IMG/VR virus record: IMGVR_UViG_3300020163_000007
Span: 1-44,781 of that record
DNA: 44,781 bases
Reading direction: 5' to 3' (one strand)
Source: a virus
This document shows, one piece after another, positions 1 through 44,781 of this stretch. The notes beneath the pieces are model-generated. The model was not told the origin of the DNA. It saw nothing but the letters and a program-made list of their open reading frames with translations, and searched no databases. A program made the position numbers and the translations under genes. Within the stretch, counting starts at the first letter, position 1. Each line of letters begins with the position of its first letter.

Positions 1-148
1 GCGATGGCGATGGCTCTGGCTATGGCTATGGCTATGGCGATGGCGATGGCGATGGCTCTGGCTATGGCTATGGCTATGGCTATGGCGATGGCTCTTAATC
101 CATCTAACAAGCGATATATGACAAACCTCCTCCTCTATATCCGGGTCA
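1..148. repeat. Terminal direct repeat, copy 1 (circular overlap)
   Basis: These bases repeat 44634-44781. Positions 23-148 are identical and the full 148 bases differ only at positions 3 and 22. The repeat covers the 3' end of the Gly-X repeat gene (its stop is at 96-98) and about 50 bases beyond it. The simplest reading is that the molecule is circular, or circularly permuted and terminally redundant, and was cut inside a low-complexity array during assembly. Both mismatches fall in the hexamer array and swap one Gly-X codon for another (Asp for Tyr, Tyr for Ser). Confidence 0.9.
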
Positions 149-171
149 TCTGGTTATCCATGACCGGATAT
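137..171 (+). terminator. Hairpin after the Gly-X repeat gene, possible weak terminator
   Basis: An inverted repeat pairs 137-149 with 160-171 (12 bp with one bulged G, loop of 10 bases). The descending arm runs into a short T stretch at 171-174. It lies about 40 bases past the stop of the Gly-X repeat gene, so it could be a weak intrinsic terminator, but the T run is short and it could equally be an attenuator. Confidence 0.4.
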
Positions 172-187
172 TTTAAGAAAGAACATA

Positions 188-216
188 CGTGGGGTATCCT
201 TCTGGGATACTCCACG
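188..216. other. Strong hairpin (12-bp stem)
   Basis: Bases 188-199 pair with 205-216 (12 bp, one G-T pair, loop TTCTG). No T run follows on either strand, so it does not look like an intrinsic terminator. Together with the hairpin at 137-171 it makes two consecutive stem-loops in the leader before the 315 gene. They could act on RNA stability or read-through. The rest of 99-314 shows no convincing gene. Confidence 0.5.
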
Positions 217-314
217 GTTCACAAATCAACCTTCAACTGGGCGCTCCCAACCCTGATAATTGAGAGAAACAAACGTGAACACCAAACCGCAGATAGCAAA
301 AACCAAAAGCCACC

Positions 315-473
315 ATGCCAACAGCAATGAGTAACACAGAAAAGGACCGAATCCTCCAGCGCAAACGAGAGGACGAGAAAGACATCCAGCACATCACCCG
401 GAACCTGATCCGGGACGGTTACCGGGAAGCCGCCCTGACGGTCCTGCTCAACCAGGAAATAAATTACCTTTGA
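315..473 (+). CDS. Small charged protein, unknown function (52 aa)
   Basis: The reading frame starts MPTAMSNTEKDR and ends QEINYL. The protein is strongly charged, with a likely helical segment over residues 8-45 and no cysteines or membrane segment. A second ATG at 327 is an alternative start. It is the first gene after the two hairpins and probably belongs to the small-gene operon that runs from 42740 across the circle junction to 1459. I do not recognise the family. Support comes from the intact frame, codon use like its neighbours and its position in a run of small genes. Confidence 0.55.
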   Translation: MPTAMSNTEKDRILQRKREDEKDIQHITRNLIRDGYREAALTVLLNQEINYL

Positions 474-505
474 ACCACAAACACACCACCAACAAACAAA
501 CACCC

Positions 506-700
506 ATGAACAGCCACGACTACAACGCCATCGCCTACACCAACGACGCCGGAGGAACAACCTACGGGATCGAAAAGAAGCGATGGGACTGGCCCAGAAA
601 AGACAAAAGGATCCTGACCACCGGAACCTTCTGGCAAGCCATCGAGGCCCGGAACAAAGCCGAACATCAACAACAGGAAGAAGAAAAACCACCATTTTAA
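506..700 (+). CDS. Small hydrophilic protein, unknown function (64 aa)
   Basis: The chosen ATG gives MNSHDYNAIAYTNDAGG. The open frame extends back to a TTG at 470, but that would overlap the previous stop and add a low-complexity leader. The protein has an aromatic and Gly-rich N-terminal half (GGTTYGIEKKRWDWPRKDKR) and a Gln/Glu-rich tail ending EEEKPPF. No known domain is visible. It lies 32 bases after the 315 gene in the same operon. It could be a small host-takeover protein, but nothing in the sequence shows a role. Confidence 0.5.
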   Translation: MNSHDYNAIAYTNDAGGTTYGIEKKRWDWPRKDKRILTTGTFWQAIEARNKAEHQQQEEEKPPF

Positions 701-993
701 AAACCAACCAAGAAAAACAACCCCTTAACCCCGTAAATCAAAATAATCGCACCTTTAACCCCAACACCAACAAACAACAAACACCAAACACTCTACGTGA
801 AACACGTACAAAAGTAAGTAAATCACGTATGATAGATTGACATAAAAAACACAAAGACATGTCAGCTTGACAGATGCGGAAAAAGGAAGGGGGAAAAAAG
901 GATTGATAACCGAGCATTTACAATAGACGGGGAGACCAACCTAAACAAAAACTTTAACCCAAACCCAATTTTAAAACAAAAACCTAAACAGAC
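701..993 (+). promoter_or_regulatory. T-poor intergenic leader with a TACGTG-AAA-CACGTA palindrome
   Basis: No convincing gene is seen in these 293 bases. A perfect inverted repeat of 6-bp arms around AAA lies at 794-808, with a further CACGTA half-site at 824-829, which looks like an operator. Two TTGACA-like boxes (837 and near 871) could be -33 elements, but I find no TAnnTTTG at the right distance, so I do not call a promoter. Confidence 0.35.
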
Positions 994-1155
994 ATGAAAA
1001 CAAATGTAAAATTGACAGCAACCAACTCCCAGGGAGCCAAGGTCTTCTTTTTTGGAGATTCCGAAGAAGAATCGATGGAAAACTTTTTAGCCGAATATGA
1101 CAAAAAAGGCTGGATATTCAGCTATGAATATTTTAACGAGGAGGAACAGCCATGA
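994..1155 (+). CDS. Small acidic protein, unknown function (53 aa)
   Basis: The frame begins MKTNVKLTATNSQG and ends YEYFNEEEQP. The pattern suggests a beta hairpin followed by an acidic helix (DSEEESMENFLAEYDKKG) and a last aromatic strand. Its ATG follows an A-rich leader without a clear Shine-Dalgarno sequence, which is normal in Bacteroidota. The stop overlaps the start of the next gene (ATGA at 1152-1155), a strong sign that both are translated. Function unknown. Confidence 0.6.
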   Translation: MKTNVKLTATNSQGAKVFFFGDSEEESMENFLAEYDKKGWIFSYEYFNEEEQP

Positions 1156-1394
1156 GAAAGTACAACGAACAAACAGTCAACAGGACCTTGACCCTCTACA
1201 AGGAGGACCTGGACACCCTGCAGGAGAACGCCACCTACAAGAACGGGGTGACGGACCAAATCCAGGAAGCGATCAAGGAATACATCGAGAGCCACGGATT
1301 GAGAAAGCCGGAACGGGGTCCAGGAGGCAATCCGGATGACCTGGACACCCCAAAAAAGGACAAAGCAACCAGCCCAGGAAGGAAGGAAGGATGA
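1152..1394 (+). CDS. Putative ribbon-helix-helix DNA-binding protein (80 aa)
   Basis: Residues 9-50 read as a short strand (TVNRTLTLY) followed by two helices (KEDLDTLQENA and TDQIQEAIKEYIESHG), the arrangement of MetJ/Arc/CopG-type ribbon-helix-helix repressors, which bind DNA as dimers through the strand. The C-terminal 30 residues are Gly/Pro/Lys-rich and probably disordered. The gene overlaps its neighbours by ATGA on both sides, so three genes are translationally coupled. If the fold is right, it would be a regulator in the small-gene operon. The fold call is by eye from pattern only. Confidence 0.5.
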   Translation: MRKYNEQTVNRTLTLYKEDLDTLQENATYKNGVTDQIQEAIKEYIESHGLRKPERGPGGNPDDLDTPKKDKATSPGRKEG

Positions 1395-1459
1395 AGATAA
1401 AAGTAAAGATAACCCTGGTAGCCATTGCAATCACGATTTTGATAGCCCTCCTGGCTTAA
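1391..1459 (+). CDS. 22-residue single-helix membrane peptide
   Basis: The ATG overlaps the previous stop (ATGA) and the frame gives a Lys-rich start (MKIKVKITL) followed by about 15 hydrophobic residues ending LIALLA. The size and composition fit a one-pass membrane micropeptide with its N-terminus in the cytoplasm. It is the last gene of the operon, just before the terminator at 1488-1520. Such peptides can be toxins, holin-like regulators or modulators of membrane proteins. The sequence does not discriminate among these. Confidence 0.5.
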   Translation: MKIKVKITLVAIAITILIALLA

Positions 1460-1487
1460 CCAGGGACAACCAGCCAAGGGAGAACAT

Positions 1488-1520
1488 CCCGGGACCGAAA
1501 GGTATCCGGGTTTTTCTTTG
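1488..1520 (+). terminator. Intrinsic terminator with GAAA tetraloop
   Basis: CCCGGGACC, GAAA and GGTATCCGGG form a GC-rich stem with a GNRA-type loop and one bulge. It is followed directly by TTTTTCTTT at 1511-1519. It sits 28 bases after the last gene of the small-gene operon and is the clearest rho-independent terminator on the plus strand. Confidence 0.85.
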
Positions 1521-1800
1521 CCCCAAAGAGACCAGGGACAAAGGAAGAAGGCCTTTAAGAAAAGGAAAACAGGACCGGGTGACCAGGGACAAAGAACAAA
1601 CGGGGTAAAACAGCCCTTTCTTTTGATTTAAGGACAAAGCGAACCAACAGACAATCCCGAAATGAACACCCAGCCCAGGGGACCGGGACCCCGAGGAACG
1701 AAACGGGAAAAGCCGGAACGGGAATACCATTAAAAACAGGCCAGACCAGAGGGAAAGACCGATTATTTTAGAGCTATCCGGAAAGCGAAAGTGCGGAAAC
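1521..1800. other. Non-coding, T-poor, GGGACC/CAGGGAC-rich tract
   Basis: No gene is supported here. The plus strand is poor in T and repeats short words such as CAGGGAC, GGGACC and GGGACAAAG. The 42301-42600 tract has the same character. The two tracts flank the small-gene operon on the circle. Reading frames through it give only Pro/Arg/Lys low-complexity peptides. Confidence 0.55.
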
Positions 1801-2417
1801 GCCAATAAACCAATTTTTGACTAAAATCGAAATAGAGTAGCGACCAAAAGAGTACCGGCGGAAAGAGTAAACTGGAATATTTTTGACAAGAAATATGGAA
1901 TAAAATTGGAATATTTTTGGGGTAAAAATGGTCCTTGGGTTCATTTTTTTGCTCAAAAAAGTGACGGGATTTCAAAAATTTTTTGGGAAAAATCAGAAAA
2001 GAATTGGGAGAATTTCGATTTCAAATCGAAAAAAGGCAAATCTGGTCAAAAAAGATTTTATTTCCGTTTTGGGTATTTATAAATAAATAATACTGTGTAC
2101 ATTTTGTATTGATTTAGTTAACAGATTATTATGTTTTTTAATTCACCGAACGTTCGGTGAATCATTCACCGAACGTTCGGTGAATCATTCTCGAACAATC
2201 ACCGCTGGAAAGGAAAGGAAAGGAACAGGGAAGGGAACAGGGAAAGGAAGGGAAGGGAAGGGAGGAAAACCCCAAATGAAAAATAATTTTTTTTTTTAAG
2301 AGGAAAAGGAAAAAGTTTTCAACAGAGGATAAAACTCTCCAGGTCAACTGTGGGGGAATTAACAAAAAAAAAACAGCCGAATTTTACCAACCTTCAGCAG
2401 CCTTGCTCAAATATTTA
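1801..2417. other. AT-rich origin-like or late control region
   Basis: No gene is supported. The region holds a 13-base direct repeat TGGAATATTTTTG at 1873-1885 and 1907-1919, an inverted repeat TTTCGATTT-C-AAATCGAAA at 2013-2031, AT-rich DNA, a tandem perfect palindrome at 2141-2185, a polypurine tract at 2205-2275 and an A/T run at 2278-2299. Iterons, a purine tract and easily melted DNA together are typical of replication origins. It also lies directly upstream of the late promoter, so a control role is possible. Bases 2161-2224 nearly repeat 31587-31650 in the initiator gene. Confidence 0.5.
2141..2186. repeat. Two tandem 23-bp units, each a perfect 22-bp palindrome
   Basis: Each unit is ATTCACCGAAC followed by its exact reverse complement GTTCGGTGAAT. 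They lie at 2141-2162 and 2164-2185, separated by one C. A degenerate third unit follows at 2187 (ATTCTCGAACAATCACCG). This is a good binding site for a dimeric protein repeated about every two helical turns. A related site with a damaged right arm is inside the initiator gene at 31590-31611. Confidence 0.85.
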
Positions 2418-2449
2418 TTTGTCAATAGAGAAATTGAGAATTAAATTTG
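2418..2449 (+). promoter_or_regulatory. Bacteroidota-type promoter for the head-tail operon
   Basis: TTTG at 2418-2421 and TAAATTTG at 2442-2449 are separated by 20 bases, matching the known Bacteroidota consensus TTTG - N19-21 - TAnnTTTG exactly. It ends 22 bases before the portal start, so the leader would be short. It is the best candidate for the late structural promoter. Confidence 0.8.
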
Positions 2450-2471
2450 TCGCCAGATTTAAACACCTGTC

Positions 2472-3848
2472 ATGAAGTTAACCAAGACCTTCCCATTTGT
2501 TCAGCGCAAAACTTATTCTCTGAACCGGCCCATACGGCTGGATGACGCCCAGGAGGGAGCCGATGCATTCTACACCTTCATGCAGAATTGGAGTACCAAC
2601 CGGGAAACAGCAACAATGGCTGGCCAGGCATGGGCATATACCAACTGCCCTTCGGTCAATGCGATCATCAATAAAAAAGTCCGGGCCTTTATGAATGCCA
2701 GGTACACGATTGTCGACGAACATGACGACCTGGTGAAAATTACAAAGGGGCCTCTCGGGGTTTTAACTTCAATACTTAAGCATCCCAACCCGCTGCAGAC
2801 ATGGAATGAATTCGCAGCCCAGGCCAAACTTTATGAACAGGTGTTCGGCGAAGTTTACATTTTTCCAGTAACCTCAATCGGGTTCAAAGCATCAGAAGCC
2901 ACAACCGTCTGGGTGATCCCGAACTGGATAATTACCGAAAAAGTCACAGGGAAACTATTCAATCAGACCGAAGCGAATAAAATTATCACAGGGTACACAA
3001 TATCCTTCAACGGCTTTCAAACAGACATCCCTCAGGATCAAATACTGATGATACGTGACGTTTCCATGTATGTGACCCAGCGATCAGACCTCCTCCTGCA
3101 TGGAATGAGCCGCCTGTTTGCCCTGGCTGCGCCAGTTTCCAACATTATCGCAGCTTATGAAGCCCGCAATGTACTGATCACCCGCAAAGGCGCCCTGGGA
3201 ATACTCTCCAACGACGGACGAGACGTGGGAGGTACCATACCCCTGCGCCCGAAAGAGAAGAAAGATCTCCAGGATGACTTCCAGACCTATGGCATGAGCC
3301 GGGAACAATTCCAGGTCATCATTACCAACGCCAGCTTAAAATGGCAAGCCATGACATTCCCCACCAAGGAACTGATGCTCTTTGAAGAAATCGAGGACGA
3401 TACCCGCCAGATTGCCGACTGTTACGATTTCCCAATGTTTTTATTAGGATTTAAAGCTGGGAGCACTTTCTCCAACGTCATGGAGGCAAAGAAAAGCCTT
3501 TACCAGGATGCCATTATCCCCGAGGCCGAAAACTGGACCACCGCCCTGACGAACTTTTTTCAACTCCCCGATGGAATCCGTCTTAAGGCATCATACAATC
3601 ACCTGGAAATTTTCCAACGCTCCCGCAAAGACGAGGCAATCGTCCTCACAGCCATCTGCAAAGCCTTTGACATCGCCTACAAAGCCAAGATCATCACCCT
3701 GGAGGAATGGCGCAGCAAAATGGAAATGGACCCGGTGCGCTTTAACGGCTCGACATTTTATACCGAACCCTCCAAGCCAACACCGGACACAAACCCTGAC
3801 TTAGGACAGGTACCAGCAAATCAAACAACCTCAACCACCCAGACATGA
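2472..3848 (+). CDS. Phage portal protein (HK97-type)
   Basis: At 458 aa it has the length of HK97-family portals, the dodecameric ring at the capsid vertex through which DNA is packaged and to which the tail attaches. Recognisable portal patterns are the N-terminal segment with paired Asn/Lys-rich helices (CPSVNAIINKKVRAF), the mid-part LKHPNPLQTWNEF with the following VFGEVYIFPV, and the late segment ADCYDFPMFLLGF. The Thr/Pro/Gln-rich C-terminus is likely disordered. Its stop overlaps the protease start by 4 bases, the usual portal-protease pairing. It is the first gene after the late promoter. Confidence 0.93.
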   Translation: MKLTKTFPFVQRKTYSLNRPIRLDDAQEGADAFYTFMQNWSTNRETATMAGQAWAYTNCPSVNAIINKKVRAFMNARYTIVDEHDDLVKITKGPLGVLTSILKHPNPLQTWNEFAAQAKLYEQVFGEVYIFPVTSIGFKASEATTVWVIPNWIITEKVTGKLFNQTEANKIITGYTISFNGFQTDIPQDQILMIRDVSMYVTQRSDLLLHGMSRLFALAAPVSNIIAAYEARNVLITRKGALGILSNDGRDVGGTIPLRPKEKKDLQDDFQTYGMSREQFQVIITNASLKWQAMTFPTKELMLFEEIEDDTRQIADCYDFPMFLLGFKAGSTFSNVMEAKKSLYQDAIIPEAENWTTALTNFFQLPDGIRLKASYNHLEIFQRSRKDEAIVLTAICKAFDIAYKAKIITLEEWRSKMEMDPVRFNGSTFYTEPSKPTPDTNPDLGQVPANQTTSTTQT

Positions 3849-4597
3849 ATATCGAAGAATTGAAACGGAAAAAGGGAATGCGCTCGATTTACTTCAAGCC
3901 ACATGACATGAAGTCCTTCGATGTAGACCTGAATAAACGGGAAGTGACCATGGCCTGGAATTCATTCGGATTTAAAGATGACGACAAAGACATCATCCTC
4001 AAAGGGGCCTTCTCTAAATCGATATCCGAACGGGGACCAAAATCCTCCACCTACCGCAAAATCGCATACCTCAAATATCACAATTACAACCTCCCAATTG
4101 GACCACCCAAAGAGATCCGGGAAGATGACGATTACCTCATCGCCGTGGCAAACATTGACCCGACTCCCGAAGGTGATACCACCCTCACCCAATACCAGAC
4201 CGGGACCCTTAACCAACACAGCATAGGGTACCGATATATCTGGGATAAAATGGACTATAGCGAAACCGAAGATGCCTTCATCTGTAAGGAAATCGAACTC
4301 TGGGAGGGATCAGCCGTAGTGGCCGGCGCTAATGAGAACACCCCGCTGCTCGAAGTACGCGGCATGAACACCGCCGACCAGATGGCCCAGACCATGGAAG
4401 AAATGGAAAAATTACTAAGAAACGTCGAAATCCGCAATCAATACGACCTCCGTAAATCGATATCCAAATTATTAGCACTCGCCGAAATCAAGGAGCCGGG
4501 AAAACCACCACTCCCTAACCCAGGAGAGCCGCAAAAAGTTAAGGAAATCGATTACGAAAAACTTATCCTGGCATTTGGGTCCCAGGGACGTAATTAA
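3845..4597 (+). CDS. Prohead maturation protease (HK97/S78 family)
   Basis: The 250-aa protein would cleave the scaffold part of the capsid protein inside the prohead before packaging. Family features are the N-terminal strand block with AWNSFGFKDDDKDIILKGAF, a His in YLKYHNYNLPIG (H79) and the Ser in NQHSIGY (S126), the pair expected for this serine protease group. Then follows IELWEGSAVVAGANENT, typical of S78. The C-terminal 80 residues are charged and helical, like the self-cleaved tail of other prohead proteases. It overlaps the portal gene by ATGA. Confidence 0.92.
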   Translation: MNIEELKRKKGMRSIYFKPHDMKSFDVDLNKREVTMAWNSFGFKDDDKDIILKGAFSKSISERGPKSSTYRKIAYLKYHNYNLPIGPPKEIREDDDYLIAVANIDPTPEGDTTLTQYQTGTLNQHSIGYRYIWDKMDYSETEDAFICKEIELWEGSAVVAGANENTPLLEVRGMNTADQMAQTMEEMEKLLRNVEIRNQYDLRKSISKLLALAEIKEPGKPPLPNPGEPQKVKEIDYEKLILAFGSQGRN

Positions 4598-4628
4598 CGC
4601 TTTAAACCTTAAACAAATTAACCAACCA

Positions 4629-5183
4629 ATGAAAAAATTCCTTTTATTTTTCGCTGTTCTGTTAATAGCCATCGGCTCCCAAGGCCAACTGGTCACAAAA
4701 CAGTTCGCATTCGGGGCCAAAGGGATCGACTCGGTCTCTGGCGCCACTACGGGGTATTACTATTTTAACATGGCCGGGACAGCCGCTGCCGGAAAGGTAG
4801 TATCAACAACCCCAATCACACTCTACCAAATCTATTCCGTCGACTGCCAGGTCATCCATCCCCTGGTATACACAGCCTCGGACTCTGTACACCTCTCCAT
4901 CGAATACAGTAACGATAACACATACTGGTTCAAATGGACCAATGCAGGAGCTACCACCCAGGCAACACAGACACAATGGCTTAACGGAGGACCAACAGTA
5001 TCCGGCGCAGGATGCGTTTACCTGTACACAGATGATCTGGTTTGTACCAAAGCCGCCGACGCCGCCTGTAGCTTCAAACCCGTCAACCTTTTCGCCAAAT
5101 ATTTCAGGGTGAAATACCAGCGATACAAGGCAACATCGGCATCATACCTGCGAATCTGGGGTACTTTAATTAAAGTTAATTAA
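4629..5183 (+). CDS. Protein with Sec signal peptide between protease and capsid genes (184 aa)
   Basis: I take the ATG at 4629 because it gives a textbook signal peptide, MKKFLLFFAVLLIAIGSQGQ, with cleavage probably before Gln or Leu. The upstream in-frame ATG at 4575 would bury it. The body is beta-rich and Tyr/Thr/Ser-rich (GYYYFNMAGT, LSIEYSNDNTYWFKW), carries several cysteines (DCQVIH, GCVYLY, VCTKAADAACSF), and ends YLRIWGTLIKVN. Decoration or scaffold genes often occupy this position. An exported fate is unexpected for a head protein. Family not recognised. Confidence 0.8.
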   Translation: MKKFLLFFAVLLIAIGSQGQLVTKQFAFGAKGIDSVSGATTGYYYFNMAGTAAAGKVVSTTPITLYQIYSVDCQVIHPLVYTASDSVHLSIEYSNDNTYWFKWTNAGATTQATQTQWLNGGPTVSGAGCVYLYTDDLVCTKAADAACSFKPVNLFAKYFRVKYQRYKATSASYLRIWGTLIKVN

Positions 5184-5216
5184 TTCAATACCAATAACTT
5201 AAAATATACCACATAA

Positions 5217-6614
5217 ATGAAAACTTTAAAAACAAAACGAACCAGAAAGATCGCTATCATGGCCTGTTTGCTCCTGGCCATCATAGCCGGTATCTCTATC
5301 GCAACCGATGCCCGTAAGGGAATTGGAGCTACCATCGCCATGGCCACCCTCGTCGGGGGAGTAACCCTCGAGGGAAAAGAAGAAGCCCTCTACGTCGCCT
5401 TGAAAACGTCCATCGACTCAGAGATCGAAAAACACACCAAAGGATACATCAGCGAAACGAAGATGACTGAGAACATCAACGCTGCCCTGGCCAAATTTGC
5501 CCCGAATATCAAGGACAATGAGCATTTTATAAAACTGCAGACGGAAATCGAAGGTCTCAACGAAAAACTTAAAGCCCAGGGTCTTGAACTTAAGGCCATG
5601 AAGGAAGTAGGGAAAGTCGAGATCACCCCATCCATCGCAGCCCAGCTCAAAGCCCACCGGGAAGCGCACAAGGACCTCTGGGAAAAAATGAAAAAACCTG
5701 GCGCCCCATCCTTCGAAATCGAACTTAAAGTCGCCGGAACCATGCTCGAATCTGGTAATGTCGGAGCCGGTACTTATTTCCCCGCCATCGGTATAGAACC
5801 CGGTGTCGTCGATATCGCCCGGGCAAAACCCTCGCTGATCAAGTACGTGAATTATGCCCAAACGTCAAACCGCCTGATCATCTGGGTAGAAAAAACCAAC
5901 CCGGATGGTAACGCAGGATGGATCGCAGAAGGAGCCGTAAAACCCCTGATCGACTTCGAATACAAAACCGTCACCTCGGCCATCAAAAAGGTAGCCGACA
6001 AAATCAAGGTGTCCACGGAAATGCTCGACGATGTTGATAACATAGCTGGCGATATCAACAACGAACTGAAATATAAAGTCGATATGCTCGTCGACGCTGC
6101 AATCCTCGCAGGAACCGGCCTCAATGATGAACCGGAAGGGATCACCCACTGGGCCTCTCTTTTTGTGACCACCACCCTGGCGACCACCTCGCCAAACAAC
6201 AAAGACGCCATCCTCGCCGCTGCAGCCCAGATCCGCTCCCTGTTCTTTGAACCAGACTACGCCTTCATCAATACCATCGATGGCGCAAACATGGAAATGG
6301 AAAAAACAGACCAGGGCCTCTATATCCTGCCTCCATTTACCTCTGCTAATGGCCAAACCATTGCAGGGCTTACCATCGTCCAAACTTCATCCATCCCCGT
6401 AGGGCACGTCCTGGTCGGAGATATGAAGAAAATGAAGGTGAGGGAAAAGGGAAACTTCGTCGTCACCGTGGGATGGGTAGCCGATGACTTTGAGAAAAAC
6501 CTCGTCACCATGATCGGAGAACGCCGGATGCATATGTTTATCGCCGACAACGACTCCGGTGCCTTCATCTACGACACCCTGGCAAATATCAAATCTGCAA
6601 TAACGCAGATATAA
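5217..6614 (+). CDS. Major capsid protein (HK97 fold) with N-terminal hydrophobic segment
   Basis: This 465-aa protein is a major capsid protein by position and sequence. Residues about 60-145 form a charged coiled coil like the HK97 delta (scaffold) domain. The shell-forming part follows (SGNVGAGTYFPAIGIEPGVV, SNRLIIWVEKTNP, VDMLVDAAILAGTG, GERRMHMFIADND). The protease gene two places upstream would remove the delta domain. Unusually, residues 11-32 (ARG/LYS-rich start, then AIMACLLLAIIAGISIATDA) resemble a signal or membrane anchor, and a second hydrophobic stretch follows. A later start after this segment is possible, but no better ATG context is obvious. Confidence 0.88.
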   Translation: MKTLKTKRTRKIAIMACLLLAIIAGISIATDARKGIGATIAMATLVGGVTLEGKEEALYVALKTSIDSEIEKHTKGYISETKMTENINAALAKFAPNIKDNEHFIKLQTEIEGLNEKLKAQGLELKAMKEVGKVEITPSIAAQLKAHREAHKDLWEKMKKPGAPSFEIELKVAGTMLESGNVGAGTYFPAIGIEPGVVDIARAKPSLIKYVNYAQTSNRLIIWVEKTNPDGNAGWIAEGAVKPLIDFEYKTVTSAIKKVADKIKVSTEMLDDVDNIAGDINNELKYKVDMLVDAAILAGTGLNDEPEGITHWASLFVTTTLATTSPNNKDAILAAAAQIRSLFFEPDYAFINTIDGANMEMEKTDQGLYILPPFTSANGQTIAGLTIVQTSSIPVGHVLVGDMKKMKVREKGNFVVTVGWVADDFEKNLVTMIGERRMHMFIADNDSGAFIYDTLANIKSAITQI

Positions 6615-6647
6615 TCATATCAATCAAACCTTAAACTCTCATTCACC

Positions 6648-6824
6648 ATGGCTAAAGAAAAAATGACAGTAATCGACCTTCGCAAAAAGGTATCGGTCAA
6701 GGTAACGGACAAAAATCCGCACGCCAAAATCGGAACCATCCTGGAGGTCCATCCCATTGCTGCGGCAAAAGGGGTAGAATTGGGACATTACGAAATGGTT
6801 AAAGAAAATCTCAACAAAAAGTAA
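6648..6824 (+). CDS. Small head-region protein (58 aa)
   Basis: The frame MAKEKMTVIDLRKKVSVKV to EMVKENLNKK is intact and lies 33 bases after the capsid gene and 2 bases before the next. It is basic, probably a small beta-rich fold (VIDLRKKVSVKVTD, KIGTILEVHP) with a C-terminal helix (AAAKGVELGHYEMVKENL). Small proteins in this place are commonly head fibre or head completion proteins, or simply conserved unknowns. I cannot choose between them. Confidence 0.7.
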   Translation: MAKEKMTVIDLRKKVSVKVTDKNPHAKIGTILEVHPIAAAKGVELGHYEMVKENLNKK

Positions 6825-6826
6825 CA

Positions 6827-7396
6827 ATGCCCAACACACTGACAGTATCTTATTTCGTCGGGGAATTCAAAATACCAGATATCACTGGATCGTCTCCAGT
6901 AGCAACGGCCAATGCGAATAACCTCAAATGGTTTATCGCCAAATACGAGCCGAAGTTCCTGAAAATGCTCCTGGGTGAAGATTTGGCTGCTGCATTCCTC
7001 GCCGGAATAACTGTCACTGCCCCCGCCGTACCGGCTGCTAAATGGACCGCCCTTAAAAATAAAATATTCGTTGAGGACTCCACGAACTCGCTATACCTAT
7101 CTCCCGCCGCAAACTTCGTGTATTACCACGTGATGCGTGACCGCATCACTTTCACAACCAGCGCCGGAGAAGTACAACCGAACAATAACTCTAAAACGCC
7201 GGTACAGCAAACAAACAATAGGATGAAGATGGTCCAGGCATGGAACCAGATGTCTGAGGACGTTCTGGTGCTCTGGCAATGGTTAGAGGACAACATCGAG
7301 ACATACCCGGAGTTTGACCCATACCAGCCAGACCCGTTCGAATACGAACTGCAAGAGATCTCGAAAACAATCAACATGTTCAACATCGGAGTATAA
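6827..7396 (+). CDS. Head-tail connector-like protein (DUF6712-like)
   Basis: The 189-aa protein contains LKWFIAKYEPKFLKMLLG near residues 28-46, a pattern I associate with DUF6712 proteins of Bacteroidota phages, which sit directly after the capsid gene and behave as head-tail adaptors (gp6-like connectors). The middle is Asn/Gln-rich and the last third is acidic and aromatic (EFDPYQPDPFEYELQEIS). The helical character and position support a connector that binds the portal and closes the capsid exit. The family name is from memory; position alone gives moderate support. Confidence 0.65.
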   Translation: MPNTLTVSYFVGEFKIPDITGSSPVATANANNLKWFIAKYEPKFLKMLLGEDLAAAFLAGITVTAPAVPAAKWTALKNKIFVEDSTNSLYLSPAANFVYYHVMRDRITFTTSAGEVQPNNNSKTPVQQTNNRMKMVQAWNQMSEDVLVLWQWLEDNIETYPEFDPYQPDPFEYELQEISKTINMFNIGV

Positions 7397-7399
7397 CCC

Positions 7400-7930
7400 A
7401 TGGCATACGCCAGATATGTATATGACCAAATGCGGGAAATAGTGGCCACAACAGCCACCAAATCCGGTATTGCAGTCTTTTATCAGTTTGGCTCGCCCAT
7501 GGAAATAATCTCTAACCTCCGGGCAATGACAGGAGACCCAACGCAAGAAGAACGTAAATACCCTCTTATTGCCCTGTTTACCGATTATGATGAGGAACAA
7601 GGAAGATTCCCGGGAATAGAAAGCGAAGTGAGCCTGAACTTTATCATCGCCATGCTCACCGATTCGAAATATTCCAGCGAAGAACGTGCCGCCATCAATT
7701 TTAAGCCGACCCTTTACCCAATTTTTGATGCCTTTATCGATAGTATTTTTTTAAGTGGATACTACGAGGTACAGAACCAACAGAAGATGCGCCGAAGAAA
7801 AACAGATCACTTCTCCTGGGGCAAAAACGGACTGTACACCATCGAAGGTAATGTGTTTGAGGATTTGATTGATGCAATCGAAATTCAAAATTTACAATTA
7901 TCAGTAATCAATAAAATAAACCAACTCTGA
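7400..7930 (+). CDS. Tail completion / head-tail joining protein (176 aa)
   Basis: Lying between the connector and the major tail protein, this gene is where tail terminator or completion proteins (gp17/gpU-like) are found. The sequence fits that fold loosely: an N-terminal helix, FGSPMEIISNLRAM, a central strand pair (YPLIALFTDYDEEQG, VSLNFIIAML), a helix (LYPIFDAFIDSIF) and late strands (HFSWGKNGLYTIEG). These proteins cap the tail tube and fix tail length with the tape measure. I see no motif that proves it. Confidence 0.6.
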   Translation: MAYARYVYDQMREIVATTATKSGIAVFYQFGSPMEIISNLRAMTGDPTQEERKYPLIALFTDYDEEQGRFPGIESEVSLNFIIAMLTDSKYSSEERAAINFKPTLYPIFDAFIDSIFLSGYYEVQNQQKMRRRKTDHFSWGKNGLYTIEGNVFEDLIDAIEIQNLQLSVINKINQL

Positions 7931-7931
7931 C

Positions 7932-8888
7932 ATGACAAAGTTAAATGATCCCGGTAGTCCTTTAAGAACAGCCAACACCGGCAATCCAAGCAATATCATG
8001 GTTCCCAAAAAGTTCGTCGGGGCCATGCTCGTACCCTACACTTATGCCGTTTCGGCTGCCAACTGCGCCACCTCGTCCCTTTTCATCACCGAGATGCAGA
8101 AAATTATCCTGGCGGAACCGACAACCAGGGGATATCCTATCGGTCCGTTTACCGACAATACCCCCAAGACCGAGGAAGATGTCTACGTAAAATCCAACTA
8201 CGGGGTGTCCACCTTCGTCCGTGATGGGAAAATCGGATGGGCCTTCGCAATGACAGCCGGTGGTATCGGCTTGCAGAAAAACCTCCGGGCCTTCAACCAG
8301 ACCAAGGCCCATAAACTCTTTTTCTGGGACAGCGACAAAACCTGGTTCGGTGTCGACGATGGTGCCGGTGGAATGAAAGGATTCGAAATCGAGGACTTCC
8401 ATGCCAAAGCATGGTCAGTCAATGACGGAGCGAAGCCAGCCGGATTCAACGTCGAAATCCTCTTCGCTAATACCAGCGAACTGGCCGATGACATCAACTT
8501 CATCAAACTCGACTCCCATCCCAATGACATCATAAAGGGACTGATCGACGTTGTTCTGGAAAAAGTATCCTCCAGCAGTACCCATGCATTCATCCGCTTA
8601 ATGACCAAGGCAGCCAGAATCAACTTGTTCGACCAATACAGTGCGGATCTGGATGCTGCAGCAGCATGGTACGCCGAAACTGCTGGGACAGAGGTAACCA
8701 TCAGCTCCGTGACGGCAAATCCTGCAACAAAGGACTTCGACCTTGCCTTAACCGTAGGGGCCACCACCACCATCCAACTCGAAACCCCGGCCATCCTCGA
8801 CGGCTTAAATGTTGGTGGACCTCCGAACTCGGGGTATGAATCCAACAGGATCACGATTACTGACGGGTCACCACAAGACAGGATCTAA
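7932..8888 (+). CDS. Major tail tube protein
   Basis: At 318 aa, located after the completion gene and before the tape measure block, this is the best candidate for the tail tube subunit. The sequence is beta-rich and Gly/Thr-rich, with FVRDGKIGWAFAMTAGGIG and HKLFFWDSDKTWFGVDDG resembling tube proteins of Bacteroidota siphoviruses. The last 80 residues (VTISSVTANPATKDFDLALT onward) look like an extra Ig-like surface domain on the tube. It starts directly after the previous stop, and a strong palindrome lies 31 bases after its stop (8919-8941). Confidence 0.7.
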   Translation: MTKLNDPGSPLRTANTGNPSNIMVPKKFVGAMLVPYTYAVSAANCATSSLFITEMQKIILAEPTTRGYPIGPFTDNTPKTEEDVYVKSNYGVSTFVRDGKIGWAFAMTAGGIGLQKNLRAFNQTKAHKLFFWDSDKTWFGVDDGAGGMKGFEIEDFHAKAWSVNDGAKPAGFNVEILFANTSELADDINFIKLDSHPNDIIKGLIDVVLEKVSSSSTHAFIRLMTKAARINLFDQYSADLDAAAAWYAETAGTEVTISSVTANPATKDFDLALTVGATTTIQLETPAILDGLNVGGPPNSGYESNRITITDGSPQDRI

Positions 8889-8891
8889 GCC

Positions 8892-9260
8892 ATGAAAAAG
8901 CTGAACATCAAATCAGGCAACACCGGGTTCAACCCGGTGTTTGTCCTGTCTTTTGACACCGAGAAATCCTTCGTCACTGCCGCCGAGAAAGAATACCACC
9001 ATAAACACGACCTGAAAACACGCAGGGAAATGCTGCGTGAAGTCTATCAAATAGCCCTTACCCTGGCCCCCCAACTGGAGAAACTTAACAAGACGCCAAA
9101 AATCAAAAAGACAAAGCCACCGGCGCCGAAAAAAGTTAAACCCGCTCCACCTCCAAAATTAATCAAAGAGAGTAAAAAAACCATTGAAACTCCACCGCCA
9201 CCTATCATCAAAGAAACCCCGACAGAAAATGCTCCTTCTCCAGATACAGGAATCAGTTAA
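8892..9260 (+). CDS. Pro/Lys-tailed protein in tail assembly chaperone position (122 aa)
   Basis: Residues 1-80 look folded (FNPVFVLSFDTEKSF, then helices with REMLREVYQIALTLAPQLEKL). Residues 85-122 are Lys/Pro-rich and disordered. Position directly after the tail tube gene is where tail assembly chaperones lie, and the length fits, but I see no frameshift signal of the usual kind and no diagnostic motif. Codons 10-17 lie in an 11-bp perfect inverted repeat that may limit expression relative to the tube protein. The end overlaps the next gene by 32 bases. Confidence 0.6.
   Translation: MKKLNIKSGNTGFNPVFVLSFDTEKSFVTAAEKEYHHKHDLKTRREMLREVYQIALTLAPQLEKLNKTPKIKKTKPPAPKKVKPAPPPKLIKESKKTIETPPPPIIKETPTENAPSPDTGIS
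8919..8941 (+). promoter_or_regulatory. Perfect 11-bp inverted repeat inside a coding start, possible attenuator
   Basis: AACACCGGGTT is followed by one C and the exact reverse complement AACCCGGTGTT. The downstream sequence TTGTCCTGTCTTTTG is T-rich. As RNA this is a stable hairpin just inside the gene that follows the major tail protein. It could act as an attenuator or a 3' stabiliser, giving more tube protein than downstream proteins. It encodes NTGFNPV in the gene. Confidence 0.5.
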
Positions 9261-9666
9261 ATTTTACGAATACACCTCTGTGGGACTCGGGTCCCTTTTA
9301 TTGATTGTCCTGGGCTGGTATTTTATCATTTCCAACGGGAATGCCATCCGGATATGGAAAGCCCTTTCAGACTTAGGGGCCGGATTTGCCGAAATCAACC
9401 GGAAAATCGATGTGAATTATACCGACGAAACAGCTAACAGAGGGTTTATTAATGAAAAAATAGGGGAACATACCGAGCAAATCGAGTCATTAAGGGTCCA
9501 GGTCGAAGATGTAAAAGGAAAGGTATCCGTCCTGGATGACATGAAAATAGGGGTCGGGGACGTGAAAAAAAAAGTAAACCTCATCGAGAAAACACTCGAG
9601 AAAATCGAAGCCGACCATGTGCGTATCCACAAAGGATTAACATCCTTCGAAACACCTAAACCATGA
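9229..9666 (+). CDS. Membrane-anchored coiled-coil protein, lysis-associated candidate (145 aa)
   Basis: I choose the ATG at 9229 (MLLLQIQESVKFYEYTS), since the upstream frame is low complexity and overlaps the previous gene. A membrane helix covers about residues 17-37 (VGLGSLLLIVLGWYFIISNG). It is followed by about 90 residues of coiled coil rich in Val/Ile/Lys/Glu heptads (EQIESLRVQVEDVKGKVSVL). The gene abuts the lysozyme gene, which starts 4 bases before its stop. It could be a holin-type or lysis-regulating membrane protein, or an i-spanin-like protein. The tail-gene context leaves a virion role possible. Confidence 0.65.
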   Translation: MLLLQIQESVKFYEYTSVGLGSLLLIVLGWYFIISNGNAIRIWKALSDLGAGFAEINRKIDVNYTDETANRGFINEKIGEHTEQIESLRVQVEDVKGKVSVLDDMKIGVGDVKKKVNLIEKTLEKIEADHVRIHKGLTSFETPKP

Positions 9667-10148
9667 GGCAAATAACCGCAAACGGAGTAAAACTGATTCA
9701 AACATGGGAAGGATGCCGACTGCAGGCTTACCCGGACACCGGAGGGGTATGGACCATTGGATATGGGACAACGAAATACCCCTCTGGTAAGATGGTTAAA
9801 AAAACAGATAAGATCACCATGCAGCAGGCCGTAGATTATTTGCGGTATGAAATCCGAATTGCCGAATCCTTTGTCTCGATGAAGGTCCGATCGGTGATCA
9901 CGCCCGAAATGTTCGACGCCCTGGTCTCATTTACTTACAACGTTGGAGTCGGTGCCTTTTATAAATCCTCCCTGCTTCGGGCCGTCAACCTCTGGCCAGA
10001 AAATCCTGATATCGAGGAATTGTTCCTCAGATGGAGATACGACAATGGAAAGGAAATCCAGGGACTCATCAACCGGCGAAAATCCGAGGCCCATTATTAC
10101 AGAACCGGCGAAATTATAACCGACTTCACTCACGCTCCTGCCACATGA
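9663..10148 (+). CDS. Endolysin, T4-type lysozyme (GH24)
   Basis: The 161-aa protein is a muramidase cutting the MurNAc-GlcNAc bond of peptidoglycan. The triad spacing matches T4 lysozyme: E16 in TWEGCRLQAY, D25 in PDTGG and T31 in TIGYGTT. The later SFTYNVGVGAFYKSSLLR and LINRRKSEAHYY are also standard for the family. There is no signal peptide, so release would need a holin. Its location inside the tail genes is unusual for a lysis gene, but the neighbour upstream is a membrane protein. Its start overlaps that gene and its stop overlaps the next start by ATGA. Confidence 0.95.
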   Translation: MRQITANGVKLIQTWEGCRLQAYPDTGGVWTIGYGTTKYPSGKMVKKTDKITMQQAVDYLRYEIRIAESFVSMKVRSVITPEMFDALVSFTYNVGVGAFYKSSLLRAVNLWPENPDIEELFLRWRYDNGKEIQGLINRRKSEAHYYRTGEIITDFTHAPAT

Positions 10149-10621
10149 CGACCATCCGTGATCTGCAACAAAACCTCAAATCATTCAATCCTCTGTATGA
10201 ATCCATAAAAGCCGCACAGGCAAATACAAAGGAGATGATCCTGCTCAACCTGGGCCAGTTGTTCATTGGAGAAAACAACCAGGGAAATTCCTTTAAAAAA
10301 TATCGCTGGGAGGATTATGCCCAGCAAAAAAACCAACAAAATCCACGCCCTGGCCTGGGGTACCCGGATTTGAAACTTACCGGAGGATTTTATAAGGGAT
10401 TCTTTGCAACCGTGACAAGTAACGGGATCGTGATGGGATCACATGGTAAACACGCCCAGTGGCTCGAGGAGTATTATAGCCGAAGGGGACAACAACTGAT
10501 CTATGGGCTTCATGAAGAAAATATGAAACAATGGATCGAGGACTGCTTCATGGTCGATTATGCCAAGGCCGTAGATGATCATACAGGGCTCAAACTCTCA
10601 ACCCCAACCTCACAGCCATGA
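10145..10621 (+). CDS. Tail-region protein, unknown function (158 aa)
   Basis: The ATG at 10145 overlaps the lysozyme stop, so the longer upstream frame from 10031 is rejected. The protein has an N-terminal helix pair, a Tyr/Gly-rich middle (GLGYPDLKLTGGFYKGFFATV) with NGIVMGSHGKHAQWLEEYY, and a helical end. The pattern of a strand pair followed by a His-containing loop resembles small HK97 gp10-like joining proteins, but the similarity is weak. It overlaps the next gene by 4 bases, indicating coupled translation in the tail operon. Confidence 0.6.
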   Translation: MTTIRDLQQNLKSFNPLYESIKAAQANTKEMILLNLGQLFIGENNQGNSFKKYRWEDYAQQKNQQNPRPGLGYPDLKLTGGFYKGFFATVTSNGIVMGSHGKHAQWLEEYYSRRGQQLIYGLHEENMKQWIEDCFMVDYAKAVDDHTGLKLSTPTSQP

Positions 10622-11313
10622 AAAACGTACCAAAATGGGTCACTGAATTAACCTCCATATGTGGGATGAAAACAACAGTACCAACCCAGACGACGTCTCT
10701 CCCGGGGAATGTTTATCGTAAGTGTAGCGAAATGATGCTGTCGGCATTTATTGACGCATATGTCAATAACAATCACGCCAGGGTGATCAAATATGGTAAG
10801 GTTCCCCCGGCTCTGGTAGAAGAAGCATGGCGAAATATTTACTTTGAATTTTGTGACCTGAGTGACACCAAATCCTACAAAACACTATTCGCCCTATCCA
10901 AAGAAATCGGGATGCTTACCAACCGGAGAAACGGAGTGAGAGTATGTCTGAAAGTTTTATCGGTAAGTTACATCCCATACTGCGAAACCTATCTGCAGAA
11001 CCTGGGATATAACTGCCACCTGGACCCGAAAAATCCCGAACAATATGCAAAAATCCTCGCCTCTATCCAGACAAAAGCAAAATCCATTGATATCGCCCTG
11101 GCTGAGAGAGAACATGAACTGCAAGCGGAATTAGAGGGGAAGGACACGCAAGAAACAACAGAGGCCGACTTCGAGAGAAACCTGGCCGAATTAGGAAAAT
11201 ACATGAGCTCCATCATCCATGCCAATGAGATCACAGTAAGTGAATACTGCGCCATCCGCAGAAAATATGACGCCGAATGTGAAGCGATGGAAAAACTCAA
11301 CAACAGAAAGTAA
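10618..11313 (+). CDS. Helical protein upstream of the tape measure (231 aa)
   Basis: The protein is helical throughout, with charged repeats in the C-terminal half (AEREHELQAELEGKDTQETT, EYCAIRRKYDAECEAMEKL). The start is Cys/Thr-rich without a membrane segment. It overlaps the previous gene by 4 bases and the tape measure gene by 1 base. Position just before the tape measure is consistent with a tail assembly chaperone or tape measure partner, but no family is recognised. Confidence 0.6.
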   Translation: MKNVPKWVTELTSICGMKTTVPTQTTSLPGNVYRKCSEMMLSAFIDAYVNNNHARVIKYGKVPPALVEEAWRNIYFEFCDLSDTKSYKTLFALSKEIGMLTNRRNGVRVCLKVLSVSYIPYCETYLQNLGYNCHLDPKNPEQYAKILASIQTKAKSIDIALAEREHELQAELEGKDTQETTEADFERNLAELGKYMSSIIHANEITVSEYCAIRRKYDAECEAMEKLNNRK

Positions 11314-14300
11314 TGGCCAACACCGGACGCATAGACGATATTATCAACATCCCGAGGATTCAGGAGCAAATTAATGCTACCAACTCAGCCCTCGACTCCA
11401 TCGTGGAGAGGATGGTCGTCATTGCCAAACACTCCGAACAGATCAAGATGGACTTCGGGGGACTCAAAGGGACCCAGGCCCTCACACGTGCGCTCCATGA
11501 CGTGGCCAAGGCCAATACCGAAGCCGAGAAGGCAAACAAGGACCTCAACGCCTCCCTGGCCAAACAGGCCGCACTCCAGGAGAAACTTAATGCCGCACTC
11601 GCTGCAGCAAAAAAACCACAGTCCGGGGGAAAATCAGACAATGCCACCCTGGACGAACAGGCCAGACTGCAAAAGAAACTCGCAGACCTCAAATCTGAGG
11701 AAGCAAAAGAAACATTCCGTCTTAAAAAAGAGATATCAGACCTCACCGCTGAACGCAAACACGAGGCCCGGATGATGGATTCCATCAAAGGGTCTATTAT
11801 TGACCTGGAGAAACATGTTAAGGAACTGACCCTTTTATATGACCAACTCGGCAAAGAGGACCGGGAGTCTGCTAACGGGATGAAACTCCAGGCCAAAATC
11901 CATGCCCTGAACACCGAGATCCGGGAAAATAAGGTCGCCCTCTCCAACATGAAGGCCAACGTCGGAAATTACCGCCAGTCGATGGAAGGACTCGGAGTAA
12001 CGGTACAACACAATACCACCCTTTTCCAAAAGTTTAAAAACACCATGCAGTCGACATTCGTCGGAACCGATGGTAATAAAAGCGGAATCGGGGCTATGAT
12101 AGCCACCATAGGAGGATACATCGCTGCCCTGGCCGGGACGTTATACTCCATAAAAAAGGTGATTGATTACAACGCCCAACTTTCCGACGCGATGGCCGAC
12201 GTGAGAAAGACCACCGGGATGACCGAAGCCCAGGTCCATTCCCTTAATGAAACGGTCCGCCATTTCGATACCCGTACCGCACAAAATTCCTTGATGGACC
12301 TCGGTGTGGTGGCCGGAAAACTCGGTGTGCCCATTAAAGAGGTATCTGGCTTCATTCGGGCTGCCGACCAAATAGGAGTCGCCCTGGGACGTGACCTCGG
12401 AGATGCGGAGGAAGCCGTCAACGCCCTGGGAAAAATGGTCGCCATCTTTAAGGTAAATGAACAGTTCGGGTTTGAAACTGCACTACTTAAGGTCGGATCA
12501 GCTCTAAGGATGCTTGGAAACAACTCAACTGCCACGGAGGAAAACATCGTGGAATTTACCAAGATGTTCGGAGGGATAGGCCCCCTTGCAAAACTGAACA
12601 TCGCCCAGGTAATGGGATTCGGTGCAACACTCGACCAACTCGGTCAATCTGCCGAAGTATCCGCCACCGCATTGAGCCAGGTGTTCCTGCGCATGTTCAA
12701 GGAACAAGATAAATTCGCTAAGGTCGCAGGAGTAAGCACAAAAGAATTTTCCCACCTTCTCAAAACCGACGTAAATGAAGCATTCATCCTATTACTCCAG
12801 GGACTCAACCGTGGAGGGACCGGACTGGAGGAAGTAACAAAGAAAATGGGATTCCTCGGCACAGGAGGACGTAGGGTAGCCGGGGTACTTGCAGTATTAG
12901 CACAACATATCGATATCCTGCGCCGTAGCCAGGAATTATCAGCTATTGAGATGCAAAAGGGAACTGCCCTGACCGAACAGTTCAACATCAAGAATACCAA
13001 CATGGCTGCGAGTATTGACAAACTCGCAAAGGCATGGAAGAACTTTCTGGCAAACTCCGGAACGATAGGATTCTTTACAAACCTTATAGATGCCCTCGCT
13101 GCTTCATTTCGGGGACTGGCTGATTCGCTTTCTGATGATCCGATGGTTAGACTACAGGATAGTCTTAAATTCTGGCAATCACAAAGAAAAATAGGAGGGG
13201 GAGAATATGGAGAAAATAGTGCTGTTGCAAGTAATGTAAAATCTATAAAGGAACAGATTAGACTGCTTCAAATTAAACGTGATATTGAGGCCGCAGAGAT
13301 GGAAAAACAGAAGGAAAAAAACAAACTTCTACAGGAAAACATTGCAATCGAAAAATCCAGATATGGGAATGCGCAGGTGCCATTTACTCCCGAAATAACC
13401 CCACCTGGGGTAATGACACAAGGGATTCCCCTCGCCCCGCCGGGGACTTACCTAACTCCGATCGAAACCGAGGAAGAAATCATAACCCGGCAGCAAGTAG
13501 CCGAAGCCGAAAAAGCCAAACGTGAGGCCATCGCAGCAAAGAAAAAAGCTGACCGGGAAGCCTCCGAGATGGAAAAACTCAATAAAAGCGCCGAGAAACT
13601 CCTGGAGAAATCGTACGAGATCCGGGTAGAACTCGGGATGGTCTCGCTGGAGCAGCAGGAAAAACACGAAAAAGACTCCCTGCAAAAGAGAATCGACGAG
13701 ATCAACGCCGATGGACTTTCGAGAATCAAGACAGAAAAACAGATACAGGAAGAGCTCGCCCAGGTAGGGGACCCGATACAGAAAGCTGCCATGAGAAAAG
13801 AACTCGAAGCGACAAATGCGCTGGCAAAGGAAAAGATTATCTCCTGGGAGGATACGAACAAAATGAAGGAGGCCATCACCCTCAAATATATCGACAAAGC
13901 AAACGATATCGAGAAGGCCGCCGCAGACAAGATGAAAACTTACATGGATACCGTGAAACAGAAACTCACGGAAACTGCCCGGATCGCTGAGCTCTCCGAC
14001 ATAACAAAACTGTCGACAAAAAAACTCGCAGACAGAGAGGATATCCGGGGCCAGTTAATGAGAAGGGAAATCACGATAAAGGAATTCAAACGCCGGGAAA
14101 AGGAGATCAACGAACAATATGACGCAGACATTCTGCAATCTACCATCACCGCATCGGAGAAACTCATCGGGGTGATAGAAGAATATAATAAGAAAGCCCT
14201 CGAGAAAGGGGAAACAGCCTTCATCTCTACCCTGGATCTGGAAAATAAAATAGCTGAGGCCAAAATCGCCATATCAAACAAGGTAGAGGGTGTTTATGAG

Positions 14301-15704
14301 GAAAATAATGCAAAGAGGATCGAGGACGAGAAACGGGCAAACGAGTTACTTAAAGAGAAAAGCATGGAACTGTTCCGTGCATTGGGATCACTTGTCTCAA
14401 CGTATTATGACGCCCAGGCCGCACAGATAGATGGAAATTTAAGTAAGAACAAAGATGCATGGGATAAAGAACTCGCTGCCGCCAAGGGTAATGAAAAACT
14501 CGAAGCCCAGATAAATCGTAGACGAGCCGCCGAGGAAGAAAGCCTGAACAAACAGAAAAAGAAGATACTGCATGACCAGGCCGTAGTAAACAAGGCATTC
14601 GCTATCGCTGACGCTACGATAAACACCGCCGTCGCAGTTACAGCAGTAATGGATATCCCAATCGTAGGGCAAGTATTGGCTATCCTGGTAGCCCTGACCG
14701 GTGCCGCTGAGATAGCCACAATTATAGCCACACCAATCCCGGAATATGCAAAAGGGAGGAAAACCGGACAAGCCGAATATGCCATCGTCGGAGAAAAGGG
14801 AACGGAGGCCGTCAAACTGCAAAACAAAAAGACTTATTTAACCCCGGATACTGCGTCCCTGACCTATCTACCCCAAGGAGCCGAGGTAATCCCTCATGAG
14901 AAATTAATCAAGGAATTCTCGCTCCAACCATACTTAACTACAAGCACCATAACCAACAATCCATTAACGGAAAACACTTTTATCACCAACGAGAATAAAT
15001 CGACCACAATATCCCCAATTAACACCAAAACTATCAATCCATTAACGGAAAACACTTTTATCACCAACGAGAATAAATCGACCACAATATCCCCAATTAA
15101 CACCAAAACTATCAATCCATTAACGGAAAACACTTTTATCACCAACGAGAATAAATCGACCACAATATCCCCAATTAACACCAAAACTATCAATCCATTA
15201 ACGGAAAACACTTTTATCACCAACGAGAATAAATCGACCACAATATCCCCAATTAACACCAAAACCAACAATCCATTAACGGAAAACACTTTTATCACCA
15301 ACGAGAATAAATCGACCACAATATCCCCAATTAACACCAAAACCAACAATCCATTAACGGAAAACACTTTTATCACCAACGAGAATAAATCGACCACAAT
15401 ATCCCCAATTAACACCAAAACTATTCAACAATATTTTATTGAGAAACCCTTAATTCCACCATTGAAAAACGACTATGCATTCCCAATTGATGACATCTTG
15501 AAGATGGCCGTGAGATTTTCCATGCCAACGTCGACCGCAAAATCAAAAGAATCCGCTCCCGGTATTTTTGTGACCGTCAACAACCCCTTCGGCAAAGAAA
15601 TACTGTCCGAATTAAAGAAACCAAAAATAGAAACCTCCATCACCGACATGGGTGACAGGGTGAGATACCAGACAGGAAACTACAGTTTAATAATCAGGAA
15701 ATGA
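11313..15704 (+). CDS. Tape measure protein
   Basis: The 1463-aa protein fits a siphovirus tape measure, which sets tail length and is extruded on infection. Residues about 20-230 form a coiled coil. A membrane-like helix follows near 257-285 (GGYIAALAGTLYSIKKVIDY), then the TP901-type core (LSDAMADVRKTTGMTEAQV, then FDTRTAQNSLMDLGVVAGKL). After a second coiled coil comes another hydrophobic stretch near 1115-1145 (VGQVLAILVALTGAAEIATI). The C-terminal part contains six identical-looking 26-residue repeats. The length suggests a tail of roughly 200 nm by the usual 1.5 angstrom per residue rule, if fully helical. Confidence 0.93.
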   Translation: MANTGRIDDIINIPRIQEQINATNSALDSIVERMVVIAKHSEQIKMDFGGLKGTQALTRALHDVAKANTEAEKANKDLNASLAKQAALQEKLNAALAAAKKPQSGGKSDNATLDEQARLQKKLADLKSEEAKETFRLKKEISDLTAERKHEARMMDSIKGSIIDLEKHVKELTLLYDQLGKEDRESANGMKLQAKIHALNTEIRENKVALSNMKANVGNYRQSMEGLGVTVQHNTTLFQKFKNTMQSTFVGTDGNKSGIGAMIATIGGYIAALAGTLYSIKKVIDYNAQLSDAMADVRKTTGMTEAQVHSLNETVRHFDTRTAQNSLMDLGVVAGKLGVPIKEVSGFIRAADQIGVALGRDLGDAEEAVNALGKMVAIFKVNEQFGFETALLKVGSALRMLGNNSTATEENIVEFTKMFGGIGPLAKLNIAQVMGFGATLDQLGQSAEVSATALSQVFLRMFKEQDKFAKVAGVSTKEFSHLLKTDVNEAFILLLQGLNRGGTGLEEVTKKMGFLGTGGRRVAGVLAVLAQHIDILRRSQELSAIEMQKGTALTEQFNIKNTNMAASIDKLAKAWKNFLANSGTIGFFTNLIDALAASFRGLADSLSDDPMVRLQDSLKFWQSQRKIGGGEYGENSAVASNVKSIKEQIRLLQIKRDIEAAEMEKQKEKNKLLQENIAIEKSRYGNAQVPFTPEITPPGVMTQGIPLAPPGTYLTPIETEEEIITRQQVAEAEKAKREAIAAKKKADREASEMEKLNKSAEKLLEKSYEIRVELGMVSLEQQEKHEKDSLQKRIDEINADGLSRIKTEKQIQEELAQVGDPIQKAAMRKELEATNALAKEKIISWEDTNKMKEAITLKYIDKANDIEKAAADKMKTYMDTVKQKLTETARIAELSDITKLSTKKLADREDIRGQLMRREITIKEFKRREKEINEQYDADILQSTITASEKLIGVIEEYNKKALEKGETAFISTLDLENKIAEAKIAISNKVEGVYEENNAKRIEDEKRANELLKEKSMELFRALGSLVSTYYDAQAAQIDGNLSKNKDAWDKELAAAKGNEKLEAQINRRRAAEEESLNKQKKKILHDQAVVNKAFAIADATINTAVAVTAVMDIPIVGQVLAILVALTGAAEIATIIATPIPEYAKGRKTGQAEYAIVGEKGTEAVKLQNKKTYLTPDTASLTYLPQGAEVIPHEKLIKEFSLQPYLTTSTITNNPLTENTFITNENKSTTISPINTKTINPLTENTFITNENKSTTISPINTKTINPLTENTFITNENKSTTISPINTKTINPLTENTFITNENKSTTISPINTKTNNPLTENTFITNENKSTTISPINTKTNNPLTENTFITNENKSTTISPINTKTIQQYFIEKPLIPPLKNDYAFPIDDILKMAVRFSMPTSTAKSKESAPGIFVTVNNPFGKEILSELKKPKIETSITDMGDRVRYQTGNYSLIIRK
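14958..15425 (+). repeat. Six tandem 78-bp repeats in the tape measure gene
   Basis: Units start at 14958, 15036, 15114, 15192, 15270 and 15348. Each encodes NPLTENTFITNENKSTTI followed by SPINTKT and a variable linker residue. They are nearly identical at the DNA level, differing only in the Ile or Asn codon at the junction. This indicates recent expansion or continuing copying. The unit is in frame, so copy number can change without breaking the gene. The repeats are Thr/Asn-rich and not helical. Confidence 0.95.
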
Positions 15705-17635
15705 TCATCGGACGGGACAAATATCGTTTTTATATCTGCACAGATGGAACAAACTTCTATCCTGTCCTGCTTGTTAAACCCGTTACAATATCTGGCGAAA
15801 AACAGGAAAAGTTAGGAGATTTCAGAAGGAAATCCTCTGAGTGGAAACTCGAGAGATTCGAAAACGTGACAGTCTACAATGCCATCATCGCAAAAATCGC
15901 CTCACCATCCACCCAGACTACAAAGATCCAGGTGAAAGTAGAACTCTGGGATAACTGGATAGATTTTACAAGTATCGAATTTGAAGGATACGTCCCGATC
16001 GGTTCCATTAAATCAAACCAGGACGAAGGAATCCTGCAATTTACTCCAGAGGATGAAAGCATCTACACATGGTGGGACGAACACAAAGAAGATAGTAAAA
16101 ACCTCATAGCAGAACCGTCAGTGATCCCAACCCCAGACAGAATCACCATCGAGGACACAAGTATTCCAACCGAATATTATCTCCCGCTTTCACTCGCGTG
16201 TGAGCATTTTAAAAACTTTTTTGTAGGGAACCATAGCGACTCAGAGGCAAATGGATTGAATATCCAACACTGGACAGATGCAAAGGGAACTTATTATTTC
16301 GCTGACGAGCTCGGGCCAATTTGGAGAAAAGAAGGATGGGTAGTCCGTGCCGACATTTGGAAATTTTACTATTGCATTCAGACTCACGTTCCAAACACAT
16401 ACCTGAATAAGCCTTTATCCGGACTGCACTGGACCGAGTACTGGACCGCATTCGATGACTATCCATACGACAATGCAGTATATCATGTGATCCAGCAAAG
16501 ATCAGAGTTCCACCTGCCAAACTTTGTACGTGGGAATGGAATCTATCAGCCAATGTTCACTAAAGAATTGGGAGATAACCTGGAGGCCACAAACTGCCCC
16601 GAGAATAAATACTGTTACGGGGGAGCCTCTGTTGTTGCGGGCCTGGCCACCATATCGGACCTTGGAAATATTCCAATCGCCAATGCTATCAATTTTTTCC
16701 TCACCGGATCAGGAATGACGTTTTACTCCGATTTTTTCTCCCTTGCAACAAATCCCGTCACCGGACTGCCCAATAAACTCACGAACCAATTCCTTTCACA
16801 TAAGGCATATTTAAAAGGAACAAATGACGAGAACACTAAGGGAGAAATAACACTGGAAGCCCTGATCAGTGCTCTCTGTGATGAATTTAATTGTCAATGG
16901 TACATTGATCCGATAAATGAAAATTTTGTCTTTGAGCATATTAAATTTTTCGAAAACGGGAAACAATATGCTGATGGCACACCCGGAATTTATACAGACC
17001 TGACTGACAAAACCAAATACCCGGCCCTTAAATATCAGACCATCGAGGACGTGGAAGGAAATCCAACAGATAATGAATTTTCCCTTGAGAAGGAGTCCCC
17101 ACAGAAGGAAACATTTAAATTATCTGATACGGTGGACCTGGTTAGCGAAATTAAGTATGATTCAGCATTTTGTAAAAAAGGAGAAACCGAGCAACACGTG
17201 GTAGGAGCCTTGACAACTGATATCGCATTTGTTATAAGTTACCCGGACAAAAGCTCTGATGACACGTACTGCCATCTCGCCTGTGATGCCAACAAAACGA
17301 TCTATCGCCGGGATTTTACCCAGGGAATGACTATCCGTGTTTTTGAAGATTATGCCAACGGAGATCTCATGTATGACAATTTGATCCGGGATTTTTGGAT
17401 TCATGACAGGCATATGATCTCCGGGAAAATCAATCTGGATGCCGCCGCCACCACATTCGAAACCCAGAAAAAAACAAAATTACAACGTGAGATCATCTTC
17501 CCAAGAGTCGAGGCCGGAAGATTTGACCCAGCAAAACTTATTACCACCAATATCGGCAATGGAGAGGTGAAATCATTCGAGATAAACACCGACACAGATC
17601 GCATCAAGGTATCACTTTTATATGAAATGGGATAA
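15701..17635 (+). CDS. Baseplate hub-like tail protein (644 aa)
   Basis: It directly follows the tape measure gene (4-base overlap), where distal tail and hub proteins lie. The N-terminal third is beta-rich (KYRFYICTDGTNFYPVLLV, VELWDNWIDFTSIEFEGYV). The middle has ITLEALISALCDEFNCQWYI, resembling hub domains that start a folded module, and the end is beta-rich again. It is acidic and aromatic with no membrane segment. In Bacteroidota siphoviruses a protein of this size and place forms the tail tip hub that carries the fibres. Assignment is by position and composition. Confidence 0.6.
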   Translation: MIIGRDKYRFYICTDGTNFYPVLLVKPVTISGEKQEKLGDFRRKSSEWKLERFENVTVYNAIIAKIASPSTQTTKIQVKVELWDNWIDFTSIEFEGYVPIGSIKSNQDEGILQFTPEDESIYTWWDEHKEDSKNLIAEPSVIPTPDRITIEDTSIPTEYYLPLSLACEHFKNFFVGNHSDSEANGLNIQHWTDAKGTYYFADELGPIWRKEGWVVRADIWKFYYCIQTHVPNTYLNKPLSGLHWTEYWTAFDDYPYDNAVYHVIQQRSEFHLPNFVRGNGIYQPMFTKELGDNLEATNCPENKYCYGGASVVAGLATISDLGNIPIANAINFFLTGSGMTFYSDFFSLATNPVTGLPNKLTNQFLSHKAYLKGTNDENTKGEITLEALISALCDEFNCQWYIDPINENFVFEHIKFFENGKQYADGTPGIYTDLTDKTKYPALKYQTIEDVEGNPTDNEFSLEKESPQKETFKLSDTVDLVSEIKYDSAFCKKGETEQHVVGALTTDIAFVISYPDKSSDDTYCHLACDANKTIYRRDFTQGMTIRVFEDYANGDLMYDNLIRDFWIHDRHMISGKINLDAAATTFETQKKTKLQREIIFPRVEAGRFDPAKLITTNIGNGEVKSFEINTDTDRIKVSLLYEMG

Positions 17636-18699
17636 TGAAAAACCTGGACACCGCCTTCCCTTTTTATGATGCCCTGCTCGAACAATATCGATATCGCAAA
17701 GGGGTATCATGTGTCCCGTTTATTCTTTGCCCGACCACCAACCTGGTGCCTTGGATTATCCGTAGACCCCATAATGCAGGGGATGGGGACGACATCACCG
17801 TATGGGTGACACCATGCAACGGGGGAACCCCTATCGAGATCCATGGCGACGATTTCGGTCTGTTAGTTACCGCCGGGACGAGTTACGATTTTATTTATTA
17901 TACCGGGACATCACTCCCCAATCCCCTGCCACACAATGCAGGGGGATACTACCTGGACGTTGAAGATCTGACATCAAATAAACATTGGTACAGCGAAACC
18001 TTCGGAGTGCGCTCATCGATGACAGATTATTTTTACCTGGAATTCAAGAACGATACTGAACGTGGGAATATTGCTGCATACTTCATCCAGGGGGTGTGGT
18101 TTGACATTGACCTGGTAGCCCCTATTTACATTCGGGAAGATACTGGAGAGAAACGTGACGGTATCCTGGTGAAAGAAAAACAGATCAAGATGAAAGCCCG
18201 GGTCATTAGACTCCAGATGGCTCCGGAATACCTAACCGATGCACTGATCAGACTGGATATGCAAGATTACGTCGCATACGCCACCGGGGGAACAACCTCT
18301 GTGGTGAAACAGGTGATCATCAAGGAACCGGAATTCACCCAGGAAAGCCTCGGCCTGTTCGCCAAAATGGAGATTCAACTGATATGGGACATCGAAATCA
18401 AAAAGTTAAATTTTAAAGAAATGGGATACAGCTATGGAAATTCAAGCAATGGAATAACGAAAACCGGGATCGGGGAAACCACGTTCCACAGTGGGGTATA
18501 CGAACTCCCGGTCGCATTTGAGGAAGTTATGCCTGATGGGAATTATGTCCCCGACGTGCCGATCTGCGTGACCGTCGCATTACCAGGAAACCCCGAGAGG
18601 CCAATCATCCCATTGGATCTTATCACAGCTAACGGATTTTTAATAAGAACAATGGTTCCATGTTATGTGAGATGGAACGCAATCTGGACACAGCCATGA
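17635..18699 (+). CDS. Tail tip / minor tail protein (354 aa)
   Basis: The gene overlaps the preceding hub stop by 1 base and the next start by 4. The N-terminus (FPFYDALLEQYRYRKGVSC) is followed by beta-rich segments (DDITVWVTPCNGGTPIEIHG, AGTSYDFIYYTGTSLPNPLP), and the end has VCVTVALPG-like and YVRWNAIWTQP stretches. I take it as a structural part of the tail tip between hub and fibres. No known motif is visible. It has no signal peptide, in contrast to the four genes that follow. Confidence 0.55.
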   Translation: MKNLDTAFPFYDALLEQYRYRKGVSCVPFILCPTTNLVPWIIRRPHNAGDGDDITVWVTPCNGGTPIEIHGDDFGLLVTAGTSYDFIYYTGTSLPNPLPHNAGGYYLDVEDLTSNKHWYSETFGVRSSMTDYFYLEFKNDTERGNIAAYFIQGVWFDIDLVAPIYIREDTGEKRDGILVKEKQIKMKARVIRLQMAPEYLTDALIRLDMQDYVAYATGGTTSVVKQVIIKEPEFTQESLGLFAKMEIQLIWDIEIKKLNFKEMGYSYGNSSNGITKTGIGETTFHSGVYELPVAFEEVMPDGNYVPDVPICVTVALPGNPERPIIPLDLITANGFLIRTMVPCYVRWNAIWTQP

Positions 18700-19538
18700 A
18701 AAAAATGAAATTGATCGGATTGTTTATGCTCCTCTCCCTGGGTCTCCAGGCACAATGGAACGATCGAGTCGATACCATGTACTTCCACCTGGGAAATGGG
18801 TTCGTGTGGGATATTATCACTTATGGAAACCCCGACAGTTTATCGATAAACGGGATTAAGTTCTATACAACCATGACCGGGACGGAAACGGACCCCATCT
18901 GGACTGCTGACCAAAACCAATACCTAACCTCGAGCGATGCTGCTGAAATTTATGAACCAATTATTGTAGCCGGAACATATCTGACTCCTGCAGGAGAAGA
19001 AAGAGTATCGGGAGCCAAAACCTTCGAAAATGCAACATTGAAAATTAGAGATGCCACGGATCGATACAACACAACAATACAGACAACCGCCACCGCAGAC
19101 CGAGCCGTTACATTTCCTGATGCAGCCGGAACCATTGCTTTAACGTCAAATATTTCAATTATGACAAGATATTCTGCCTATTCATCAGGGAACAACAATG
19201 TGGAGGTACTGGCCGATTCTGTGGGGATTACTGTAACAGTCGCTAACACCAATGAATTCACGTTTATAATCCCTGCCCATGTCAAACTGATATCGGCCAA
19301 AATCCATCTGGGAACAGGATTCTCCTCCCTGAAAGTTTTCATGGGAACCACCGATATGGGAAATACGACTGCACTCAATCGATGGATGCCGATCACACAG
19401 GGATGGAGGGAGGATAGTGGACAACAATTAACAGGGCTGACTGTGGTGATGGACAATTCAGGGACACCCAATTATCAAAAGTTTACAGTGAATGGTTTAA
19501 TTACCGGGGCAAACAATCTGATAAGGATAGAATTCTAA
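18696..19538 (+). CDS. Tail fibre-type protein with Sec signal peptide (280 aa)
   Basis: The ATG at 18696 overlaps the previous stop and gives MKKMKLIGLFMLLSLGLQAQ, a classic Bacteroidota signal peptide, so I reject the upstream frame from 18660. The middle has a fibre-like segment (YNTTIQTTATADRAVTFPDA, AGTIALTSN) common in phage tail fibres, and the C-terminal 90 residues look like a jelly-roll or Ig-like domain. It begins a run of four genes with the same signal peptide type, directly after the tail tip genes. The role is probably fibre or receptor binding. Confidence 0.75.
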   Translation: MKKMKLIGLFMLLSLGLQAQWNDRVDTMYFHLGNGFVWDIITYGNPDSLSINGIKFYTTMTGTETDPIWTADQNQYLTSSDAAEIYEPIIVAGTYLTPAGEERVSGAKTFENATLKIRDATDRYNTTIQTTATADRAVTFPDAAGTIALTSNISIMTRYSAYSSGNNNVEVLADSVGITVTVANTNEFTFIIPAHVKLISAKIHLGTGFSSLKVFMGTTDMGNTTALNRWMPITQGWREDSGQQLTGLTVVMDNSGTPNYQKFTVNGLITGANNLIRIEF

Positions 19539-19541
19539 AGC

Positions 19542-20198
19542 ATGAAAAAGTATCTGCTTTCGCTGATATTTTTTATTTCAATAATAACCCAGGCCCAAAT
19601 CCGGGCCAGGTTTGATGTTGCGGAGGTGACATTCGTGGACGATACGACATGGACTCTTTCTGGAACCATTGAGGACCCGTCAGGATCATATACGGGATTG
19701 TCGGTGCAAACAGGAGATAAGATTATCATGCGAGGATACAATACGGATGGAGTTACGGTATATGACAGATTTCGGATCATTGGGATCCCATCCGAGGGTA
19801 TCAACGCAATAACAGTGACAGTGCGAAACGATTTAACAGGAGGGGTGCAAAACAATACCGGAGGACCCCTGAGTGGATCCTTTCCTATTGGAAGTCCTGT
19901 CGCCATGACAAAACTGACATTTAAACCATCCTGGTACCAATGTAATATTGACCCCGATTATGATACCGGGATGGATAATATGAACCTCACGGAAATGGAG
20001 ATTAAAGAAAGATGGCAAATCGAAATCCGAGACGATAGTGAAAACTCATTGTCCCTGCCGTTTTATTTAAAATCAACTTCTACCATCATATATAACGGAA
20101 CCCCTCTACGGCCAAGTCAATGGTCGGGATCGGGAACCGCCACCCTTTTACTTAACGTGGATGTAAGGAAATACGACCACATAACACTAATCAATTAA
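19542..20198 (+). CDS. Secreted fibre-associated protein (218 aa)
   Basis: The start MKKYLLSLIFFISIITQAQ is a signal peptide. The body is beta-rich (DTTWTLSGTIEDPSGSYTGL, YDRFRIIGIPSEG). The last 45 residues (IIYNGTPLRPSQWSGSG, then VDVRKYDHITLIN) match in pattern the end of the next gene (VQLNGLNLKPTQW, then CYQYDQVQVSYSY). The two genes therefore share a C-terminal module, perhaps a tip or assembly domain. Function beyond this is unknown. Confidence 0.75.
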   Translation: MKKYLLSLIFFISIITQAQIRARFDVAEVTFVDDTTWTLSGTIEDPSGSYTGLSVQTGDKIIMRGYNTDGVTVYDRFRIIGIPSEGINAITVTVRNDLTGGVQNNTGGPLSGSFPIGSPVAMTKLTFKPSWYQCNIDPDYDTGMDNMNLTEMEIKERWQIEIRDDSENSLSLPFYLKSTSTIIYNGTPLRPSQWSGSGTATLLLNVDVRKYDHITLIN

Positions 20199-20208
20199 AA
20201 AAAAAATC

Positions 20209-21315
20209 ATGAAAAAGTTAGTTTTAATTTTCGCAGTCATCCTGGTCTCCTACGGAGGTATTGCCCAGGTTGCAACGCCAAGCAATCAACTCAGGATCGC
20301 TGACACCACAACTGCCACATTGGGGCAAAATATTCCGAAAGGCACAACCGTCTATGTAATCAGCATAGACAGGTATTTCGTAGCGAAGTCTGCTTGCATA
20401 TCAACAGACAAGGTTACGTATCTGAAATTTTCGAATCAGGGAAAACTTAATGTTGGGACATCGAATGGGTTGAGCATCACGAATAACGGTCAGACCGTGA
20501 ACATGGCAGCAGCTTCGACCAGCACAACAGGGGCATTGTCGAACACCGACTGGAACACTTTCAACGGTAAGGAAAATGCACTCACAAAAGGTAACCTGAC
20601 TGAGACCACGTCAGGCGTATTGACAATCACCGGAGGCACCGGGGCCGTAATCGGGTCGGGTGCATCTATCCAAGTGAAGCAGGCGAATACAAGTCAGGGA
20701 GGTTACTTATCGAATACGGACTGGAACACTTTCAACGGGAAAGAAGATAATTTGACGTTCTCCGCGCCACTGGTCAATACCGCACACACAATAACGATCA
20801 GCGCAGCAACGACCGGCACAGCCGGGTCAATGAGTGGGGCGGATAAGACGAAACTGGATGCAATTACCGGATCAAATACCGGGGATCAAACCATCACCTT
20901 AACCGGAGATGTAACCGGTTCCGGAACCGGTTCATTTGCAACTACTATCGCTAATAGTTCAGTTACGCTTGCCAAACAAGCGAATGTTGCGACCGGTACG
21001 ATCATGGGAAGAACAACAGCCGGTACGGGCGTTCAGGAAGCGTTAACAGTAGCGCAGGTCAAGACAATGCTCGGAACAGGAGGGATTGCAGCAGTATATG
21101 ATTATGAGCAACTTGTTGACAGTGTAACGCTCAACACAGGGGGAACCTACAACAGGGTAACACTTGCAAATACACCGTTGACGGGATCAATCGCAGTCCA
21201 ACTTAATGGGCTGAACTTGAAGCCAACTCAATGGGCTCTAAGGAGTTCAACGAAGATTTGCATTTTGGTGCCTTGTTATCAGTATGATCAAGTTCAGGTG
21301 TCCTATTCTTACTAA
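20209..21315 (+). CDS. Tail fibre protein with Sec signal peptide (368 aa)
   Basis: The signal peptide MKKLVLIFAVILVSYGGIAQ is followed by a Thr-rich N-domain. Then come two copies of a fibre motif (LSNTDWNTFNGKE near residues 110 and 170) and Gly/Thr-rich fibre segments (ITLTGDVTGSGTGSFATTIA). The LSNTDWNTFNGK motif is common in Bacteroidota phage fibres. The C-terminal module is shared with the preceding gene. Base use is more T-rich than in the head genes, which suggests separate acquisition of the fibre block. A perfect 20-bp palindrome at 20913-20932 falls in the Gly-Thr repeat and may be coincidental. Confidence 0.82.
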   Translation: MKKLVLIFAVILVSYGGIAQVATPSNQLRIADTTTATLGQNIPKGTTVYVISIDRYFVAKSACISTDKVTYLKFSNQGKLNVGTSNGLSITNNGQTVNMAAASTSTTGALSNTDWNTFNGKENALTKGNLTETTSGVLTITGGTGAVIGSGASIQVKQANTSQGGYLSNTDWNTFNGKEDNLTFSAPLVNTAHTITISAATTGTAGSMSGADKTKLDAITGSNTGDQTITLTGDVTGSGTGSFATTIANSSVTLAKQANVATGTIMGRTTAGTGVQEALTVAQVKTMLGTGGIAAVYDYEQLVDSVTLNTGGTYNRVTLANTPLTGSIAVQLNGLNLKPTQWALRSSTKICILVPCYQYDQVQVSYSY

Positions 21316-21318
21316 CCT

Positions 21319-24300
21319 ATGAGAAATCAGTTTATCTTTTTCCTCGTATTTCTTCCCGCCTTACTTCTGGGTCAGGTTTCTCCACGCCCGAATGTATCTG
21401 TACCAACAGCAACGACTGATTTTCTTGTCAATGTGCCAGCAGGAACTACCGTGTTCTGCAATTCGACCGGGAGGGAATATGTCACCTTGCAGACAATCAT
21501 AACAACCGATGATCTGACAAGTGCATCCGCTAAGTTCAAGGAAATCCCTACCGGAGTTGCACCGAATGATTCTGTTAAGAATCCTTGGATTTATTTGGCA
21601 GGGTACACTATTCAGAGGGGAACGGGCAACGTCGGCATCGGGACGACGAGTCCCAGTGAAAAGTTAGAGATTTCTGGTTCTGGAACACAAAGATTTCTAA
21701 TAACTGAAACTGGAACTGGGGTTCAGACATCGTTAAAATCAGCGTCGGGAGGTTATGGCATATTTGGAACAGTTTCAAATCACGCAATGAGAGTTCAAAC
21801 TAATAATTTGGACAGAATGACAATAGATAATACCGGCAACGTCGGCATCGGGACGACGGGACCAAGTAATCTGCTTGATGTTTCTAAATCAGTTTCAGGA
21901 GGAGTGGGGGCAATCGTTCAATTGACTAACCCAGCGACAACTGCCGCAAACAACGCCGTTGAATTGCGTCTTGCTCCTTCTTCCGCATATGCCAGCCGTT
22001 ATGCTGCAATTCAAGCGATTAATGACGGAAGTAATAGTATTGTTCTCTCATTTTTAACAGGTGCAGGAGCCAGTATTACTGAAAAAATGAGAATTTTAAG
22101 TGGTGGAGGAATTACTATGTATGGGGGGAATTTAACGATAGCAAGCCCTGGAATTTTGAAGGTAGATGGCACTGAAAATTCTTCATTCGCAGGCAACGTC
22201 GGCATTGGGACGACAGCGCCCGCTTCAAAACTATCAATCAATGGCGGACTTCACGTAGGTGGTGATTCAGATGCTGGAGATAATAATTTAATTGTTGACG
22301 GAACAATTAAACTGGGGACGACTTACACAAACACGCTTCAAAATGCACTAATGTCGAGCAACAAGGTTATCACACTTCCCAATGCCACGGGAACAGTTGC
22401 GCTGACATCGGACATCCCGTCAATATCCGGATCAACTAATTCCTATGCAATGTTTACAGCACCTAATGTAATTGGCGATGGGGCAATTTGGAATTACGAA
22501 GGTGTTCCACGAGCCGCAGCATTTCATCTTTTCACAGGCGAATCCGGAATCCCATTTAAAATAATAAATGATCCGGCAGGTATAACGACTATGGAGGTAG
22601 ATCAGGATAACAGCACAATAACTTTTTTTCATGATTACGTGTATGATGGAGTAAGTTTTGGTTCTATCGGGGTAGGTACAGTGCAGCCGGAGGCAAGGTT
22701 AGATATGGTGTCCAGAAAATATTCATTCGATCAGTTTAGAACTATGACTGATGCATCAAGTCCTTATGATTCCTGTTTTGTTATAACAAAAACAGGAAGT
22801 ACCGGGATCGGAACTATCACTCCTTTTGCCCCACTTACTGTATCATCAAATAGTACTCCGGAAGGAACTTTTATTTCTACCGCCTCTCTTGGAGCTAATG
22901 TGGGTGCTGGAGTTGGGTTATATGTCAACGCACTGCCAACGGCCAGCGGACAGAGGATAGGTAGTTACACTTTCGGAAGTCGGGTATCATCAACGAGTTC
23001 ACATGGAGCGGGATTAACGGCTTATTCAGAGGGGGCTTGGACGGCGGGATCATCATATCCGACATATTTAGTTTTGCAAACAACAGCATCCGGGAGTGCA
23101 GCGAGAACTGAGAGGATAAGGATTACTTCCGTTGGCAACGTAGGCATCGGAGTAACATCACCTACTTCGCTGTTACACATCAGAAAAGACAATACATCAG
23201 TAAGTGATCCGCAATTCGTTATTGATAATGTCGCTGGCGATTATAAATTAGCTATTGGTGTTAATTCGACTACTTCGCTTGCGACCATTCAGCCCTGGTC
23301 GAACCCAGGTGAAGGCTTTGCGCCATCTCACCTGGCAATTAATCCGACGGGTGGATATGTTGGGGTGGGAACATTAACCCCAACCTGCAAACTTGACGTT
23401 GTTGGACAGGCGAAGGTCTCGACACTAATGGTCAATGGATACAATGTAACGGTCAACTCAGATATTGCCCTGCCGCAATCAGGTATTTGGTCTGCAAATG
23501 AAACAAGTGCATATTATACGGCTGGAAATGTCGGTATTGGCTATAATACGCCGACGCACAAATTGGAGGTTGCGGGAACTGTAGGTTTTACGGGTGGAGC
23601 CGTAGACATCAACGCAGGTTCTAATTATGCGACAAATATCTGTACAGGCACTTCAACCGGAACCGTGACCATTGGTGGTAGTGCGGCCCAGGTGATAAAT
23701 ATTGGTGCAACCGGAACCGGAGATCATGATCTCCTTATCGGTAATCTTGTTACAGGAAGTACTACCACAATCCGTTCCGGTGACGGTGGAATGAATCTTG
23801 TGAGCGCCGGTTCAAATGTGATTGAATCAAATCCGAATAGTATATTAAGTCTCAATAGTGGAATTAATGCTCCGACTTCTATTAATGCCGGGACATCGAC
23901 AGGAACTGTCACAATCGGTGGTTCACAAGCGCAGACTATCGAAATCGCAAACAATGCATCGGGAATTAAGACGGTAACAATAGGAAATACTGTCTCAGGC
24001 TCTACAACAGATATCCGTGCATCAGTTCCGGGAATAAATGTATCGAAAATTGCGCTTGTATCCGGATCAAATGCCACGGCCACAACTTCGCTCGTGGACA
24101 TTACAGGACTGATCATTACTTCGCTGGCGGCGTATGGTTATTATGAATTTGAAGCAGTATTAATTGTCGGAACGAGCAATGATAATAATGGAAATAAATA
24201 TGCCGTCAATTTCACATCATCAGGAAGCCCATCGGTAGTGGCAATGATTGATGGCTCCTATACTTCGACAGCCAATAAAACAGAAAGAATATCAGCTCTG

Positions 24301-24477
24301 ACAACTGCATCTGGGGTTTATATGACCACAGCCTCACAGACGGGAGGAATTTTAATTAAAGGAATTTTAATTGTCGGATCGCTCCCCGGCAGCATTACCA
24401 TCCAGCACCAGCACCCGACATCAGGAACTTCCACTGTGTATGTCGGTTCATATCTAAAGGTAACAAGAATTTCATAA
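21319..24477 (+). CDS. Large tail fibre protein with GNVGIGTT repeats (1052 aa)
   Basis: After a signal peptide (MRNQFIFFLVFLPALLLGQ) and an N-domain resembling that of the previous gene (PAGTTVFCNSTGREYVTLQT), the protein repeats GNVGIGTTSPS-type motifs about every 70-300 residues. This is a widespread trimeric fibre repeat. The last third has TGTVTIGGSQAQTIEI-type repeats, and the end is a compact beta domain (ILIKGILIVGSLPGSITIQH). I see no intramolecular chaperone motif. It is probably the receptor-binding fibre. GNVGIGTT repeats are also near identical as DNA (GGCAACGTCGGCATCGGGAC at two sites). Confidence 0.88.
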   Translation: MRNQFIFFLVFLPALLLGQVSPRPNVSVPTATTDFLVNVPAGTTVFCNSTGREYVTLQTIITTDDLTSASAKFKEIPTGVAPNDSVKNPWIYLAGYTIQRGTGNVGIGTTSPSEKLEISGSGTQRFLITETGTGVQTSLKSASGGYGIFGTVSNHAMRVQTNNLDRMTIDNTGNVGIGTTGPSNLLDVSKSVSGGVGAIVQLTNPATTAANNAVELRLAPSSAYASRYAAIQAINDGSNSIVLSFLTGAGASITEKMRILSGGGITMYGGNLTIASPGILKVDGTENSSFAGNVGIGTTAPASKLSINGGLHVGGDSDAGDNNLIVDGTIKLGTTYTNTLQNALMSSNKVITLPNATGTVALTSDIPSISGSTNSYAMFTAPNVIGDGAIWNYEGVPRAAAFHLFTGESGIPFKIINDPAGITTMEVDQDNSTITFFHDYVYDGVSFGSIGVGTVQPEARLDMVSRKYSFDQFRTMTDASSPYDSCFVITKTGSTGIGTITPFAPLTVSSNSTPEGTFISTASLGANVGAGVGLYVNALPTASGQRIGSYTFGSRVSSTSSHGAGLTAYSEGAWTAGSSYPTYLVLQTTASGSAARTERIRITSVGNVGIGVTSPTSLLHIRKDNTSVSDPQFVIDNVAGDYKLAIGVNSTTSLATIQPWSNPGEGFAPSHLAINPTGGYVGVGTLTPTCKLDVVGQAKVSTLMVNGYNVTVNSDIALPQSGIWSANETSAYYTAGNVGIGYNTPTHKLEVAGTVGFTGGAVDINAGSNYATNICTGTSTGTVTIGGSAAQVINIGATGTGDHDLLIGNLVTGSTTTIRSGDGGMNLVSAGSNVIESNPNSILSLNSGINAPTSINAGTSTGTVTIGGSQAQTIEIANNASGIKTVTIGNTVSGSTTDIRASVPGINVSKIALVSGSNATATTSLVDITGLIITSLAAYGYYEFEAVLIVGTSNDNNGNKYAVNFTSSGSPSVVAMIDGSYTSTANKTERISALTTASGVYMTTASQTGGILIKGILIVGSLPGSITIQHQHPTSGTSTVYVGSYLKVTRIS

Positions 24478-24551
24478 CACGACAATCACGAAAACACACA
24501 ACATATATCCTCAAATCATCGAGGCAATTATTCACTAAATAAATAAAAATC

Positions 24552-24800
24552 ATGAAAAACTGGAAAGACACAATTTCAACAATCTGCGGACTTGTTTTCG
24601 CACTTTGTACCGCAATCGTAACCGGGGTGACTGGAGTAACATTCCCGGAATGGCTGATAACTGTAGTCGGTATTGGATTGGCCGTATCTGGAGCAATCAT
24701 AGGCATCCTTCAGGGCAAAAATCCAAATCTGACTACCAAAACGGCCCGACAGGTGGATAACCTTAATAATGAACAGGCTGCGACAAAAGGAATAAAATAA
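24552..24800 (+). CDS. Two-helix membrane protein, holin candidate (82 aa)
   Basis: Two hydrophobic segments near residues 10-29 and 33-53 (ICGLVFALCTAIVTGVTGV and LITVVGIGLAVSGAIIGI) are followed by a charged tail ending TKGIK. Size and topology match small phage holins, which form the membrane lesion that releases the endolysin. The next gene is a spanin candidate, which supports a lysis role. The 74-base gap before it contains no clear terminator or promoter. The lysozyme itself lies far upstream at 9663. Confidence 0.7.
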   Translation: MKNWKDTISTICGLVFALCTAIVTGVTGVTFPEWLITVVGIGLAVSGAIIGILQGKNPNLTTKTARQVDNLNNEQAATKGIK

Positions 24801-24807
24801 ACCTGTT

Positions 24808-25344
24808 ATGAAAAACACTCCACTGGCCATCCTGGCCGTGGTGTTATTGCTTTCATGCAACCCGCAGAGGTGGTGCGCCAAACACGCACCACCCATAACG
24901 GGAAGGGACACCACAATGATCGACACGATTATCGAAACGGTATATGATACCGGAGTAAGGGTTCGCCCGGATAGTTCGTCCATTCAGGCATTAATCGAAT
25001 GTACCGGAGAAAACATCAGGATCAAGGAAATATTAAACTCCCACCCCGGGACCAATGTACTCCCCCCACAAATAACAATCAAAGACCGGATCCTGTACGT
25101 CGACTGCAAGGTCGACTCCAACCAAATCTACATTACATTAAAAAAACGCAAAGAGATCCACCTCGAAAGAACATCCTCCGACGCAGTGAAGGTGATTAAC
25201 CAACCGACCGGCTTCCAACAATTCCGAAGCTGGGGATTTTGGATATACACCGCCATCCTGGTAATTTTCCTCGGATGGAAGTTCATCGTCGGTAAATTTG
25301 GAGGGATTGGAAGTCTCTTATCAAAACTCACCGGGAAACTTTAA
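24808..25344 (+). CDS. Unimolecular spanin candidate (178 aa lipoprotein with C-terminal anchor)
   Basis: The N-terminus MKNTPLAILAVVLLLSCNPQ has a lipobox (LLSC), so the mature protein should be lipid-modified at Cys17. The C-terminus has one membrane helix (GFWIYTAILVIFLGWKFIVG, about residues 145-164). A lipoprotein anchored in the outer membrane with a C-terminal inner membrane helix is the hallmark of u-spanins (T1 gp11 type), which fuse the two membranes in the last step of lysis. Between lie about 120 periplasmic residues. The holin candidate is next to it. The end overlaps the 3' end of the convergent integrase by 4 bases. Confidence 0.75.
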   Translation: MKNTPLAILAVVLLLSCNPQRWCAKHAPPITGRDTTMIDTIIETVYDTGVRVRPDSSSIQALIECTGENIRIKEILNSHPGTNVLPPQITIKDRILYVDCKVDSNQIYITLKKRKEIHLERTSSDAVKVINQPTGFQQFRSWGFWIYTAILVIFLGWKFIVGKFGGIGSLLSKLTGKL

Positions 25345-26513
25345 CTGCGCTCCCCTTTAATTTTCTGCATTTCTTTTTTTATCGAGGCCTGTTCCAGTTT
25401 TGCATAGATCTCCGTGGTCTCGAGTTTTGAATGCCCCAGGACATCCTTCACCGTGTAAATATCCACCCCATCCCGGATCCACATGGTAGCTGCAGTATGA
25501 CGGAAAACGTGAGTAGTCAATTTTTTATTTATTTCACAGATACCGGCCACAACCTTAAGTCTCCGGTTTTGGGTCCAGCCGGTGGGACATGGAAAAAGGA
25601 AATCACCGTTCCGGCCCTTATACTTTTCCATTAAGGCCACAGCCGGTGGAATCAGGAATATAGAATAATACTCCCCTGATTTTTTACGAAGCCCCTCGAT
25701 CCATAGTCCCCCTTCAATCCGACGAATATGGACCGACCACCGAAGGATGCACAAATCCTTGTATGCAATTCCGGTGTAAATTTGAAAGACGGAAATATCA
25801 CGGCTTAAATCTGCCTCCAGATCGACGATCTCCTTTCCAATGAGCCTACCGATCTCCGAGTCGTCCAACCGTGCCCTTATTTTATGCTTACCCCGAGAAA
25901 CGGAAAAATTCAGGTATGGATTCTTACCGTATTCCAGTAACCCGGATTTTTCAGCCAGATGAATGTAAGTTTTTACCACCTGGTGCCTTTTGGAGATTGT
26001 CGTCTGGGACATCCCGGATCTGCGCAACGAATTATCAAATGACTGGATGCGCTCAAAGGTGAGATCAGAAAACAGGATGATGCCAGAATCCTTTAACAGC
26101 GAAGCGACATGATTATGGAGTGACCGGGTCCCGACAACGATATCGGTGCGCTTTTTTATTTCAGAGACCATAAAAGAATGAAACGAGGAACCATGCCTGG
26201 CCGTCCGTTTGAAGTAATTATCAAGATCAGCGCCGGTCATCTGTCCCCCAGCATCGATGATGGAGAGTTCGACCCGGCGAAGTTCAGAAATGAAATCCCC
26301 GATCCGTTTATTTAACCTCCCGGAAAGATTAGTATTCACAACCTGACGGGTACGCTGGTCCCATTGATCCTGGTAAAGATAAACGCCAGTGCCGATATAT
26401 TTCTTTGAATGATTGGTCAAGATGATCTCCACCTGGACCAGGGCCGTCTCCTCCGGGTCCAGTTTTACCTTTTTACGATTGAAGATCACATTGTAAATAG
26501 CACCTGTTCTCAT
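25341..26513 (-). CDS. int: Tyrosine recombinase / integrase
   Basis: The 390-aa enzyme would integrate the phage genome and, with an excisionase, excise it. It has an N-terminal arm-binding domain, a SAM-like core-binding domain around 105-200 and the catalytic domain from about 215. Catalytic residues seen are HVFRH (H335, R338), GHSKLETTEIY (H361, nucleophile Y370) and a box I TGIAYKDL (247-254) in which Ala250 replaces the usual Arg. Loss of this arginine is known in the IntDOT group of Bacteroidota recombinases. It is transcribed toward the lysis genes and opposite to them. Repeats that may be its binding sites lie just upstream. Confidence 0.95.
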   Translation of the reverse strand: MRTGAIYNVIFNRKKVKLDPEETALVQVEIILTNHSKKYIGTGVYLYQDQWDQRTRQVVNTNLSGRLNKRIGDFISELRRVELSIIDAGGQMTGADLDNYFKRTARHGSSFHSFMVSEIKKRTDIVVGTRSLHNHVASLLKDSGIILFSDLTFERIQSFDNSLRRSGMSQTTISKRHQVVKTYIHLAEKSGLLEYGKNPYLNFSVSRGKHKIRARLDDSEIGRLIGKEIVDLEADLSRDISVFQIYTGIAYKDLCILRWSVHIRRIEGGLWIEGLRKKSGEYYSIFLIPPAVALMEKYKGRNGDFLFPCPTGWTQNRRLKVVAGICEINKKLTTHVFRHTAATMWIRDGVDIYTVKDVLGHSKLETTEIYAKLEQASIKKEMQKIKGERS

Positions 26514-26529
26514 TGCTTTAGAAATTAAA

Positions 26530-26572
26530 GGTAGAACGCCCGGTAGAACAAATGGTAGAACCAGGGTAGAAC
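26530..26572. repeat. Four GGTAGAAC direct repeats upstream of the integrase (possible attP arm sites)
   Basis: GGTAGAAC occurs at 26530, 26542, 26554 and 26565, with 11-12 base spacing close to one helical turn, and again at 26784-26791. A related word CCAGGGTAG overlaps the fourth copy and recurs near 26863 and 26920. Direct repeats next to int are typical arm-type or excisionase binding sites of the attachment site. The core of attP is not evident by eye. Confidence 0.6.
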
Positions 26573-26800
26573 AAAATTATCAAATAATATTAACTTTCGA
26601 CAACAAAAGGTTATTTTTGTTAAATCTGAAAAATTCCAGAAAGACCCATGAAACAAATAACAACCTGACAATGAGTAATAAAAAAGGCCACCTGGTAATG
26701 GCCTTGTAGTGATCCGCCTGGGACAGTGACACAACCCAGGAACCGGCTACCAGAGTAGGGAAAGAACGCCCCCGTATATTAATGGTAGAACAACAGTAGA
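26573..26800. other. Non-coding region between integrase and secreted gene, probable attP region
   Basis: No gene is supported here. It contains AT-rich DNA at 26573-26640, a minus-strand terminator at 26681-26706, an inverted repeat CCTGGG/CCCAGG at 26720-26742 and the fifth GGTAGAAC repeat at 26784-26791. Its place between int and the repressor operon, flanked by repeats, is where attP would be expected. Confidence 0.45.
26681..26706 (-). terminator. Intrinsic terminator of the repressor operon
   Basis: Read on the minus strand, AAGGCCA (26706-26700), an 8-base loop and TGGCCTT (26691-26685) are followed by a run of T (26686-26681). It is placed to end transcripts from the repressor and secreted-protein genes before they reach the integrase. 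Confidence 0.8.
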
Positions 26801-27154
26801 TTATCCCTGGTATTTTGGCCTCTTTAAATAGTGATGAGAAACCAATTTCAACCCATAATAAACCAGGGTAGATGTTTGAATTTGCCACCGATCCCGGGCC
26901 AAATAATTAAGTGCATCCACCAGGGTAGGGAAAACGATAGCCTTACCAGATGCATCTTTTATCGGTTTCCTGGGTCCAAAGACCTTCCCGCCGCCGAAAT
27001 CGATATAAATATCCACATCAAAGACATTCTCCATTATGTCGACATGACCACCGACAGTAACCACCTCACAATTAATATAGGTGACTGTGTCTATTACCTG
27101 GGCCAGGGAGAATAACGGAAGGGCCAGGACAAACAATAGTATTGATTTATTCAT
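26801..27154 (-). CDS. Secreted protein in the lysogeny operon (117 aa)
   Basis: The ATG at 27154 gives the signal peptide MNKSILLFVLALPLFSLAQ; the longer frame starts at a TTG. The mature part has beta segments (TYINCEVVTVGG, VFDVDIYIDFGGG) and ends with a motif DALNYLARDRWQ... then YYGLKLVSHHYLKR. I associate the ALNYL-x-W and YHYLLKR pattern with secreted Bacteroidota proteins of unknown function. Transcribed behind the repressor, it is likely expressed in the lysogen and may be a conversion or superinfection-exclusion protein acting in the periplasm. That role is inferred from position. Confidence 0.75.
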   Translation of the reverse strand: MNKSILLFVLALPLFSLAQVIDTVTYINCEVVTVGGHVDIMENVFDVDIYIDFGGGKVFGPRKPIKDASGKAIVFPTLVDALNYLARDRWQIQTSTLVYYGLKLVSHHYLKRPKYQG

Positions 27155-27156
27155 AG

Positions 27157-27516
27157 TCAATTTGTTTTATTGATTGCGGCATTTGCCAGATCGATCAGTT
27201 TGTTCAATAATTTCATTGATTCAACCAGGGGAGCAAGCCGAACCTCCAAGCGCCGGTCAATCACCTGTTCTATTTTTTGTACCAATTCCCCATCCACCAT
27301 ATCCGGAATGATTACATCAGATTGTTTTATAACAATCTCCGACAAAGGTACCTTAAAAATAGTAGCGAGTTTTTCTGCCACATCCCGAGTGGTCTTCCCA
27401 GAACTCAACGAATAATTGAAAGCCGTTGAATGCATGCCGAGCATCGAGGCCAACTGTTTCTGCTTAAGACCATCCCTGATCATTAAGTGTTTGACGTTTT
27501 GAGAATTAAAGTCCAT
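27157..27516 (-). CDS. Cro/CI-type repressor (HTH_3-like)
   Basis: The 119-aa protein has an N-terminal lambda-repressor-type helix-turn-helix (residues about 5-60: LMIRDGLKQKQLASMLGMHS, AFNYSLSSGKTTRDVAEKLA, then IFKVPLSEIV). A C-terminal coiled segment (ELVQKIEQVIDRRLEVRLAP) may be for oligomerisation. It lacks a LexA-like self-cleavage domain, so induction would not be by RecA cleavage of this protein. It is divergent from the early genes across a 119-bp intergenic region that holds the early promoter. Most likely the lysogeny repressor. Confidence 0.85.
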   Translation of the reverse strand: MDFNSQNVKHLMIRDGLKQKQLASMLGMHSTAFNYSLSSGKTTRDVAEKLATIFKVPLSEIVIKQSDVIIPDMVDGELVQKIEQVIDRRLEVRLAPLVESMKLLNKLIDLANAAINKTN

Positions 27517-27562
27517 GGCAAATGATTTTTAAAAAATAAATACCAATTAATAAACATTTCAC

Positions 27563-27592
27563 TTGACATTTCAATAATTTCATATATATTTG
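27563..27592 (+). promoter_or_regulatory. Early promoter, Bacteroidota type
   Basis: TTG at 27563-27565 and TATATTTG at 27585-27592 are 19 bases apart, matching the TTTG/TTG - N19-21 - TAnnTTTG consensus. It reads toward the Cro-like gene at 27636, in the divergent region between the repressor and early genes. This is the expected switch promoter. Confidence 0.8.
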
Positions 27593-27597
27593 CATCT

Positions 27598-27628
27598 TAC
27601 AAATTTACAAATTTACAAATATACAATA
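27598..27628. repeat. Tandem TACAAATT octamers (3.9 copies) at the early transcription start
   Basis: TACAAATT at 27598 and 27606, TACAAATA at 27614 and TACAATA at 27622 follow one another directly after the -7 box. They would overlap the transcription start and the 5' leader. Possible roles are operator sites for the repressor or Cro-like protein, or an A/U-rich leader that aids initiation of translation. Confidence 0.7.
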
Positions 27629-27635
27629 ACGAAAC

Positions 27636-27836
27636 ATGAAAATCAATAGTGAAATAATGGAGAACCTCAAATCTGATAAGGATTTGAGGGACAAACTGGC
27701 AAAAAAAATGAAAAAGTCCCCCCACACCATATACATGTGGCTCTGGGGAAACAGCGACAACCTTACTAAAGCCGACGCATTACAAGTTATTTCCGAACAC
27801 ACAGGGACTCCTGTTAATATGTTGATAAATAATTAA
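27636..27836 (+). CDS. Cro-like small HTH protein (66 aa)
   Basis: The protein contains a helix-turn-helix pattern from about residues 17-60 (LRDKLAKKMKKSPHTIYMWL, then ADALQVISEHTGTPVNML), as in small XRE/Cro repressors. It is the first gene after the early promoter and is divergent from the CI-type repressor, the usual position for Cro. It would bind the operators in the divergent region and shut off repressor synthesis. The short length and lack of other domains fit. Confidence 0.78.
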   Translation: MKINSEIMENLKSDKDLRDKLAKKMKKSPHTIYMWLWGNSDNLTKADALQVISEHTGTPVNMLINN

Positions 27837-27842
27837 CAAAAC

Positions 27843-28163
27843 ATGGACAAACTGGAAGAATTGATCATGGAAATCCGGCAGATGAACGAAAGCCTCCGGA
27901 AATTGATCCATTCCCAATCACCCCGTCCCAATTTTCAGAAGATTCCTGCTGCAGCAAGACAACTCGGGATGTCACCGGCATTACTGCGTAAACTTTGCAA
28001 AAACGAGATCATCCCATCCATTTCCACCAATACAAACACAAAGATGAAACATTATCTCGTCGACATTGATGAGGTAGAAAAATTATGGCTTCCCGGTGGA
28101 TATTATGAAACCAAACAGCTTCCAACCAAAAGAGGACCCAAACCAAAAGCCAAAATATTATGA
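27843..28163 (+). CDS. Excisionase/MerR-like HTH protein (106 aa)
   Basis: After an N-terminal coil (LEELIMEIRQMNESLRKLI), residues 38-85 read as a winged helix-turn-helix of the excisionase type (AAARQLGMSPALLRKLCKNE, then HYLVDIDEVEKLWL). The C-terminus is Lys/Pro-rich (KRGPKPKAKIL). Such proteins are used in Bacteroidota elements as recombination directionality factors or transcription regulators. It is the second early gene. The next gene overlaps it by ATGA. Excisionase would suit the upstream integrase, but a regulator is equally possible. Confidence 0.65.
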   Translation: MDKLEELIMEIRQMNESLRKLIHSQSPRPNFQKIPAAARQLGMSPALLRKLCKNEIIPSISTNTNTKMKHYLVDIDEVEKLWLPGGYYETKQLPTKRGPKPKAKIL

Positions 28164-28402
28164 CAAAACAGAAACCAAAACTGATCCGGGAACTTTGCGA
28201 AGAATTCGGATCAAAATACACACCTAACCAGATCGACGAATCCGTAGACCTTCAGGGATTGCTCGAATATTTGAGTGATCAGAAGAAAAGAAACAACGGA
28301 AACTTCGTCCACATCCCCAGCGACTACCTCTGCCGGTTGATCGAAAAACACCTCGGATACAAGATGGAAGATAAGGTATACCAAAAGGATATCACCCAAT
28401 GA
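28160..28402 (+). CDS. Early protein of unknown function (80 aa)
   Basis: A charged, mainly helical protein (LIRELCEEFGSKYTPNQIDE, LQGLLEYLSDQKKRNNGN, YLCRLIEKHLGYKMEDK) with no recognised motif. It is coupled by ATGA overlaps to the gene before and the gene after, and lies upstream of RecT in the early operon, so it may act in DNA metabolism or host takeover. Confidence 0.6.
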   Translation: MTKQKPKLIRELCEEFGSKYTPNQIDESVDLQGLLEYLSDQKKRNNGNFVHIPSDYLCRLIEKHLGYKMEDKVYQKDITQ

Positions 28403-28599
28403 CTTATGCAGATCCATACGCCTACGGACAGACCCCGGAAGATCTCGAAAGGGAATTCAATGAGGAATGCAATGATGCCGATGACCGGATGGATGCTATA
28501 TTTTTTTGTCCTGAAACTATTGATAAACCAATATCATTATTGAACAATAACGAGTTATTAACCCTAACACCAAACAAAGATGACAACAACGACGAGTGA
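28399..28599 (+). CDS. Small acidic protein before recT (66 aa)
   Basis: The frame starts MTYADPYAYGQTPEDLEREF and ends NKDDNNDE. It is strongly acidic, so a DNA-mimic or protein-binding role is conceivable but not shown. It overlaps the preceding gene by 4 bases and runs 20 bases into recT, which signals translational coupling with recombination. Confidence 0.6.
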   Translation: MTYADPYAYGQTPEDLEREFNEECNDADDRMDAIFFCPETIDKPISLLNNNELLTLTPNKDDNNDE

Positions 28600-29575
28600 A
28601 CCAAAAAAAGAAACGACTCCCCAGGAAAACAAGGACGTCGTAAGTCAAGCCCTACAAAAAGCTACCAAAAGAGGAACCCTGGCCGGATTAAAACACACAC
28701 AGATCCAGGACGTACTCAATGGAATGAAAACACAAATCGCCCAGGCATTACCTAAGCATCTGACTGTGGATCGAATGATCCAAATGGCCTCCAGTTTGAT
28801 CGCAAAGAACCCCAAACTTGGGGAATGCAGCGCCTCCTCGCTGGTCGGTGCCGTGATGCAAGCAAGTATCCTCGGATTTCGCCCGGTGGAAGCCCTGGGA
28901 GAATGCTACTTCGTGCCTTACGGAGGTGCCGTCCAATTCCAGATCGGGTACAAAGGATACGTATCCCTATCCCGGAGGACCGGAGAACTTAAGACCATCT
29001 ATGCCGAGGTCGTCCACCAGGGAGATCACTTCGAGTATGAACTCGGACTGGAACCAAAACTGATCCACAAACCCAAACTGGACAATGACGACGCATCAAT
29101 GACCCATGTATATGCCGTAGCAAAATATAAGGACGGTGGGTACAATTTCATGGTATTATCACATTATCAGGTCGAAAAACTACGCAAACGCAATCCGATG
29201 CAAAAGGAAAAACCATCCGGAGCATGGGCAACTGATTATGACGCCATGGCAAAGGCCAAAGCCGTGAAACAACTCTCAAAATTTATGCCCCTCTCAGTAG
29301 ATTTCCAGAATGCCATCCTTTCCGACGAGGCCGTTATCAAACAGGATGCATTCACCAACGACGGAACCGGACTCAAGGTGGAACAATTCACCTACGAACC
29401 CGATCCAGATGGAATCACTGAAAATGCCGAGGCCGAAGAAGTGAAAGAAGAACCTACCCCTACCGCCACCGTCCCAGCCCCAGCCCAACCCAAAGAATCA
29501 GATCCTGCCCCATCTGCATCAAGCGACAATGCCGTCCCTGAACTTTTCCCGGAAAAAACAAGGGGAGGAAAGTAA
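28580..29575 (+). CDS. recT: RecT-family single-strand annealing recombinase
   Basis: The 331-aa protein matches RecT: MIQMASSLIAKNPKLGECSA, GAVMQASILGFRPVEALGEC, YFVPYGGAVQFQIGYKGYV and the later AWATDYDAMAKAKAVKQLSK are in the right order. RecT anneals complementary single strands during phage recombination and replication. The last 80 residues are acidic and Pro/Ala-rich, an extension probably used for protein contacts. The YqaJ exonuclease gene two places downstream would supply the 3' overhangs, so the pair forms a RecE/RecT-like system. Confidence 0.95.
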   Translation: MTTTTSEPKKETTPQENKDVVSQALQKATKRGTLAGLKHTQIQDVLNGMKTQIAQALPKHLTVDRMIQMASSLIAKNPKLGECSASSLVGAVMQASILGFRPVEALGECYFVPYGGAVQFQIGYKGYVSLSRRTGELKTIYAEVVHQGDHFEYELGLEPKLIHKPKLDNDDASMTHVYAVAKYKDGGYNFMVLSHYQVEKLRKRNPMQKEKPSGAWATDYDAMAKAKAVKQLSKFMPLSVDFQNAILSDEAVIKQDAFTNDGTGLKVEQFTYEPDPDGITENAEAEEVKEEPTPTATVPAPAQPKESDPAPSASSDNAVPELFPEKTRGGK

Positions 29576-29576
29576 G

Positions 29577-30287
29577 ATGGCCGACCAACTGCTTATACCT
29601 GGTAAGATCACTGCTGCGATCTACCAGGAATCCCTAACCCTGTTCCTGGGTCAACTCAAAAAAGGAACGGATATCCTCTGCGCAATCAAAGAAGTAAAGG
29701 ACAAACAGGCCCTGGATGAAGCCGTCGTATGGGTGAATAAAGCCAAAACCCTCACCTCCCTCCTACAGAAAAAAGTAGACGAGATATGCCGACCCCTCAC
29801 CGATGCAAAGACCGAAATCAATGAGGTACAACGGCAATTGAAAGCCTATGCGGAGGAAATCTCCACCCATATAAAAGACGCCACCAGGGTATTAGAGGGA
29901 AAGGTGTTCCGGTATTACCAACTCCAAAAGGACGAGTCCGACCGGATGAGGAAAATACACGAGGACATGGTACGTGAAGCCGAGGGAAAACTTAAGATTG
30001 CTCAACAAGCCAGACAGGATGAAATCGCCCAGGCTGAAACTACCGGAAATCCCTTCGAACCACCCCCGGAAGTCGCCCCGATGGTGATCATGGCCCCGGT
30101 CGTCGTCGAACCTCCGAAAATCAAAGGGATGCTATCCATATGGAAATACGAAGTCGTCGACATGATGCTCCTACCGATGGAATATCTAACCCCGGACACT
30201 GCAAAAATCAATGCTGCAGTTAAATCCGGAACCAGGGAAATCCCAGGAGTGAAAATATGGGAAGAACAACAAATCAGAAAATCATAA
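29577..30287 (+). CDS. Coiled-coil protein between recombinase and exonuclease (236 aa)
   Basis: I choose ATG 29577 (MADQLLIPGKITAAIY), placed 8 bases after a GGGGAGGAAAG ribosome-binding sequence, over a start at 29529 inside recT. A long helical section (residues 40-150) precedes a Pro-rich linker and a short C-terminal domain (LSIWKYEVVDMMLLPMEYLT, then SGTREIPGVKIWEEQQI). I know this C-terminal pattern (ending EIPGV) from phage proteins that lie beside recT/yqaJ. The role is unknown, perhaps a recombination accessory. Confidence 0.72.
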   Translation: MADQLLIPGKITAAIYQESLTLFLGQLKKGTDILCAIKEVKDKQALDEAVVWVNKAKTLTSLLQKKVDEICRPLTDAKTEINEVQRQLKAYAEEISTHIKDATRVLEGKVFRYYQLQKDESDRMRKIHEDMVREAEGKLKIAQQARQDEIAQAETTGNPFEPPPEVAPMVIMAPVVVEPPKIKGMLSIWKYEVVDMMLLPMEYLTPDTAKINAAVKSGTREIPGVKIWEEQQIRKS

Positions 30288-30300
30288 AACCCCAATCGCA

Positions 30301-31245
30301 ATGTTTAAAGAAACCATAGAAGAACAAGCCAAACAACAATGGCTGAATGACCGTAAGGAAGGTGTCGGAGGATCAGATATCAGTACTATCCTCGGACTAA
30401 ACCCCCACAAATCCCCCCACCAACTCTGGATGGAGAAAACCGGAAGGAGTGACGAGAATGTCGACAACAACTTCACCCGGGCAGGAGTGAAACTCGAACC
30501 GATGGTCGCCGATTGGTTCGAAGAAACCACCAAACTCCAACTGATCAACCCAGGCAATGTGGTGACAAAACACGCCACCCACGACTGGATACTCGGAACC
30601 CCTGACCGGGAAACGGTAGACAAGGAACTCGTAAGGGGTATCCTTGAAATAAAGACCACCGGACACGCCATAGACCCTGACAACCTCCCATTGCCCTGGT
30701 TTTGTCAGGTGAATTGGTATGCGGGGATAAAAAGGAGCTACGGGGTGACCGACATGGTCCAGAATTACATCGCATGGTTTGAGAGGATGACATGTGCCTT
30801 TAATTTTACCTCCCTGACGTTTGACCCTGCATTTTTTCAATATCTGGTGGATCAGGCCGGGATTTTCTGGAACACATACGTAATAACGGACACCCCACCT
30901 CCTGCCAAATCAGCCAAGGACGTAGCATTACTTTACAGAACCCATGCCCCAGGAAAGGCCATCCTTGCAACCGAGGAACTCGCCCAGACGATCGCAGAAC
31001 TTATCGAAACACAGAAGGTGATAAAGAATGCCTCCGAACAGGCAGACAAATACAAACTCGGTATTCAGTTGATCATGCAGGATGCCGAATCGATCATCGT
31101 CGATGGCCGCCCCGCTGTTACCTGGAAAACCGCAAAGGATTCCCTCACTTTTGATGAAACCAGATTTAAATCTGACCACCCCGACCTATATAACAGTTAT
31201 CTCGCAACCTCACCCGGATCACGCCGGTTCCTGGTAAAAAAGTAA
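30301..31245 (+). CDS. YqaJ-type (lambda exonuclease-like) nuclease
   Basis: The protein has the YqaJ start RKEGVGGSDISTILGLNP with QLWMEKTG, then E66 in KLEPMVADWFEE. The PD-(D/E)xK core follows: D102 in GTPDRE, E116-x-K118 in GILEIKTT and Q136 in FCQVNWY. It would be a 5'-to-3' double-strand exonuclease giving 3' tails to RecT. The length of 314 aa is usual. The last 100 residues (helix KVIKNASEQADKY and AVTWKTAKDSLTFDETRFK) are also typical of the family. Confidence 0.93.
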   Translation: MFKETIEEQAKQQWLNDRKEGVGGSDISTILGLNPHKSPHQLWMEKTGRSDENVDNNFTRAGVKLEPMVADWFEETTKLQLINPGNVVTKHATHDWILGTPDRETVDKELVRGILEIKTTGHAIDPDNLPLPWFCQVNWYAGIKRSYGVTDMVQNYIAWFERMTCAFNFTSLTFDPAFFQYLVDQAGIFWNTYVITDTPPPAKSAKDVALLYRTHAPGKAILATEELAQTIAELIETQKVIKNASEQADKYKLGIQLIMQDAESIIVDGRPAVTWKTAKDSLTFDETRFKSDHPDLYNSYLATSPGSRRFLVKK

Positions 31246-31249
31246 CTCC

Positions 31250-31996
31250 ATGGCCCGAATCAGGACAATAAAACCCGAATTCTGGACGCATCCAATTATG
31301 TCACGGCAAAGCGATGCCACAAAACTCCTGGCCATTGCTCTGCTTAACCTTGCAGATGACAAAGGATACTTCCATGCAGAGCCGAATGTGGTAAGGGGAA
31401 TTTGTCGTCCATTTGATGAAACTTCAAAGACCACCCGAATAGCACTCGACGCACTTGTCAAAATCAATTACATCGAAATCTGCCAGAATGATGACTACGG
31501 AACAATCGGATGGATCGTCAATTTCACCACACATCAGAAGATCGAACACCCCGGAGGATCGAGACTGGAATGTTACTTCACCGGGAATCATTCACCGAAC
31601 GTTCAGCGAATCATTCTCGAACAATCACCGCTGGAAAGGAAAGGAAAGGAAAAGGAAGGGAAAGGAGGGGGGAAAACAGTACCCCTTCCACCTTCCATAT
31701 CCGGAGCCGTCTGCATGATGAACCCCGAGGAATTCCGTGATCAGATGACAGGCCATATTTTTATCGAGGGAGCCTGTATGTCGCTACACTGCGACGAGGC
31801 ACAATTCCGTCAACATGTCGAAGATTGGGTAACGGCCAAGATTGCTGCAGACGATTATCATACCCCTATCGGAAAATTAAAAACTTACTGCATTTCCGAT
31901 TTTAAAAAATTGCCAATCGGGAAAGTAAAAAAGACCAGCACAATAATGAATGATGCGGCCAAATTTGCCGAGATACTCGAACAATCGAAAAAGTAA
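31250..31996 (+). CDS. Replication initiator, phage replisome organiser-like (248 aa)
   Basis: The start MARIRTIKPEFWTHPIMSRQ and the following winged-helix pattern (LLAIALLNLADDKGYFHAEP, IALDALVKINYIEI) match the N-terminal domain of phage replisome organisers that bind the origin. A low-complexity linker (ERKGKEKEGKGGGK, residues about 128-141) separates it from a C-terminal helical part likely to contact a helicase or loader. The DNA encoding residues 110-140 carries iteron-like sites, as in lambda O, so the gene probably contains the origin. A near copy of this DNA lies at 2161-2224. Confidence 0.82.
   Translation: MARIRTIKPEFWTHPIMSRQSDATKLLAIALLNLADDKGYFHAEPNVVRGICRPFDETSKTTRIALDALVKINYIEICQNDDYGTIGWIVNFTTHQKIEHPGGSRLECYFTGNHSPNVQRIILEQSPLERKGKEKEGKGGGKTVPLPPSISGAVCMMNPEEFRDQMTGHIFIEGACMSLHCDEAQFRQHVEDWVTAKIAADDYHTPIGKLKTYCISDFKKLPIGKVKKTSTIMNDAAKFAEILEQSKK
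31577..31680. other. Candidate origin: iterons and polypurine tract inside the initiator gene
   Basis: TTCACCGGGAATCA, ATTCACCGAACGTTCAGCGAAT (31590-31611, a degraded palindrome of the 2141-2185 type) and TTCTCGAACAATCACCGC follow each other, then an almost pure purine tract (31633-31675). An origin within the initiator gene is the lambda pattern. The 64 bases at 31587-31650 match 2161-2224 with two differences. Confidence 0.55.
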
Positions 31997-31998
31997 CA

Positions 31999-32724
31999 AT
32001 GAACATCGTAGAAGAAATAAAACAGGCTTCCCAGGGAAAGAAGATAAAAGACCTCGGAGCAAATGGCGCCCCCGAAGCTGTATCCACAATTATCGTCCTG
32101 CTTGGATTAGGGGATAACAAGATCCCCGACGAAAATGAAAGAATGAAAATGTACTCATACATCGTAAAGAACCTCGGACATTATAGCCTCGAAGAAATCT
32201 CCCTCGCCGGAACACTTTTTATCAAAGGACATCTGGATTACCAGAAGGAACTATACGACAAAATCTCCCCGCTGTTCATTGAGAACATAATGCAGAGCTT
32301 TACACGGTATCGGCAGAATTTCATAACAGCCAAAGGGACAGAAGATGAACCAACCAGGATACCTACCTATGAAGAACTCGCCAGGATGAACAGGGAGATG
32401 GCTATATCGCAATTCAACCTCTACCGGAGAACAAAAACATTCCTGGACTGCAACTCCTGCCTTTACAGATACATGGTGAGAACCCACATGCTCCGGCTTT
32501 CATACTCCCAAATCAAAGACGTCATCCGTAGGTCAAGGATCGACCTCGAGAAAGAACACCTTGTAAAAGCCAACAGGGTGATGACAATTTCAGAAATGAG
32601 ATCGCTGCTCGGCCCCAGGAACAATAAAACACCCCTTCGGGAAATGATCAAATACAACGCCGTTCGGCTTTATTTCGATGCCATTATAAAAATGAAGGAT
32701 CAAATAGAAAACTATCTCCCATGA
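31999..32724 (+). CDS. Replication-module protein, unknown (241 aa)
   Basis: A helical protein that starts 3 bases after the initiator gene. Segments such as TIIVLLGLGDNKIPDENERM and HYSLEEISLAGTLFIKGHLD, followed by YDKISPLFIENIMQSFTRYR, recur in proteins beside DnaD-like initiators of Bacteroidota phages in my memory. It could be a helicase loader or primosome partner. There is no Walker motif, so it is not an ATPase of the DnaC type. The end overlaps the next small gene by ATGA. Confidence 0.65.
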   Translation: MNIVEEIKQASQGKKIKDLGANGAPEAVSTIIVLLGLGDNKIPDENERMKMYSYIVKNLGHYSLEEISLAGTLFIKGHLDYQKELYDKISPLFIENIMQSFTRYRQNFITAKGTEDEPTRIPTYEELARMNREMAISQFNLYRRTKTFLDCNSCLYRYMVRTHMLRLSYSQIKDVIRRSRIDLEKEHLVKANRVMTISEMRSLLGPRNNKTPLREMIKYNAVRLYFDAIIKMKDQIENYLP

Positions 32725-32810
32725 ACCTGGAAATATTTGTGATTTTAATAGTTCCTCTGGCTGCTTTCATGGCCGTTTACATTATCCCTAAAATTCAAAA
32801 AAAGAAATGA
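32721..32810 (+). CDS. 29-residue membrane micropeptide
   Basis: The frame MNLEIFVILIVPLAAFMAVY, then IIPKIQKKK, consists of one membrane helix with a basic tail. It overlaps both neighbours by ATGA, which is good evidence of translation. The role is unknown. It might anchor a replication protein to the membrane or be a toxin-like peptide. Confidence 0.6.
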   Translation: MNLEIFVILIVPLAAFMAVYIIPKIQKKK

Positions 32811-33499
32811 AGAAGGAAGAACAACACGTCCACCAGGCTGTTTGTCGATACGTACAATACCAATATCCCGGAGTAATATTTTTCAGTGAACCATCCGGAC
32901 TGCGGGTAACCCCTGGACTTGCCAGGCTTCTTAAATCACTTCGCAGCGAGACCAAACTCCCGGACCTTTTCATTGCAGAACCAAAGGGGGATAAATCCGG
33001 ATTATTTATCGAAATCAAGGCATCATACGAGGATCTATACCTAAAAAACGGAGATATCCGCAAAATGGAACATCTGCAAATGCAAAAGAAAATGTTGGAG
33101 AGGCTGCAGTCAAAGGGATACACAGCCGTATTCGGGGCCGGGTTTGATGCCTGTAAAATTATCATCGACGAATACCTTACCAAAAAGAATCCCATCACTC
33201 CAGAATTACTCGAGAAGATCGTCTGCAGACATTATCGGATTGAAAAAGAACTGCTTCACTGTAAAAGCCAGAAACGAGAAATCACCGAACCCCGGCAATT
33301 GGTAATGTCCCTTATTTACACCCTTATCGACACATCAAACCAGACGTCCGGATTGTTTTACAGAAAGGATCATGCAACGGTCACGCACGCCCGGAAACAA
33401 ATGCAAGACTTATGTGACTCCAATAAATTATTCCAGGAGAAAATTACCAGGATACTCCATGACCTGGGACTAAAAGATATAACATTTTACAAAAACTGA
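32807..33499 (+). CDS. VRR-NUC nuclease fused to a DnaA domain IV-like module (230 aa)
   Basis: The N-terminal half reads as a VRR-NUC nuclease of the PD-(D/E)xK group: LPDLFIAEP (P52-D53), GLFIEIKAS (E69-x-K71), HLQMQKKMLERL and GYTAVFGAGFDACKIIIDEY. The C-terminal half (about 135-220) resembles DnaA domain IV: a helix pair, then QLVMSLIYTLIDTSNQTSGL, then YRKDHATVTHARKQMQDL. Residues 186-195 (RKDHATVTHA) match the DnaA signature helix that reads DnaA boxes. This suggests a nuclease guided to DnaA-box-like DNA, in the replication module. It could resolve or nick replication intermediates. Confidence 0.8.
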   Translation: MKKEEQHVHQAVCRYVQYQYPGVIFFSEPSGLRVTPGLARLLKSLRSETKLPDLFIAEPKGDKSGLFIEIKASYEDLYLKNGDIRKMEHLQMQKKMLERLQSKGYTAVFGAGFDACKIIIDEYLTKKNPITPELLEKIVCRHYRIEKELLHCKSQKREITEPRQLVMSLIYTLIDTSNQTSGLFYRKDHATVTHARKQMQDLCDSNKLFQEKITRILHDLGLKDITFYKN

Positions 33500-33502
33500 T
33501 CA

Positions 33503-33604
33503 ATGACAAAAACCATCTGGACCTGGGTCAAAATTTTAACAGTCATCGTTGGATGGGTAGTATTCGTCTGGATCAGCATAAATCCAACCGAGTTCGGAAC
33601 CTAG
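33503..33604 (+). CDS. 33-residue membrane micropeptide
   Basis: The frame MTKTIWTWVKILTVIVGWVV, then FVWISINPTEFGT, holds one hydrophobic, Trp-rich helix of about 20 residues. It lies 3 bases after the nuclease fusion. It resembles small inner membrane peptides encoded by phages in early operons. Function unknown. Confidence 0.55.
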   Translation: MTKTIWTWVKILTVIVGWVVFVWISINPTEFGT

Positions 33605-33654
33605 TACGCTCAATTTATGAAAGGACAGATAACAGAATTTAATAAACGATAGTT

Positions 33655-33954
33655 ATGTCAAAGCTGATCAAGGAAGAAGTAACCAATCTTTTAAAGGAAT
33701 ACCCGACCATGCGGGATGACGACCGGACGCTGATCATAAATGTATGGGCCAGGGACCTGGAAAGACACTTCATCGACCCCAGCCAGTTCCGGACATTTTT
33801 CAAGTTTTACAAAGCCGGGATCCTAACTGGAGTAGAAACGATACGCAGAACCCGGCAAATCATCCAGGAGAAAAACCCAGGTCTGAGGGGGAAGGAATAT
33901 CACAAACATAAAGAACTTGAACAACAGTGGAACGAAGAAATCAGTAATCATTAG
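33655..33954 (+). CDS. Conserved-looking phage protein, unknown (99 aa)
   Basis: A basic helical protein with IINVWARDLERHFIDPSQFR, FYKAGILTGVETIRRTRQII and NPGLRGKEYHKHKELEQQW. I recall similar LRG-x-Y endings preceded by TIRRTRR-like helices in many Bacteroidota phage and prophage proteins of unknown function, usually among replication genes. No catalytic motif is seen. It ends 5 bases before the glycoside hydrolase gene. Confidence 0.65.
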   Translation: MSKLIKEEVTNLLKEYPTMRDDDRTLIINVWARDLERHFIDPSQFRTFFKFYKAGILTGVETIRRTRQIIQEKNPGLRGKEYHKHKELEQQWNEEISNH

Positions 33955-33959
33955 AAACC

Positions 33960-34685
33960 ATGTGCCTAAACAAATTATTCAAACCAGCCCCATTCGACCC
34001 ATTGAAAAATGGGTACTCCCTTATTTTTCGGGAGGATTGGAAGAAAGACATCGACTGGACAAAATGGGACTACAGGGAGCCATGGTCTGGTATAGATGAA
34101 ACGATGAAAGAAAAAACTATGTGGATACCGGAAATGGTGGATTGGTACCCAGGAGAAATAAGACTGACTGCAACAACAGACAGTGAAATCAACTTCTGCG
34201 GATTGATCTCCAGTCACAAATTCCTGAACATTAAATACGGATTCATTGAGGTAACGGCTAAGATGCCACCGAAGGGATATGTTTATTTTCCAGCCATTTG
34301 GATGTACGACAAAACCGGATGGCTGCCGGAAATCGATATAGTGGAACTCATGGGAGACGATTCGAAACGTGCTGCATTTACTCATCATTGGATGGAAGGA
34401 GATCGTCATCAAAGCGATGGAAAGGGAGTCAATCTGCCATTTGACTTAAGTCAATCATTTCACGCTTTCGCCATCGAATGGACCAAGAACAAGATAACCT
34501 GGTTTGTTGACCGGGTAAAGTGTTATGAAGTTACCTCCAACATCCCAAATGTCCCCCTGTTTTTAATTTGCAACATTGGCGCCGGAGGAACACCCGCATA
34601 TAGCCGTGTTTTCCAGGGGGGAGAAACTCCCCAGAAAATGGTGATCAAGACAATAGATATTTATGAGAAATTTCCGAAATGGTAA
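33960..34685 (+). CDS. Glycoside hydrolase family 16 enzyme (241 aa)
   Basis: The protein has the GH16 signature E-I-D-I-V-E at residues 124-129 (nucleophile E124, acid/base E129), with the preceding KYGFIEVTAKMPPKGYVYFP, PAIWMY and the following FHAFAIEWTKNKITWFVD. GH16 enzymes hydrolyse beta-1,3 or beta-1,4 glucans and galactans. No signal peptide or lipobox is seen, so it would be released on lysis or packed in virions. It is outside the structural operon. It might degrade capsule or exopolysaccharide around the host. Confidence 0.92.
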   Translation: MCLNKLFKPAPFDPLKNGYSLIFREDWKKDIDWTKWDYREPWSGIDETMKEKTMWIPEMVDWYPGEIRLTATTDSEINFCGLISSHKFLNIKYGFIEVTAKMPPKGYVYFPAIWMYDKTGWLPEIDIVELMGDDSKRAAFTHHWMEGDRHQSDGKGVNLPFDLSQSFHAFAIEWTKNKITWFVDRVKCYEVTSNIPNVPLFLICNIGAGGTPAYSRVFQGGETPQKMVIKTIDIYEKFPKW

Positions 34686-34726
34686 TTAAATGATCGGTTA
34701 GGGAGTGCTTTTTAAATCAATAAATT

Positions 34727-34984
34727 ATGGCAGGTGGATATGATTTATACGGAACTTATTATCCGAACTTAAACGAAGCGATGAATGCTGAGATGTCGCA
34801 ATGTAATGAAATTGACAATCGTTTTAATCAAAAGAAAATAAACGACTTAGAAAGACGATTACATGAACAGCAACGCCCATCAAATGAAGAAGAAATTCAT
34901 AATTTATGGCAAACAATACAGGCACTCGAAGCAAGAATAATTAAACTCGAAGGCCTTTTCTTAGCATTGCCTATAACGGTTTAA
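34727..34984 (+). CDS. Small coiled-coil protein (85 aa), low-GC
   Basis: It begins MAGGYDLYGTYYPNLNEAMN and continues as a coiled coil (DLERRLHEQQRPSNEEEIHN, QALEARIIKLEGLF). Its base composition is much richer in A and T than the preceding genes, marking the start of a foreign-looking patch that runs to about 37160. No family is recognised. The upstream sequence GGTTAGGGAGTG near 34698 resembles the sequence before the methyltransferase gene. Confidence 0.6.
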   Translation: MAGGYDLYGTYYPNLNEAMNAEMSQCNEIDNRFNQKKINDLERRLHEQQRPSNEEEIHNLWQTIQALEARIIKLEGLFLALPITV

Positions 34985-34996
34985 TAGCAAAACATT

Positions 34997-35239
34997 ATGA
35001 ATTACGAAATTGAAAGAAAATTGAATGACAAGTTAGATAAATGGGAACTACACAATGTCCAAAATGAGAACCGAGAATTAAAAAGCCAAATCCACGAACT
35101 TGAAAGAAAAATGGGAAACTTGGAAGGTACTAACAGTAATAGACACTATGTACTTGAAAGGCTTTTTAATATGCTTGCAGAACACCCCAAATTTTCGGAT
35201 ATATCAAATCAACTTTATGAATTACGTGGCAGTCTTTAG
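34997..35239 (+). CDS. Small coiled-coil protein (80 aa), low-GC
   Basis: Start MNYEIERKLNDKLDKWELHN, then heptads (NRELKSQIHELERKMGNLEG) and a C-terminal helix (YVLERLFNMLAEHPKFSDIS). It resembles the neighbour at 34727 in being a short coiled-coil protein, so the two may form a pair. Function unknown. It is followed by a strong hairpin structure at 35248-35299. Confidence 0.6.
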   Translation: MNYEIERKLNDKLDKWELHNVQNENRELKSQIHELERKMGNLEGTNSNRHYVLERLFNMLAEHPKFSDISNQLYELRGSL

Positions 35240-35247
35240 CCTTGCAT

Positions 35248-35299
35248 ATAATGAACCGGCTGCAGGCGCAGCCTCCGGTTGCGCTTGCAGCAACATTAT
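35248..35299. repeat. Nested inverted repeats before the methyltransferase, attC-like in layout
   Basis: Outer arms ATAATG (35248) and CATTAT (35294) enclose AACC (35254)/GGTT (35277) and GGCTGC-AGGC-GCAGCC (35258-35273). An alternative stem GTTGC/GCAAC lies at 35278-35294. The structure is GC-rich in an AT-rich patch and separates two genes that share similar start contexts. The layout recalls integron attC sites, but the required end motifs are not clearly present. Confidence 0.45.
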
Positions 35300-35323
35300 G
35301 TGGAGTGTTTTAATAATTAGAAA

Positions 35324-36394
35324 ATGCAGTTAGAAATACCCTTACCTGAATTCAAATTTACCTTCGCTGAGTTCTTTGCCGGCGCTGGTGGTTTGTCGTT
35401 GGGTTTTGAGCAGGCCGGTCTGAAGTGTATTTCAGCACTTGAAAGGGATACAGCAGCTGCTCACACATTCTATACAAATTTATGTCTGGAGGGATGGACA
35501 CACGTTTGGGTTGATCCGGAAGATGAGAAGACAATAAAAAATATGAGTAAATGGAGTCGTGAAACCTCAAACTTTCTTTTTCCGGATGGAGTTGATGATA
35601 ACTGGTTGACAAGTGATAAACCTTCTCCATGCTTGAATCTATTCGTAATGGACATAATGAAACTTGAGCCTGAGTACTGGATGGAGCTTTGCAGAGTGAG
35701 ACCCGGAGACGTGAGGATTTTCGCCGGTGGTCCTCCGTGCCAGGGATTCAGTCAGTCAAATTCAAACAGACATATTGGCGATGAAAGAAACCAGCTTCCA
35801 TTACGGTTCATCTATTATTGCAAAGTCTGCAAACCAGATATCGTATTCATGGAAAATGTTCCTGGTATCATTTCCCTGGGGAAAAAGAAAGGTGAGAAAG
35901 AAGGCCCATTTATTCCGTGGATCAGGGATGCTTTCGAGGATGCAGGATATTATATGCAATATGAAGTCCTTAATGCAAAAGACTTTGGTGTTCCTCAAAG
36001 CAGAAAAAGGGTAATTTTTATTGCTATCAGAAAGGAAAGCACCTTTAAGTATACATTTCCCGAGACAACTCATGGCCCAGGGAAAGAAGATTATGTTACT
36101 GTCCGGGAGGCTATAATGAATCTTCCGCCTCTCCAAGCAGGAGAAGCATATGAAGAGAAGCCTTACTACATAAAGCCAGTTGAAGGACATGTATTGTGCA
36201 GTGGATGCCACAGGTATGTAAAGAATACACGTAAGAACTGTCAAGTCTGTGGTCATTCTATTGAAGATGCAATTAAGGGTGGAATATTCAAGGCTCCGGA
36301 ATTAGGGATAACAATGCTTGGTATTGACAAAGAAGATGTAAATATTGAAGAGGCTTTAAGAGTACTTGAACCTCTTGAAAAACATTACACATAA
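35324..36394 (+). CDS. DNA cytosine-C5 methyltransferase lacking C-terminal motifs (356 aa)
   Basis: Motif I FAGAGGLSLG (18-27), motif IV GGPPCQGFSQ with catalytic C139, motif VI MENVPG (176-181) and motif VIII QSRKRV (225-230) are present, so it should transfer a methyl group to C5 of cytosine. The recognition part has a zinc-ribbon-like C292-x2-C295...C306-x2-C309. The chain ends soon after this, without motif IX or the GNAVPP-type motif X that helps to bind AdoMet. It may be truncated, or belong to a short family. No restriction enzyme is next to it. The role is likely protection from host restriction. Confidence 0.85.
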   Translation: MQLEIPLPEFKFTFAEFFAGAGGLSLGFEQAGLKCISALERDTAAAHTFYTNLCLEGWTHVWVDPEDEKTIKNMSKWSRETSNFLFPDGVDDNWLTSDKPSPCLNLFVMDIMKLEPEYWMELCRVRPGDVRIFAGGPPCQGFSQSNSNRHIGDERNQLPLRFIYYCKVCKPDIVFMENVPGIISLGKKKGEKEGPFIPWIRDAFEDAGYYMQYEVLNAKDFGVPQSRKRVIFIAIRKESTFKYTFPETTHGPGKEDYVTVREAIMNLPPLQAGEAYEEKPYYIKPVEGHVLCSGCHRYVKNTRKNCQVCGHSIEDAIKGGIFKAPELGITMLGIDKEDVNIEEALRVLEPLEKHYT

Positions 36395-36436
36395 TAAGTC
36401 GCTAACCGCACTTATTTAACGCTTAAATTAAATGAT

Positions 36437-36640
36437 ATGACAGCAAAAGAATTTCTTAAATCAAAAGGCAGACGGGAATACGAAAGTATTAATGGCTTTA
36501 CAGGCGAATACACAACCACTCCTGCCGAAATGGATGAGTACGCCAAAGAAAGAGCATGGGAGGTATATAAAGATATGTCAAACTATCAAGAAGAATTTGC
36601 ACTAAAAATGTTTAACCAATGGTGTGAGAACAACAAATGA
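36437..36640 (+). CDS. Small protein, unknown (67 aa)
   Basis: MTAKEFLKSKGRREYESING to FNQWCENNK. It is charged and helical with a short Gly/Thr-rich turn (GFTGEYTTTPAEMDEYAKER). It overlaps the following gene by ATGA, so it is probably translated. Low-GC like its neighbours. No family recognised. Confidence 0.6.
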   Translation: MTAKEFLKSKGRREYESINGFTGEYTTTPAEMDEYAKERAWEVYKDMSNYQEEFALKMFNQWCENNK

Positions 36641-36978
36641 ACGAAATACAACAATTAATGAACGAGTGGTTTATATGGGCATCTAAAACATTTCCACAGT
36701 CAACTGCACTATCTCATGCAAAACACCTTCAAAAGGAAGCGGCTGAGTTATGCGAAGTTTTAATAGAAAGTCCTAACGAGTCTCCATTAAACCACTCATT
36801 GCGGATGGAATTTGCAGACTGTTTTATATTGTTACTAAACACCGCCAGCAAGTGCGGATTTACAATGCAGGAATTAACCGATTGCGCTATTGAAAAGATG
36901 GAAATCAATAAGAATCGCAAATGGGGAAAACCCGATAAAGACGGAATTGTTGAACACATAAGAAAAGAGGAAAAATGA
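36637..36978 (+). CDS. MazG-like / DUF550-type nucleotide pyrophosphohydrolase (113 aa)
   Basis: The helices KHLQKEAAELCEVLIES and MEFADCFILLLNTASKCG supply the E-x2-E and E-x2-D metal sites of the all-alpha NTP pyrophosphatase fold. The end MEINKNRKWGKPDKDGIVEH is typical of DUF550 proteins. Such enzymes hydrolyse NTPs or dNTPs to monophosphates and are common in phages, where they adjust nucleotide pools or remove alarmone-like signals. No purZ-like gene is present, so a 2-aminoadenine role is not supported. It overlaps both neighbours. Confidence 0.82.
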   Translation: MNEIQQLMNEWFIWASKTFPQSTALSHAKHLQKEAAELCEVLIESPNESPLNHSLRMEFADCFILLLNTASKCGFTMQELTDCAIEKMEINKNRKWGKPDKDGIVEHIRKEEK

Positions 36979-37166
36979 CAGACGAATCAATCATGCCTTA
37001 TGGTATTCACAAGGGCAAGAAAATGGCCGACGTTCCAGCAAGTTATTTGCTCTGGCTTTATGAAAATCAGAAATGTTCAGGCGAAGTGAAAGCGTACATT
37101 AGGGAAAACCTTGACGTTATTAAAGGTCAGATTGCTTATGATAAAAAGAAAGGGAATAGGCCATGA
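36975..37166 (+). CDS. DUF3820-like small protein (63 aa)
   Basis: The sequence IMPYGIHKGKKMADVPASYL followed by LWLYENQ fits the DUF3820 pattern (M-P-x-G-x-x-K-G-K-x-x-x-D-V-P-x-x-Y-L). It is frequent in phages and plasmids, often near exonuclease or nucleotide genes, but its activity is not established to my knowledge. It overlaps its neighbours by ATGA on both sides. Confidence 0.75.
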   Translation: MTDESIMPYGIHKGKKMADVPASYLLWLYENQKCSGEVKAYIRENLDVIKGQIAYDKKKGNRP

Positions 37167-37453
37167 TCGACCTTTTCGGAAACGACACCGAACCAGCCGT
37201 CCAATTAGCGGGACATGAAAGCAAATACCAGAAATTCAAGAGGAAGAATCATTACACCCGGACACATGATGAGGAAAAAAGGTGTAAAGAATGTTTCCAC
37301 CGCTGCAGCTATGAATACCATGACAGATATTACCACAAATGCAATTTGATGGGCATTTCATCCTGCGAAGCGACCGATATCAGATTAAGTTACGTCTGCG
37401 ACCTTTTCGTGCAACAACCCCAAACTAAACCACCAACACCAAGACCAGAATGA
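37163..37453 (+). CDS. Cys/His-rich small protein, probable zinc binding (96 aa)
   Basis: Cysteines in KRCKECFHRC, YYHKCNLMG, SSCEATD and YVCDLF form a pattern suited to one or two zinc sites between residues 40 and 80. Similar Cys-rich phage proteins with the final ATDIRL-like segment are common beside ParB-methyltransferase genes. It starts and ends with ATGA overlaps. The exact function is unknown. The tail is Pro/Thr-rich. Confidence 0.65.
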   Translation: MIDLFGNDTEPAVQLAGHESKYQKFKRKNHYTRTHDEEKRCKECFHRCSYEYHDRYYHKCNLMGISSCEATDIRLSYVCDLFVQQPQTKPPTPRPE

Positions 37454-38748
37454 GCGAAACAAAAACAATCCAGGGACTGATGTACCGGCCAATGTCGGAA
37501 CTGCACAAATTAGAAGGGAACCCCCGAATCATCAAGACAAAGCAATTCGACACCCTGGTCAAATCGATCAAGGACAACCCGGACTACTTCGAAGCCCGGC
37601 CATTGATCCTATCGGACCGGACCGGCGAATTTGTGATCCTTGCCGGGAACCAGAGATACGAAGCAGCCCGGGTAGTAGGACTGAAATCAGTCCCGACCTT
37701 CCTCATCCAGGGACTCACCGAAGCCCGGGAGAAAGAGATCGTAGTCCGGGATAACATCAGCAACGGCGAATGGGATTATGATGCCCTGGCGAATTTCTGG
37801 GACGACCTACCCCTGGAAGATTGGGGTCTGGAGATCCCCGAGCTCATGGACAAAGACAAGGTCGAAGCCGTCGAGGATGACTTCGAGATCCCAGCGGTCA
37901 TCTTAACCGATATCGTCCTGGGCGACCGCTTCGAGTTTGTCGGACCGGGAGTGCATCACCACATCAGATGCGGAGATGCCACCAACCCGGAGGACGTCCT
38001 ACTCCTGATGGCCGGCCAGAAAGGTGACTGCGTTTTCACAGACCCACCCTACAACGTGAACTACTCCGGCAGAGGGAAGGAAACCAGCAACAAGATCATG
38101 AATGACCACATGTCGGTGGAAGCCTTTGTCGACTTTTTAACGAAGGTTTTCGAGAATTACAAACTGATAGTCAAGGAATCCGCGCCGTTTTACATTTGCC
38201 ACTCATCCTCCAGCCAGATCATCTTCGAACAGGCCATGAACAAAATCAACCTAATCGTTAAGAACCAGATCATCTGGAACAAGACGATCGCCAGCATGGG
38301 ATGGGGAGATTACCGGTGGAAGCATGAGCCACTATTCTATGCCACCTTTGGAAAGAAAGCCGTTAATTTCTTTGGAGATCGCAGCCAATACACGGTCTGG
38401 AACGAGAAATGGGATATCATCAAGATGGAGAAATATCTTAAGCGACTGGCCACCAAGCAGGAAAAGGGAGGATCATCCGTCTGGACAATCTCCCGGGAAA
38501 GCAAATACCAGCATCCAACCCAGAAGCCGGTGGAACTGATCAGCATCGCGCTGAAGAACTCCAGCAAAGCCCAGGACAACGTGGTGGACCTATTCTCGGG
38601 TAGCGCCAGCACGATGGTAACCGGACACCAGATGCGCCGCAACGTTTATGCCCTCGAGTTAGATCCGCGATATGTGCAAGTATGCGTAGACCGGATGCGA
38701 GCGCTGGACCCATTGATCGACATATTCAAGAACGGAGTAAGATACTAA
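37450..38748 (+). CDS. ParB-like domain fused to N6-adenine/N4-cytosine DNA methyltransferase (432 aa)
   Basis: Residues 1-110 are a ParB/Srx-type domain (GNPRIIKTKQFDTLVKSIKD, FVILAGNQRYEAARVVGL). Residues 165-432 are a beta-class amino-methyltransferase with DPPY at 198-201 (TDPPYNVNYSG) before the AdoMet motif DLFSGSAST at 380-388. KPVELISIALKNS and YALELDPRYVQVCVDRM follow the usual order. This fusion is widespread in phages, usually just upstream of terminase genes as here, and is thought to methylate phage DNA or mark packaging. Confidence 0.93.
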   Translation: MSETKTIQGLMYRPMSELHKLEGNPRIIKTKQFDTLVKSIKDNPDYFEARPLILSDRTGEFVILAGNQRYEAARVVGLKSVPTFLIQGLTEAREKEIVVRDNISNGEWDYDALANFWDDLPLEDWGLEIPELMDKDKVEAVEDDFEIPAVILTDIVLGDRFEFVGPGVHHHIRCGDATNPEDVLLLMAGQKGDCVFTDPPYNVNYSGRGKETSNKIMNDHMSVEAFVDFLTKVFENYKLIVKESAPFYICHSSSSQIIFEQAMNKINLIVKNQIIWNKTIASMGWGDYRWKHEPLFYATFGKKAVNFFGDRSQYTVWNEKWDIIKMEKYLKRLATKQEKGGSSVWTISRESKYQHPTQKPVELISIALKNSSKAQDNVVDLFSGSASTMVTGHQMRRNVYALELDPRYVQVCVDRMRALDPLIDIFKNGVRY

Positions 38749-38767
38749 CCCCAAAACCCTAAGAGAA

Positions 38768-39382
38768 ATGACAGACGACCTCGAAGGCTTCGACCTTGAC
38801 ATATACGGAAACGCAGATACCGAAACGACGGACATGGTCTCCACCCGGATACTTAAACACCAGGAGAAGGAGAAACTCCGTGATGCCATGAAGAAAGAGA
38901 AAGCTGGTGATATTCTCCAAGAACTCCCCAAACCAGGGGAAACCCTTCATATCATCAGTAATGGGACATTCGATTACTGGACCTTCGTGCCGATCATCAT
39001 CGCCCTGATGGGAGGAAGAAGCAATGAGGGATGGTTTTCCACCTGGACCCTTAACCGGGCCAACTGCAATGAACTTTTTGAAATTTACGACAGGGGTGAT
39101 CTCGGCTCCATAAACTTCCTAACCGGGGTCTACTTCAAACGACGTGAAACCGCAGTATATGCAAAACTCATTACAGGGATACAGGAGAGGGGAGGCCGGT
39201 ACAAGGCCCTGGAGAATCACTCAAAGATTATCCTGCTCACCAATGGAACCGATTACATCACCATGGAGGGATCGGCCAACTTTACGGCAAATCCCAGGAA
39301 TGAACAGAACACCATTACAAACCTTAGATCGGTTTACGATTTTCATCGGGGATGGATGGATGAAATATTATCTAAAAAATAA
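38768..39382 (+). CDS. Phospholipase D-like protein next to terminase (204 aa)
   Basis: The C-terminal half contains one HKD-like motif: ENHSKIILLTNGTDYITMEG, then GSANFTANPR. The His, Lys, and GSxN elements are those of the PLD nuclease superfamily, so a dimer would supply the two halves of one active site. Residues 60-120 (LHIISNGTFDYWTFVPIIIA, WTLNRANCNELFEIYDRGDL) form the N-terminal half of the fold. I recall the same type of gene between ParB-methyltransferase and small terminase genes in other phages. Nuclease activity is inferred. Confidence 0.7.
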   Translation: MTDDLEGFDLDIYGNADTETTDMVSTRILKHQEKEKLRDAMKKEKAGDILQELPKPGETLHIISNGTFDYWTFVPIIIALMGGRSNEGWFSTWTLNRANCNELFEIYDRGDLGSINFLTGVYFKRRETAVYAKLITGIQERGGRYKALENHSKIILLTNGTDYITMEGSANFTANPRNEQNTITNLRSVYDFHRGWMDEILSKK

Positions 39383-39388
39383 CTAATT

Positions 39389-40021
39389 ATGGCCGGAAAG
39401 GGAGGATACGTAACAAAAGAGAGAAGGAAGGAAGCCTGGGAGCGTGCGGCAAAGGTCGCCGAACTGCTCGCATCCGGACTGACGGTAAGACAGATCCAGC
39501 AATATGCCACCGAGAAACTCGGATGGACGGTCACCGAGAAAATGATCTATACCTACATCGCAAAGGCAAATGAGGCATTTGCAGAGGAATCAAAGGCCAA
39601 AATCAACGAGGAATTCGGTAAAGGTCTCCGGAGATTGAATATGCTTTTCGCTGCATCCCTCAAAATACAGGATTACAAAGCCTGTCTATCCGTCCAAAGG
39701 GAGATCAACTCCATGATGGGATTCAATGCACCAGGCGGGGGAGGGGGAGCAGTTATCGTTCATGGCGATATCAATACCCAAACGAACGTCACCAACCAGG
39801 CAATCCAGATCGAATATGTCGAGACTGGAAAAGAAATAGCAACCAGCGAGGATCAGGTGGATCTGAACCGGCCAGACAGAATCATAGAATTACAATCACC
39901 ACAGCAAACTGATAATGAAAGAACTATCGACAATCTTGGAACAGGGGATAATCCTTCCATCCAGAACGATCCAGACGCCACAGAGAAACTATTCGAACCG
40001 GACGTCCCCTCAATCTTCTGA
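39389..40021 (+). CDS. terS: Terminase small subunit (210 aa)
   Basis: The N-terminal part has a DNA-binding helix-turn-helix (ELLASGLTVRQIQQYATEKL, TVTEKMIYTYIAKANEAF), followed by an oligomerisation helix (FGKGLRRLNMLFAASLKIQD, ACLSVQREINSMMGF) and a Gly-rich linker to an acidic tail. Small terminases bind pac or cos and recruit the large subunit. It is directly before the large subunit gene and overlaps it by 107 bases. Identification is by this context plus the fold pattern. Confidence 0.82.
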   Translation: MAGKGGYVTKERRKEAWERAAKVAELLASGLTVRQIQQYATEKLGWTVTEKMIYTYIAKANEAFAEESKAKINEEFGKGLRRLNMLFAASLKIQDYKACLSVQREINSMMGFNAPGGGGGAVIVHGDINTQTNVTNQAIQIEYVETGKEIATSEDQVDLNRPDRIIELQSPQQTDNERTIDNLGTGDNPSIQNDPDATEKLFEPDVPSIF

Positions 40022-41159
40022 CTTCCAGGGATTATTCCAGGTCAGCAAATTGTTCCGGGTAACCCGGGCCTGTAAGCAAAAATATGTCGTCCATCAGGGA
40101 GGTACCAGCAGTGGCAAAACTTACTCGATCGACCAGAACCTGATGGTCATCGCCCTGGAGAAACCGGGATCGGTGATCACGGTAGTCGCCCAGGACATCC
40201 CAAATCTAAAGAAAGGCGCCCTGCGTGATGCGCTGCGGGTCATCAACAGATCCCCGAAACTCAAAGCGCAGATAGCAGATTACAACAAATCAGACCGGGT
40301 CATTACTTTCAAGAACGGGACGATCATCGAATTTAACTCATATGAGGACGAGCAGGATGCCAAGTCGGGAAAGAGAGATTATCTATTCGTCAACGAAGCC
40401 GATGGGATGCCTTACGAAATAGTCTTCCAGCTTGCCATTAGGACCCGGCTCCAGGTATTCTTCGATTACAACCCGACATCAAGATTCTGGGTACATGACA
40501 AATACATCGGCAAAGAAAACGTCGCATTCTTTATCTCTGATCATCGTGACAACCCATTCCTTGACGAATCAACGCATGAAGAAATCGAATCCATCCCGGA
40601 TTATGAACTCTGGAAGGTATACGCCAGGGGCATCACCGGGAACCTCCGGGGGACCATTTACCCCGACTGGCAAATGATAGATAACTGGCCGAACAACCTC
40701 GAGGAAATCATCTGGGGAGTAGATTATGGGTATACCTCCGACCCAACGGCAATCGTGAAGGTCGGGATACAACGTCCCAGGACCTTATATCTTGATGAGT
40801 GCAGTTACAAACCAGGAATCAATGAAGATCAAATCAAGGATATTCTGGAACATCACGGATGGATAAACGGCCAATATTTCTACAGTGAGCATGACACAGA
40901 GATGGTCTCTGCATTACGGCGCAAGGGAGTATTCGTCCTGCTGGCCAGGAAAGGGGATGGATCTGTAAAAAACGGGATACTTAAGCTCAAACAGTTTACC
41001 GTTTACTATACCCGCCGATCAGAGAACCTTCACCGGGAACGCCTTGGGTACAAATGGTCCTATGTAGGCGAAACCCCGACCAACACCCCGGAAAAAGCAC
41101 CAGATCACTGTATGGATTCAACCCGTTATGCAGTATACACTCATTTTTTTGGAGAATAA
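39915..41159 (+). CDS. terL: Terminase large subunit (ATPase and nuclease, 414 aa)
   Basis: The packaging motor has Walker A GGTSSGKT (62-69), Walker B YLFVNEAD (156-163) with catalytic E161, and the coupling region DYNPTSRFW. The RNase H-like nuclease has D270 in WGVDYGYTSDPTA, a Tyr/Asp strand (LYLDECSY) and D401 in DHCMDSTRY. It belongs to the Terminase_3 type seen in siphoviruses. The ATG at 39915 lies inside the small subunit gene, giving a 107-base overlap and an N-terminal extension of about 45 residues. There is no later ATG before Walker A, so a rarer start codon near 40022 is the alternative. Confidence 0.96.
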   Translation: MKELSTILEQGIILPSRTIQTPQRNYSNRTSPQSSDFQGLFQVSKLFRVTRACKQKYVVHQGGTSSGKTYSIDQNLMVIALEKPGSVITVVAQDIPNLKKGALRDALRVINRSPKLKAQIADYNKSDRVITFKNGTIIEFNSYEDEQDAKSGKRDYLFVNEADGMPYEIVFQLAIRTRLQVFFDYNPTSRFWVHDKYIGKENVAFFISDHRDNPFLDESTHEEIESIPDYELWKVYARGITGNLRGTIYPDWQMIDNWPNNLEEIIWGVDYGYTSDPTAIVKVGIQRPRTLYLDECSYKPGINEDQIKDILEHHGWINGQYFYSEHDTEMVSALRRKGVFVLLARKGDGSVKNGILKLKQFTVYYTRRSENLHRERLGYKWSYVGETPTNTPEKAPDHCMDSTRYAVYTHFFGE

Positions 41160-41224
41160 TGGCAACAATGCCAGAATCAAATAACAACCAAAATGGAAGT
41201 CCAAATCAACAAAGTAAAGTATGA
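41159..41224 (+). CDS. Possible 21-residue peptide
   Basis: The ATG overlaps the terminase stop (TAATG), and the frame MATMPESNNNQNGSPNQQSK ends after one more codon. It is Asn/Gln-rich, without predicted structure, and overlaps the next gene by 32 bases. It may be a remnant or a coupling leader rather than a functional protein. Confidence 0.25.
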   Translation: MATMPESNNNQNGSPNQQSKV

Positions 41225-41678
41225 CCGTAAGGCCGGTAAAGTGACGATCGAGTATGATCAGATCCGCAACGATATCGATGATGATATCAAAATTGTGTTA
41301 ACGTCATCGGACACACCTCTTCCGGAATTCATCGAGAAACTCAATGCATTATCCTCTCATGTCGAAAGCATCTGCAAACTGCCGGACGGATACTGCAGCC
41401 AAGCAGAAATCCGAGGGGTGTCGTTTTCACACACCAACGATATCATGGGAGCAGTAATCACGGCATTGATCCCAATCGATTCGGCAAATAGTCCAGTCGT
41501 AATTAACACGCCTCACCTCCCGAGCGATCAATATTCAGAGGGAGGGTCATCTCCTGTTTTGGGGCAAAAGTGCATTTTTCTCCTTAAGGGATTGATGCAC
41601 TATGCACAGCGATACATTGAAGGAGAAAGGGAGAAGGGACCACAGACGGAAATCAACTTCGATCATCCAAAAGAATAA
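41193..41678 (+). CDS. Phage protein of unknown function downstream of terminase (161 aa)
   Basis: The protein begins with beta strands (VQINKVKYDRKAGKVTIEYD, DDIKIVLTSSDTPLPEFIEK) followed by a helix and more strands (AEIRGVSFSHTNDIMGAVIT, ALIPIDSANSPVVINTPHLP), ending acidic. I recall such two-layer beta/alpha proteins with the pattern strand-EFIEKLNALSSHVE in Bacteroidota phages, of unknown function. The start codon lies 33 bases after terminase. No catalytic motif. Confidence 0.6.
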   Translation: MEVQINKVKYDRKAGKVTIEYDQIRNDIDDDIKIVLTSSDTPLPEFIEKLNALSSHVESICKLPDGYCSQAEIRGVSFSHTNDIMGAVITALIPIDSANSPVVINTPHLPSDQYSEGGSSPVLGQKCIFLLKGLMHYAQRYIEGEREKGPQTEINFDHPKE

Positions 41679-41694
41679 CCCAGGCGTCCAGACC

Positions 41695-41729
41695 CCGGCA
41701 GACAGCAAAGAAACTCCCTGATCTGCCGG
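41695..41729. other. Inverted repeat (8-bp arms, 19-base loop)
   Basis: CCGGCAGA at 41695-41702 pairs with TCTGCCGG at 41722-41729, in the 101-base gap between two genes. No T run follows, so it is not an obvious terminator. It could be an mRNA processing or protein-binding site. Confidence 0.35.
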
Positions 41730-41779
41730 AGGATACCGGGTAAACTCATCGAATTCGATTAATTTAAAAACAAAGCAAA

Positions 41780-42217
41780 ATGATAGACACAACGAAACTG
41801 AAACCGGAAACGGGACAGATCATCTGGTTTAACGGCCAAAGGGTGAAATTTATGTGGTTTCACCAGGGAAACATTGAAGTGGTGCCTTGCGACAATATTA
41901 CGTTATTGTCGATCCCTCCCAGGTATTTCCACAAGTTAAGTTTTACCCAGGAAGAAGGAATATCGCTGGCCAGAGAACTGATCGACCCAATCCCATTCTC
42001 GATCGAGGAAGTCCAGGAGATGATCGATGCCTTAAAAATTGGATATGGATATAAAAAAGAGAACAAGGAAGCCGAGCAAACCCATGTGATTAAACTCCGA
42101 GCTCACCTATTAATTATTTATGCAATTGAGAAGGCCGTTTCACTTCTGGATGCAGTTAAGGAATGCGGATTTGATCAACGAGTCGCGCCACCCCAGACAA
42201 CTCCATCGCCCAATTAA
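41780..42217 (+). CDS. Protein of unknown function (145 aa)
   Basis: The N-terminal part is a small beta-rich fold (GQIIWFNGQRVKFMWFHQGN, IEVVPCDNITLLSIPPRYFH), then helices (EEVQEMIDALKIGYGYKKEN, VIKLRAHLLIIYAIEKAVSL). The last 20 residues are Pro-rich. It is the last gene before the second non-coding T-poor tract. No family recognised. Confidence 0.6.
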   Translation: MIDTTKLKPETGQIIWFNGQRVKFMWFHQGNIEVVPCDNITLLSIPPRYFHKLSFTQEEGISLARELIDPIPFSIEEVQEMIDALKIGYGYKKENKEAEQTHVIKLRAHLLIIYAIEKAVSLLDAVKECGFDQRVAPPQTTPSPN

Positions 42218-42661
42218 AAAGACATTGCACCAATCGTTCTTTATTTGTCGACCTGGTCAGGTTGAACCTTTACTTCAAATCCCGGGGCCTGGGATAGGGT
42301 CCCGGGTCCGGACCAAACCAAACCGGCCACCAGGGAAAAAACAAGGCCAGGGACCCCAAAAAGGACCCGGACGGGACAAAGGGACTGCCCCAGGGAGAAA
42401 CGATCCCACAAAGCCCCAGTACCCCGCAAAAAAGAAAGAACGGACCCCCGGGACCGGGACCCCAGCCCGGAAAAAGGACCGGTCACCAGGAAGCGAACCG
42501 GGACCAACAAACCAGGCATCCGAACCCAGGATCACCCGGAGAACCGAACCCAGGACCCCAAAAAAAGGCCAAAAAAGGACCAAAAACGGCCCCGGAAGAA
42601 AAAATAACACGCTGGAAAGCCACGCCAAACAAGGGAAAGCGAAATTTTAACAATTATTAAC
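42218..42661. other. Non-coding tract, almost T-free, with a GC hairpin
   Basis: No gene is supported; the open frame through it encodes only Pro/Lys/Arg/Gly low complexity. A strong hairpin pairs CCCGGGGCC at 42281 with a matching arm ending at 42306 (one mismatch). From 42301 to 42600 I count only 7 T in 300 plus-strand bases, and none in 42421-42480 or 42541-42600. Words such as GGGACC and CCAGGACC recur, as at 1460-1800. An RNA from here would be nearly U-free. Confidence 0.6.
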
Positions 42662-42693
42662 TTGACTTCGAGGTCGGGAATGTCTTACCTTAG
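42662..42693 (+). promoter_or_regulatory. Promoter for the small-gene operon
   Basis: TTG at 42662-42664 and TACCTTAG at 42686-42693 are 21 bases apart, a near match to the Bacteroidota consensus TTG - N19-21 - TAnnTTTG (one change in the -7 box). It lies 46 bases before the first gene of the small-gene operon, directly after the T-free tract. Confidence 0.65.
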
Positions 42694-42739
42694 CCGAAAC
42701 AAATAACAAACAAACAACAAACAAGGAAGGAACAAAGCC

Positions 42740-43072
42740 ATGAACCAAGCTATTAAATTACACAACGCCGCCGCCGGGTTTTACGAAAGGACCGGGATCA
42801 GGCTAACGGTACGGACTAATAACCTCCCGCCCGACTGGACGGTCGAGATCATCCCCGACACCCGGATCACAGGTACCCTCCCGCCGAAAGCCCTGGACGG
42901 AATGACCATCATCGGATACCAGGACGGGACCTATGAAACCAGCGAGCAATTAGCCGGACCGACCGAGGACGAACTTTGGATTTACAAGCAAACCCCATAC
43001 CTGACGGTCGCCCTGCGGGAACTGGCCAAAGGGAACAACCGGTTACAGGACACCATCCAGACCTGGAGATAA
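42740..43072 (+). CDS. Protein of unknown function, first of the small-gene operon (110 aa)
   Basis: The frame MNQAIKLHNAAAGFYERTGI to RLQDTIQTWR has a plausible alpha/beta pattern (LTVRTNNLPPDWTVEIIPD, GMTIIGYQDGTYETSEQL, TPYLTVALRELAKGNNRL). An AAGGAAGG sequence precedes the ATG, which could aid initiation. No family recognised. It is controlled by the promoter at 42662-42693. Confidence 0.6.
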   Translation: MNQAIKLHNAAAGFYERTGIRLTVRTNNLPPDWTVEIIPDTRITGTLPPKALDGMTIIGYQDGTYETSEQLAGPTEDELWIYKQTPYLTVALRELAKGNNRLQDTIQTWR

Positions 43073-43144
43073 AACACAGCACACACAATTTAGAACCAAT
43101 CCAAATAACGATTTTAACCAACACAAAAAAAGGAGAAACAAACC

Positions 43145-43633
43145 ATGAGAAAGCCAAAAATCAACTCCGGAACCGAAGTCCTCTGGGGACGCGGACCAGA
43201 CAGCCGGTACTGGATCACCAGAACCAGCGACCGACCATTCAAAAACAGGGAAAAGTACAAAGAAAACGGATGGCCACAATACCACCTGATCAGCGACCAG
43301 GGACATATCGCCAGCACCTTGATTGAGGAGGACCTGATCCCGACAACCAACCAACCCGACACCATAGAGGTACCAAGCTGTATCAAGTTTTTACGCCAAC
43401 TCCAAGCGGCCAGCAAACCAGACGGGAAGGTTGGCCTACAGGTCAACTGGTTCCCGGACACAGCTAACGACGATGACCCGGAGAGCAAAACCATGCACAC
43501 CGTCACCGGAGAATACTGGATCGACGCCCTCGAGAGCGATGAGGTAGAATCAGGACTCTGGGTAGTTGAACTCCAGGACAACCTGACCAAAAAGAAAACA
43601 ACCATCACACCAGACGAATTAGAACTTTTTTAA
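43145..43633 (+). CDS. Protein of unknown function (162 aa)
   Basis: A basic N-terminal half with short strands (GTEVLWGRGPDSRYWITRTS) and an acidic C-terminal half (DTANDDDPESKTMHTVTGEY). The final strands include GLWVVELQDNLTKKKTTITP. AAAGGAG lies about 8 bases before the ATG, a canonical ribosome-binding site unusual among Bacteroidota genes. No family recognised. Confidence 0.6.
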   Translation: MRKPKINSGTEVLWGRGPDSRYWITRTSDRPFKNREKYKENGWPQYHLISDQGHIASTLIEEDLIPTTNQPDTIEVPSCIKFLRQLQAASKPDGKVGLQVNWFPDTANDDDPESKTMHTVTGEYWIDALESDEVESGLWVVELQDNLTKKKTTITPDELELF

Positions 43634-43650
43634 AAAGGAGGAACCACGAA

Positions 43651-43988
43651 ATGACAGCCAAAGAATTGATCGACGATTTGTCCTACCTCGACCCGAACAC
43701 CGAGGTCCGCATTGCCAGCCATCCTGGCCATTTGAATACTCCATCGACCGAACCGTCAAAAGCACAGATGCCAGCGACGAGGATGACCCCAACTTCCCGG
43801 ACCGTGACGACTACCCAGACGGGAACGAGGGAACCCAGGAATACAGCAAGGACGTCTACGAATACGAAGAAAAGAAAAGACAGGAGCGCAACGCAGCCAC
43901 CCCGATCGTTTACCTGGTCGAAGGAACCCAACTCGGATACCTCCCCAAAAACATCACGAACCTGGCTGGATGGGGGAACGAACGATGA
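43651..43988 (+). pseudogene. Frameshifted small gene (MTAKELIDDL family)
   Basis: The start MTAKELIDDLSYLDPNTEVRIAS matches a widespread unknown family (MTVKELIE-type, with VRIA-x-QPxWPFEY next). After about codon 25 the zero frame turns into low-complexity Thr/Arg sequence, while another frame continues with FEYSIDRTVKSTD... and VYLVEGTQLGYLPKNIT, ending at 43986-43988. The break is near 43717-43726 and corresponds to a 4-base loss or a required -1 shift. A strong AAGGAGG sequence precedes the ATG. The proper frame's stop overlaps the next ATG, supporting it. Mutation, assembly error or programmed shift are all possible. Confidence 0.7.
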
Positions 43989-44074
43989 CCCCCGACACCA
44001 GCTTGCAACTTTGGGAGATTTGCATGCAGGCTATCGCAGCCGCAGCACTCTGCTTCAAAGTCGAAAAGCCATGA
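43985..44074 (+). CDS. 29-residue small peptide
   Basis: MTPDTSLQLWEICMQAIAAA then ALCFKVEKP. The ATG overlaps the stop of the shifted frame upstream (ATGA), which suggests real translation. It is amphipathic or hydrophobic, with two cysteines. Function unknown. Confidence 0.4.
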   Translation: MTPDTSLQLWEICMQAIAAAALCFKVEKP

Positions 44075-44108
44075 AAAACCTATTTATTCACAACTAAAAA
44101 CATATAAA

Positions 44109-44492
44109 ATGAATCAGAAAACCAATGAACTGGAAATAAACGGAGTGGTTTATGTTCCAAAAGAATCGAGAAGTGAATTAGCCGTTAATACCGATGGGCT
44201 GAAAGCAGTATTAATCCGTAGCTATGCAGCCGGCGTGCATTTTGGCTACCTGAGAGACGAGAAATTCACCGAGGCGGGTAAAGTGGTTACACTCGTCAAT
44301 ACTCGCAGGGTGTGGTATTGGGACGGCGCAGCAAGCCTATCTCAGATGGCTTTAGAAGGTGTAAAGAAGCCAGAAAACTGTAAAGTGTCGGTTGTACTTG
44401 CAGAAAATGAGATAGTCAATGTTATTGAGACTATCCCATTGACAGAAAAAGCAGTTACTAACTTATTCGGAATTGCGATATGGAAGCAATAG
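44109..44492 (+). CDS. DUF6948-like phage protein (127 aa)
   Basis: The sequence GVVYVPKES, then LKAVLIRSYAAGVHFGYLRD, VVTLVNTRRVWYWDGAASLS and LTEKAVTNLFGI fits the DUF6948 group of phage proteins as I remember it. The conserved RTYSAGV-type and RIWYWDGA-type segments are the most telling. The fold appears to be a small beta-rich domain. Function is unknown. Its stop overlaps the start of the Gly-X repeat gene by 13 bases, so the two are expressed together. Confidence 0.72.
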   Translation: MNQKTNELEINGVVYVPKESRSELAVNTDGLKAVLIRSYAAGVHFGYLRDEKFTEAGKVVTLVNTRRVWYWDGAASLSQMALEGVKKPENCKVSVVLAENEIVNVIETIPLTEKAVTNLFGIAIWKQ

Positions 44493-44731
44493 ACAAAAAA
44501 ACAACTGGCTATGGCTATGGCTATGGCTATGGCTCTGGTTATGGCTATGGCTATGGCTATGGCTCTGGCTATGGCTCTGGCTATGGCTATGGCGATGGCT
44601 ATGGCTATGGCTATGGCTCTGACGATGGCGATGGCTATGGCGATGGCTCTGGCTCTGGCTATGGCTATGGCGATGGCGATGGCGATGGCTCTGGCTATGG
44701 CTATGGCTATGGCTATGGCGATGGCTCTTAA
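44480..44731 (+). CDS. Gly-Tyr/Ser/Asp dipeptide repeat protein (83 aa)
   Basis: After MEAIDKKTT the protein is an almost unbroken array of Gly-X with X = Tyr, Ser or Asp, encoded by GGC plus TAT, TCT or GAT. One GGC is replaced by GAC. The start overlaps the DUF6948-like gene by 13 bases. Such aromatic, flexible, low-complexity sequence could form sticky, phase-separating or adhesive material. I recall comparable Gly-rich tails or partners near DUF6948 genes. The codon array is repeated, with two differences, at the start of the window. Confidence 0.72.
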   Translation: MEAIDKKTTGYGYGYGYGSGYGYGYGYGSGYGSGYGYGDGYGYGYGSDDGDGYGDGSGSGYGYGDGDGDGSGYGYGYGYGDGS

Positions 44732-44781
44732 TCCATCTAACAAGCGATATATGACAAACCTCCTCCTCTATATCCGGGTCA
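44634..44781. repeat. Terminal direct repeat, copy 2 (circular overlap)
   Basis: The last 148 bases match 1-148 with two mismatches in the hexamer array. Joining the ends gives a circle of about 44,633 bp in which the Gly-X gene is continuous. Confidence 0.9.

Follow-up and report, generated by a model that had tools for sequence, protein, structure and literature searches.

Signal peptides with glutamine at +1 on a cement-like gene and distal fibre genes of a tailed phage, and a possible periplasmic step in virion assembly

Genes and signal peptides at the locus

The window (the whole stretch of DNA analysed, 44,781 nucleotides; IMG/VR virus record IMGVR_UViG_3300020163_000007), which comes from a Bacteroidota phage, holds one gene for a predicted exported protein in the head module and four after the tail genes (Table 1). 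The gene at 4629 lies between a protease gene (3845-4597) and the gene for the major capsid protein (MCP; 5217), a place in the head module that would suit a capsid cement or decoration protein. The other four genes (18696-24477) come straight after the last tail gene and form one gene run with it; the assignment of the five genes to head and tail operons, made in an earlier note on this DNA, is thus borne out. The product of that last tail gene (17635) is related to tail-region proteins of Croceibacter, Parabacteroides, and Elizabethkingia phages. The 21319 protein resembles annotated phage tail fibres (PHROG tail-fibre families, E=2e-21 and 7e-10), and Pfam, PHROG, and NCBIfam gave no name for the 18696, 19542, or 20209 proteins. 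The C-terminal segment of the 19542 protein is similar, by eye only, to the C-terminus of the 20209 protein.

Table 1. Features of the window considered in this study (SP, signal peptide; the arrow marks the predicted cleavage site)
Feature	Position	Strand	Remarks
MCP-adjacent cement-like protein, 184 aa	4629..5183	+	Q-rule SP; family beside MCPs
SP of the 4629 protein	4629-4685	+	SQG↓Q; mature part from 4686
HK97-type MCP	5217..6614	+	Pfam Phage_capsid, E=1e-26
Last tail gene without SP	17635..18699	+	Directly upstream of the predicted exported fibre genes
Fibre-like protein 1, 280 aa	18696..19538	+	Q-rule SP; fibre-type segments by eye only
SP of fibre-like protein 1	18696-18752	+	LQA↓Q
Fibre-like protein 2, 218 aa	19542..20198	+	Q-rule SP
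SP of fibre-like protein 2	19542-19595	+	TQA↓Q
Fibre-like protein 3, 368 aa	20209..21315	+	Q-rule SP; weak PHROG match, unknown function
SP of fibre-like protein 3	20209-20265	+	GIA↓Q
Large tail fibre, 1052 aa	21319..24477	+	GNVGIGTTSP-type repeats; Q-rule SP; PHROG tail-fibre families
SP of the large tail fibre	21319-21372	+	LLG↓Q

Signal peptide prediction, which the earlier note had proposed as a check, was performed with a rule-based script written for this analysis, and all five proteins were called. The N-termini are MKKFLLFFAVLLIAIGSQG↓Q (4629), MKKMKLIGLFMLLSLGLQA↓Q (18696), MKKYLLSLIFFISIITQA↓Q (19542), MKKLVLIFAVILVSYGGIA↓Q (20209), and MRNQFIFFLVFLPALLLG↓Q (21319); in every one, a basic n-region and a hydrophobic core are present, residues -3 and -1 are small, and glutamine occupies +1, a point absent from the earlier note. 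Glutamine at this position, found on average in 71% of the signal peptidase I (SPI) substrates in Bacteroidetes, marks cleaved substrates of this enzyme (the "Q-rule"; Bochtler 2018, PMC5837995). Among signal-like N-termini, it was present in 31/125 from Bacteroidota-phage loci versus 0/59 from a gammaproteobacterial HK97-like control (p=3e-6), the control set being a single redundant lineage. Judged by these features, all five are genuine Sec signal peptides, as had been claimed for them; Sec export of the five proteins is well supported by the sequence, and they would probably be cleaved at the predicted SPI sites.

The gene junctions contradict later translation starts: the 18696 gene begins with a 4-nt overlap of the preceding stop, and the remaining fibre genes (19542, 20209, 21319) begin 3-10 nt past the stop before them, whereas starts placed after the signal peptide would leave gaps of 53-88 nt. 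The 4629 gene offers no further start before codon 48. Within a contiguous late-type gene block of the window, Q-rule signal peptides occur on the cement-like and distal fibre genes only. Lysogenic-conversion cargo (moron) was also rejected, because the genes share their strand with the adjacent virion genes and overlap or adjoin them. At E up to 1, none of the NCBIfam T9SS sorting-domain models gave a match, which argues against T9SS cargo, and no lipobox was seen on the five proteins; thus, no surface anchor is evident.

The MCP itself has a hydrophobic N-terminal leader, not mentioned in the earlier note and different in kind from the five signal peptides: it consists of one segment at residues 12-26 and another at 35-49, and it lacks a Q-rule site.

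Relatives and virion records

The homologue of the 4629 protein in a related locus (L110) is 32-36% identical overall and retains SQG↓Q exactly; the signal peptide is identical at 11/19 positions (58%) and the mature part at 48/147 (33%). Genes of this family adjoin those of MCPs, of at least three families, in Bacteroidota phages and prophages, and nearly all of the complete Bacteroidota members (~30) have a signal peptide with glutamine at +1. Homologous domains in phage contigs L294-L303 are without a signal peptide, and the homologues in L302 and L299 lie two genes downstream of a major head protein. The 4629 protein is also related to a 'cement protein' of phage Pan5, a name whose basis is not stated in the record. 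Because only a poor model was obtained for the mature 4629 protein itself (pLDDT 49), the domain of a relative (L117) was used for the fold comparison. It was modelled as an eight-strand beta sandwich (pLDDT 85), for which the best structural match was XepA, an exported protein of PBSX (Z 11.0), and another was the BPP-1 cement protein (Z 9.1); many common beta sandwiches also match this domain. Glutamate-receptor matches were discarded as chance-level, and a sequence search found no solved structure for the cement-like family or the Pan5 capsid. From the gene order, a widespread fold, and the name in the Pan5 record, we infer that the 4629 protein may act as capsid cement.

The MCP leader is kept in L110 (33/50 identical) and is present in other relatives, often as two segments. 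Across MCP-related loci, the leader tends to be found where the signal-peptide cement gene is present (p ~0.002, with lineages counted by hand), which hints at assembly near the membrane; the hydrophobic leaders of some MCPs may belong, as a further element, to the membrane-linked assembly route proposed below.

Distal fibres with signal peptides were found in 5/6 Bacteroidota prophages read far enough and in Pan5. They occur together with a signal-peptide cement-like gene in the window, Pan5, Pedobacter zeae, Chitinophaga rhizosphaerae, two Chitinophagaceae, and Flavipsychrobacter; L304, L306, and L312 have the cement-like gene with its signal peptide and fibres without one, and most B40-8-type relatives have neither. 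No Q-rule signal peptide was found in 91 core head or tail ORFs (0/91). A general trait of Bacteroidota phages was rejected, since the fibres are ordinary in Harreka, snusmum9-1, TCUEAP2, P2559Y, and most B40-8-type relatives. Fibre N-termini such as MKKTIYILSILLLTISGVSA↓Q are common to Assiduviridae and Pachyviridae.

The four window fibres had no close homologue in the searched sets (among viral contigs, no close relative for the 19542 protein and one weak match for the 21319 protein), and the evidence for their virion membership is thus an analogy of position and architecture with relatives analysed by other groups with mass spectrometry (MS). According to the depositors' notes in the GenBank records, 11 signal-peptide fibre proteins of Cellulophaga phages (phi19:1 gp101-104, phi10:1 gp091-094, and phi18:3 gp085-087) are annotated as structural by MS/MS; fibres of this type are, on this annotation, recorded in virion preparations of cultured relatives. 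In the MS-analysed phages, the fibre-block proteins with signal peptides were structural in 10/10 cases (by rule) versus 0/16 for other signal-peptide-like proteins (p=2e-7). Phage phi17:2 has the same fibre domains without signal peptides (49% identity over 656 aa); signal peptides are likewise missing from the phi4:1 genes that serve as cited models for its fibre genes, and these phi4:1 genes are MS/MS-verified.

Readings of the export and a proposed assembly route

The signal peptides on cement-like and fibre genes, together with the exported fibres recorded by MS/MS in relatives, suggest that a tailed virus may be partly finished outside the cytoplasm. The earlier note had set three readings side by side, namely, assembly of fibres in the periplasm or outside, display on the cell surface, and use of the segment as an anchor; the export of true virion parts is favoured by the MS/MS-annotated fibres, and the anchor is disfavoured by the SPI site.

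For surface display, the proteins would be exported to the surface of infected or lysogenic cells (superinfection exclusion, adhesion, or receptor masking), and their presence in virion preparations would be contamination. Many repeat proteins resembling that of 21319 are exports of Bacteroidota cells, and exported proteins could enter vesicles and co-purify. The Q-rule genes of P. gingivalis phages were read as modifiers of the host surface (PMC10367356). We consider surface display unlikely, because among the signal-peptide proteins of the MS-analysed phages only those of the fibre block, and none of the 16 others, were recorded as structural, the genes are contiguous with tail genes and not separate cargo, the same domains are virion proteins without signal peptides in phi4:1, and the five proteins lack both a T9SS C-terminal match and a lipobox. 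For the 4629-type protein alone, the best structural match raises the reading of an exported lysis or envelope factor, as XepA is exported and absent from virions (PMC6834076). This reading is somewhat less probable still: the gene adjoins that of the MCP in many phages, outside the lysis cassette, the BPP-1 cement matches too, the Pan5 homologue is annotated as cement, and jelly-roll-like sandwiches are very common.

Uncleaved N-terminal anchors, with particles docking at the inner membrane to receive fibres and cement, would accord with the hydrophobic MCP leaders and their co-occurrence with the cement-like gene; we regard them as improbable, since an anchor needs no SPI site, while Q-rule sites are conserved in all five proteins and nearly all of the cement-like relatives, and since the anchored body would be periplasmic, away from the cytoplasmic particle. 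That the fibre genes gained their signal peptides from secreted host adhesins through recombination, and that these have no role for the phage, has very little probability in spite of the frequent recombination of fibre genes (mosaic matches) and the likeness of the 21319 repeats to those of secreted bacterial proteins, because the signal peptide of the 4629 protein is better conserved than the mature part between the window and L110, the cleavage motif is kept in nearly all members of its family, and four adjacent genes with unrelated mature parts have one signal peptide each.

We thus rather favour, with some reservation, the reading in which the outermost virion parts pass through export, cleavage, and periplasmic folding before they join the particles at lysis. 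In this route, the distal tail fibres, and the protein that cements or decorates the capsid, would be made as Sec precursors, exported by SecYEG, and cut before glutamine by the host SPI; the new N-terminal glutamine would probably be cyclised to pyroglutamate by a host cyclase. The exported parts would fold and oligomerise in the periplasm, away from the cytoplasmic heads and tails, until the holin, endolysin, and spanin break the envelope and the finished core particles meet and bind them. That the periplasm serves many Bacteroidota phages as a separate compartment, from which cement and distal fibres join only at lysis, would be a route new in kind, and we propose it more tentatively.

If the cement and fibres are exported, assembly would take place in two compartments and end only at lysis. 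Such a split would account for the separation of sticky or capsid-locking parts from immature heads, and the host-range proteins would gain a periplasmic folding environment and, probably, a protease-resistant N-terminus. A Q-rule signal peptide beside the MCP gene or after the tail genes could also serve as a sequence mark for receptor-binding or cement genes of Bacteroidota phages, useful for gut and marine phages, in which most genes are unnamed.

Comparison with known systems

The textbook view is that tailed phages are finished in the cytoplasm before lysis. Coat proteins of filamentous phages likewise have Sec or membrane-insertion signals and are assembled at the envelope; however, these phages are non-lytic, their virions are extruded through the membrane, and they are unrelated to tailed-phage fibres or cement.

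In the open-access literature, we found no paper that ties Q-rule signal peptides to virion proteins of tailed phages, in keeping with the earlier statement that no accepted explanation exists; one paper notes Q-rule phage genes and reads them otherwise (PMC10367356). The P. gingivalis phages described there (the proposed family Nixviridae) have several Q-rule genes and, like the window, MCPs with signal-peptide-like N-termini, but those genes, without assigned function, were interpreted as modifiers of the host outer membrane with no link to virion assembly. The SPI substrates of Bacteroidetes share with the window the Sec signal peptide and the glutamine right after the SPI site; the window has them on phage cement-like and fibre genes, whereas phages are not mentioned in that study (Bochtler 2018, PMC5837995).

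Cellulophaga phages phi19:1, phi10:1, and phi18:3 (KC821607, KC821618, and KC821620) have, like the window, consecutive Q-rule fibre genes after the tail genes, but the signal peptides are unannotated in the records, the fibre sequences are unrelated to those of the window, and in phi19:1 and phi10:1 no cement-like signal-peptide gene was seen beside that of the MCP. Pan5 (ON968456), whose reported host is a cyanobacterium, is related gene by gene to Chitinophagaceae prophages; both have, like the window, a signal-peptide cement-like gene (after that of the MCP) and signal-peptide distal fibres, but their MCP family differs from that of the window (phrog_7231 type in L272). Finally, the BPP-1 cement (PDB 3j4u) has a head-module place like that of the Bacteroidota cement-like family and matches the beta sandwich modelled for one of its members (Z 9.1); cement of the BPP-1 type is assumed to act from the cytoplasm, whereas in the Bacteroidota family a Sec signal peptide is present in addition.

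Signal peptides of the virion-region genes

The earlier note had named five Sec-type signal peptides on virion-region genes (4629, 18696, 19542, 20209 and 21319); the window, a virus record (44,781 bases) with no classification, contains all five N-termini, and they have the classic form of Sec signals. Each predicted signal peptidase I (SPI) site is followed by Gln (SQG/Q, LQA/Q, TQA/Q, GIA/Q and LLG/Q; slash, predicted cleavage). In Bacteroidetes, SPI substrates carry Gln at +1 in 71% on average, and it is converted to pyroglutamate (PMC5837995), which was tied in a follow-up of this Q-rule to the stability of extracytoplasmic proteins (PMC10653852). Gln at +1 was present in 31/125 signal-like N-termini of Bacteroidota-phage loci versus 0/59 of the gammaproteobacterial phage control, a comparison that serves as an uncalibrated guide, as the control is a single redundant lineage and the signal caller is our own rule set.

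Translation from later starts, which the earlier note had named as speaking against the signals, is contradicted by the gene junctions. Gene 18696 has a 4-nt overlap with the stop before it, and the gaps from the preceding stop are 3 nt (19542), 10 nt (20209), 3 nt (21319) and 31 nt (4629); starts placed past the signals would open gaps of 53-88 nt between genes, and the next available start codon in 4629 is codon 48.

Positions of the features in the window and in related records
Feature	Record	Position	Remark
Portal	window	2472	late-type gene run
Protease	window	3845	late-type gene run
4629 protein	window	4629	after protease, before major capsid protein (MCP; 5217)
MCP leader	window	5217-5370	
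Head-tail and tail genes, including tape-measure-like protein	window	11313-15704 (tape-measure-like)	late-type gene run
Tandem repeats	window	14894-15418	unit NPLTENTFITNENKSTTISPINTKT; near C-terminus of tape-measure-like protein
Two further tail genes	window	15701, 17635	upstream of fibre-like genes
Four fibre-like genes	window	18696-24477	late-type gene run
Holin-like protein	window	24552	after fibre-like genes
Lipoprotein	window	24808	after holin-like protein
Small protein, candidate cargo gene	window	26801-27160 (-)	N-terminus MNKSILLFVLALPLFSLAQ/V, Q-rule-like signal peptide; near integrase and regulator, outside virion genes
GH16-type beta-glucanase-like (by eye)	window	33960-34685	no signal peptide; amid early genes, away from fibres
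Low-complexity coding (MAMALAMAM... and YGYGYGSGYG...)	window	1-100, 44480-44740	both record ends; possibly one repeat split by ends of circular map
MCP leader	related loci	L110 8581; L113 10001; L114 1770; L117 1534; L125 2234; L269 1172; L271 8737	
Cement-like domain, internal signal-like segment	L139	11123-11761	in frame behind small head protein, no stop between
Small Q-rule exported proteins, possible host-envelope modifiers	Cellulophaga phages	L009 8973-9332; L015 19867-20181, 49261-49551; L018 558-848	outside virion genes; unrecorded in virions

The cement-like family beside the MCP

The MCP of the related locus L110 is 65% identical to that of the window, and a 4629 homologue is encoded at the same place; between the two proteins, 11/19 signal residues and just 48/147 mature residues are identical, and SQG/Q is retained. 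Other MCP-related loci have a diverged 4629 relative directly 3' of the MCP; it, too, carries a signal peptide. These relatives share the pattern '.TvtNtaTxY...TKiSGTvaGTvtLqGSnDGTnYvtv...' and are tied by profile to gp07 of Pseudanabaena phage Pan5 (N-terminus MKKLFLLVALVIGMASITQA/Q), a "cement protein" by its record name. In the species-genome scan, the domain was found in Bacteroidota only (Pedobacter zeae, Chitinophaga rhizosphaerae, several Chitinophagaceae, Flammeovirgaceae, Flavihumibacter, Taibaiella and Flavipsychrobacter), and a signal with Gln at +1 was carried by all complete genomic copies found and by viral loci L281-L293. Some cases are exceptions or doubtful: in L116, Gln lies within the c-region (AKPQA/N) and not at a clear +1, and in L139 the signal lies inside a longer open frame, by fusion or an internal start. 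Weak profile matches in L111 and L043 have no signal; homologous domains of phage contigs L294-L303 also start without one, in L299 and L302 two genes after a major head protein of phrog_3437. The MCPs that adjoin the signal-bearing gene are of at least three families: Phage_capsid type (window), phrog_7231 (L268, L272) and phrog_267 (L271).

The domain of one relative, L117, was modelled as an eight-strand sandwich (pLDDT 85), aligned by VIA-align with XepA (Z 11.0), BPP-1 cement (9.1), YomS (9.0) and a Carin1 capsid chain (8.2). The predicted fold is consistent with cement and does not prove this role, because such sandwiches are common.

The MCP itself has an N-terminal hydrophobic leader, often of two segments resembling a membrane hairpin, in the window, the seven related loci of the table, and L119, L141, L175, L182, L282, L283 and L292. 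The leader occurs in at least two MCP families, most relatives being without it, and is associated with a signal-bearing neighbour among MCP-related loci (p about 0.002, with lineages counted by hand). Similar leaders were noted in P. gingivalis phages, with removal by the prohead protease assumed (PMC10367356).

Pan5 (ON968456), reported as a Pseudanabaena cyanophage, is gene-by-gene kin of Chitinophagaceae prophages (portal, MCP, adaptor, terminator and tail), and its signals are of the Bacteroidota Q-rule type; the bacterium that it really infects may be a Bacteroidota member living alongside Pseudanabaena in the culture.

Fibre signals and virion records

Q-rule signals were found on distal large genes after the tail in 5/6 Bacteroidota prophages followed downstream of a signal-bearing cement-like gene: P. 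zeae (995 aa), C. rhizosphaerae (749 aa), L310 (995 and at least 1321 aa), L311 (1176 and 378 aa) and Flavipsychrobacter (788 and 212 aa). Pan5 has fibre signals at 18042 (ALS/Q; called by eye, with an unusually long n-region) and 20965 (TTA/Q). In Flavihumibacter (L312) and viral records L304 and L306, the cement-like signal is present and the fibre signal absent. Among virion genes, the conserved signals are limited to the cement-like and distal fibre genes; core ORFs between head and fibres had none (0/91, nine genomes), a count that covers the intervening genes and is no independent fibre test, as the first signal-bearing fibre partly defined the boundary. One more frame, the 92nd, was flagged; it corresponds to fibre 18696 of the window, read from an upstream start.

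Virion membership was taken from third-party MS/MS marks in GenBank records of Cellulophaga phages. Proteins gp101-104 of phi19:1, gp091-094 of phi10:1 and gp085-087 of phi18:3 are marked, and every one has a signal peptide, with Gln at +1 in ten (INA/Q, VSA/Q, LNA/Q, LSA/Q, SFG/Q, GYS/Q and others); that of gp104 (FSFG/K) was judged by eye. In four MS-analysed phages, 10/10 fibre-block signal proteins are marked structural versus 0/16 other signal-like or lipoprotein-like proteins, to whose lack of marks small size or early expression may contribute. These fibre domains also occur, without signals, in phi17:2 (gp102 matches gp054, 49% identity, 656 aa; gp103, gp050; gp104, gp049), and phi4:1 genes, of which gp047-gp052 are MS/MS-verified, are cited as models for the phi17:2 fibre genes; thus, the same receptor-binding or depolymerase-like domains are recorded in virions both with and without a Sec signal. 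Since signal-bearing N-termini are common to phages of different families (Assiduviridae and Pachyviridae), the block of signal-bearing fibre genes acts as a portable unit.

Possible assembly outside the cytoplasm

The simplest scheme is one of compartment timing, in which core particles would be built in the cytoplasm, cement and fibres would meanwhile be held in the periplasm after cleavage of their signals, and the two would join at lysis; the cleavage, the periplasmic location, the role as cement and the timing of attachment are what we infer. The main rival is surface display of these proteins, in which case co-purification in virion preparations would account for the MS/MS marks. Membrane-tethered loading is a weaker one.

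In the open-access literature, we found no report linking Q-rule genes to virion parts of tailed phages; the sole report of phage Q-rule genes in the literature searched gave no function and read them as host modifiers (PMC10367356). As genes, fibres and cement-like jelly rolls belong to known kinds, and the variant lies in the export signal that they carry; attachment outside the cytoplasm, if confirmed, would be a new assembly route.
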